A stretch of 37,490 nucleotides of DNA. Origin: a virus. The notes beneath the pieces are model-generated. The model did not search any database, was not told the origin of the DNA, and saw only the letters and a list, made by a program, of their open reading frames with translations. A program made the translations under genes and the position numbers. Location of the stretch: IMG/VR virus record IMGVR_UViG_3300025769_000334, positions 1-37,490 of that record; one strand, given 5' to 3'. Positions 1 through 37,490 of the stretch are shown here, piece by piece (positions within the stretch are counted from its first letter, which is position 1; every line of letters starts with the position of its first letter).

Positions 1-55
1 GGGTCTGGCTCACCGCACCAAAGATGAGTGAACGGTGATTCTTGGGCTGGTTCAC
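1..55 (-). CDS. Partial CDS, 5' end only, function unknown
   Basis: The minus strand opens a GTG-started frame at 55 that stays open to the window edge (about 18 codons, beginning MNQPKNHRSL). It is preceded by GAGGAGG at 61-67 (read on the minus strand), 5 nt before the GTG. This is one of the few clear Shine-Dalgarno sequences in the window and is the main reason to call it. It follows the HNH gene in the same direction after 33 nt. Too little protein is present to assign a function. Confidence 0.4.
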   Translation of the reverse strand, partial: MNQPKNHRSLIFGAVSQT

Positions 56-88
56 ACAAGCCTCCTCGTATCCGTAATCCCGATACAC

Positions 89-754
89 TTATACTGTCAA
101 TAACAGATGTTGTTGGGGCTCAGTGATATTCGCGCCTTTAGCCAGATTTTCTGCGGCTTTCAGCGGTTGGAGATTTAACCAGTGATTAGCATATTTGATC
201 TGTTCGAGATCCGTCAAATCAAAGCTCGCCAGCGGAAGGACGTGATCCACATGCCAGTAGCTTCCGTAATTCTCCCATGTCATTCCCTCCTGGAATAATG
301 ACTCTAAGTGTGATCGCAGGTAACTTGGACTACACCCTGTAAGCTGAGACGTGGACATCCCACATGACCTTACCATTACAGATATCCTAGATCGAATATT
401 CCTTGATGCCCTAAATTCCGGATCAAGCCTACTCCTCTTCCGTATGTATTTTCGATGAGCAACCCTCACTTTCTCTGGGTTGTCCTTTCGCCATCTGGCA
501 GCATTCTTATGAACCTTCTCTGGGTTAGCTTTCGTCCATTTGTCACTGGAATCCTTACACTTTTCCTTATTATTCTCGTAGTAATTTTTATTGATTACCT
601 TACGTCTGTCTGGGTTGTTATTTTTCCAGAGAGAAGCCCGTTTCTTAACTTTATCCTTGTTTCGTAGATAGTATTCTCGCTTCGATTTCCTAACACGCTC
701 CTTGTTTTTTTCAGCCCACATCCTCTTGTAAGCCTTTTTTTCTTCCTCAATCAT
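89..754 (-). CDS. HNH homing-type endonuclease
   Basis: A 221-residue HNH nuclease, expected to cut DNA using a metal bound by the ββα-metal core. The catalytic module is at residues 147-185: WHVDH (His148, Asp150, His151), then NHWLNLQPL (Asn170, His171, Asn174), then ENLAKGA. This spacing is typical of phage free-standing HNH enzymes. Residues 1-105 are very Lys/Arg-rich and carry repeated NPEKV…RWRK/NKNYYE-like units, as in DNA-binding helical repeats of such nucleases. The start ATG lies 4 nt from a palindromic box (759-773). It is either a selfish homing endonuclease or a packaging-associated HNH; it is far from the terminase genes in this window, which favours the first, although on a circular genome the left end's neighbours are unknown. 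Confidence 0.85.
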   Translation of the reverse strand: MIEEEKKAYKRMWAEKNKERVRKSKREYYLRNKDKVKKRASLWKNNNPDRRKVINKNYYENNKEKCKDSSDKWTKANPEKVHKNAARWRKDNPEKVRVAHRKYIRKRSRLDPEFRASRNIRSRISVMVRSCGMSTSQLTGCSPSYLRSHLESLFQEGMTWENYGSYWHVDHVLPLASFDLTDLEQIKYANHWLNLQPLKAAENLAKGANITEPQQHLLLTV

Positions 755-758
755 TTTA

Positions 759-773
759 AGTCTTACTATGATT
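759..773 (-). promoter_or_regulatory. Dispersed palindromic box, upstream of HNH gene
   Basis: Read towards the downstream gene the box is AATCATA-G-TAAGACT, followed by TAAA and then the ATG, 4 nt from the box. The gene-proximal half TAAGACT is intact and the distal half has two changes from the perfect palindrome. Confidence 0.55.
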
Positions 774-778
774 ATGTT

Positions 779-925
779 TCAGTTGTGCCAGTAAGCCATA
801 TACCCACCCTTGACTCGTCGCCTCTTAATGAGCTTCTGATCGATCAGGTAGTTCAGCGAATGCTGGATAGATCTGGGCGAGTCACAGAAATGCGCCGCAA
901 AATCGAATGTCGGTTGCGCTGTCAT
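779..925 (-). CDS. Small winged-helix-like protein (48 aa)
   Basis: A 48-codon frame beginning MTAQPTFDFAAHF and ending GYMAYWHN. Its ATG overlaps the stop of the upstream gene as ATGA (922-925), which strongly suggests translational coupling. The order helix, RSIQHSLNYLI helix, DQKLIKRRRV, GGYMAYW resembles a minimal winged helix: a recognition helix, then a basic wing and an aromatic strand. A DNA-binding role is inferred from this pattern only. The opposite-strand frame across this region has the low-complexity Ser/Cys/Arg look of a shadow. Confidence 0.5.
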   Translation of the reverse strand: MTAQPTFDFAAHFCDSPRSIQHSLNYLIDQKLIKRRRVKGGYMAYWHN

Positions 926-1287
926 TGGTCGGATAGCTCAGTGTTGGATCTACAAAGATGCTCGTTTCCAGTAGCGGCGAAGCCGTATCGCTTGCCTTTC
1001 GGGTCTGGGAGCAGTTGCCCGTTTGCGAGGATGTCGCAGACCAACTTGCGCTCTGGATCGCGCATGTGCTTTTTCAGCCGCGACAGCATTTCCACGCGGC
1101 GACGGTTCCAGTCGGCTGAGTGCGACAGCTTGCTGCAATGCTCCACCAGTTCGTTCTGCATAAGCTTCCCACTTGGATCACCCACGGCGGCACGGATGTC
1201 CGCTAAAAGACCCAACAAGGCGGTGGACTCAACGCTGACCGCGTTGGAGTCCTCCTTGGATGCAATGTTTTTAGGCGCGGTCATCAT
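922..1287 (-). CDS. Hypothetical phage protein
   Basis: A 121-residue soluble protein not recognised as a named family. The N-terminal 35 residues are Ala/Ser-rich. The middle (HCSKLSHSADWNRRRVEMLS) is amphipathic and basic, and the C-terminus has a short DILANGQLLPDPKGKRYGF segment. The start MM at 1287 has AAGGGGG immediately upstream, a usable ribosome site. Its stop overlaps the start of the small winged-helix protein, so the two form a coupled pair downstream of the methyltransferase. An overlapping plus-strand frame (785-1312) is rejected as a shadow because this strand fits the operon and has a ribosome site. Confidence 0.6.
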   Translation of the reverse strand: MMTAPKNIASKEDSNAVSVESTALLGLLADIRAAVGDPSGKLMQNELVEHCSKLSHSADWNRRRVEMLSRLKKHMRDPERKLVCDILANGQLLPDPKGKRYGFAATGNEHLCRSNTELSDQ

Positions 1288-1335
1288 CCCCCTTCGGTTT
1301 TCGTGTTCATGATCGGTTCTCGTCGCATGTTGCTA

Positions 1336-2037
1336 TTAGCTGTCCTCATTCTCTGCAAGTTGTGATAATGCACTGTTGTGCGAATTGAAGATATGGAGCC
1401 CCAAGTCGGGATGCACGCAGTTGCGGAGAATCTGAGCCGGACAGTGATTCTTACCGTAGTAAATGTTTTCGTCGTAGTGGATACCGAGCCATTCTTGCAG
1501 CGCCTTCTTTCCCACCAGGTTGCACTTATTTATAAATCCAGCAGGCCTAGGCACATCAAAGTCCTCAAAGTCGAAGTTAGACCAGAACATGTGACGACCC
1601 ATTTTTTTACCCTCGATGAGCGGCGCGTAGTATGGAACCACGTTCTCCACTACCCATTTGCACTTTGCGTATGTTTGCAGGAAGATTATTTCCTCGTAGA
1701 GTTTCATATCTGGGTATCGCTTTAGCTTATGTCTCGTTGCCTTAGCCATCCGCAAATGCGTCTGGCACGGTGGACTTGTCCAGATGAAGTCGAACTCATC
1801 GAAGTGATCTAGCAGGTATTGGTGAGCATCACCCACGATCACCAGGTCTTGAGGATGGAGCCGCCGATATACGTCTGCGATTTTCGGCTCATTTTCGACC
1901 GCGACGACCTCGACGTTATCCCACTTCTTGCGGTTTCCACCTAGTCCAGCATACAGGTTAAGAACCCGCAACGGCACACAACCAGACGATAGATTCAACT
2001 CCATTCCGCCGCTTCGCTCTGTCATTACGTGATTCAT
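1336..2037 (-). CDS. DNA (cytosine-5) methyltransferase, short phage form
   Basis: A 233-residue C5 methyltransferase, predicted to move a methyl group from S-adenosylmethionine to cytosine in phage DNA. Motif I is LNLYAGLGGNRKKW (about 27-39, SAM binding), followed by VENE (47-50). Motif IV has the catalytic cysteine in TSPPCQ (Cys91) and motif VI is VVENV (about 129-133). It is short for the family (typically above 300), and the usual motifs VIII-X and a separate target-recognition domain are not obvious. No restriction endonuclease is next to it apart from the distant HNH gene, so it more likely protects phage DNA from host restriction than forms a classical R-M pair. Alternative starts are Met5 and Met12. 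Confidence 0.9.
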   Translation of the reverse strand: MNHVMTERSGGMELNLSSGCVPLRVLNLYAGLGGNRKKWDNVEVVAVENEPKIADVYRRLHPQDLVIVGDAHQYLLDHFDEFDFIWTSPPCQTHLRMAKATRHKLKRYPDMKLYEEIIFLQTYAKCKWVVENVVPYYAPLIEGKKMGRHMFWSNFDFEDFDVPRPAGFINKCNLVGKKALQEWLGIHYDENIYYGKNHCPAQILRNCVHPDLGLHIFNSHNSALSQLAENEDS

Positions 2038-2044
2038 CTATTTG

Positions 2045-2320
2045 TTAGTCGATGTATTCACTTCGATAAACCCAAGCTGCATTTTTACACGCACCGCATA
2101 TGGGGTGGCTGCCTCTACTTGTTTTTGAATGACGACCTTTCCCCCCACATACTCGGCATCGGAAACGGCGACTAACAAGACGGTGCACACAATTCGCTCC
2201 CCGTTCAGAGTCAGCGTTGGTTTGTGTTTTAGTATCGTTTTTAGTTATCATAATTCGTTCTAGTCGCGGTTGCTGTCTTTTACGTTCAGTCAAATAGTTA
2301 CCTTTTGGTAGATTACCCAT
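2045..2320 (-). CDS. Small zinc-ribbon protein
   Basis: A 91-residue basic protein. Residues 54-80 contain RCRVCGGKGRHSKTSRGSHP then ICGACKNA: two CxxC knuckles 17 residues apart, the ligand pattern of a zinc ribbon. The rest is charged and low in complexity. Neither possible start (MGNLPKG at 2320 or the internal MITKND 23 codons later) has a clear ribosome site, and the family homology would start in the Cys region, so the N-terminus is uncertain. It lies between the methyltransferase and a winged-helix-like gene; nucleic-acid binding is a guess. Confidence 0.6.
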   Translation of the reverse strand: MGNLPKGNYLTERKRQQPRLERIMITKNDTKTQTNADSERGANCVHRLVSRRFRCRVCGGKGRHSKTSRGSHPICGACKNAAWVYRSEYID

Positions 2321-2333
2321 TGGTAGAGTAATC

Positions 2334-2606
2334 TCAGAATAATGCCCGGTCCTTCCCGAAGACCGTAGCTGTGTTTTTATTCGCTCCTGCCTTAATAACG
2401 TAATAGTGAGCTGGGATAATGCGTGACGGCTGAACCCTTTCCGGCTCCTCCCATACGAGATCGATGGCGACCAGCCGCTCTAAACATTTTTTGGCACCCG
2501 GGAAATCCTTCTCGATTTGTAGCGCGGTCTTGCCTGGGTTGTCGTTAATGAATGTCCTGATTGCTTTGCACTTCAGCAGAAACTTGATTCGTTCTTTCGG
2601 TGTCAT
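2334..2606 (-). CDS. Hypothetical protein, winged-helix-like
   Basis: A 90-residue protein. Residues 12-60 read as helix (KCKAIRTFINDNPGKTALQI), helix (EKDFPGAKKCLERLVAIDLV), then a short wing (WEEPERVQ…HYYVI). This layout resembles small winged-helix phage proteins; DNA binding is inferred and unproven. The ATG at 2606 is one base from a degenerate copy of the dispersed palindromic box (2608-2622). No Shine-Dalgarno is seen. Confidence 0.6.
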   Translation of the reverse strand: MTPKERIKFLLKCKAIRTFINDNPGKTALQIEKDFPGAKKCLERLVAIDLVWEEPERVQPSRIIPAHYYVIKAGANKNTATVFGKDRALF

Positions 2607-2607
2607 G

Positions 2608-2622
2608 AGTCTTCGTAGGCTT
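2608..2622 (-). promoter_or_regulatory. Dispersed palindromic box, degenerate copy
   Basis: In gene orientation it is AAGCCTA-C-GAAGACT, then C, then ATG. About 12 of 15 positions match the palindrome consensus, and the 1-nt distance to the start codon equals that of the copy at 3438. The 108-nt gap 2607-2714 holds nothing else recognised. Confidence 0.4.
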
Positions 2623-2714
2623 TGGGTTTAGTTGATTAGAGAAAAGGGTGGCAGACTATTAGCGTTTACTGAGTCGGCTGCGCGGTCTGCCAGCGTCCAT
2701 GGACTCGGAATTGA

Positions 2715-3242
2715 TTAAAAGATCTTGCGGCGATACTCCAAGTAACTGTGATTATCTTGAAACTCTCCTGCACAGATCGTAGGCTTCCAATCTGAACCGC
2801 TGTCACGCACACGCCACTGATCGCCCTCCTGAATGACTGTGTTTCGACCGAGTATTACGTAGTGAGATTCCCCTTCGGCTAATGCAGCCTCTCCCTCGGG
2901 AGTTAGTTCTACTGTATCATCCAAATCGAAATCAGACCAGTCGGGTTCTTCCCATGGGGCATTTATCTCTTCCGCATAAGCGCACTCATCCATGCACCAT
3001 GCCCAACCGGCGATATCGACAGCATTGTCATGCTTAGACGAGTGACTCTCCCGAGCGAGCTTGATCAGGATCATGATCATCGGCACCTGCGATGGCTTCA
3101 CATCCCAGCCAAACAAGTGGTTCATCATTCCGGCTACCTTTGCCATATCGACATCGGGTGGTCCGTAGTCTTCGTTTCGTGATCCGGAGACCAGTCGCTT
3201 TGCTTCGTCGAGCATATGCTCTGCTTTTGCTTCTTTACTCAT
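2715..3242 (-). CDS. DUF6378-like phage protein
   Basis: A 175-residue protein. Residues 8-85 carry the pattern of the DUF6378 phage family: LDEAKRLVSGSRNEDYGPPD, then KPSQVPMIMILIKLARES, then KHDNAVDIAGWAWCMDE. The conserved acidic and Lys/Arg residues and all-helical look recall MazG-type nucleotide hydrolases, but this function is not established and is only a possibility. The C-terminal 65 residues (from VELTPEGEAAL) form a separate β-rich tail with no recognised fold. The start overlaps the stop of the preceding HTH gene as ATGA, so the two are translationally coupled. Confidence 0.7.
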   Translation of the reverse strand: MSKEAKAEHMLDEAKRLVSGSRNEDYGPPDVDMAKVAGMMNHLFGWDVKPSQVPMIMILIKLARESHSSKHDNAVDIAGWAWCMDECAYAEEINAPWEEPDWSDFDLDDTVELTPEGEAALAEGESHYVILGRNTVIQEGDQWRVRDSGSDWKPTICAGEFQDNHSYLEYRRKIF

Positions 3243-3436
3243 AGTCCTTGATTTGATGGTTCTTGGCAGGTGTGTTTCAGGCTCGACTTTTCGACCTGGT
3301 AATTTCTAAGACCGGACCTCCGGTCTCGCAGTAAAGGAAACGTCCCCTCCTTGATCCAGCGTAGAACTGTCCTGGGATCGCGACCTACAATTTTCGCAGC
3401 TTCAGCTAGGCTTATCCATTCTTCGTTAACATTCAT
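3239..3436 (-). CDS. MerR/excisionase-type HTH protein
   Basis: A 65-residue protein with one winged HTH (helix_turn_helix_17 / AlpA-Xis type). SLAEAAKIVGRDPRTVLRWI is the two-helix turn and KEGTFPLLRDRRSGLRNYQV the wing. Such proteins serve as excisionases (directionality factors) or small regulators. The integrase is about 10 kb away on the other strand, so an excisionase role is possible but not demonstrated. The ATG at 3436 sits one base from a palindromic box, the closest spacing seen. Confidence 0.75.
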   Translation of the reverse strand: MNVNEEWISLAEAAKIVGRDPRTVLRWIKEGTFPLLRDRRSGLRNYQVEKSSLKHTCQEPSNQGL

Positions 3437-3437
3437 A

Positions 3438-3452
3438 AGACTTAGTAAGATT
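3438..3452 (-). promoter_or_regulatory. Dispersed palindromic box, upstream of HTH gene
   Basis: Gene orientation AATCTTA-C-TAAGTCT, then T, then ATG (reads …TAAGTCTTATG). One change in each half-site. The palindrome ends one base before the start codon, so any mRNA starting upstream would carry the hairpin against the initiation site. Confidence 0.6.
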
Positions 3453-3490
3453 GAGCTAATCGTTCGCTAAGTTGACTGGCAAGGATAATT

Positions 3491-3817
3491 TCATGATTCT
3501 TCCTTTTCGTCGTAGCAGTGAAGTTCCTCGAGCATGATTTTGAAGAGATCCTCGATCACATGGTGATCGATGCAGCACTTATCATATTGCCATCCCCCAT
3601 TCCGATCCTGGGGAGTCATGAAGTCGAAACCCATATCGATCATTTCTGATGCAGTCTTGATTTCGATCTTATGGCTCCACTCTCCGAGCCGGAGTATGAA
3701 GTTCTCCCTCTGTTTTTGATCCCGAGCGATGATCAGCACATTGAGATGATTCTTGGTTAGCTGGATTACCTCTTTGAGCATCCGGCTTGTTCTTCCTGTT
3801 CTTCTTAGTGATTTCAT
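3491..3817 (-). CDS. Small P-loop-like phage protein
   Basis: A 108-residue protein. The N-terminus LRRTGRTSRML resembles the GRTTRM-type degenerate P-loop found at the start of many small phage proteins, followed by β-strand LNVLIIARD and later KCCIDHHVIED, which takes the place of a Walker B-like strand. ATP binding is therefore suggested, but no helicase or nuclease motifs follow. The start overlaps the stop of the rusA-type gene as ATGA, placing it in the same transcript. Confidence 0.6.
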   Translation of the reverse strand: MKSLRRTGRTSRMLKEVIQLTKNHLNVLIIARDQKQRENFILRLGEWSHKIEIKTASEMIDMGFDFMTPQDRNGGWQYDKCCIDHHVIEDLFKIMLEELHCYDEKEES

Positions 3818-4239
3818 AGGTTTTCTATTTTGATGTAAATGCCTGTGCGGTCAGCGTGGGCTTTTTGGATTATTTCCGAGGCTACCTGGGCATCGTCCTT
3901 CCAGAATTGGAGATCTGTCATGCAATCGAATAGCATCTTGTTGAGATTGTGAGTATCCGGCTTGGTAGACTTCCAAACGAATTCCCGATTTAGCTTCTTG
4001 GTTTTTTGTGTGTGAGGGAAACACCACTTGACTGTGCATTCCAGGGGTCCGGTCCCGAACCATCTGTCAGGTATGTGTGAGGATAGTGCCGCCATCAGCT
4101 TTGCTCTCGTCTCAGCTACCTTGGGAGGCTCGTAGTGAATCACCTTCCCCTTAACGACTTTCGTCGCCTTCATCTGGTGCGTTGTGGTCGGCACCTTTTT
4201 CATCGGCATCCAGAAATCGTGCTCTCTTACATTGTTCAT
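3814..4239 (-). CDS. rusA: RusA-like Holliday junction resolvase
   Basis: A 141-residue RusA-family endonuclease, which resolves four-way DNA junctions produced in phage recombination and replication. Signature residues 91-119 are KPDTHNLNK, then FDCMTDL, then FWKDDAQV, and the end has GIYIKI as in E. coli RusA. Asp95 and the Asp115-Asp116 pair match known catalytic acids (E. coli Asp70 and Asp90/91), and Lys101 matches Lys76. The position of E. coli Asp72 is occupied by His97 (codon CAC, one base from GAC), which may impair metal binding. The start at MNNVREH (4239) is preferred over upstream Mets, since the upstream extension is encoded by the C/G-run repeat region and 141 residues fits the family. 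Confidence 0.85.
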   Translation of the reverse strand: MNNVREHDFWMPMKKVPTTTHQMKATKVVKGKVIHYEPPKVAETRAKLMAALSSHIPDRWFGTGPLECTVKWCFPHTQKTKKLNREFVWKSTKPDTHNLNKMLFDCMTDLQFWKDDAQVASEIIQKAHADRTGIYIKIENL

Positions 4240-4550
4240 GTTTTTTGTATTTTTTGTTTTTGTTTTTTTGGTCTGATCGCTCGCGCCCGTCACTGGCATA
4301 TGTATCTGGTCAGAATATGGGGGGCGGCTTTTTAGCCCCCCTATTACTACCCGCATACATGTGACATGTGTGTGCATGGGTGGGAGTGGTATCAAACTTG
4401 TATACTTTAGTATGGGGGGGTATACCACTTTCTGGTATCACCCCCCCCCATGGGGGGGGTATACTACCACTTTTCGTCAAAGTATCAAAAACACCGTTTT
4501 GACGGTAAATAACAGAAAGTGTCAAAGTGTCAAAAAGGGGGGTGATACCA
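4240..4550. other. Non-coding, repeat-rich region; candidate replication origin
   Basis: A 311-nt gap between the resolvase and primase-helicase genes. It contains a T-rich stretch (4241-4269), a hairpin with GGGGGGC/GCCCCCC arms (4319-4341), five copies of a TGGTAT(C/A) or TATACCA(CT) element next to C or G runs, a C9-AT-G8 hairpin (4441-4459), a small ACCGT/ACGGT hairpin (4493-4506), and three AAGT(A/G)TCAA repeats (near 4480 and 4517-4534). Iteron-like repeats beside a primase-helicase gene suggest an origin. Frames through it encode the repeats themselves and look spurious. Confidence 0.5.
4414..4471. repeat. G-run/TATACCACT repeats and C9-AT-G8 hairpin
   Basis: G7 followed by TATACCACT (4414-4429), then TGGTATCA followed by nine C (4433-4449), AT, eight G and TATACTACCACT (4452-4471). 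The middle forms an almost perfect C-run/G-run hairpin flanked by the same TGGTAT/TACCA element in opposite orientations. A further G6-TGATACCACT copy lies at 4537-4552 and AGTGGTATCA at 4385-4394. The long homopolymers are likely to vary in length between clones or reads. Confidence 0.75.
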
Positions 4551-6782
4551 CTAGTCATTTTTGACCTCCGTAGTTTCCAATTTCAGGATTACCTGCCCCT
4601 TGACATACTTAAAGTCCGGATGGTAACGACAGCGTTTTTTGATGGTATTCATAGTGCCACCACCAACCTCCTCGAGATCTTTCCAGTTAACCTCGGTGCG
4701 TCCTTCGGCGATCTCATCGAATAACTCACGAAACTCTGCGTTCTTCTCGGCCTGAATATTTTTATTCACCTTCTCAGCTACTTTCTGACCCTTCCTCCAA
4801 TTATCCTCACTGGACTCAGGAGTCGCATCTGCCAGCAAAGAGCCTTCACCGGTCTCTAGGATATGCAGAGGATACTTGAAGAACACGTTACGAGGCTCGA
4901 ATCCGTGGAATTCCCGTAAGGTACCCTCAATCCTCCAACCTGTGGCATATTTCGCCGATTTCAGCTCATCCTGAACCTTCTGGCCGTCAATATCGTAGTT
5001 ATTCTTCCTCGCGATCTCCTGTAACCGCGCAGGATCTTCCAAATCGTCATGCGTAACATTGTTATCGTCCCTCCAGGTGGCCGAAACCCAGTCGAGTTCC
5101 TCGGCCATGGACCTCGCATGCCACCTCCGAGTGATCTGGGTGCGCCGATTGTCGTCTATAATCAACTCAATCATGTCTATAATGGCATCAGGATCGCGTG
5201 AAAACACCCCTGAGCCGCTGGATCGGTCCCGGGAAGACTTCTGCCCCTGAGCCCCCTTCGAGTGATGGTGAGCATACACGACAGTGACCCCCAGATTCAC
5301 GGCAATTTTGTCGAATTGATTACAAAAGTACGCCATTTCCTGAGCAGAGTTCTCATCGCCGGTCAAAACCTTGTAGATCGGATCCACGATGATCATCGAA
5401 TAGCCACGATCCTCGGATCTCCGGATAATCTTGGGCGCCAGCTTGTCCATCGACACCGCATTGCCTCTCAAATTCCACACATCGAGGTTTCCGTTAGTTT
5501 TCACACCGAGTTTCCGTTTTATCTGCCACAGACGGTGCTTATTTGACTTCAAAGCCAACTCGAGGTTGATATAGGCCACCCTGCCCTGTCTTACCTTCCA
5601 GCCGAGCCAGTATCCACCCGTGGCGACCGCAATCGCGAGCTGTTGCAGGCAAAATGACTTCCCAGCCTTACTCGGACCACTCAGGAGTAGCTTGTGACCC
5701 TTCCGGAGAATTCCCTCGATCATTTGCGGATCAAGTTCCGGTTCATCCAAGTCATCCGTGTCCGTTTCAAACTGTGGCAGATCATCGCGCACATCTTCAG
5801 CCCAATTATGCCACTCTTTCCATGATGACATCCCGATATGAGTATCGATCACGAACTGTTTATTGCCATTCCGCAGAACACCAGGCATTCGACTCAATCT
5901 GGACGGATTCCGGTTCTGACGGTCCATCACTAGTCCGTTTTTCTCGCAAACCGCATAGAGGATATCAACACGCTCCCGATATTCCTTAAGCGTGTCTGCA
6001 TAGATTTTCACGACAGCATGCACACTCTTTCCTCCCGAGTAGACCAGAGCAGCTACCGGTAACTTGAGGTCTTTGATCAACGCGATCTGTCTGGGGACTT
6101 CAACTACATCGGATTCGACAAGTGCGTATTTATAGGATACAACATTCTCATCCGTTACTCCTACACCATCCATCGGGTTGAATCGGATCCAAGCGCCGAC
6201 CTCCGGATTGTAATCGCCGAAGACTCTTCTGAATGGCCATTGCTGCAACTCACTGATCAGTTGACCGGCAGTGCGATCATAGCAGCCCTTCTGGGGTAGG
6301 TGCCTTCCCGCTTTTTCGTTAAACCAAGACTCCGTAACATACCCGACATTCTCATCAGCGTCGAATAATGCCGTCAGATACTTGATCACCTGTTCTTCCG
6401 GACTCCAATCGGCGTCGGATGGCTGAATAAACTCACCCACCTGGATGTAATTTTTATCTACCAGAACCGGTGCCTCGTACTTGAGTGCCTCACCCCTTAC
6501 CAGTGCTCGATTCGGGATATGTCTGGTATTCCCGTGCTGATCCCACGTGAGAGGACTCTCGGTCCCATATTCGAATGCCTTATCCCATTGCCTCGCAGTT
6601 TCAGTTGGTGTATCTGATAGAGACATACATATTTCTTTCAAGTGATCTACCTCATCGAGGTTTAACGCCCCACCCGCATAGTAGCCACCTGCGAGATTTC
6701 CGCAATTGCGTTTAGTCTCATGGCGATTGCCATCAAACATGCCTTGTTGTATTTGTTTTTCTATTACTTCTGCTGGAGTCAT
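4551..6782 (-). CDS. Primase (AEP-like)–RepA-type helicase fusion protein
   Basis: A 743-residue replication protein. Residues about 150-330 look like an archaeo-eukaryotic (AEP/PrimPol-type) primase: YALVESD (motif I region, 229-235), YSGGKSVHAVVKI (motif II sxH, Ser253/His255) and SRMPGVLRNG (motif III region, about 297-306). Residues 360-560 form an AAA_25/RepA-like hexameric helicase: Walker A GPSKAGKS (369-376), Walker B MIIVDP (463-468), then VVYAHHHSKG (501-510). The C-terminus (about 680-743) has a short winged-helix look. It would start synthesis and unwind DNA at the phage origin, which plausibly lies just downstream (4240-4550). Its start overlaps the helicase gene stop as ATGA. 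Confidence 0.85.
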   Translation of the reverse strand: MTPAEVIEKQIQQGMFDGNRHETKRNCGNLAGGYYAGGALNLDEVDHLKEICMSLSDTPTETARQWDKAFEYGTESPLTWDQHGNTRHIPNRALVRGEALKYEAPVLVDKNYIQVGEFIQPSDADWSPEEQVIKYLTALFDADENVGYVTESWFNEKAGRHLPQKGCYDRTAGQLISELQQWPFRRVFGDYNPEVGAWIRFNPMDGVGVTDENVVSYKYALVESDVVEVPRQIALIKDLKLPVAALVYSGGKSVHAVVKIYADTLKEYRERVDILYAVCEKNGLVMDRQNRNPSRLSRMPGVLRNGNKQFVIDTHIGMSSWKEWHNWAEDVRDDLPQFETDTDDLDEPELDPQMIEGILRKGHKLLLSGPSKAGKSFCLQQLAIAVATGGYWLGWKVRQGRVAYINLELALKSNKHRLWQIKRKLGVKTNGNLDVWNLRGNAVSMDKLAPKIIRRSEDRGYSMIIVDPIYKVLTGDENSAQEMAYFCNQFDKIAVNLGVTVVYAHHHSKGAQGQKSSRDRSSGSGVFSRDPDAIIDMIELIIDDNRRTQITRRWHARSMAEELDWVSATWRDDNNVTHDDLEDPARLQEIARKNNYDIDGQKVQDELKSAKYATGWRIEGTLREFHGFEPRNVFFKYPLHILETGEGSLLADATPESSEDNWRKGQKVAEKVNKNIQAEKNAEFRELFDEIAEGRTEVNWKDLEEVGGGTMNTIKKRCRYHPDFKYVKGQVILKLETTEVKND

Positions 6783-8395
6783 ATGCTTTGTATGTTTATG
6801 TGAATTGGATCCGGTTTTGGCTCGTATGTGCTTGGGTTAACTCCAGGGGGATTTCTCCAACCCGCAGCCGATATTCTCGCTATTAGGTTAGCGGCTTGCT
6901 TGGAGGTCCACTTCCCTACGTGTTTAAAATTCCTTGATTCCAGAAATTTTATTTGCTTCGGCGTACTGAGTCCGTGGAGACTTCTGTTATTTAGCGTATA
7001 CAGGAATCGATCTGCCAATCCGGCGCTATCAATTCCGTCAGGATTGATTCCGCGACTCGTCAGATCTTCTTTCTGTTGATCAGTTACAGGAGCCTTTTCA
7101 TGCCCGAATACTGGAACGTAATTCACCAGGTCTGCCGACGATATCGACATTTCATACTGAAGAGGATCAACGAGTTTCTTTTTCTTGTGCTGCTGTTCTT
7201 TGAGTTTTTTGGCAAGGGCTTCCTCGCGATCCGCTACCGTATCCCCAGCCCCCTTCTCGACAGCTTCCTCGAGATCGAACTCGATACCTGCCGACGCTTC
7301 AAGATTCTCGGTAGTTTTCTTCGCAACATCCTCCGATTCCGCGATAAGGTAAGCGGGTCGGCAGAGGTCGTGATTTTCCGAGTGCCACAAGAAGTCGAGT
7401 AAGAGGAGATGTTCTTTACCCGGGTGCAGTCGCGTTCCCCTGCCAACCATCTGGCAATAGAGAGATCTAACTTTTGTGGGCCGGAGGCAGACGATAGTAT
7501 CGACTGAAGGGCAATCCCATCCCTCCGTAAGGAGCATCGAGTTGCATAACACGTTGTATTTGTCATGATTGAAATCATCTAGAATTTCGGCACGATCTGA
7601 ACTCATGCCATTTACTTCCGCTGCTTTGAATCCTCTTTGGTTAAGAAGGTCACAGAACTTTTGACTAGTTGCAATGAGTGGCAGAAACACGACCGACTTA
7701 CGGTCCATACATGCGCTAACCATTTCATCAGCGATTTGATCAAGGTAAGGATCAAGAGCGTTACCGAGATCAGCAGACTTAAAATCCCCTGCCTGCTGCG
7801 ACACACCAGAAAGATCAAGCTTAAGTGGGATCGTGAGAGCTTTAATAGGGGATAGAAATCCGTCTTTGATTGCTTGTGGTAATTTGTATTCATAAGCTAT
7901 TGAGTCGAAAAACTTACCGAGATTCTGCATGTCCCCTCGGTCTGGTGTTGCGGTTACTCCGAGGACTTTTGCTTTGTCGAAATAATCGAATATGCGCTGG
8001 TAGCTATCGGACAAAACGTGATGCGCTTCGTCTACTACTATTGTATCATAATAATCCCTACGGAACCGCTTTAGTCGCTTCTCGCGCATCAGGGTTTGAA
8101 CACTACCTACAGTGATTCTGAACCAAGAGCCTTCGGCAGTGTCTGAGGCTTTTTCAAGACAACATCTGAGTCCTGTTGCCTTAAACATCTTATCTGCGGC
8201 TTGGTCCAGCAGTTCGCCTCGGTGCGCCAGGATCAGGCATCGCTTTCCTTCGTTAACCAATTGCTCGATCAACTTGCAGAAAACGATAGTCTTTCCTGTG
8301 CCGGTCGGAAGGACCAAGAGGGTCTTGTCAACCCCCTTGGCCCATTCTTCGCGAATCGCATCCTTAGCTTCAACTTGATAAGGGCGAAGTTGCAT
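6779..8395 (-). CDS. SF2 DNA/RNA helicase (DEAH, type III res-like)
   Basis: A 538-residue superfamily 2 helicase of the RecG/UvsW/ResIII-like phage type. Motifs are in order: QLRPYQ (Q-motif like, 2-7), LPTGTGKT (29-36), VVDEAHH (120-126), GVTATPDRG (147-155), LLTEGWDCP (288-296) and QMVGRGTRLHPGK (315-327). The C-terminal 200 residues add a charged coiled region and a small domain (LSTPKQIKFLESRNFKHVGK) often found at the end of such phage helicases. The start MQLRPYQ at 8395 is chosen because the longer frame would overlap the whole neighbouring gene; the ATG lies one base after that gene's TAG. Likely role: branch migration or restart at forks. Confidence 0.9.
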   Translation of the reverse strand: MQLRPYQVEAKDAIREEWAKGVDKTLLVLPTGTGKTIVFCKLIEQLVNEGKRCLILAHRGELLDQAADKMFKATGLRCCLEKASDTAEGSWFRITVGSVQTLMREKRLKRFRRDYYDTIVVDEAHHVLSDSYQRIFDYFDKAKVLGVTATPDRGDMQNLGKFFDSIAYEYKLPQAIKDGFLSPIKALTIPLKLDLSGVSQQAGDFKSADLGNALDPYLDQIADEMVSACMDRKSVVFLPLIATSQKFCDLLNQRGFKAAEVNGMSSDRAEILDDFNHDKYNVLCNSMLLTEGWDCPSVDTIVCLRPTKVRSLYCQMVGRGTRLHPGKEHLLLLDFLWHSENHDLCRPAYLIAESEDVAKKTTENLEASAGIEFDLEEAVEKGAGDTVADREEALAKKLKEQQHKKKKLVDPLQYEMSISSADLVNYVPVFGHEKAPVTDQQKEDLTSRGINPDGIDSAGLADRFLYTLNNRSLHGLSTPKQIKFLESRNFKHVGKWTSKQAANLIARISAAGWRNPPGVNPSTYEPKPDPIHINIQSI

Positions 8396-8396
8396 T

Positions 8397-8888
8397 CTAG
8401 AACCCAGGCTGATTTCCAGTCGATCCAGATGCCAGAGTAGCCTCAAGGGGGGATAACCATGCTGCGACCTCCGCAGCCAGACCAGTGGGATTTCCCTTTG
8501 CGTCATCCTTTTTCTCGAACTTGCGATGACCCAACTTGATGCGACCCCTCTTCCCTTCCATGGTATTAGACCAATCCCACTCTGGGATGTAATCCTCCGC
8601 ATCAGGAGCACAAAGCCCGATACTCGCATGGCAAGCAAGGATACTTGCAGCCTGGAATGAGTGGAGAAAGAACTTCTCTGACAGGACCATCTTACCACCC
8701 TCCGGAGTCTCTATCTGGATCTTCACTTCGCGTGTTTCACAGGCACACATTTTCGGGCTTCCACCGAACCTTCCGTTAGTCACACTGTTAACCCGAAATT
8801 CATAGATGCCTTCTGGCGGTAGTGTAAACGTATTCGGCTTCAATGCTTCACCTGGAACCATTGCTCTGTTATTGTCTTGATTGCTCAT
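8397..8888 (-). CDS. DUF669-like phage protein
   Basis: A 163-residue protein placed, as often seen for DUF669, directly after a Sak4/AAA_24-type ATPase. Sequence features fit that family loosely: an N-terminal β strand start (LPPEGIYEFRVNSVTNGRF), CETREVKIQIETPEG and KFFLHSFQAASIL in the middle, then GKRGRIKLGHRKFEKK and a Pro/Ser-poor tail. DUF669 proteins are thought to work with the recombinase, probably as single-strand-binding partners, but this is not proven. Upstream the minus strand has AGTAAGTAAATT-ATG, which shares only the AGTAAG core with the palindromic boxes. Confidence 0.65.
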   Translation of the reverse strand: MSNQDNNRAMVPGEALKPNTFTLPPEGIYEFRVNSVTNGRFGGSPKMCACETREVKIQIETPEGGKMVLSEKFFLHSFQAASILACHASIGLCAPDAEDYIPEWDWSNTMEGKRGRIKLGHRKFEKKDDAKGNPTGLAAEVAAWLSPLEATLASGSTGNQPGF

Positions 8889-8905
8889 AATTTACTTACT
8901 GGTGA

Positions 8906-9976
8906 TTAACTTTCGATTGATTCAAATTCCTGTGTCCGGATCATCCCCACGACAGCATCCCAGTGGGCTATGAGTTTCCCGGTGACGAACGAGTCGTCAT
9001 AGCTGTCAATCGGCGCATCGACCCCATAATACCCGCGACTCGCTACAACTTGTCGTATTTGCAGAGAGGATACATTGTCCCTTTCAGCAAGTTGCTTGAG
9101 AGATGGACCCCACTCCTTTTCCAGATTAAACCCGTCGTCCGGTTTCAGAGCGCCAACCTCGTTACCTGTAGGTCGCCTGACCTCGTCACGTTTCTCTGCA
9201 GGTGGTTCTTCACTAGTTTCCTCCCTAGTCTCTTCCCCAGCCTCCTCAGCATGTGAAGTCTTACTAAGATCCCCGGAAAAGAGATGAGAAATCGCATCGA
9301 AGCTGAACTCCAGTTTCTCCGGTAGATCCTGACGGTTCTTAGCGTCATGGGTGGACTTGTGCGATGTATACATTACCCGATGCCCACCTTTCGCTTTTTT
9401 CGATTTCGTTCTTTCGTCCTCGATCACGTATGTCTCGTAATTGGCGAACAGAAGCATATCTGCCCATTCCTTAACCAGTGGAGATACTTTCTTGGACATC
9501 TTCATTTCCCACCGATCAAAAGCACCCTCCTCTTCGGGGAGTTCGAACTTACGGATAAGCGAGTGAGCCAATAGGACAACGTGTATCCCTTTTTCCCTTA
9601 CTTCGTTAAGTAGGTTCAGTAGTTTACCGAACTCCTCCTCGAGAATCGTGTAGCCTTTTCCGTATCCGAAATCCTCAATGCTGGTCTTATTCGCTTCACC
9701 GCACACATGCGTCACGCAGAGTTTCTCAGCCCAGTCTACCGTATCGATGACTATCGTGCGGTAATCGGAGCGCATGAGTTCCCTTACTTGATCCAGTAGC
9801 GCTGTCCATGACAGTGGTTTAGGAGTCCTGTGGACATCCAGGTGATCAGACCCACCCTCGGTATCGATGAAGATAGGGCTTGGGAATTTACTCCCGAATG
9901 TTGACTTGCCGATTCCTTCGGAGCCATATGCGACTACTCGCAGTGCTTTCTTTATTTTTCCTTTTATTATTTGCAT
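8906..9976 (-). CDS. Sak4-like recombinase (RecA-core AAA_24 ATPase)
   Basis: A 356-residue protein with a single RecA-like domain. Walker A is YGSEGIGKSTF (17-27), followed by IFIDTEGGSDHLD, Walker B TIVIDTVDWAE (74-84), HVVLLAHS (122-129) and WADMLLFANYET. This matches the phage AAA_24/Sak4 family, single-strand annealing recombinases. The C-terminal about 110 residues are acidic (EEAGEETREETSEEPP) and then carry a small helical domain, perhaps for partner binding. Start Met at 9976 is preferred; an in-frame ATG at 10030 would overlap a small membrane-peptide gene completely. It forms a recombination module with the SMC-like ATPase upstream. Confidence 0.85.
   Translation of the reverse strand: MQIIKGKIKKALRVVAYGSEGIGKSTFGSKFPSPIFIDTEGGSDHLDVHRTPKPLSWTALLDQVRELMRSDYRTIVIDTVDWAEKLCVTHVCGEANKTSIEDFGYGKGYTILEEEFGKLLNLLNEVREKGIHVVLLAHSLIRKFELPEEEGAFDRWEMKMSKKVSPLVKEWADMLLFANYETYVIEDERTKSKKAKGGHRVMYTSHKSTHDAKNRQDLPEKLEFSFDAISHLFSGDLSKTSHAEEAGEETREETSEEPPAEKRDEVRRPTGNEVGALKPDDGFNLEKEWGPSLKQLAERDNVSSLQIRQVVASRGYYGVDAPIDSYDDSFVTGKLIAHWDAVVGMIRTQEFESIES
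9257..9271. promoter_or_regulatory. Intragenic match to the palindromic box
   Basis: AGTCTTA-C-TAAGATC on the plus strand, 13 of 15 positions of the perfect palindrome, inside the Sak4-like gene where it encodes LSKTS. It may be chance, since the peptide is unremarkable, but it is the only strong copy found inside a gene. Confidence 0.3.
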
Positions 9977-10074
9977 GATGCTATGTTGACTGATGTTACG
10001 AGGAAGAATGTCCCCCAGAAAATGATCCAACCAAGGATCTCGAGTTTTGATGCTAGGTGTTTAAGTTTGTGCAT
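9967..10074 (-). CDS. 35-aa single-pass membrane peptide
   Basis: A short frame between the SMC-like ATPase and the Sak4-like gene: a basic start (MHKLKHLASKLE), then a hydrophobic helix (ILGWIIFWGTFFLVTSVNIA) and CK. The last 10 nt overlap the start of the Sak4-like gene, so it may couple translation. The membrane helix and tight placement argue for a real gene, but the function is unknown and the short length keeps the call weak. Confidence 0.4.
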   Translation of the reverse strand: MHKLKHLASKLEILGWIIFWGTFFLVTSVNIASCK

Positions 10075-10108
10075 GGCTTTTAGGTGTTAGATACATAGGG
10101 TATGGTGT

Positions 10109-11506
10109 TTAAAACCCTCCCTCCGAACTGTAATTCGCCAATACCGGCGAATTATTCCGTAAACCATGTGGTTTGGACGCCATTGTTGGCGAATTAACAG
10201 GAGGCCGAGGAGTCACCTTGAAAGCCGGATGCGGTTCGTCGTTTTCGCCGGAACCATCCTCGATGATCAACGAGCACTCTGGACCTTTAGAGACTCGGGT
10301 AGCGATTACCTGAAGACCTTCGCTTTCGAGCCATTCACTGAAACTGTCCAGCGTATCCAGATCCATTTGTTCGAGTTTATCCATCAGCACGAAACCGCAC
10401 TGAGGGTTCAGCTTACGAACGATAGAAGTGGCTACGATAAGCCGCTCAGCGCCGCTCATGCAGTCCCAGCGCATGCCTTCATAGAGAAGCTCACCTTCGG
10501 AAACGGAAAGCCCTGGTAGGGGCAAATCAGCGCCCTCTAGCAGATCGACCTTTTCCCGTCTGACAGCTTCAAGCTCAGCGGTTAGCGCATCATACTTGCG
10601 AGTATACTCGATACCCTCCTCATTAGCTTTCTCTTTCTCGAGGTTCGCCCGAACGCGAGTGTTAGTCGTTTCAATCTCCGACAGTGACTTCTCAAGCGCC
10701 TCCGTAGATTCGTCCTCGAGTTGATGTGCCGCTTTACCGGCAGTCTTATAATCCTCGTGGAGTTTATCCCGATTGACTTCTGCATCGAGCAGTTCCTGTT
10801 GCAGAGCTTCGATCTTGTTTTTCAGATCGCCGATCCGATACTGGCTTTGCTCGAACCTGGATCTCGCCGCAGATGCATTTTGGCGCAGTTCTTGGTTCTT
10901 CGCATTCCGATGCAGGATAGCCTGCTGCTGATGAATGAGATCGCTAATCGAAATCAGTTCCTCTGGCGCGTCAGGATAGTAGTGCATCTCTTCTGCATGC
11001 TTGACTTTCGAGTCCCTTACCGATCCGACATCGCGACGACGATCATAAATCGTCTTCTCCTTCATTTCCAGTTTCGCCAGCTCGTCACCGACTCCGATGA
11101 TGTTGAGCAGCGCCTGAACTTTTTCCTTATCGGATGACTCCATGAACTTGGGCAGATTCAATGCTAATTCTTCGATAAACGTCTTTAGCAACGACTGCCC
11201 ATGAGTCATACCAGTAGGGTCTGTAACCTTAAGTACAGAGTTCTTACCCTTCCGCTCTACTACTAGACCGTTTGACAGGGTGAGTTTGATCGAGAGAGGG
11301 ATATTGGACTCTCTTCGATTTGCATCTGTCGGGCGATATCTCTCGCCGCCCAATGCATAACAAATAGCGTCTAGCGAGGAAGTCTTCCCCTCGCTATTAT
11401 TGCCACCGATGATGGTCATCGCTGACCCTGTGAAATTTATCTTCACAGCTTTGATTCTCTTGAAGTCATTCACTTCAAGCTCGATTAGTTTTACTGGATT
11501 TTTCAT
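10109..11506 (-). CDS. SMC/Rad50-like ATPase (AAA_23)
   Basis: A 465-residue ATPase with the split-domain layout of Rad50, SbcC and RecF relatives. The N-terminal half has the strand LIELEVNDFKRIKAVKINF and Walker A IIGGNNSEGKTSS (32-44). Residues about 195-325 form a coiled coil rich in Glu, Lys and Gln. The C-terminal half has signature MSGAERLIVA (350-359) and Walker B CGFVLMDKLEQMD (370-382); the usual catalytic Glu after the Asp is replaced by Lys (DK). The tail is a Pro/Ser/Asn-rich linker. It probably works with the Sak4-like protein in phage DNA recombination or end processing; no nuclease partner is visible next to it. A palindromic box lies 3 nt before the ATG. Confidence 0.85.
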   Translation of the reverse strand: MKNPVKLIELEVNDFKRIKAVKINFTGSAMTIIGGNNSEGKTSSLDAICYALGGERYRPTDANRRESNIPLSIKLTLSNGLVVERKGKNSVLKVTDPTGMTHGQSLLKTFIEELALNLPKFMESSDKEKVQALLNIIGVGDELAKLEMKEKTIYDRRRDVGSVRDSKVKHAEEMHYYPDAPEELISISDLIHQQQAILHRNAKNQELRQNASAARSRFEQSQYRIGDLKNKIEALQQELLDAEVNRDKLHEDYKTAGKAAHQLEDESTEALEKSLSEIETTNTRVRANLEKEKANEEGIEYTRKYDALTAELEAVRREKVDLLEGADLPLPGLSVSEGELLYEGMRWDCMSGAERLIVATSIVRKLNPQCGFVLMDKLEQMDLDTLDSFSEWLESEGLQVIATRVSKGPECSLIIEDGSGENDEPHPAFKVTPRPPVNSPTMASKPHGLRNNSPVLANYSSEGGF

Positions 11507-11509
11507 ATA

Positions 11510-11524
11510 AGTCTTACTAAGATA
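11510..11524 (-). promoter_or_regulatory. Dispersed palindromic box, upstream of SMC-like ATPase
   Basis: Gene orientation TATCTTA-G-TAAGACT, then TAT, then ATG. The gene-proximal half is perfect; the distal half has two changes. It fills the 19-nt gap between this gene and the preceding one. Confidence 0.6.
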
Positions 11525-11525
11525 T

Positions 11526-11813
11526 CTATAATAGATTTAGTTGATTTTTGGTTAAACGAGGTGCGGGGTCCGGCCTCGGTGTGACAGACTCATCGAGTTG
11601 ATGATCCTTGAATGGATGCTCTTTCAGGTTACTGAGCCAGACGTCAGGAGAAAGGAACCTCTCCCACTTATCCAGATGTCTGGATTTCTGCGAGACTTCC
11701 AGTATCCACTCTTCGCCGGTCTCGAGGTAGTCATCTGCTACGAAGGTAACCTTGTAGAATGGGTAGCCCGTAAGGTAGCCCTCGATGAATGTGGATAGTA
11801 TCTTAAGTCTCAT
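11526..11813 (-). CDS. Hypothetical early protein
   Basis: A 95-residue soluble protein of unknown family. It starts with a β strand (MRLKILSTFIEGYLTGYPFY), has acidic and aromatic residues in the middle (DDYLETGEEWILEVSQ), and ends with a Pro-rich linker. The ATG overlaps the stop of the zinc-knuckle gene as ATGA, so it is translated as part of the early array. Confidence 0.55.
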   Translation of the reverse strand: MRLKILSTFIEGYLTGYPFYKVTFVADDYLETGEEWILEVSQKSRHLDKWERFLSPDVWLSNLKEHPFKDHQLDESVTPRPDPAPRLTKNQLNLL

Positions 11814-12034
11814 TTTCGTGGGCCTAGGAAAACTTCGTCATGGTCCTTCGGCCTACCTGGTGTGCTATATTTCTTAGGTTCCATAAGTCCCTTCTTGATA
11901 AGCTCTTCTTCAGTGATGCGACCCTCCCGAAGATACTTATTGGCTCTAGCGGAATGCGTGTTACAGAGACCCCTACTGTGGGCATCCTTTCGACACTTCG
12001 GATAGAGGCATCTTGGAATATTAGGCATGCTCAT
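11810..12034 (-). CDS. Small zinc-knuckle early protein
   Basis: A 74-residue basic protein starting MSMPNIPRCLYPKCRK. Cys and His are arranged as CLYPKC…GLCNTH (C-x4-C-x9-C-x2-H), a likely zinc-binding knuckle, followed by SARANKYLREGRITEEELI, a helix-rich segment. The same arrangement occurs in small phage proteins of unknown role. The ATG overlaps the stop of the upstream gene as TAATG, which decides this start over the longer frame from 12145. Confidence 0.6.
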   Translation of the reverse strand: MSMPNIPRCLYPKCRKDAHSRGLCNTHSARANKYLREGRITEEELIKKGLMEPKKYSTPGRPKDHDEVFLGPRK

Positions 12035-12453
12035 TAGTTGATAGGGGCTGGAGGTCCAATTGGGATCAGATCGTAATCCGGCCACTGTCTTTGAAGCCGG
12101 AGTAGTTCTTGGCCTTGAGCGGGAGCCAGTTCGAAGACTGACCAATGGTGATACATAGCCGCTCGGCGCTCTGCCTCCTGCTGGTCCTCGTAAAGGGTGT
12201 GAAAGGGAGCATATTGCCAGCCGATGGTGGATTTCGGCTTTACTCGAATTGTAGAGACGACATACCTCTTCTCTCTATCCTCTTTCAGGAAGGCACCCTC
12301 TAGAATCGGACCATTGATAGCTTCATCAATGGTCTTTATAAGTTTCGGCTTACCTGCTGATTCGATCAGCTGGGTTTCCAGTGCCGCGAGACTGATCATG
12401 CAGATCAGGCCAAGTCCCGTTAAGGCAGCGAGTGTGTATAGGTTTATTTTCAT
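12034..12453 (-). CDS. Membrane-anchored hypothetical early protein
   Basis: A 139-residue protein with an N-terminal hydrophobic segment (LYTLAALTGLGLICMISLAA, residues 5-24), a membrane anchor or signal peptide. The rest is charged and soluble (FLKEDREKRYVVSTIRVKPK, then a WPDYDLIPIGPPAP end). Its position near the start of the early array hints at a membrane-level early function such as superinfection exclusion, but that is only a guess from location. Confidence 0.55.
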   Translation of the reverse strand: MKINLYTLAALTGLGLICMISLAALETQLIESAGKPKLIKTIDEAINGPILEGAFLKEDREKRYVVSTIRVKPKSTIGWQYAPFHTLYEDQQEAERRAAMYHHWSVFELAPAQGQELLRLQRQWPDYDLIPIGPPAPIN

Positions 12454-12457
12454 CGTA

Positions 12458-12703
12458 TTAGATGCCGGTATTCCTGAACCGAGTCAGTTCGGTCGCCGGA
12501 ATACTATACGGCTTATTTTTAGTTAAAGAAAGGATTCGCCCCGCTCTGACTCGATCAGCCACCCAGCGAGGCGCCCGGTTGATCAGCTTTCCAAATTCAG
12601 CACAGGTTAGTGTTTCGCTGGTGTGCGACACCTTCTGCTCGAGAAGAGATATTCGAGCCGATATGAGTCGGAGTTCCTGTAGGATGTCGTTATGTTGAGA
12701 CAT
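12458..12703 (-). CDS. HTH protein with coiled-coil N-terminus, first early gene
   Basis: An 81-residue protein: residues 1-30 form a short coiled coil (HNDILQELRLISARISLLEQ), residues 33-75 an excisionase/MerR-like HTH (LTCAEFGKLINRAPRWVADR, VRAGRILSLTKNKPYSIPAT). The start at 12703 is chosen because the dispersed palindromic box (12716-12730) lies just upstream; a longer frame from 12775 would overlap both the RHH stop and the terminator. It is the first gene of the leftward early array, so it could be an early regulator or an excisionase. Confidence 0.65.
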   Translation of the reverse strand: MSQHNDILQELRLISARISLLEQKVSHTSETLTCAEFGKLINRAPRWVADRVRAGRILSLTKNKPYSIPATELTRFRNTGI

Positions 12704-12715
12704 TAAGTCGTCGCA

Positions 12716-12730
12716 AGTCTTAGTAAGATT
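12716..12730 (-). promoter_or_regulatory. Dispersed palindromic box, head of early array
   Basis: Gene orientation AATCTTA-C-TAAGACT, one change from the perfect palindrome, then TGCGACGACTTA and ATG (12 nt). It sits between the RHH terminator and the first early gene, where an operator for the whole early array would be expected. Confidence 0.65.
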
Positions 12731-12735
12731 GGGTG

Positions 12736-12761
12736 AAAAAAAACGCCTATTCGGAGGCGTT
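12736..12761 (-). terminator. Rho-independent terminator after RHH gene
   Basis: On the minus strand AACGCCT-CCGAAT-AGGCGTT forms a 7-bp stem followed by a run of T. The stop codon of the RHH gene lies inside the loop/stem. It would separate RHH transcription from the early array. Confidence 0.8.
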
Positions 12762-12884
12762 GTGAAGGATCTCATTTACGACCTGATCCACCGTGCGATT
12801 GGTCTGGTCGGCAAGTGCCTGAAGGGCTTCGATTGTTTTACCTGGGAGGGTTATGGTGACTCTAATGAGAGGTTTTTTAAGCAT
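12747..12884 (-). CDS. Small ribbon-helix-helix (RHH) regulator
   Basis: A 45-residue protein: MLKKPLIRVTITLPGKTIEA, then LQALADQTNRTVDQVVNEIL. The IRVTITLP strand, two helices and short length match CopG/Arc-type RHH proteins, which dimerise and bind DNA palindromes with the strand. It is transcribed leftward from the central control region and ends in its own terminator. It is divergent to a second RHH gene. It could be a lysogeny repressor or Arc-like regulator; the family is well supported, the target is not known. Confidence 0.75.
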   Translation of the reverse strand: MLKKPLIRVTITLPGKTIEALQALADQTNRTVDQVVNEILHNASE

Positions 12885-12953
12885 GTAGAAAAAATTCTTA
12901 ATATTTTTGCATAAGTCAAATCAATTTTGAATAACAAGTGCTCGAACGTGCAT

Positions 12954-12968
12954 TAGGGTTATACCCTA
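12954..12968. promoter_or_regulatory. Candidate operator TAGGGT-TAT-ACCCTA
   Basis: A perfect 15-bp palindrome with 6-bp arms and a 3-nt spacer in the centre of the divergent control region. Its sequence is unrelated to the dispersed box, so it may bind a different regulator. Confidence 0.5.
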
Positions 12969-12981
12969 TAGCTGTTATCCC

Positions 12982-12997
12982 GTTGATCGTGATCGAC
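12982..12997. promoter_or_regulatory. Candidate operator GTTGATC-GT-GATCGAC
   Basis: A 16-bp imperfect palindrome (7-bp arms, one mismatch) 13 bp from the previous one. Position inside the divergent control region suggests an operator; nothing else supports it. Confidence 0.35.
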
Positions 12998-13148
12998 TTA
13001 TGTGTTTATATCGGCTGATATTTTTTTTAAACAGACAGTTTCGCTAATAAGTTAAGTAGTTCTGGTTATACTAAAATTAATATTAATAAACTTTGTATCT
13101 TAGGACCACTTGACATTTATTCACAAGTATATTTGGGTATTAATACTA

Positions 13149-13379
13149 ATGAAACCCATTATGAATGATTCAAAAAATACAAATGCAATAGGCCCGGGCA
13201 CCAAGAACATGACGATCAATGTGCCTGAGGGTGTGCTCAAGAAAATTGACAAACTGTCGGCAAAAAGCGGCATGACACGGAGCAAATACCTCAAACTCCT
13301 CATAGAGGAGGAAGTTATGCAGGGCGATTTAACTTACGAGGTAATCGCGAGAACAAAGCGTAAGCCAAATAGCACCTGA
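13149..13379 (+). CDS. RHH regulator (second, rightward)
   Basis: A RHH protein with core KNMTINVPEGVLKKIDKLSA then KSGMTRSKYLKLLIEEEV, i.e. strand, helix, helix of a CopG/Arc-type domain, followed by a basic tail (RTKRKPN). From this ATG it is 76 residues. An internal ATG at 13161 and an upstream start at 13110 are possible; the 13110 start would place coding over TTGACA. It faces away from the leftward RHH gene across a control region and lies next to attP and the integrase, the classic place for a prophage repressor or integration regulator. Confidence 0.7.
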   Translation: MKPIMNDSKNTNAIGPGTKNMTINVPEGVLKKIDKLSAKSGMTRSKYLKLLIEEEVMQGDLTYEVIARTKRKPNST

Positions 13380-13428
13380 GCGCATCTGAGAGCATCTAGA
13401 CACGCAAGTCATTGATTATAAGGATTAA

Positions 13429-13449
13429 GTTCGAGTCCAGTCAGCCCGA
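13429..13449 (+). other. attP: Putative attP core: tRNA gene 3' end
   Basis: The 21-nt segment begins GTTCGAGT and ends CAGCCCGA, the layout of a tRNA T-loop (TTCGAGT), T-stem 3' strand (CCAGT), acceptor strand (CAGCCCG) and discriminator A. No matching 5' tRNA half is present. Temperate phages often integrate into tRNA 3' ends and carry such a copy. The implied acceptor 5' strand, CGGGCTG with discriminator A, would fit a tRNA-Pro, but this is tentative. The integrase gene begins 139 nt downstream. Confidence 0.75.
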
Positions 13450-13454
13450 TACAC

Positions 13455-13498
13455 AACCCTGCTAAATAAGGGAAACGCCTTGTTTGCAGGGTTTTTTT
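13455..13498 (+). terminator. Rho-independent terminator next to attP
   Basis: AACCCTGC pairs with GCAGGGTT around an inner AAGG/CCTT stem-loop, followed by seven T. It lies 6 nt after the tRNA-like core. It may stop transcription from the RHH gene, and after integration it could terminate the reconstituted host tRNA. Confidence 0.85.
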
Positions 13499-13587
13499 GT
13501 GATCTGGTTGGTTGATAATAGTTGATAACGGTAGTCCAGATGTTGGATTTAGCATCTGGAAAAAGCATCTGAGAGCATCTGGGGCAT

Positions 13588-14652
13588 ATGAAAAAATTTA
13601 ATTTAAGAACAGTATCCGGTCGAAAGCGACCATATGGAATCTTTTGGATCGAAGACGGAAAACGCAGGTCTAAATATTTCGCCACCGAGAAAGAACGGCA
13701 GGTTTTTTCTCGGAGCATCGGTAGCCCAATGGATCCGGCTTACCGTGAGTGGATCGAGTTCCGTAGGCGCACGGAGGGGGTACCGTTACAGGACATCCTC
13801 AATTGCTGGGCGATGTATGGACAGGGCGATGGAGGAGAGATCGTGGAAAATCTCATCGAACAATTTAAAGAAGAGAAGTGGGCGATGGGTATATCTGACG
13901 ATATGAAGACTCAGTACAAGAATCATCTATCAAGATTTGTAAAATCGTTTGGGACGCACCGAATGGACACTGTGACCCCCATGGAGCTGTCAAGGTGGCT
14001 ACGGTCACTGCCCTACTCGCCGGTTACCAGGAAAAACCACAGGAAGTCCATCAGGTCACTCTACAACTGGGCGGCCGACAGGGGATACTGTAGAAAGAAT
14101 CCGGCGAAAATAGTAAAGGACGAAACCGTAGTCTCCGACATCGAGATTATCAGCGTGGAGGATTGCCGTAAGCTATTTGAAGCGAATGTAGGCTCACACG
14201 CAATCGGTCGATTGGCTCTCGAGGCATTCGGTCTGCTCAGATACTCGTCAGCGAAACGATTGCGCCCCGGGGACATCAATTGGGAGGAGCGCGGGATAAC
14301 ATTGCCTGCCGCCCAGTTGAAGACCTCGCGACGGACCTACGTGGACGGGCATCCGGATAATTTGTGGGGGTGGATGCATTACGCACCTAAGGAGTGCTGG
14401 ACAATGTCCGAGCGCAGATACCAAGAGGAGAAGCGTAAGATGTTCATCCGATCAGGGGTGAAGCACCCAAAGAACGTCCTGCGTCATTCAGCCTGCACCT
14501 ATCACTACGCAGCCTTCAAGAATCCTGGCCTGACAGCTTCCTTGATGGCGCATACGAATCTTCGGACGATGGAGCAATTTTATCGAGGGAGAGCAACCCA
14601 AAGTGATGGGGTGGCATATTTCGAAATCTACCACCCCACGAAAAAACTTTAA
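13588..14652 (+). CDS. int: Tyrosine site-specific integrase
   Basis: A 354-residue phage-type tyrosine recombinase that would join attP to a host tRNA attB. The N-terminal region has an arm-binding-like β domain (residues 1-45: YGIFWIEDGKRRSKYFATEK), a core-binding SAM-like domain is at about 85-170 (YKNHLSRFVKSFGTHRM, then SIRSLYNWAADRGYCRKNPA), and the catalytic domain follows. Catalytic residues: Arg218 (GLLRYSS), Lys245 (QLKTSRR), Arg299 (NVLRHS), His322 (MAHTN) and nucleophile Tyr332 (FYRG). The HxxR histidine is Asn296. The start at 13588 directly follows the arm-type repeats, so integrase may regulate its own expression. Confidence 0.92.
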   Translation: MKKFNLRTVSGRKRPYGIFWIEDGKRRSKYFATEKERQVFSRSIGSPMDPAYREWIEFRRRTEGVPLQDILNCWAMYGQGDGGEIVENLIEQFKEEKWAMGISDDMKTQYKNHLSRFVKSFGTHRMDTVTPMELSRWLRSLPYSPVTRKNHRKSIRSLYNWAADRGYCRKNPAKIVKDETVVSDIEIISVEDCRKLFEANVGSHAIGRLALEAFGLLRYSSAKRLRPGDINWEERGITLPAAQLKTSRRTYVDGHPDNLWGWMHYAPKECWTMSERRYQEEKRKMFIRSGVKHPKNVLRHSACTYHYAAFKNPGLTASLMAHTNLRTMEQFYRGRATQSDGVAYFEIYHPTKKL

Positions 14653-14654
14653 GA

Positions 14655-14704
14655 CATATCGACATATTTACGCCATATCGACATATTTACGCCATATCGA
14701 CATA
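14655..14704. repeat. Tandem 19-bp repeats after integrase
   Basis: CATATCGACATATTTACGC occurs at 14655-14673 and again exactly at 14674-14692, then a third partial copy CATATCGACATA at 14693-14704. The repeats start 2 nt after the integrase stop. Possible roles: binding sites for an activator of the late operon, or integrase P'-arm sites. Too few copies and no spacers for CRISPR. Confidence 0.8.
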
Positions 14705-14717
14705 GACAAGCCATTAT

Positions 14718-14740
14718 ACTTAAGGTATTATACCTTGAGT
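14718..14740. promoter_or_regulatory. 23-bp palindrome at head of late operon
   Basis: Arms ACTTAAGGTAT and ATACCTTGAGT (11 bp, one mismatch) around a single T. The core AAGGTAT-T-ATACCTT is perfect. It overlaps the GTG start of the next gene by two bases. Candidate operator or control hairpin of the rightward lysis and structural operon. Confidence 0.55.
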
Positions 14741-15167
14741 GGATCGGGTATTGCCAATCGGTTACAGGACACTTCAGGAGATTCTTACGGAAACTTTTGG
14801 AGACGTTGTGCATGTAAACGACCGATCTTACACATTTCCAAACGAGGACTACTTAATCGCCGCCGCTCAAAGGCTGATCAAAAAGAATAACCGCAAGGGA
14901 CTTTCTTTTGGGCCGAAGTGGGATTGTGACGACTTCGCTATTGATTTTGTTAATCTCATTAAAAAGAATTTCGCTGTTACAAGCGACAGCACCGCTGAAG
15001 GTATCGCTGTCGGATTTGTCAGCTACAGAGATATTCAAACCGGCTTCCATGCCATCGTTTGGTTCCTGTCGCCGGACTCAGAGGTTAAATTCATAGAACC
15101 GCAGACCGGTCAATTAACTACCTTATCGAAAACGGAGGCGCAGAGCGCAGCTTTAGTATGGGGTTAA
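14739..15167 (+). CDS. Transglutaminase-like cysteine protein of lysis cluster
   Basis: A 142-residue protein with an apparent Cys-His-Glu triad of a papain/transglutaminase fold: Cys63 in KWDCDDFAIDF, His104 in TGFHAIVWF and Glu120 in KFIEPQTG. The spacing resembles small transglutaminase-like phage proteins. It is followed by a membrane protein and a holin, so it may act as endolysin or accessory lysis enzyme, but substrate and activity are unproven. Start: GTG at 14739 inside a palindrome; TTG at 14751 is an alternative. No in-frame ATG exists near the start. Confidence 0.65.
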   Translation: MDRVLPIGYRTLQEILTETFGDVVHVNDRSYTFPNEDYLIAAAQRLIKKNNRKGLSFGPKWDCDDFAIDFVNLIKKNFAVTSDSTAEGIAVGFVSYRDIQTGFHAIVWFLSPDSEVKFIEPQTGQLTTLSKTEAQSAALVWG

Positions 15168-15460
15168 GTATGCGTGAAGAACCATCGATGAGTGACAACA
15201 AGGAGAATATAAAACTGCTAGCGACTCTAATTGGTACATTGTGCCTCGTTATAATCGTCCCGATGTTTGGCTGGGGGATGAAGTCGTTCATCGATTTTGC
15301 CAAAGAGACCGAAGGGCGATTGGCGGTATTGGAATTTAATGCAGCGCAGGGAACTCGCTATACACTGGAAATGGCTGAACGCGATTTCATTCCAATTGTA
15401 GAAAAAGTGAACGACCACGAATTGCGAGTTAGATTCTTAGAAAACTCCCGGCGCGACTGA
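15158..15460 (+). CDS. Single-TM coiled-coil protein (lysis cluster)
   Basis: A 100-residue protein with one membrane helix (LLATLIGTLCLVIIVPMFGW, about 20-39) followed by a Glu/Arg-rich helix (FAKETEGRLAVLEFNA…). The N-in, C-out layout with a periplasmic coiled coil is like an inner-membrane spanin or a holin-associated protein. Starts at 15158, 15170 and 15188 are all possible; the first overlaps the upstream gene by 10 nt. The neighbouring holin-type gene supports a role in lysis. Confidence 0.6.
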   Translation: MGLSMREEPSMSDNKENIKLLATLIGTLCLVIIVPMFGWGMKSFIDFAKETEGRLAVLEFNAAQGTRYTLEMAERDFIPIVEKVNDHELRVRFLENSRRD

Positions 15461-15470
15461 TTTTTACCGT

Positions 15471-15485
15471 AGTCTTATTAAGACT
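15471..15485 (+). promoter_or_regulatory. Dispersed palindromic box, perfect copy
   Basis: AGTCTTA-T-TAAGACT, the perfect palindrome, followed by TAATACATAACCCACAG and the holin ATG 22 nt away. It is the best copy in the window and defines the consensus. Confidence 0.75.
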
Positions 15486-15507
15486 TAATACATAACCCAC
15501 AGAAAAC

Positions 15508-16116
15508 ATGAATGCAATTATCGGCTTAATTCGCCATATTCTCACATTCGCCGGTGGCTTCGTAGTAGCATCCGGAGACATAGCTGAACCTCAACTGGAT
15601 ACCTTGGTCGGCGCTCTGGTCACCGTAGTCGGGATCGTTTGGTCGGTTCTGGAGAAACGTAAAAAGAAATCAATCCCCACCGCTATTGTGCCGATGCTCC
15701 TGATACCGCTCATGGTCGCTTGCGTGGCACTTCCCAGTGGATGTGTCAGAGGAGTGGATGGAGAGGTTACAATGGATCCTAACGCGAAAACATTCCTAAC
15801 GAATGCCGCTAAGGTCGCTGTCTTGATCGGAGTATCTCATGCGACAGCTGGTGTGAGCGAACTCGCTCCCTTCACCGGAGTCCTCTCCAGTGGGATCAAT
15901 AACATCTTTGCATCCAATGAAGACCCGAAAGAGATCGGTAACGAATTGAAAATGCTGTTTTCAGATATTGCACTCCAGATTGGTAATGAAGAGTTGAATC
16001 AGATCCTGTTGGAAAGCGTAAAAGACCAACTGGTTCCTGATGTTCCAGGTGCGGTTGTAGGCGGCGCTGATCAGTATCAATACAACTCCAAGATCGCCGA
16101 ACAACTTGTGCTCTAG
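15508..16116 (+). CDS. Holin-like protein with internal lipobox-like segment
   Basis: A 202-residue protein. The N-terminal 55 residues match small phage holins of the Pam3-gp28 type: helix 1 IIGLIRHILTFAGGFVVASG, helix 2 LDTLVGALVTVVGIVWSVLE, then the basic stop EKRKKK. Unusually the frame continues: a third hydrophobic stretch (IVPMLLIPLMVACVALPSGC, about 60-79) ends in a lipobox-like LPSGC (Cys79) and a soluble 120-residue domain follows. Holin would make inner-membrane holes; the added part looks like a membrane-tethered or lipidated periplasmic domain. It is either a natural holin-lipoprotein fusion or two proteins from two starts. Confidence 0.65.
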   Translation: MNAIIGLIRHILTFAGGFVVASGDIAEPQLDTLVGALVTVVGIVWSVLEKRKKKSIPTAIVPMLLIPLMVACVALPSGCVRGVDGEVTMDPNAKTFLTNAAKVAVLIGVSHATAGVSELAPFTGVLSSGINNIFASNEDPKEIGNELKMLFSDIALQIGNEELNQILLESVKDQLVPDVPGAVVGGADQYQYNSKIAEQLVL

Positions 16117-16550
16117 TGGTTCAACTCTCTGACAGAGAATTAGCGAAAGAATTTGGCGTCTCGCCACAAGTGCTGGCGAGACGCTTCAAAGCTTCCAATA
16201 TTAAGACTGGAAAGGGTATCAAGCACACTATCCTACAGGCTCACGAGGCGTTATCTAAAGTGTCCGGAATAGGGGCTGCACTGGACGCTGCAAAGCTCAA
16301 GAATCTTGAGGAGGATGCTATCCGGAAATCTTTCGAGAACAAACAACTCGAGCGAGAGCTTGTAAGTTTGGACGAAGCTTTCGATCTGGTAGTTGGCCGA
16401 TTTAAGACGCTTGCGAAAATGGTCAAGGACATCCCGTCAAGACTTGCGGTTCCGTGCAACCCTGCCGACCACGAGTTATCGTTTGAGGTTCTGGATGAAT
16501 ACACTGGCAAACTTTGCGACGAGATCCAAAAGGCATGCACGAAGAAGTAA
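16116..16550 (+). CDS. Terminase small subunit
   Basis: A 144-residue DNA-binding packaging protein. Residues 3-25 form an HTH (LSDRELAKEFGVSPQVLARR), followed by a basic linker, a central charged helix (AKLKNLEEDAIRKSFENKQL) and an α-helical C-terminus. This is the layout of lambda Nu1-type small terminases. The GTG start overlaps the upstream stop as TAGTG. It ends 16 nt into the large-subunit gene. It would recognise cos or pac and bring the large subunit to DNA. Confidence 0.75.
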   Translation: MVQLSDRELAKEFGVSPQVLARRFKASNIKTGKGIKHTILQAHEALSKVSGIGAALDAAKLKNLEEDAIRKSFENKQLERELVSLDEAFDLVVGRFKTLAKMVKDIPSRLAVPCNPADHELSFEVLDEYTGKLCDEIQKACTKK

Positions 16551-18340
16551 AGGAAGCGCTTCTAAACGGAGTCGCGAAACTTTTCCGAAGACCACCAAAG
16601 ACATCAGTCACTGAGTGGTGCGAGGCGAACCTTCAGCTCGGCACGATCCAGACCGATACGCCGGGTCAGTATTCCACCAGGCTAACGCCCTATGTTCGGG
16701 ATGTATTAGAGGACTTTAAAAACCCGTCGATTGAATCAGAGACACTTTGCTTTGGTGCTCAGACGGCAAAGACCATGACCATGATGGCAGGTCTCGCTTG
16801 GTCTCTGGTAAATAAGCCGCAACCAGCTATGTGGGTGATGCCCAATAAGGATTTGGCGGGATCATTTTCAGAGACGCGACTCCAGCCTCTTTTTATGGAC
16901 TGTGAACCGCTCATGGAACTCAAGCACCATGACCGGCACAAGTGGAAGCGGATGAGTATGGAATTCATCGGCTCGGTTTTTGCCCTCATTGGTTCCAATT
17001 CTCCGGCCAATTTGGCATCGCGACCGGTAGGAATCCTGATCATGGATGAGACAGATAAATTCGCCGAGTCCAGTGACAAGGAGGCGAATGCGCTGGAACT
17101 CGCTGAGATGAGAACTAAAACTTTCTCGAGTCCTAAAATTTTAAAAACTTCGACGCCATCAACTCCGGAGGGTGCAATTTGGAGGAATTTTCTAGAGGGA
17201 ACCATGCACAGGTATTTTCTGCCATGCCCCGAATGCGATGGAGAGATTGTCTTATCATTGAACCCATCTAAAAGTGCCATGCCTAAACTGGGGTGTGAGG
17301 CGGCGCTCAAGTGGGATCAAAAAGCTCGTGGCCCGAATGGTTGGGATTATGACAAGGTCGAGAAATCGGCGCACTACGAATGCCCTCACTGCAAGGGGAA
17401 GATCTGGGATCGTAGCAAAACGAAGATGCTTAGGAATGGAGTCTGGCGCCAGACGAATCCCTACGCGGATCCCCGACAGGTTTCCCGACACTTGCCGTCT
17501 TCCTATGCCCCGTGGCGCAAGTCATCCTGGGGCAGGTTGGCAGTAGAATTTCTCAAGTCGATGGAAAGCCTCGAGGGGCTAAAGGGATTCATCAACGGAA
17601 CTCTGGCCGAACCGGACATGGCACAGTTCGAAGGAGGCGATAACGGCCGCAAGGAAGCTGTCATCACAGAACTAACTCCACTCGTGAAGACTTACCGGAT
17701 CCTGACAGCAGATAAGCAGATCGATCACCTGTGGTGGATTGTCAGAGAGTTTATACCCGGGGGTCACTCACGATTGGTAGCCTGGGGGAAGTGCGACACT
17801 GAAGATGATCTTGAGACGATTCGGGCCGAGCATCAGGTAAACCCCGATCTCACCTGTGTGGATTCCGGATACGAGGCGACCACTGTCTACCAAGAGTGTG
17901 CTCGCTTTGGTTGGTTTGCAATACGTGGAGACGACGCAGAATCGTGGGTGACCCACGATAAGGAGAACAAAAAGTCATTTGAACTCCCCTACCGTGTGAG
18001 GATATTCGATCCGTATATCGGTACCAAGAATCAGGGGAAAAAGAAGATCGCAGAACTCAGGTGGTCTAATCCATCGATCAAGGATATTCTGCACCGTCTT
18101 AGAAATTCGGATACGAGTCCGGTTCGCTGGGAGATACTGGAGAACCTCGCGACAGATGAATACTGGAGACACCTCGACGGGGAATTTAAAGACAAAGTCT
18201 TCAACCCCAGAACGGGGAAAATTAAGCACATGTGGGTTAAGCGATCAAGGCATTGGCCCAATCACCTTTTGGACTGTGAGTGTATGGCGCTCGCAGTTGC
18301 AATGAAAGTAGGAATCCTAAAGACGAAAGAAATTAAATGA
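16535..18340 (+). CDS. Terminase large subunit (GpA family)
   Basis: A 601-residue packaging motor and nuclease of the lambda gpA family. ATPase: Walker A-like FGAQTAKTMT (73-82; deviant, as usual in gpA), Walker B GILIMDETDKF (156-166), coupling KTSTPST. A zinc ribbon follows (CPECDGE then CPHCKGK), then the RNase H-like nuclease (TCVDSGYEA, RIFDPY and a late LLDCECMALAVAM). Start ATG 16535 (MHEEVKEALL) fits the overlap with the small subunit better than the upstream TTG at 16514. It cuts concatemers and translocates DNA into the prohead. The gpA family suggests cos-type packaging. Confidence 0.95.
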   Translation: MHEEVKEALLNGVAKLFRRPPKTSVTEWCEANLQLGTIQTDTPGQYSTRLTPYVRDVLEDFKNPSIESETLCFGAQTAKTMTMMAGLAWSLVNKPQPAMWVMPNKDLAGSFSETRLQPLFMDCEPLMELKHHDRHKWKRMSMEFIGSVFALIGSNSPANLASRPVGILIMDETDKFAESSDKEANALELAEMRTKTFSSPKILKTSTPSTPEGAIWRNFLEGTMHRYFLPCPECDGEIVLSLNPSKSAMPKLGCEAALKWDQKARGPNGWDYDKVEKSAHYECPHCKGKIWDRSKTKMLRNGVWRQTNPYADPRQVSRHLPSSYAPWRKSSWGRLAVEFLKSMESLEGLKGFINGTLAEPDMAQFEGGDNGRKEAVITELTPLVKTYRILTADKQIDHLWWIVREFIPGGHSRLVAWGKCDTEDDLETIRAEHQVNPDLTCVDSGYEATTVYQECARFGWFAIRGDDAESWVTHDKENKKSFELPYRVRIFDPYIGTKNQGKKKIAELRWSNPSIKDILHRLRNSDTSPVRWEILENLATDEYWRHLDGEFKDKVFNPRTGKIKHMWVKRSRHWPNHLLDCECMALAVAMKVGILKTKEIK

Positions 18341-18516
18341 GTGAGAGATTGTTAAGTGTGTGCGAAATCGCCTGTGAGTTAGGACGGTCAGAGAGTTACG
18401 TTTGGGCGATGAGAAGGAAGGGTTTTGTGATGACCGGAGGGAGAGCGACCCTATCGGAGGCTAGATCGTTTTTATTGAAGGTTCCGAAACCATTAAAGGA
18501 AACTAAAGGAGACTGA
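18337..18516 (+). CDS. Small HTH protein after terminase (59 aa)
   Basis: A 59-codon gene overlapping the terminase stop as ATGA. SVCEIACELGRSESYVWAMR is an HTH and KGFVMTGGRATLSEARSFLL a wing-like end. Similar tiny HTH proteins occur in late operons; the role is unknown. The coupling and the clear HTH pattern support a real gene. Confidence 0.6.
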   Translation: MSERLLSVCEIACELGRSESYVWAMRRKGFVMTGGRATLSEARSFLLKVPKPLKETKGD

Positions 18517-18539
18517 AGGATACTACATATTGTGCTTTC

Positions 18540-18554
18540 CATCTTAATAATACT
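18540..18554 (+). promoter_or_regulatory. Dispersed palindromic box, degenerate copy
   Basis: CATCTTA-A-TAATACT, then TAATATGGGGA and the GTG start (11 nt). Three changes from the perfect palindrome, but it fills the only gap between the terminase and portal and keeps the same orientation. Confidence 0.45.
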
Positions 18555-18565
18555 TAATATGGGGA

Positions 18566-18892
18566 GTGTCAGTTCCTACCAGCGTATTCAAAGAGTTCAT
18601 CCGTAAAGTATACCGTGCAGCGCAAGCTGCCAGTGTAGACCGTGATGTATACCTGGATGGTTTGGCCGATGTAGCCTTAGCAACATGGGAGAGTGGAAAG
18701 ACACTATCCAGTTCATCCACAAATGGCACCACTGCTTCCTATGAGCTTTTCTACGGATGGAACCCAGAGTCGCTACTCGAAAACATCGCCAGAGCGCGGG
18801 ACTACGTATCCTACGCAACTGTGACGCTGGCGCTCGCTGAGATTAAGGCGATCCGGCACGTATCTTCAAAGTTTACCACCATCAAGAAATGA
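18566..18892 (+). CDS. Head-tail joining candidate (position of gpW)
   Basis: A 108-residue protein between terminase and portal, the position of lambda gpW. Sequence: helical N-terminus (FKEFIRKVYRAAQAASVDRD), a Ser/Thr-rich loop, then two helices (PESLLENIARARDYVSYATV, TLALAEIKAIRHV). It is longer than gpW (68) and not clearly homologous. The GTG start at 18566 follows GGGGAG at very short spacing. The end overlaps the portal start as ATGA. Confidence 0.5.
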   Translation: MSVPTSVFKEFIRKVYRAAQAASVDRDVYLDGLADVALATWESGKTLSSSSTNGTTASYELFYGWNPESLLENIARARDYVSYATVTLALAEIKAIRHVSSKFTTIKK

Positions 18893-20379
18893 AGCCATTA
18901 AAAGAGATCTGGAACTTTATATGGCGAGCGTCTGATGTAGGATCCTCAGGATACGAGGCATCCAAGTCCAATAATAACCGGTCCACGCTCGACCAGCCCA
19001 TCCAGAATGCCCGACAAGACCTTAGTAAGGTAACCCGGCGCGAGATCCTGCGAAAGGCTCGATACCTTTACAAGAATTCCCCGATGGTCCGAGGACTCAT
19101 CGAACGGCTAGTAACATTCACTGTCGGCACAGGACTTACACCCATACCCATGTCTTCAGATCCCGTGTGGAACGAGAAGGCATTGAAGGCGTTTAAGGGC
19201 TGGAGCAAAAATGCTGACATCGAATCGCGGCTTCCTTTCGAGGCATTACAAGCCGTCATTTTCAGGGCAATGCTGGTTGATGGCGATATCTTTAGCCTGA
19301 ACACTTACGGACCTTCCGGTCGCCCCAGGATGCAATTGATTGAGTCCCATGACATCGTATCCAAAAACACACACAACAGCAACCCTGATGGTATTGAACT
19401 CGATGCCTATGCCCGACCTTTAAACTATATCTGGCGCGAAGACAGTTACGTTCCTGCCAGCGATATGGTTCACTACTGGCTTCCAGAGAGAGCCGGTCAA
19501 AAACGTGGCGTATCTATACTGGCTTCCGTAATCAACGTGAGTCACGATGTGGATGACATTCTCGCGCTGGAGAAAGCCTCCGTGAAGGATGGATCCTCCA
19601 AGACCGATATTATCAAGACGGCTGATGGAGAACTACCGACCGATGACTATATTGGCGAAAGTATGCAGGATGCGGATGTGGCCAACAGCATCCCCGAGAT
19701 TACTAATTACTACAGAACTATTTTCTCACCTGAAGCGAAGGTGATGCGTAAGGGCGATGAGTTCGATCCTTATGTATCCGGCAGACCTTCACCCGCATGG
19801 ATGGGCTTTATGGACTTCCTGACAGATCTGATCTGCATGGGACCAGGTCTCCCACCTTCGCTTCTAAAAGGAAACAAGGTAGGAGGCGCAGATACTCGTC
19901 GCGATGTGGCTACCGCTCAACGTGTGATCGAGAACTGGCAGCGTAACCTCGCTACCGGACTCCAGCAAGTATGGGAATACGTGATACTGGAAGACATTAA
20001 GTCTGGGGCATTACGGGGAGCACCGGCAGACTGGCGCGAGACCGAATGGCAAACTCCAGCTAAACTCACGGTCGACGCCGGTCGTGAAGCTGATTCAGAT
20101 CGGGAAGATGTGAAGCTCGGCCTACTAACCCGAAGAGAATACTTCTCGCGCTGGGGTATGGACTGGAAAGCGGAGACCCGACAGCAAGCAGTTGAGGCAG
20201 CTGAGATCAGTGCGCTCGCTAAAGAATTTAAAGTTGAGCGCGGGGAAATCTGTCTGCTTGACCCCAACGAGTTGTCGGCAAACGCGCAGGTGGAGAAACC
20301 CACCGAGACGCCCCCGACCGAACCGAAACTGCAACCTGATAAATCCAAACGGAAGTTTATAAAACCATCCAAACGATAA
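18889..20379 (+). CDS. Portal protein, lambda family
   Basis: A 496-residue portal that forms the dodecameric vertex pore for DNA entry and tail joining. Recognisable lambda-family segments: the Arg-rich region TRREILRKARYLYKNSPMVR, then GLIERLVTFTVGTGLTPIPM and IFRAMLVDGDIFSLNTYGPSG, SDMVHYWLPERAGQKRGVS, and a C-terminal LDPNE region with a Pro/Lys tail. Length is within the family range. Its stop overlaps the protease start as TAATG. Confidence 0.92.
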   Translation: MKPLKEIWNFIWRASDVGSSGYEASKSNNNRSTLDQPIQNARQDLSKVTRREILRKARYLYKNSPMVRGLIERLVTFTVGTGLTPIPMSSDPVWNEKALKAFKGWSKNADIESRLPFEALQAVIFRAMLVDGDIFSLNTYGPSGRPRMQLIESHDIVSKNTHNSNPDGIELDAYARPLNYIWREDSYVPASDMVHYWLPERAGQKRGVSILASVINVSHDVDDILALEKASVKDGSSKTDIIKTADGELPTDDYIGESMQDADVANSIPEITNYYRTIFSPEAKVMRKGDEFDPYVSGRPSPAWMGFMDFLTDLICMGPGLPPSLLKGNKVGGADTRRDVATAQRVIENWQRNLATGLQQVWEYVILEDIKSGALRGAPADWRETEWQTPAKLTVDAGREADSDREDVKLGLLTRREYFSRWGMDWKAETRQQAVEAAEISALAKEFKVERGEICLLDPNELSANAQVEKPTETPPTEPKLQPDKSKRKFIKPSKR

Positions 20380-21311
20380 TGTCAAAAGAAGCCTTTATAA
20401 TCAAATGCGCCCAGGAAAGAATCTCTGAAAAGAAGTCTTTAGAATACGCACCTCCAGGGACACACACCATCCACGCAAAGAAGGACGGATCCGCTGCGGT
20501 GGTAACCGTGACCGTGGATGAGGCAGCAGCTCAGGAACTTGATGACGATCTACAGAGTTGGCTGAAAGCCGCTGAAGCGGGAGATGTATCCCGACCATAC
20601 ATTGACTTCGATCACGAAGGAAAAGGCGCAGCAGCTATCCCAAATCGTTTCTACTGGGACGATGGCATCCGACTAGAAGTGGAGTGGACATCCAGCGGAA
20701 TCGATGCCGTGCAAGGCAAAAATTATTCATATTTTTCACCTGAAGTGATGATCGACACCGAGACCGGCAAGATCACTGGATTACCGATCCATGGAGCAAT
20801 CGGCTCTTTGGTAAATACTCCGGCATTTCAAAATATCAAACAGCTAGCAGCTGCTAGCACAAAAACCGAACCAAGCACCAAAATGACCATTGAAGAAATT
20901 CAAGCGAAACATGATGCGTTGGAAGTTAAGCTAGCAGAAGCCAAAGAGGCCAATGCAACACTTCAGGCTTCCTACGACGAAGTTCTCGCAGAGCGCGATG
21001 CAAAGGTAACTGAACTCGAAGCTTCCGTAGCCGAGGTCACGACCCTTTCTGCCAAACTCGAAACCGTACGCGAAGAGAAGATCAACGCGAAGATCGAAGC
21101 CAAGAACATCAAGGAAGAAAATCGTCCTGCCGTATTAGCCGCATGTTTAAGTGCAGCTGACGACGGAGAAGCGGTCCTTGCTGCATTCGAAGCACCTGCA
21201 CCCGGAGGTCATCCTCCTCTAAAGAAAGAAGTAGTTAAAGCACCCGAGCTAGTTGGTCTCGCTCGTTTGACTGCGGCTATCAGCGAAAACCTTAAAGCGA
21301 AAGCACTATAA
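20379..21311 (+). CDS. Prohead protease and scaffold (Mu gpI-like)
   Basis: A 310-residue protease-scaffold. Residues 1-155 form the protease (YIDFDHEGKGAAAIPNRFYW with Asp76/His79, then KNYSYFSPEVMIDTETGKIT with candidate nucleophile Ser120, then GLPIHGAIGSLVNTPAF). Residues 169-260 form a charged coiled coil (KHDALEVKLAEAKEANATLQ and following), the scaffold. Family: Mu gpI/phage protease. It processes and scaffolds the prohead. An internal ATG at 20883 could give the scaffold alone, as in lambda C/Nu3. Confidence 0.9.
   Translation: MSKEAFIIKCAQERISEKKSLEYAPPGTHTIHAKKDGSAAVVTVTVDEAAAQELDDDLQSWLKAAEAGDVSRPYIDFDHEGKGAAAIPNRFYWDDGIRLEVEWTSSGIDAVQGKNYSYFSPEVMIDTETGKITGLPIHGAIGSLVNTPAFQNIKQLAAASTKTEPSTKMTIEEIQAKHDALEVKLAEAKEANATLQASYDEVLAERDAKVTELEASVAEVTTLSAKLETVREEKINAKIEAKNIKEENRPAVLAACLSAADDGEAVLAAFEAPAPGGHPPLKKEVVKAPELVGLARLTAAISENLKAKAL
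20883..21311 (+). CDS. Possible internal scaffold start within protease gene
   Basis: The ATG at 20883 (residue 169, MTIEEIQAKHD) begins exactly at the scaffold coiled coil and is preceded by AAAAACCGAACCAAGCACCA, an A/C-rich stretch like the leaders of this phage's other genes (compare …ACCAAAACACACC before the tail tube). By analogy with lambda Nu3, a separate 142-residue scaffold could be made from this start. This is inference. Confidence 0.4.
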   Translation: MTIEEIQAKHDALEVKLAEAKEANATLQASYDEVLAERDAKVTELEASVAEVTTLSAKLETVREEKINAKIEAKNIKEENRPAVLAACLSAADDGEAVLAAFEAPAPGGHPPLKKEVVKAPELVGLARLTAAISENLKAKAL

Positions 21312-21313
21312 TC

Positions 21314-22273
21314 ATGGCTCACTTAAATCTACTTGATGTAGCAAAACTCAACGGTTCCGACGATGTCGTCGGGTTGATCGAAGAAGTAATCACGGAGACT
21401 CCAGAGATCGAGATCTTCCCCGTTCGCACCATTAATGGTACGAGTTATAAAACGTCCATGAGGACTTCCCTACCTGGTGTTGCTTTCCGTAACGCTAACG
21501 AGGGTGTGTCTCCCGGGAAATCTGAGTTCGAAAACGGTATCGCCGAGTGCTTTATCCTCGACGGACAGATCGAAGGTGACAAGAAAGTTATCGATGCCGA
21601 CGAACGCGGAGTTGCTCACATGCTGGGTCTCGAGGCTTCCGGTATTGCGAAGTCTACTCTCTTGCACATTGTAAGCCAGCTGTATTACGGCGCGGCAAAC
21701 GATACCAAGGGTTTCCAAGGTCTAAAGAACTTCACCGCTTTTGGTGGTGAGTATACTAAGGACGCAGGCGGCACAACTGCTGGCACTGCATCCTCTGTAT
21801 TCGGAGTTCGTTTCGGCGAGCAGGACACAACCATGATCATGGGCAACAACACGACGTTGACGCTCGGCGAATGGCGCACACAGCAGTTGACTGACTCAGC
21901 CGACTCTACCAAGAAATACACCGGTTATGTAAATGACCTCGGTGGATGGATTGGTCTGCAAATGGCTTCCAAGTGGAGCGCAGGTCGGATCTGTAATCTG
22001 ACAGCCGACTCAGGCAAGGGACTGACAGAAGATCTGATCATCGATTGGCTCGAAATGTTCCCGGCAGCCAAGCAGCCTTCTCATATTTTTATGAGCAAGC
22101 GTTCCATGACTCAGCTCCGCAAGAGCATGACTGCTGCCATCACGTTGAAGGGAACTTCTCTTAGTGGCAAAACTGTTACTCCTGCTGAAGCGAAAGCCGC
22201 AGTGGAAGAATCCACAGGTGTGACTATCGTTGTCTCTGACAGCATCGTCAACACTGACGCAATCGAATCTTAA
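21314..22273 (+). CDS. Major capsid protein
   Basis: A 319-residue structural protein directly after the protease-scaffold, the expected capsid position. Sequence features fit a HK97-fold coat: N-arm (AHLNLLDVAKLNGSDDVVGL), an E-loop-like TSLPGVAFRNANEGVSPGKS, a central IDADERGVAHMLGLEASGIA segment and a late SHIFMSKRSMTQLRKSMTAA helix. It lacks the long N-terminal delta region since scaffold is separate. No SD is seen before the ATG. A palindromic box overlaps its stop codon. Confidence 0.85.
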   Translation: MAHLNLLDVAKLNGSDDVVGLIEEVITETPEIEIFPVRTINGTSYKTSMRTSLPGVAFRNANEGVSPGKSEFENGIAECFILDGQIEGDKKVIDADERGVAHMLGLEASGIAKSTLLHIVSQLYYGAANDTKGFQGLKNFTAFGGEYTKDAGGTTAGTASSVFGVRFGEQDTTMIMGNNTTLTLGEWRTQQLTDSADSTKKYTGYVNDLGGWIGLQMASKWSAGRICNLTADSGKGLTEDLIIDWLEMFPAAKQPSHIFMSKRSMTQLRKSMTAAITLKGTSLSGKTVTPAEAKAAVEESTGVTIVVSDSIVNTDAIES

Positions 22274-22286
22274 TCTTAGTAAGACT
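22272..22286 (+). promoter_or_regulatory. Dispersed palindromic box, capsid/cement gap
   Basis: AATCTTA-G-TAAGACT, one change from perfect, then TACCATC and ATG (7 nt). It overlaps the last two bases of the capsid stop codon, so it sits exactly at the boundary between two structural genes. Confidence 0.65.
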
Positions 22287-22293
22287 TACCATC

Positions 22294-22698
22294 ATGGCCA
22301 GAAATATTAAAGACGCAGATCTTATCAAGACCGTCGCACTCGCCGCTGCTGGAGCATCTAGCAGCACAGGCTCAATCGATCTTAACGTTTCCTCTGGATC
22401 CGCTTTGACCGAGAACATCGAGTTGGTATTGGACATCCCTGTCCTCTCCGCTCTCGTTGACACCGAGACTGTCACAGTAACCATCGAAGACTCAGCAGAC
22501 AACAGCTCCTTTGCCGCTGTAGCTGGATTGGGAACAACGGTTGCTACCGGCACCGAAACTCCCGGCACGGCAGCAGCTATCCAGCAACGCTATCGTTTTC
22601 CTGATAATGTCCGTCGCTATGTTCGCGCTACTGCTGCCGTTTCATCGTCAGCTGGTGATAACACAGGCGACTCCATCACGATTTCTCTAACGATATAA
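22294..22698 (+). CDS. Capsid cement protein, Bbp16-like candidate
   Basis: A 134-residue β-rich protein with Ala/Ser/Thr-rich strands (ALAAAGASSSTGSIDLNV, then ELVLDIPVLSALVDTETVTV, NVRRYVRATAAVSS). Position immediately after the capsid gene and the β sandwich look fit Bbp16-type cement or decoration proteins, which coat the capsid. Family match is likely but not certain. It follows a palindromic box. Confidence 0.65.
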   Translation: MARNIKDADLIKTVALAAAGASSSTGSIDLNVSSGSALTENIELVLDIPVLSALVDTETVTVTIEDSADNSSFAAVAGLGTTVATGTETPGTAAAIQQRYRFPDNVRRYVRATAAVSSSAGDNTGDSITISLTI

Positions 22699-22705
22699 TC
22701 GTAAA

Positions 22706-23014
22706 GTGACCGACCTTGAACAAGCTTCATTAGACGCTTTCAACGACTTGGTCCTACGGGGAGGCAAAACCTTTCTCGTAGCGACCGAGTCGGTTCAGGG
22801 GCTGGCGCAATTCATAGAGCCTGAAAACGCAGAACGCACCTTAGAACAAGACGAAGGGCAGGACGCAATCGTCAGGGTTTTAAAATCAGATTGGCCTGCT
22901 GGATCAAACCAGAAAGGCACATCATTTGAGATCACCGCAGAAAGCCTGAATTTCAGGATAAAGAACAGCAGACAAGATCCCCTATTTTATACTTTTAGAT
23001 GTAAGGTCTATTGA
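22706..23014 (+). CDS. Hypothetical neck or head-closure protein
   Basis: A 102-residue small structural-region protein with no recognised family. It has a β-rich look (KTFLVATESVQGLAQFIEPE, then GTSFEITAESLNFRIKN). GTG start 7 nt after the cement stop. Position between cement and tail-completion genes suggests a head closure or stopper part. Confidence 0.5.
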   Translation: MTDLEQASLDAFNDLVLRGGKTFLVATESVQGLAQFIEPENAERTLEQDEGQDAIVRVLKSDWPAGSNQKGTSFEITAESLNFRIKNSRQDPLFYTFRCKVY

Positions 23015-23856
23015 TGCCAGAAACCAACCTCAGTGAACTAGACGGATTCTCCCAGGCGCTTAGCACATACGCTAACGCTCGAGGCGTTTCGCTGCCCAAA
23101 GCTCTGAAAACTCAGATGGGATTGCTTGCCGAGAGGTTGATAGATTGGACTCCACCTAAGACCAAGGAAGAGGGTCAGAAGAAGACTCACGATGATGTTT
23201 GGTATGGGCTAGGATACCTACCTTGGTTCTGGAAACGTAAGAAGGCAAAAAGTATTCGGCCTATCGGTGGCTTCGCTTTGATGAAGGAAATCGTCCGTTT
23301 ATCTACTCGCCATACAGCAAAGAACGACCGTGCGCTCGAAAGGATTTTCCAAGGCTTCAAATCTGGTCCCTTAAAAAACGCAGCGGTTGGGCCAATGATC
23401 CCCGCGATGCACCACAAGAATCGAGATAACCGAGGTGTTATTCGAGAAAAGAAAAGATGGGAATATGTAACGACTGACCACAAAGCGGTGAGGGCTTACA
23501 CCAAGAAACGTGTGGATAATGTTGGAATGGCTAAGGGTGGTTGGGCGCGAGCAGCTGAGAAATTTGGTCGCAGAGTCCCCCAGTGGTATGGAAGGCACCG
23601 AGGTCGCGGTCGCGTATGGGATAATTCAACCAACGCGATAACTGCCAGTCCTTATATTTTGATGAGAAACAAGTCTCCGTGGAGTGCTCGTGACACGGGT
23701 GAGCATTCGGCTGAAGCAAGAATGACGCAGGCTATCGGTTCTAGGGTTCCCCATATCTACGAAAGTATTAAACACGCAAACGAGCGCGATATGATGCGCC
23801 GGTTAAACGCTGTTAGCAGATCTACCGGAAGAAAGTTATCTACGTTTTCAAAATGA
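23014..23856 (+). CDS. Putative tail-completion/neck protein
   Basis: A 281-residue basic protein, unusually rich in Arg, Lys and Trp (WYGLGYLPWFWKRKKAKSIR, QWYGRHRGRGRVWDNSTNAI). Position after the neck gene fits a HK97 gp10-like or lambda Z-like tail-completion protein, though it is longer than either. The start ATG overlaps the previous stop as TGATG, preferred over the upstream TTG. It overlaps the next gene as ATGA. Confidence 0.5.
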   Translation: MPETNLSELDGFSQALSTYANARGVSLPKALKTQMGLLAERLIDWTPPKTKEEGQKKTHDDVWYGLGYLPWFWKRKKAKSIRPIGGFALMKEIVRLSTRHTAKNDRALERIFQGFKSGPLKNAAVGPMIPAMHHKNRDNRGVIREKKRWEYVTTDHKAVRAYTKKRVDNVGMAKGGWARAAEKFGRRVPQWYGRHRGRGRVWDNSTNAITASPYILMRNKSPWSARDTGEHSAEARMTQAIGSRVPHIYESIKHANERDMMRRLNAVSRSTGRKLSTFSK

Positions 23857-24290
23857 ACATCGAGGACTTACAGTCTACTGCAAAGACACTCATCGAGGCG
23901 CATGCTCCGTTGGATGGGATCACTGTCATTGCTGACGATGGCACATGGCCTCAGACCCCTGCGAGAGAAGCCGCACTGGAATCGGATGGGCTGGTTATTA
24001 TCATCTGGCAGGATACCGGAGGCACTCCACTGGATGTAGTATCCCGGCGAGGCAGACTCATGCTGAGTGTAGACCTCCCTATTACTATCGAGGAGAATCG
24101 CAAGGTGAACCTGGCAGCAGGTGGACTCAATAAAGATCCCGGGCTTGTCGTGAGAGAAGTTCTCTCGTGCTTATGTGGATTTCCCCTATCCGATCCTTTT
24201 GAACCTGGAGACGATCCGTATTCAAACATTGGAGACGTAGGAGGAATCAATATGCGTCTCATTAACTTAAAGAACAAATCAACCATTTAA
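23853..24290 (+). CDS. Putative tail terminator protein
   Basis: A 145-residue protein with a small α/β layout (NIEDLQSTAKTLIEAHAPLD, GLVIIIWQDTGG, RGRLMLSVDLPITIEE) and a C-terminal segment with GDVGGINMRLINLKN. Its position just before the tail tube gene is that of lambda gpU, which caps the tail. No strong motif exists, so the role is positional. Confidence 0.55.
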   Translation: MNIEDLQSTAKTLIEAHAPLDGITVIADDGTWPQTPAREAALESDGLVIIIWQDTGGTPLDVVSRRGRLMLSVDLPITIEENRKVNLAAGGLNKDPGLVVREVLSCLCGFPLSDPFEPGDDPYSNIGDVGGINMRLINLKNKSTI

Positions 24291-24293
24291 CAT

Positions 24294-24308
24294 AGTCTTA
24301 GGACGACT
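24294..24308 (+). promoter_or_regulatory. Dispersed palindromic box, upstream of tail tube
   Basis: AGTCTTA-G-GACGACT, then an A/C-rich leader CCTAAACCTTAAACCAAAAC and the ATG 26 nt away. Distal half perfect; the gene-proximal half has two changes. The following CTAAACCTTAAA also occurs before the gene at 35634. Confidence 0.5.
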
Positions 24309-24334
24309 TCCTAAACCTTAAACCAAAACACACC

Positions 24335-24820
24335 ATGGCAGTTCCAATCACATTACCCAGCGAAACAGCTACTCCAGCGGAGTCTATCGTGGGACAAACT
24401 ATTTACTTCGGCTTCGAAGAATCTGGTGGGTCTCAGGAAAACATTCTCGTTAACGTAGCAGGGCTTACTCCCAACGTCGAAAAACTCGAACGTAAAAAAG
24501 TTAACACAACATCCGGCCTGATCGAAACCGACCGCACAGTCGTAACCGGTATCAGCTGGACAATGCGTCTAACGACAGACGAAGCATCCACCGAGCTTCT
24601 CAATTACTACAACAATCCCTATCGCGCAGGCGTGGGTCGTTTGTGGGTAGGTGATCCCGATGATGCATCCAATACAGTGTCGATTCTCACAAACGAATTT
24701 AGCTGCACTTGTTCTCCAGATGGCGAAACGAGCTTCCAGAATGATTCATTCTCCGAGTTTGCCATCATGGTCACAATCAATGGCACATTCACACTCACCT
24801 TTAATGGCGCAACCGTATAA
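24335..24820 (+). CDS. Major tail tube protein
   Basis: A 161-residue β-rich protein with TIYFGFEESGG, NVEKLERKKVNTTSGLIETD, a Thr/Ser-rich centre and a GTFTLTFNGATV end. It fits the tail tube position (after the terminator, before the chaperones). No name-specific motif but the position and Thr/Ser/Gly-rich β-strands are typical. Highly expressed in siphophages; it is preceded by a palindromic box and an A/C-rich leader. Confidence 0.8.
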   Translation: MAVPITLPSETATPAESIVGQTIYFGFEESGGSQENILVNVAGLTPNVEKLERKKVNTTSGLIETDRTVVTGISWTMRLTTDEASTELLNYYNNPYRAGVGRLWVGDPDDASNTVSILTNEFSCTCSPDGETSFQNDSFSEFAIMVTINGTFTLTFNGATV

Positions 24821-24831
24821 CTTGTAGTCGT

Positions 24832-25239
24832 ATGAATGATACACAGAATGATTACAAGTTCTCTCTGACAACATGGGAGGGAGTTGAAGAAGAACATTCT
24901 TACAAGCTCCCTCCCTTGAGGAACATAGAGGAATATATGAAACTGAGTGGGAATTTTCCTGCCCAGGTTGCATATCTAGTTGGCGAAGAACTCGAATGGG
25001 CTGACCGCTTTACTGATGATTCCATTTATGCACTACTCGATAAGGTCGGCGAGCAGATGGACCCCAGGATCGCGGCGTGGGCAAAGCGCATCGCCGCGAT
25101 AAACCAAAAACTAAACTCGATAAGGGACGCGGCAGAATCCTCACATCTGGACAGTACTGGGACAGAGTCTGCGCCGACATCGTCCTTGCCACGGGCTTTC
25201 ACTGGGAAACCGTCGCAGATTTCACAGTTCCTCAAGTGA
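24832..25239 (+). CDS. Tail assembly chaperone (gpG-like)
   Basis: A 135-residue protein after the tail tube gene, the usual chaperone position. It is acidic and helical (GEELEWADRFTDDSIYALLD, RIAAWAKRIAAINQKLNSIR). Its 3' end overlaps a -1 frame ORF of 105 residues, which is the layout of lambda G/GT: a ribosomal -1 frameshift would make a longer fusion. The chaperones assist tape measure and tube assembly. Confidence 0.75.
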   Translation: MNDTQNDYKFSLTTWEGVEEEHSYKLPPLRNIEEYMKLSGNFPAQVAYLVGEELEWADRFTDDSIYALLDKVGEQMDPRIAAWAKRIAAINQKLNSIRDAAESSHLDSTGTESAPTSSLPRAFTGKPSQISQFLK

Positions 25240-25394
25240 AACAAATTCTCGCAGCTATTGTAAGGAAGAACGCATTACAGGATATCCGCTCTAGTGGGGC
25301 GTATGCATCTGTCGCTGGTCCGTTGGCGAGCGAGAAAAATAAACCCTCCGCCGTAAGGTGGTTCAAGTCAAAAGAAAGAGACTTAGATGCCTAA
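25077..25394 (+). CDS. Tail chaperone extension (gpT-like), -1 frame
   Basis: A frame at -1 relative to the gpG-like gene, overlapping it from 25077 to 25239 and ending at 25394, 8 nt into the tape measure gene. The GTG at 25077 has no ribosome site, so the T part is likely made only as a fusion by frameshift at or near CCAAAAAC (25104-25111). The T part after the shift begins TKLDKGRGRILTSGQYWDRV, then CADIVLATGFHWETVADFTV. Equivalent to lambda GT fusion by position. Confidence 0.65.
   Translation: MGKAHRRDKPKTKLDKGRGRILTSGQYWDRVCADIVLATGFHWETVADFTVPQVKQILAAIVRKNALQDIRSSGAYASVAGPLASEKNKPSAVRWFKSKERDLDA
25104..25111 (+). promoter_or_regulatory. Candidate -1 slippery site
   Basis: Frame-0 codons are AAC CAA AAA CTA; shifting back one base gives AAA ACT, which joins the 25077 frame. 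The A-site AAA re-pairs perfectly; the P-site CAA does not, so this is a non-canonical slippery site. It is the longest A run in the overlap. Confidence 0.4.
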
Positions 25395-28041
25395 TAGCCA
25401 GATCGACGTATTGCTCAAGATCCAATCGGACATTCAGGGGATCCAGAAGGCTCAAAAAGCTACCACGGATCTTAAGAGTAGCCTTAAGGACACTTCGGAT
25501 TTTAGTTCTAAGGTAGGTCAGGGGCTGCTACAGGGATTAGGGATAGCGGGTGGCCTAGGAGTGGCTAACGCGATAGCTAGCACTGTCAACGCGATGAAAA
25601 ATTTTGTTGCCGGTGGGGTTGCATTCAACGCTACCGTCGAACAGCAGACAGTTGCGTTCCGTACGTTACTTGGTTCGGTTGATCAAGCTGAAGAAAGAAT
25701 CGGGCAGTTAGTGAATTTTGCTGCTTTTACTCCATTCGAACTTCCAGAGATCATTCAAGCTAATAAAGTCCTGGAGGTTTTGTCGGACGGAATGTTGTCC
25801 ACTGAAGCTGGTATGCGATTAGTGGGTGATGCTGCTTCGTCCGTGGGACGCGGGTTTCGTGAGACAGCTATGTGGATGGGGCGTCTGGCAGCTGGACTTG
25901 AGTCTGGAACCGCTGTAGGGGAATCAACATTGCGCTTGATTGAGCTTGGTCTTATTTCTGGTAAAACAGCAAAGGAACTCCAGTTTCTAGCCAAGGAGGC
26001 TCACTCGATAGATGAGGTGTGGGCGATCTTGAATGACACGTTCTCAAAGTCGGCTGGGGCGATGGAACTCCAGTCGCGGACCTTCAATGGTTTGACTGCT
26101 ACCATGAGGGACACATTCCGTGTACTTTCGGGCGAATTCACATCAGATATTTTTCAGGGTATCGCTGATACGATGGAAGCGATATTAGTTGCCCTCGGTG
26201 CCCTACCATCCGCAACGGAGGTCGCTGCTAATAAGATCATTTCTGAGTTTGATAGGATTAATACTGCGATTAAAAAGAGTACATCCAGCAATATCATAAC
26301 TAATATAAATGCATCTGATGAGGCGATAGCTTCCGCAGAGAAACAGTTAGGTATTCTACGGCTCGTTCAGAAACAACAAGAAGAGGCGAAGGAGAAAGCC
26401 ATAACCAGTGGCGACGGAACATTATTGGGGGCTACAAGAGCGTCAGCTGAGTCGCTTGCTATCAGTGAAAAGCTTTTCATCACCCTTGCTCAAATAAAAG
26501 CCTACGAAGATGGGATTGCACGGGCTAAGCTAACACAAAAATTAGCCAACACTGAGACCGCTCGAAGGGAACGGGTAAAGAATGCGCTAGTTATCGCTGC
26601 GGCAAAGAGGGAGGCTGACCTGGTTAAAACTAGCACTGAGCAATACGATGATGCCATAAGATCTGAGCACTTAATATTCAAGCAGCGGGATACCAAGTTG
26701 GCCCAATTAAGGAAAGCGAACCAAACACAAGAGGAAAGGGTTCAGTATCTTAAGGACGAACTTCAGGTCTTGAAAGACTTGGATGCTCAAAAAGTGAAAG
26801 AGGTTTCCAGATTCAGAGATCCAGAAAAAGGAGATAAAGTTTTAGAGGTCTTTCGCGCTAAGCAGGTTGTTGACAGGGTTAATATTGAACTTGAATTAAA
26901 GCAACTGGCTGAGCAACGGGCGAAGGATGAAAAAACAGCAGCCAAAGAGCAAGTCAACCTTACTGCGTCAATAATTGAGCGCAAAATTGACCAGATCAGA
27001 TATGAGAAAGATTTAGCTGAGAAGAATGGCGAAACGGCAACTTCCAGGGAGATCATTAGAGATTTGGTTGTTCAAGAGAAAGCGGAACTCCAGAAGCTGA
27101 TCGATCTTTGGACAGTGTATGGTTCTACCGTAGATGATCCCACGGCAATCGAAGCAGCACAGAAACGGATACAGGGATATTCCCAGGAACAGAATACCGT
27201 GGGAGTGAGTGCTGAAGATCCGACTCGCGTCCAACAGAGTATTAATGAGTTTAACGACCTCGGCGATGCTACTCAGCATTTTCAGGATTACTACGGCGCG
27301 GCAGCAGCGGCTCTGATGGATTACCAGACCCAGGTCGGTACTGTTGCGGACCAGATCCATGACAACATTATGAGTATCCAAGAATCTTTCACCGGAGGAC
27401 TTCAGGAGTCTATCGAGGGATTAATCAAAGGAACCATGGACTGGCAAGGCGCACTTGAGAATGTTGGCCTTGAAGTGGCGAACTCTATCGTATCTTCATT
27501 TGCCAAAATGCTCGCTCAGTGGATCACGACACAGATCACCATGGCAACGCTTAGTAAAGTATTCGGAGCGACCGCAGTAGGTGCAGCCGGAATACAAGCG
27601 TCCGCACTTGCGGCAGCGTGGGCACCCGCAGCGGTCGCGGCATCGATTGCAACACTTGGTGGTGCAGCAGAAGCGGGAGGCGCAGCATTTACGATTGCTC
27701 AAATTTCCGGAACCGCTACTTCAACGGCTCTTGCTAAGGGAAGTGGCGCGGGGGGATTTTTCGCTGAAGGCGGATACACGGGAGATGGATCCAAGTTTGA
27801 TGTAAAAGGACTCGTGCATGCGGGTGAATTTGTAATGCCTGCCGATGCGGTCAGGAAAGCCGGTGGTCCTGCTGGGTTTCAAGCTCAAGTAGATTCCATC
27901 CGTAGTGGCAACACTGGGACAGCTGGGGTGAACATGATCGTAGTTGATTCTCGGAAATCCGCTGAACGCTATTTCGAAAGTTCAGAGGGCGAAGCCAAGA
28001 TCGTAGATATCATGGAACTCAATAAAGGAAGGTTGATCTAA
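25387..28041 (+). CDS. Tape measure protein
   Basis: An 884-residue tape measure that sets tail length and delivers DNA. The N-terminal domain has ATVEQQTVAFRTLLGSVDQA then ERIGQLVNFAAFTPFELPEI, typical of phage tape measures; a long Lys/Glu/Ala-rich helical middle follows (about 290-600). A hydrophobic segment (about 699-778, VFGATAVGAAGIQASALAAA and neighbours) is typical of tape measure membrane regions. The C-terminus has FFAEGGYTGDGSKFDVKGLV then HAGEFVMPADAVRKAGG, a conserved tape-measure tail. The stop overlaps the next start as TAATG. Confidence 0.92.
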   Translation: MPNSQIDVLLKIQSDIQGIQKAQKATTDLKSSLKDTSDFSSKVGQGLLQGLGIAGGLGVANAIASTVNAMKNFVAGGVAFNATVEQQTVAFRTLLGSVDQAEERIGQLVNFAAFTPFELPEIIQANKVLEVLSDGMLSTEAGMRLVGDAASSVGRGFRETAMWMGRLAAGLESGTAVGESTLRLIELGLISGKTAKELQFLAKEAHSIDEVWAILNDTFSKSAGAMELQSRTFNGLTATMRDTFRVLSGEFTSDIFQGIADTMEAILVALGALPSATEVAANKIISEFDRINTAIKKSTSSNIITNINASDEAIASAEKQLGILRLVQKQQEEAKEKAITSGDGTLLGATRASAESLAISEKLFITLAQIKAYEDGIARAKLTQKLANTETARRERVKNALVIAAAKREADLVKTSTEQYDDAIRSEHLIFKQRDTKLAQLRKANQTQEERVQYLKDELQVLKDLDAQKVKEVSRFRDPEKGDKVLEVFRAKQVVDRVNIELELKQLAEQRAKDEKTAAKEQVNLTASIIERKIDQIRYEKDLAEKNGETATSREIIRDLVVQEKAELQKLIDLWTVYGSTVDDPTAIEAAQKRIQGYSQEQNTVGVSAEDPTRVQQSINEFNDLGDATQHFQDYYGAAAAALMDYQTQVGTVADQIHDNIMSIQESFTGGLQESIEGLIKGTMDWQGALENVGLEVANSIVSSFAKMLAQWITTQITMATLSKVFGATAVGAAGIQASALAAAWAPAAVAASIATLGGAAEAGGAAFTIAQISGTATSTALAKGSGAGGFFAEGGYTGDGSKFDVKGLVHAGEFVMPADAVRKAGGPAGFQAQVDSIRSGNTGTAGVNMIVVDSRKSAERYFESSEGEAKIVDIMELNKGRLI

Positions 28042-29813
28042 TGATAGTATCAACCACAATCGGCGGCATCGATGTCGAACTATTTTTAGTCGAACCTGAT
28101 TGGATCGAGCCGGTTAGTCTGGAGTTGAACATCGATGTCGATGCATCAATGGGTGAAACTGGCAAGGAAGCCAGACAGCCCGAGTCATTACACCCTCGCT
28201 ACAAGATGTCGTTTACTCCCGATTGGACTCAATCCGATCTTGAAGACATCCAGACCCTCGCTGCGACAGTGGGAACAAAGCGCATCGCGATGCCAATCTT
28301 TCCGGATACACGCGACGATATCACCGACGACTTTTTATTCTCCGGTCAGCACTATGTATCTTGGGATGGTGCAGGAAGTTACGCTGTCGATGCGAATACT
28401 TATGACAACGTCGCGCCGCTCATGTTCGGGTATCTGGGTGACATCGATGTCAGGGGAATTACCGACGAGGTTGGCAAGCAAACCATCAATTTTTTTGAGG
28501 ACTCACCATGGTCTCACCGGGTTAGTATCGTATCGGCAGCTGTCGATGGCACCTTTACTCTGGAACCAAATAGAGTCGGGACTCAGCAGAAGTATGTAAC
28601 ACCGATCGAACATAAGGACTTCGGTCAGGGCAGAGAGCGCCTGCTCGAGAATCAGGAGGACTCTTTCAAATACGAGCAGTCTGGAAGCTTCCTCACTCTG
28701 GGATTAACTGAGACCGCTTACCTACTTAATTTCTGGGCAGATAAGAAAGGGCGCCTAAACTCCTTTACCTGTTCGGCATTCTTCCAGCCCTCGACCGCGA
28801 CAGCTGAAACGCCAGACGCATTCAAGGTACGGTTCAAGGGCGAGAAACTGAAACTCGATTTCAAAGGGCGGGACAACGCATCCACTAATCTGAGCTTTAT
28901 TCAGTTGCCGTGGGAGTTGGCAAACCCAGACGATGAAGTTTCCTCTCCCCGATGCTACGCCTTTGATTTCGCCTTTGGGGTTCCCGGGAAGTCGAACATC
29001 CGACTGATTGATTGGGAGCAGGCAGTGACGATCTCATCGAACTCCTACAGTCCCTACAAGATGACCATGCAGAGCATGACTATGGGGACCAGGCTCTTTA
29101 ATGAGGAGGCAGTCATCGCTTATGCTCACGAAGCAGATAATCCGCTATTAGAATTTGTCGAGGGAGGGCTTGAGCGCCTAGTGACGCTCACTATACTTGA
29201 GGGAGACCCATCGACCCCATCCACATTCTCGACAGTGTTTGTGGGCAGCTTGAAGAGCCTGAGCGGTAAAGGTAGAAGCCTTACGGCTAAATTCGCCGCA
29301 TTCGGAGGGTTATTCGAAAAGCGCCTACCTGGGTTCGCGATCCAAGCGAAATGCAATTATGTATTTGGCGATGCGAACTGTGGTGTTAATGTCGCAGCAC
29401 TCGGATCCACAGGAACGTCCACAAGCTCCGACCTGAGTGCGAACGACTACAAGCTCGAGGTCAATGGTCTGAGTGGCACCTTGACTGCAGCAAACGATCC
29501 TGACGGTAACCCGGGCGATAGATTTGCCGGTGGATACATCGAGGTCGGATCCGGAGATAATTACCAGATCCGACTGATCCGAAAGACTGAAGCTGGTAGC
29601 GCCGGAACTGATAGAATTTTTACGCTCAACCGTCCCGTTGACTCTGTGAAACTGGATGCCTCTGATGGCAACGTCACAGCTTACCCTGGCTGCGGTGGAT
29701 CCAAATGGCAGTGCTTGGATCAGTGGAGCAATTACGCAAACTTCGGGGGTCATCCATTTGTCCCCGAGAAACTCGATGCCGTTCAGGGAGAGACTCCAAG
29801 TGTCGGAAAGTAA
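28041..29813 (+). CDS. Distal tail protein with DUF2163/BR0599-like C-terminus
   Basis: A 590-residue tail protein. The first 360 residues are β-rich, with GGIDVELFLVEPDWIEPVSL at the start. The C-terminal half matches the phage DUF2163/BR0599 family: LPGFAIQAKCNYVFGDANCG then YPGCGGSKWQCLDQWSNYAN and FGGHPFVP, with four conserved Cys. In gene-transfer-agent and related phages the equivalent (hub) precedes an NlpC/P60 gene, as here. The two halves are often separate genes, so this may be a fusion. Confidence 0.8.
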   Translation: MIVSTTIGGIDVELFLVEPDWIEPVSLELNIDVDASMGETGKEARQPESLHPRYKMSFTPDWTQSDLEDIQTLAATVGTKRIAMPIFPDTRDDITDDFLFSGQHYVSWDGAGSYAVDANTYDNVAPLMFGYLGDIDVRGITDEVGKQTINFFEDSPWSHRVSIVSAAVDGTFTLEPNRVGTQQKYVTPIEHKDFGQGRERLLENQEDSFKYEQSGSFLTLGLTETAYLLNFWADKKGRLNSFTCSAFFQPSTATAETPDAFKVRFKGEKLKLDFKGRDNASTNLSFIQLPWELANPDDEVSSPRCYAFDFAFGVPGKSNIRLIDWEQAVTISSNSYSPYKMTMQSMTMGTRLFNEEAVIAYAHEADNPLLEFVEGGLERLVTLTILEGDPSTPSTFSTVFVGSLKSLSGKGRSLTAKFAAFGGLFEKRLPGFAIQAKCNYVFGDANCGVNVAALGSTGTSTSSDLSANDYKLEVNGLSGTLTAANDPDGNPGDRFAGGYIEVGSGDNYQIRLIRKTEAGSAGTDRIFTLNRPVDSVKLDASDGNVTAYPGCGGSKWQCLDQWSNYANFGGHPFVPEKLDAVQGETPSVGK

Positions 29814-30282
29814 GCCATATTTCTGTGTATCATCAGCAAAGTCTCGGCTCAAGGCATCTGCGGATTCTTGGGTCGGGACTCCCTTCCACGCCAATGGTAT
29901 GGTTAAGGGACCAAACGGTGGGGTGAATTGTGTCGGACTGATCTATGCGATGTCGGTCGAGATTGGAATGATAGAGGAAGGCGACGTCTATATGCCCAGT
30001 AAAATCCCCATGCACTGGCATGAGCATAATGAGATGTCTTTGCTCGGCGATTGGTTTCGCTCGCCTCAAGTGAGGGACCATATCAAACGCATCGATCTCG
30101 AGGATGGACTGATGACCGGCGACCTGCTCGCGCTGAAGATAAAGAAGTGTGAGCACCACCTTTGCCAGATGATCGACGAGGATCACCTGATCCATTGCCA
30201 CCGTAAAAAAGGGGTAATGATCACCTCGCTTGAAGACGTTAAACAATTTCTCGGGACCGGAATCTACCGTATTTATAAATGA
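29800..30282 (+). CDS. NlpC/P60 tail peptidase
   Basis: A 160-residue NlpC/P60-like peptidase that likely digests peptidoglycan during entry. Catalytic Cys in GPNGGVNCVGLIYAMS; His candidates in CEHHLCQMIDEDHLIHCHRK. The N-terminal segment RLKASADSWVGTPFHANGMV matches the usual GTPF motif. The GTG start (VSESKPYF, 29800) is chosen because GGGAGAG precedes it and it overlaps the upstream gene by only 14 nt. Ends at the tail-tip start as ATGA. Equivalent to lambda gpK. Confidence 0.85.
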   Translation: MSESKPYFCVSSAKSRLKASADSWVGTPFHANGMVKGPNGGVNCVGLIYAMSVEIGMIEEGDVYMPSKIPMHWHEHNEMSLLGDWFRSPQVRDHIKRIDLEDGLMTGDLLALKIKKCEHHLCQMIDEDHLIHCHRKKGVMITSLEDVKQFLGTGIYRIYK

Positions 30283-33200
30283 GTTTTCTTGCGCCAAAAG
30301 CTGATATACCTACCGACTTCTCGCAACCGGAGTCGGACAGACTTTCCAGTTACCAGGAAGCAAAACCGCTGCCCGATGTGCGTGGAAATGGAAACCTCGG
30401 GCTGAAGTGGCTTTGTAAGAATACAGACCCGAAGGCGACTAAAACCGGAGAGGCTCATACACACTACCATGGTAACATTGCTGGACTCCTGAACCACGGA
30501 ACAATCGAGTGGATCGGTGAGATATCAATCAATGGTGAGGTTGTTACAAACCTGAACTCGTATTGGAATGGCTCCGACAACTCAAAGGTATTTACATTTG
30601 ATACCGATGGGGGATTCACTGATGTCCAGACAACAATGACCCTTTACTATGGGACTGAGACGCAATTGGCGTCTAGTACGCTAAACGGTTTTCATGCAGG
30701 TCAGACTCACCCAGCCTACAAAGGGCAGGCTTACGTTGTGTTTCAGAATCTCTACATGGGCGAGAACTCTGCTCGGGTTCCTAATGTGACTATACAGTTT
30801 CGGACGCTTTGTGAGTTCACTCACTCGGCAACTACTTACGGTTCGAGCGCTTTTGCCGAGGGTTGTAATCCCATAGGAGTCCTGCATCGCCTTGTCACCC
30901 ACCCTCGTGCCGGGCTGGGGATAGATCAAGACGTCGCGTTCGATATGGACGACATGGTGACCAAGTATACCCGCGTTGAGACAGAGTCAAATGCAGCTTA
31001 CGGAGAAGCTCAGCGAGGCCACCTGAGTCCTCAGTTTACCAAGTCCAAAAAAGCAAAAGACTGGATCAAGGACATCCTTTCATACATTGATGGTTTCGTA
31101 TCCCTGAGAGACGGAAAGCTAAACATGGATTGGTTTCCGCACGAAGCTGTCACGATAGCGAGTCCATCCCAATTCAAGACCATCTATCAAGCGGATCTCG
31201 TCGGGAAGCCTGACATCAATATGCCTGTCTGGGAAGACACGGTATCCACCGTCGCTGTCGATTATATCAACATTGAAAAGGGGTCTCGTAAAACCTCCCT
31301 GACAGTTTCTTCTCTGCACAACAAAACTGTGATGGGCGAAACCAGAACCGACTCCGTTACCCGCGATTGGTACTGGTGGAGCAAACAGGCGCAGTCGTTT
31401 GGCGAGCGATACATAGCAGCAAAGGAAACTCCGCTCTACTCGGGAACCATAGACGTAAAGCGGGACTCAGCGATCAATCCGGATAACGTCAATGTCGAGA
31501 CTGCTCGCAGAGGTAAACCATTTCTTGCCGGTCATATCTTCGAACTGAACTATGCACCCTACTCTTTAAACACGCTCTGCCGGATTACGGAGGTTAAGCC
31601 AAAAGGAAATGTATGGAGTATCTCGTTTGTCCAAGAGCGTGGAACTTTCCCTGGAGAATATCAGCCAGCACCCGATCCGGTTCCTGACCTCACTCTTCCG
31701 ACTCCTGACCCTCTGGAGTATTGGGATCTGGTAAACCTTCCCTATGGTCTCACCGGTCAGCGGAAAAACTACGTAGGCGTTTTCGCTGACCGGCACACCA
31801 AATCAATAAATAGCTGGGATATCACTTTTAATGACAGTGATACGTGGACGAGCGAACCCGCTTACCTGGAAGGTCAACAATCATTCGCCTCCAGATTTGT
31901 TCTGAATGAAGTGGTCGCCAACGAAGCAGGCCCGACTACTTTCGAAATCGAGTTTGATACTGCCAACGTAGACTATACTACGCTGATGCAATCTCGGGAC
32001 GCTATTCAGGCTGAGAACAATGAGTTGCTGTTGTTTATGAATGGTGAGATAATGAGTATCGAGACGGTCGCTTTGATCGCGGGTGCTCGTTACGATGTCA
32101 CGAGTTATCGTGGACGCTATGCATCTACTACAGTCGGACACTCAGCCACAAACTGGGGATACGTGATTAAACGGGAAGACTTGGTCCTCTGGTATCACGA
32201 GAAATTTGATCAGGTGTACGTGGGGAACTCATACAATGCAGGTCTCGCTACCAAGTATTTCAAGACGAACACGAACAACTACTACCAGGGTGGCAGCTGG
32301 TCAGCTTCAAAGTCTCTCGTATTGGCTGATCAGATACCTCCTATTCCTACCAATCTGGTAGCCACCGCTGTCACGGAAGGGGTTTATCTGACATGGGACG
32401 ATGACCGAGTTCCTGACTTCAGCCTTTATCGGGTAGCAATAGATACCGACTCCGGATTCGGATCACCTTCTTATCGGGTAGCAACAGCAAACGCTTTTTC
32501 GTTATCAGGATACTCATCCGCAACGACGCTTTACTTCAAAGTTCTCCAACAGGACCGGCAGGGGAATTATTCTGCATTCAGTTCCTCAGTCAGCGCGACG
32601 ACGCTTGAAATCTCCGACGGGACGCCGGGCGACGACGGGATTTCCGTTTACGTCGCAACGGTCTTCCTGCGATCGGCTTCTGCGCCGGGAAATCCGACCG
32701 GCGGATCATATAACTTTACGACGAACACTTTGACCGCGCCTGCAAGCTGGTCGCAGTCTTTACCGGCTGGAACTGATCCGCTTTATTCTTCGATCGCGAC
32801 GTTTTCAATTGTCGGTCAAACCGGAACTGATTCTTCGACGACTTGGTCGTCGCCTGAAAAAGTTCTTGAAAACGGAACGGACGGAACGGACGGAACTGAC
32901 GGAACTGACGGAACTGACGGAACTGACGGAACTGACGGAAAATCCGTTCACGTATCGACAATTTATCGACGATCGGCTTCTGCGCCTTCAACTCCGACGG
33001 GCGGAAGCTATAACTTCGGAACGCTTACGCTGACCCCGCCTGCAAGCTGGTCAGGCGCTTTCGTTGACGGAAGCGATCCGCTTTATGCGTCAACTGGTTC
33101 TTGGTCCGTCACGGACGCGACGGCGACCGATAGTTCGACAACTTGGTCGACGCCGGTCAGGATCGTCGAAGACGGGGCAAAGGGAAATAAAACGGTCAGA

Positions 33201-35615
33201 ATTTACAAAGCCGATTCGACAGGCGTCCCGACTGGCAACACTGGAAACGGAATCCCGGCGGGCTGGTCGGTCACGAAACCGGCTGCGGGGATTATCTGGC
33301 AATCGGAATCAGAACAAACCTTTGACGACCTGCTTGTCGGATCATGGACGACCCCGGTCAGGACTGACGGAACGGTCACGCTGTTCGATGACAAGGACGC
33401 AATCGCGACCGCGATTCTGATCGAAGGCGACGTCGTTTTCGATGACACGGAAAACAATCGAATTTATCGTTGGAACGGAACGACTTGGGTCGATGCGCAG
33501 AAGGTCCTTGACGACGGCGAAGTCCTGACCGCGAAGCTTGCCGCAAACGCTGTCACGCTTGCGAAAATGGCTTCAAATTCGGTCGGCAGCGCTCAGCTTG
33601 TCGCTGACTCCGTGACAGCAACTGCAATCGCAGCAGGCGCAGTTGAACAGGCTGCAATCGCTGTCGGGGCAATTGACACTGCGCAGATTGCAGCGGACGC
33701 GATCACGGCAACGCAGATTGCAGCGGACGCAGTCGAACAGGCTGCAATCGCGACAGGCGCAGTCGGATCGACGGAACTTGCAGCAGGCGCAGTCATCGCC
33801 GGGAAGATCGCAGCGGGAACCATCGTCGCAGGCGACATCGCAGCGGGAACGATCACAGGCGCAAAAATCGCAGCAGGAACGATCGCAGCGTCGAACATCA
33901 TATCGGGAACGATCACGACAACGCAAATCGCAGCAGGAACAATTGTCGCAGCTGACATCGCAGCGGGAACGATCACAGGCGACCGACTTGTTTCGAATAC
34001 GATCACTGCAACGCAAATTAATGCAGGCGCGATCACTGCGACTGAACTCGCAGCGGACGCAGTCACGGCAACAAAGATCGCGACCGGCGCAGTCACGGCT
34101 GATGCAATCGCAGCAAATTCGATTCGCGCCGTTCAGATCGGGACCGAAGAAATCATCGCTTCGACGGCGAACATCGCGAACGGGATCATTACGAACGCAA
34201 AAATATCAAGTCTGGCAGCGGGGAAAATAACCTCTGACACCATAGACGCGGCAACACTCACGATCGCAACCGGAGGAGCTATTCAGTCAGCCGGTTTTGT
34301 TACCGGAGCCGCTGGCCAAGGGTTTCGAATAGATGAAACAGGAATCGAAATCAATGACGGGACGTTCAGGGGTCAACTGACTATTAGCGGAACTGAAGGC
34401 GACGTTTTGATCGACGAAAACGAAATCCGTATGACAAGTTCGGTCGATTCGGAATCTTACGCTCTCCTTTATGCAAATGATTACACGACAGGGAACGCGC
34501 ATTCAGTTCAGCTTTTCCTTTCAGGTCATCAAACGGGACAACTTTCGACAGTTCAAAGCACCTTGGCGCTGGAAGCGGCAGGATCAAATTCGGTTCACGG
34601 GGTCGCAATAAGAGCCTTCGGAGCGGGGAAGGCGTTTGAACTCGACAACACCGACGGACTTCGAATCGACAACGATTTGTCGATTCTTATCACTGACGGA
34701 TCAACGAACCTTCTCGGACTTGCTGCCGACTCCGAAGGCGGACGCCTCGACATTTATAACGATGCTGGAAGCGCAAGGATCGCGCTGGACGTTGCTTCCG
34801 ATGCTGGCGCTGTTTCAGTATTAAACAGCGACGGGAACCTAGGCACACTGCTATACAGCAACATCTACGGCGGGTCCTTTTATGCTTACAGTAAAACAGA
34901 CGTAAATAGCGTTCGCGTTACGGCTCAGGTCAATTCAAGTGATTACGGGCTTGTGTCGGTTCGCGGACCCTCAGAGACGAACTCGGCTATTATTTATGCG
35001 ACTGAATACGGGGGGCGACTCGATATACAAGACGAAGCATCAAATTTGCGGATTTACCTAAGAACACGAGACGCTGACGGGAATACAGAGTTACAGTTGA
35101 GGGATTCGGCAGGGAATAATGACATCTATTTGCAGACCGGAACCCGAAATAAAATGTATGTCGCAGGTGGGTTGTTCACGCAGTACACGTCGTCCGATAC
35201 TGACATAACTGCATTAGTCGATGGTTCAACTTTTGGAACATTTATAGAAGGCCAAGCATCAGGACACGTTGTAATCGGTATTCGTGGAAACGAAGAAAAT
35301 GACTGTTTCGCGGTTATTAAGGATGAAACGACAGCGACAGGGTTTGGGTCATACGACACACGACTTTTCGAGGTAAACTCAAACGATGCTTTTTTCGAAA
35401 CAAACCTTACGTTGGAAGATCATATTTTATATGTAAAAACTGCTGCTGACGCTATTGCTTTCCGCGCAAAACCTGATGGCGACGTCTATGCGCTCGGAAA
35501 GATTTCAGCAACCGATTTCGGGTTCACAACCGACCCCGGAACTAGCGACCCCGCCGTTCCGGGGCAGCTTTACGTCGACGCTTCAGGGTTTGTCAAAATG
35601 TCGCCACACTCTTAA
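30279..35615 (+). CDS. Tail-tip/host-specificity protein (gpJ-like), mosaic
   Basis: A 1778-residue tail-tip protein expected to contact the host. Residues 1-680: gpJ-like tip domains (SFLAPKADIPTDFSQPESDR at the start; GNGNLGLKWLCKNTDPKATK). About 684-772: fibronectin type III domain (PPIPTNLVATAVTEGVYLTW). About 786-865 and 888-965: two similar domains (RSASAP…PTGGSYNF…SSTTWS) joined by seven GTD triplets; a third divergent copy follows. About 1094-1307: Ala-rich repeats (AAGTIVAGDIAAGTITGAKI) like long fibres with hexad β-helix turns. The C-terminal about 470 residues are the likely receptor-binding tip. Nearby genes are fibre or accessory proteins. Confidence 0.9.
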   Translation: MSFLAPKADIPTDFSQPESDRLSSYQEAKPLPDVRGNGNLGLKWLCKNTDPKATKTGEAHTHYHGNIAGLLNHGTIEWIGEISINGEVVTNLNSYWNGSDNSKVFTFDTDGGFTDVQTTMTLYYGTETQLASSTLNGFHAGQTHPAYKGQAYVVFQNLYMGENSARVPNVTIQFRTLCEFTHSATTYGSSAFAEGCNPIGVLHRLVTHPRAGLGIDQDVAFDMDDMVTKYTRVETESNAAYGEAQRGHLSPQFTKSKKAKDWIKDILSYIDGFVSLRDGKLNMDWFPHEAVTIASPSQFKTIYQADLVGKPDINMPVWEDTVSTVAVDYINIEKGSRKTSLTVSSLHNKTVMGETRTDSVTRDWYWWSKQAQSFGERYIAAKETPLYSGTIDVKRDSAINPDNVNVETARRGKPFLAGHIFELNYAPYSLNTLCRITEVKPKGNVWSISFVQERGTFPGEYQPAPDPVPDLTLPTPDPLEYWDLVNLPYGLTGQRKNYVGVFADRHTKSINSWDITFNDSDTWTSEPAYLEGQQSFASRFVLNEVVANEAGPTTFEIEFDTANVDYTTLMQSRDAIQAENNELLLFMNGEIMSIETVALIAGARYDVTSYRGRYASTTVGHSATNWGYVIKREDLVLWYHEKFDQVYVGNSYNAGLATKYFKTNTNNYYQGGSWSASKSLVLADQIPPIPTNLVATAVTEGVYLTWDDDRVPDFSLYRVAIDTDSGFGSPSYRVATANAFSLSGYSSATTLYFKVLQQDRQGNYSAFSSSVSATTLEISDGTPGDDGISVYVATVFLRSASAPGNPTGGSYNFTTNTLTAPASWSQSLPAGTDPLYSSIATFSIVGQTGTDSSTTWSSPEKVLENGTDGTDGTDGTDGTDGTDGTDGKSVHVSTIYRRSASAPSTPTGGSYNFGTLTLTPPASWSGAFVDGSDPLYASTGSWSVTDATATDSSTTWSTPVRIVEDGAKGNKTVRIYKADSTGVPTGNTGNGIPAGWSVTKPAAGIIWQSESEQTFDDLLVGSWTTPVRTDGTVTLFDDKDAIATAILIEGDVVFDDTENNRIYRWNGTTWVDAQKVLDDGEVLTAKLAANAVTLAKMASNSVGSAQLVADSVTATAIAAGAVEQAAIAVGAIDTAQIAADAITATQIAADAVEQAAIATGAVGSTELAAGAVIAGKIAAGTIVAGDIAAGTITGAKIAAGTIAASNIISGTITTTQIAAGTIVAADIAAGTITGDRLVSNTITATQINAGAITATELAADAVTATKIATGAVTADAIAANSIRAVQIGTEEIIASTANIANGIITNAKISSLAAGKITSDTIDAATLTIATGGAIQSAGFVTGAAGQGFRIDETGIEINDGTFRGQLTISGTEGDVLIDENEIRMTSSVDSESYALLYANDYTTGNAHSVQLFLSGHQTGQLSTVQSTLALEAAGSNSVHGVAIRAFGAGKAFELDNTDGLRIDNDLSILITDGSTNLLGLAADSEGGRLDIYNDAGSARIALDVASDAGAVSVLNSDGNLGTLLYSNIYGGSFYAYSKTDVNSVRVTAQVNSSDYGLVSVRGPSETNSAIIYATEYGGRLDIQDEASNLRIYLRTRDADGNTELQLRDSAGNNDIYLQTGTRNKMYVAGGLFTQYTSSDTDITALVDGSTFGTFIEGQASGHVVIGIRGNEENDCFAVIKDETTATGFGSYDTRLFEVNSNDAFFETNLTLEDHILYVKTAADAIAFRAKPDGDVYALGKISATDFGFTTDPGTSDPAVPGQLYVDASGFVKMSPHS
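32636..33175 (+). repeat. Tandem duplicated domain in tail-tip protein
   Basis: Copy 1 (32636-32870) encodes SVYVATVFLRSASAPGNPTG…SSTTWSSPEKVLENG and copy 2 (32937-33175) encodes SVHVSTIYRRSASAPSTPTG…SSTTWSTPVRIVEDG. The pair is separated by the GTD repeats. A third weaker copy lies at about 33184-33372. Confidence 0.8.
32874..32936 (+). repeat. Seven 9-bp repeats encoding Gly-Thr-Asp
   Basis: GGAAC(T/G)GAC is repeated seven times without interruption: two copies with ACG and five with ACT. The product is a collagen-like G-T-D stretch between two domains. Length changes by whole units keep the reading frame. Confidence 0.9.
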
Positions 35616-35633
35616 TTCTAAACCTTAAAAATC

Positions 35634-35915
35634 ATGGCAGATATAAACATAACATTCAGGAACGCCACACCGGAAGAAATCCGCGCGGCTAACTACGTGC
35701 TCGAACGTACAAACGCGGGACGCGTGGAACAGGGATTACCGGAATACGCGAACGTCAAAGATATGATCGAATCGGAGATCACAGACAGGTTGATTCCTCG
35801 CTGGATCAGGATGCAAGCGGATGCAGATGAGGAATCTTCGAACCTGAAAACAAAATACCGGAACGCGCCGGAAACCATTCGGACACAAATCAAAACTTTG
35901 CTTGACAGCCTATGA
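35634..35915 (+). CDS. Hypothetical small protein after tail tip
   Basis: A 93-residue α-helical soluble protein (NATPEEIRAANYVLERTNAG, DMIESEITDRLIPRWIRMQA). Not recognised. Begins 18 nt after the tail-tip stop behind the A/C-rich leader TCTAAACCTTAAAAATC, which shares CTAAACCTTAAA with the tail tube leader. It could be a fibre chaperone or assembly factor judging from position. Confidence 0.55.
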   Translation: MADINITFRNATPEEIRAANYVLERTNAGRVEQGLPEYANVKDMIESEITDRLIPRWIRMQADADEESSNLKTKYRNAPETIRTQIKTLLDSL

Positions 35916-35934
35916 CTTTTGAGCTTGACACCTA

Positions 35935-35949
35935 ATTCTTACTAAGACT
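35935..35949 (+). promoter_or_regulatory. Dispersed palindromic box, after 35915 gene
   Basis: ATTCTTA-C-TAAGACT, one change, then TACCATTTAAAAC and ATG (13 nt). The gene-proximal half is perfect. Confidence 0.6.
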
Positions 35950-35962
35950 TACCATTTAAAAC

Positions 35963-36142
35963 ATGCAGATAGAAAAAGACGCGATTGAGGCTAAGACTGA
36001 TACACTGAAGAAGCAATCGCAGTCACTCATGCAAGATATCCTGGCGATGGAGGAGAATCTGAAGGCAACCCGTGCTGCGCTTTCCCGAGTGCAGGGGGCA
36101 ATTGATGCCTACTCCGACATCCTAAACAATCTCAACCAATAA
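35963..36142 (+). CDS. Small coiled-coil protein (59 aa)
   Basis: A 59-residue helical protein: MQIEKDAIEAKTDTLKKQSQ, then SLMQDILAMEENLKATRAAL, ending AYSDILNNLNQ. The heptad-like pattern of hydrophobic residues along most of the length indicates a coiled coil. It lies in a gap with a palindromic box upstream and shows the usual SD-less start. Function unknown; fibre-associated by position. Confidence 0.6.
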   Translation: MQIEKDAIEAKTDTLKKQSQSLMQDILAMEENLKATRAALSRVQGAIDAYSDILNNLNQ

Positions 36143-36153
36143 CCACCAACCAC

Positions 36154-36519
36154 ATGAGCCCCATCACCAAATCCATTGGAGAGGACATTTTTTTAAACCT
36201 CACAATCACCGACGAAAACGCTGCCGTGGTCGACATCTCAGCCGCAACCTGGGACATCTATTTCGGGATCTTTCCATCAAGCTACACCGGCACTTGGGCC
36301 GATGCGATTATACAAAAATCAATCTCTGGCGGCGGTATCACCAAAACGGATGCAGTCAATGGCGTCGTGCAAATACACATAGCTGACACGGAGACCGAAA
36401 ATATAACTGCTGGAACCTATTACATATGGGCCAAGGCGATCAACCCGTCAGCCTACGAATTGAATCTGCTGGCTGGCGAAAAAATCATTTTACGATACTC
36501 ACCACTCAAAAATCTATAA
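36154..36519 (+). CDS. β-sandwich tail accessory protein
   Basis: A 121-residue β-rich protein (GEDIFLNLTITDENAAVVDI, then SAATWDIYFGIFPSSYTGTW, VNGVVQIHIADTETENITAG, YIWAKAINP). The strand order resembles the N-terminal β-sandwich domains of phage baseplate or fibre (BppU-like) proteins, which is only a pattern match. Its place after the tail tip supports a fibre or adaptor role. Confidence 0.55.
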   Translation: MSPITKSIGEDIFLNLTITDENAAVVDISAATWDIYFGIFPSSYTGTWADAIIQKSISGGGITKTDAVNGVVQIHIADTETENITAGTYYIWAKAINPSAYELNLLAGEKIILRYSPLKNL

Positions 36520-36540
36520 CACCAATACCAATACACCATC

Positions 36541-36951
36541 ATGGCTAATGCATTCTACACGTCGGCTTTAAAAGCCTTTCTCGACGCTGACATCGACCTG
36601 CTAACTGACACCATCAAAGTGCAGATGATCGACGCGGCTGACTACTCCTTCTCCGCCGCTCACGATTTCCTGGACGATGTGCCGGCAGGTGCCCGTGTGG
36701 GGACCGCTGCGACGCTCGCATCAAAAACCACAGCGGGAGGCGTTTTTGACGCTGCCGATGTGACGTTTACGAGTGTCACCGGGGATCCGCTTGAGGCGAT
36801 CATCATCTTCAAGGACACGGGCGTTGAGGCAACCTCCAATCTGATCTGCTACATCGACACCGGCACCGGTTTCCCGCTCACACCAGACGGCGGCAACATC
36901 ACGCTGACGTTTGATTCGGGCGCGAACAAAATCTTTGCCATAGGCGCATAA
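36541..36951 (+). CDS. Phage structural/fibre accessory protein
   Basis: A 136-residue protein beginning MANAFYTSALKAFLDADIDL then LTDTIKVQMIDAADYSFSAA. It belongs to a set of phage proteins seen near tail fibres with the same opening (xAFLxxDIDxLxDTIKVxxID), function unknown. The remainder is β-rich with GVFDAADVTFTSVTG and a hydrophobic end. SD-less start behind ACCAATACCAATACACCATC. Confidence 0.65.
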   Translation: MANAFYTSALKAFLDADIDLLTDTIKVQMIDAADYSFSAAHDFLDDVPAGARVGTAATLASKTTAGGVFDAADVTFTSVTGDPLEAIIIFKDTGVEATSNLICYIDTGTGFPLTPDGGNITLTFDSGANKIFAIGA

Positions 36952-36956
36952 TACCG

Positions 36957-37490
36957 ATGGGGTTGACGGACGGCAGCCGCTTGCGCGGGACGCTCAAGGA
37001 GGGGACGGCTTTAAAGAGCAGTCTCACCGGCGCGTCTCTCAATGCCTCGCTCGTCAATATCATTCCACCAGTCCTGCTCGGGCTGGTGGTCGCGGGCTTC
37101 GGGGGTGCCGCCGCTTTTGGAGCTCCGACCGTTGCGCCGGTTGCACCGCAGACACTGACCACCACGGGACTCGCTGGCAATGGGGCGTTCGGCACTCCCA
37201 CCATTGTTGCCGCAACACCGCAAGCGCTCACGACTACCGCACTGGCTGGCACTGCAGGATTTGGATCAATCACCATTGCAGACGATCAGCTAGCACTAAC
37301 AACCAACGCGCTGGCTGGCAATGGGGCGTTCGGATCTCCAACGATTGCCGGAGCAACACAAACATTGAGCATCAATGCGTTGATTGGCACTGCTGGTTTT
37401 GGTTCAATCACCATCGCGGACGATCAGCTAGCACTAACAACTACCGCGCTCGCTGGCACTGCAGGATTTGGCTCGGTAACGATGGCCGGA
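36957..37490 (+). CDS. Partial repeat-rich fibre/adhesin protein, 3' end missing
   Basis: An ATG frame from 36957 runs to the window edge (178 codons, no stop). After a 35-residue start with IIPPVLLGLVVAGFGGAAAF, the rest is tandem repeats of about 22 residues: LTTTGLAGNGAFGTPTI, LTTTALAGTAGFGSITI, ADDQLALTTNALAGNGAFGS and so on. FG(T/S)P(T/V)-type repeats are seen in phage fibre or virion-associated proteins. Minus-strand frames here are shadows. Confidence 0.7.
   Translation, partial: MGLTDGSRLRGTLKEGTALKSSLTGASLNASLVNIIPPVLLGLVVAGFGGAAAFGAPTVAPVAPQTLTTTGLAGNGAFGTPTIVAATPQALTTTALAGTAGFGSITIADDQLALTTNALAGNGAFGSPTIAGATQTLSINALIGTAGFGSITIADDQLALTTTALAGTAGFGSVTMAG

Follow-up and report, generated by a model that had tools for sequence, protein, structure and literature searches.

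The virus genome examined here carries a real repeated box of about 11 copies, a near-palindrome that is directional with transcription, not a plain palindrome. The window, the whole stretch analysed, is 37,490 nucleotides long and spans positions 1 to 37,490 of IMG/VR virus record IMGVR_UViG_3300025769_000334. We give even chances to the box being an operator in the DNA, bound by a single protein that the phage encodes, within a lysogenic silencing network.

Results

The initial annotation listed eleven places for a palindrome AGTCTTA-N-TAAGACT (symmetric 15-mer AGTCTTANTAAGACT), and all its coordinates proved correct (Table 1). At 10 of the 11 the sequence lies within three mismatches of this consensus, against a mean of 1.2 ± 1.1 and a maximum of 5 matches in 100 dinucleotide-preserving shuffles, so the copy number is far above chance. 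The position-weight matrix scan that had been proposed as a check gave 11 readings of at least 18 bits and none in 60 Markov genomes; as these sites also supplied the matrix, the fair measure is the leave-one-out score. The weakest copy, at 2608 (AGTCTTCGTAGGCTT), reached 5.7 bits in leave-one-out scoring on 19 positions and was counted as a weak eleventh copy because of its place and orientation.

Table 1. Copies of the box and genes of the integrase/RHH module in the window
Feature	Position	Strand	Sequence	Context
Box	757..773	-	AATCATAGTAAGACTTA	15-mer 4 nt before HNH-like gene 89-754; straddled by sigma70-like hexamers
Weak box	2606..2622	-	AAGCCTACGAAGACTCA	4 mismatches to symmetric consensus; 1 nt before gene 2334-2606
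Box	3436..3452	-	AATCTTACTAAGTCTTA	1 nt before HTH_17 gene 3239-3436
Intragenic box	9255..9271	-	GATCTTAGTAAGACTTC	In Sak4-like gene 8906-9976, behind AAA core
Box	11508..11524	-	TATCTTAGTAAGACTTA	Fills 19-nt gap before SMC/SbcC-like gene 10109-11506
Box	12714..12730	-	AATCTTACTAAGACTTG	Directly after RHH1 terminator, before gene 12458-12703, head of leftward operon
RHH1, 45 aa, candidate binder	12747..12884	-		RHH_5 4.4e-5, RHH_1 1.1e-3, both just under Pfam cut-offs
Possible degenerate extra box	13096..13112	+	TATCTTAGGACCACTTG	Upstream of RHH2; 12.1 bits, borderline
RHH2, 72 aa, divergent from RHH1	13161..13379	+		RHH_1 1.3e-3, HicB_lk_antitox 9e-4, both under cut-offs
Tyrosine integrase	13588..14652	+		phrog_1 3.6e-19, Phage_int_SAM_5 8.8e-6
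Box	15471..15487	+	AGTCTTATTAAGACTTA	Before gene 15508-16116, start of rightward late genes; only perfectly symmetric 15-mer
Box	18540..18556	+	CATCTTAATAATACTTA	3 mismatches; before gene 18566-18892
Box	22272..22288	+	AATCTTAGTAAGACTTA	Overlaps major capsid gene stop codon; 7 nt before cement-like gene 22294-22698; best matrix score, 29.5
Box	24294..24310	+	AGTCTTAGGACGACTTC	Before gene 24335-24820
Box	35935..35951	+	ATTCTTACTAAGACTTA	Before gene 35963-36142; TTGACA just upstream

Read on the gene strand, the consensus is AATCTTA-n-TAAGACTTA, which can also be read as CTTA-n-TAAG-n-CTTA with a 5-bp step. C4, T6, A7, A10, C14 and T15 are invariant across the 11 copies, and the 3' half extends to TTA, with T16 in 10 of 11 copies and A17 in eight. 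A20 is conserved in 10 of 11, above the 95% level of random sets, with ATG codons contributing in part. At position 2, where perfect symmetry requires G, eight of the 11 copies have A. The string TAAGnCTTA occurs six times in the window, every time within a box. If the site were symmetric, the preferred orientation of each copy would be a coin toss; in leave-one-out scoring the gene orientation outscored the reverse in 11/11 copies on 19 positions and in 10/11 on the 15-mer alone. The earlier description as a symmetric palindrome is corrected accordingly: the box has a direction, an A at position 2 in most copies and a one-sided extension.

The boxes are concentrated in gaps between genes. Counted on hand-checked gene starts, they occupy 10 of the 17 gaps of at least 19 nt, or 10 of 14 outside the module of integrase and two RHH genes (12747-15460), and none of the 30 smaller junctions; the remaining copy, at 9257, is intragenic. 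The statement that nearly every real intergenic gap holds one was thus too strongly worded, while the claim that early and late genes on both arms share the element stands. Four gaps outside the module lack a box (1288-1335, 4240-4309, 10075-10108 and 36520-36540). In the ten gap copies the distance from the end of the 15-mer to the start codon is variable, from 1 to 26 nt. The boxes at 2608, 3438, 11510 and 22272 lie only 1-7 nt upstream of start codons, that at 22294 being backed by homologues, so polymerase must cross these four from upstream. In one box-free region, 4240-4310, long stretches of C and of G are arranged in inverted order (GTATACCCCCCCC ATG GGGGGGGGGTGATACC) and could form a strong hairpin.

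Boxes to the left of the integrase/RHH module point left and those to its right point right. The gaps beside both RHH genes and the integrase (12885-13160, 13380-13587 and 14653-14738; 570 nt) hold no consensus copy; boxes placed uniformly over gap bases would leave them empty with a probability of about 0.006, a post hoc and gene-call-dependent figure. This lack of consensus copies fits a repressor network.

The two small RHH-like genes are divergent, with 276 bp between them, and lie beside the integrase in an Arc/Mnt-like arrangement. Beside the integrase, 21 bases at 13429-13449 resemble the 3' end of a tRNA-Pro gene and have GCATCTG-type direct repeats on both sides; judged by sequence, this is probably attP with its arm sites. 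Among 398 genomes from the phylum of a betaproteobacterial MAG, one tRNA-Pro matched the attP-like core, with one mismatch. Because of the integrase and the tRNA-Pro-like core, the virus looks temperate. The integrase gene is the only integrase-like gene that we saw.

No repressor of a known family was recognised among the genes searched in Pfam and PHROGs, nor any two-domain repressor combining an HTH with a stoperator domain. RHH1 is perhaps the first candidate for the box binder, as it sits at the hub from which the boxes diverge and lacks a consensus box upstream. The binder may also be RHH2, the HTH_17 protein (3239-3436) or the small protein encoded at 12458-12703. A search of annotated phages found no homologues of the RHH proteins, and none with known sites, and a sequence search for solved structures gave nothing useful.

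Elsewhere in the window, 1336-2037 encodes a short protein like a C-5 cytosine DNA methylase; its match covers just the first third of the family profile. A reading frame of repetitive LTTTALAGTAGFGS-like units (36952-37490) runs up to the end of the window, so the record was probably truncated here.

Relatives of the virus are numerous at the protein level: about 60 other viral contigs have a relative of its primase (40-52% identity), about 40 one of its capsid protein (32-53%) and one a relative of its terminase (57%). A scan of genome contigs returned only a 42% terminase, in a betaproteobacterial MAG. The capsid relatives have short gaps without a box at the equivalent junction, whole-record scans of 17 relatives gave scattered weak matches only, and the gaps of six relatives, scanned for any palindrome peculiar to them, yielded nothing. 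In GC-rich relatives the number of palindromes follows from codon patterns and carries no information. Among the relatives examined we found none with a shifted box and a matching repressor. The full set of boxes occurs only in contigs 99.7-99.95% identical to the window, which are the same virus and vary too little to be informative. Scanning the collection with ATCTTANTAAGACTTA and TCTTANTAAGACTTA gave 87 and at least 119 stretches; these matches look like chance and were rejected as further carriers, since outside this virus no fetched locus had more than two matrix hits.

The box set is a trait of this lineage, as far as the collections searched show. The initial annotation had let the network idea depend in part on conservation at gene junctions in related phages; no relative examined keeps copies, which removes comparative support and confines the network to this virus. 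Repressor specificity changes quickly in temperate phages, and restriction to one lineage fits such fast-changing immunity or repressor specificity.

An RNA hairpin was tried as an explanation and rejected: 74.2% of cells pair, no more than the 74.8% of shuffles, and 9/11 copies break pair 2-14. No stem pair changes on both sides; the half-sites vary independently, without covariation, which fits a protein site in DNA and not an RNA stem. A sigma70 promoter in fixed register was likewise rejected, as no promoter element lies at a fixed distance from the box. Sigma70-like hexamers do straddle two of the boxes, scoring 11.2 at 35935 and 10.4 at 759 where random places give 4.0 ± 2.3, so at both sites the box could be a genuine operator within a promoter.

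The 22-bp repeats of phage T1 (NC_005833) served as a positive control for promoter half-sites. TAnnnT stands exactly 18 nt downstream in 15 of 18 T1 copies (for example 1448, 2267, 2828, 3533 and 39974); in the window it follows at most 4 of the 11 boxes at any offset. Because of this fixed 18-nt spacing the T1 intergenic repeats look like the upstream half of phage promoters; in T1-like phages the function of these repeats is listed as an open question (PMC11447400).

Discussion

Palindromic repressor operators scattered over intergenic gaps are familiar from the conserved inverted repeats of Streptomyces phage phiC31, which have a different sequence and a different repressor. The closest comparison drawn earlier was with the stoperators of L5, and in part the likeness goes further than claimed. 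Like the window box, L5 and Cluster A stoperators occur in many copies in short gaps genome-wide in a temperate phage, oriented with transcription, which is their hallmark (PMC9283540). The site itself differs, since the L5 stoperator is a 13-bp asymmetric sequence bound by a two-domain monomer, whereas the window box is a near-palindrome of 15-17 bp, unrelated in sequence, with no such repressor found among the genes searched. As the box is not an asymmetric 13-bp L5-like site, we do not class it as an L5 stoperator, only as a possible functional analogue.

Other phages offer parallels of layout. The SPBRE of Bacillus phage SPbeta is one element of about 15 bp before scattered genes, bound by the master repressor MrpR, which has a tyrosine-recombinase fold and maintains lysogeny (PMC10516654); the likeness is one of description, and we saw no second integrase-like protein in the window. 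The repeats of the T1-like phages T1, Stevie and TLS are intergenic, in 16-21 copies, and combine a dyad core and one-sided extension with orientation along transcription (PMC4319613, PMC11447400). In T1 the repeats stand about 52-74 nt upstream of most start codons and have a -10-like hexamer at a fixed 18 nt; in the window the distance is 1-26 nt and there is no such hexamer. Inverted repeats of 15-18 bp in short gaps are also known from Cluster O mycobacteriophages and Cluster EG Microbacterium phages (PMC4351075, PMC7302621), the EG copies typically 14-22 bp before start codons (PMC7302621). The window shares this layout of a repeated palindrome in short gaps before start codons, a likeness only, since the sequences are unrelated and Cluster O copies have no orientation and lie within genes in a third of cases (PMC4351075). 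The SAS of Cluster K are oriented and near start codons, but have a Shine-Dalgarno core at 3-7 bp and are confined to the non-structural arm (PMC3203893); the window box has no GGAG core and occurs on both arms.

The suggestion of a new network therefore does not extend to a new kind of system, as such systems have been described several times (L5, SPBRE, T1, Cluster O/EG). What is new, as far as we found, is the box sequence, and also the combination of an oriented near-palindrome set tight against start codons on both arms.

If the box is an operator, a repressor, with RHH1 as first candidate, would bind each copy in the prophage. Where a box overlaps a promoter, for which 759 and 35935 are the best candidates, initiation would be blocked; elsewhere polymerase would arrive from upstream and the bound protein would stop elongation in one direction only, like L5 stoperators. 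The copy number, the 11/11 orientation, the independent half-sites, the box-free module, the 1-7 nt spacings, the lineage restriction and the signs of a temperate life style all favour an operator. The reading is weakened because RHH2 has at best a degenerate box, because the copy at 9257 and the four box-free gaps outside the module are unexplained, and because the RHH matches fall below the Pfam cut-offs. By analogy with L5, the 45-aa RHH protein might silence the whole prophage through oriented, partly palindromic sites immediately upstream of start codons, acting on elongating polymerase with an unrelated fold; this more specific proposal we consider distinctly doubtful.

The box might itself be a phage-type promoter or activator site, recognised by a phage or host factor, with transcription starting at or just after it and sometimes giving leaderless messages. 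Its orientation and its place before genes agree with this, as do the promoter-like T1 repeats of similar layout and the series T16 A17 n n A20, which recalls a -10 box (TAnnnT there in 4/11 copies, against at most two in 95% of random sets). Yet start codons follow at short and variable distances, too close in at least four copies for transcription to start downstream; no block is conserved at the -35 distance, and the proteins searched included no recognisable RNA polymerase or sigma factor, so we think a promoter possible but unlikely. Some phages employ host repressors, and the box could be the operator of a host regulator adopted by the phage. We know of no host regulator whose consensus fits it, and host factors, to our knowledge, rarely act on both early and late structural genes, which makes a host operator very improbable.

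Orientation and closeness to start codons would also suit an element acting in the mRNA, at the ribosome site, on translation or mRNA stability. A clear Shine-Dalgarno sequence is missing from the majority of this phage's genes, and the Cluster K SAS provide a precedent (PMC3203893). The spacing to the start codon varies, however, the intragenic copy precedes no known gene, a stem is not supported, and the dyad would be unexplained; action in the mRNA thus seems improbable. The boxes might instead be boundary sequences for recombination between phages, or relics without a regulatory role. They do lie at gene junctions, and Cluster O phages have been inferred to recombine between their repeats (PMC4351075), but the consistent orientation, the fine sequence structure, positions just upstream of start codons and the lack of copies in the integration module are hard to reconcile with such an origin, and no relative shares or exchanges boxes. 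We give it the slimmest of chances.

If the boxes of this virus do act as operators in the manner of stoperators, another phage lineage, using another protein, would have evolved genome-wide silencing through dispersed oriented operators independently. A site that is nearly palindromic and yet oriented would then allow the one-sidedness of the roadblock to be tested directly. Such networks may also have a searchable sign: boxes scattered over the genome, all directed away from the integration module and none inside it.
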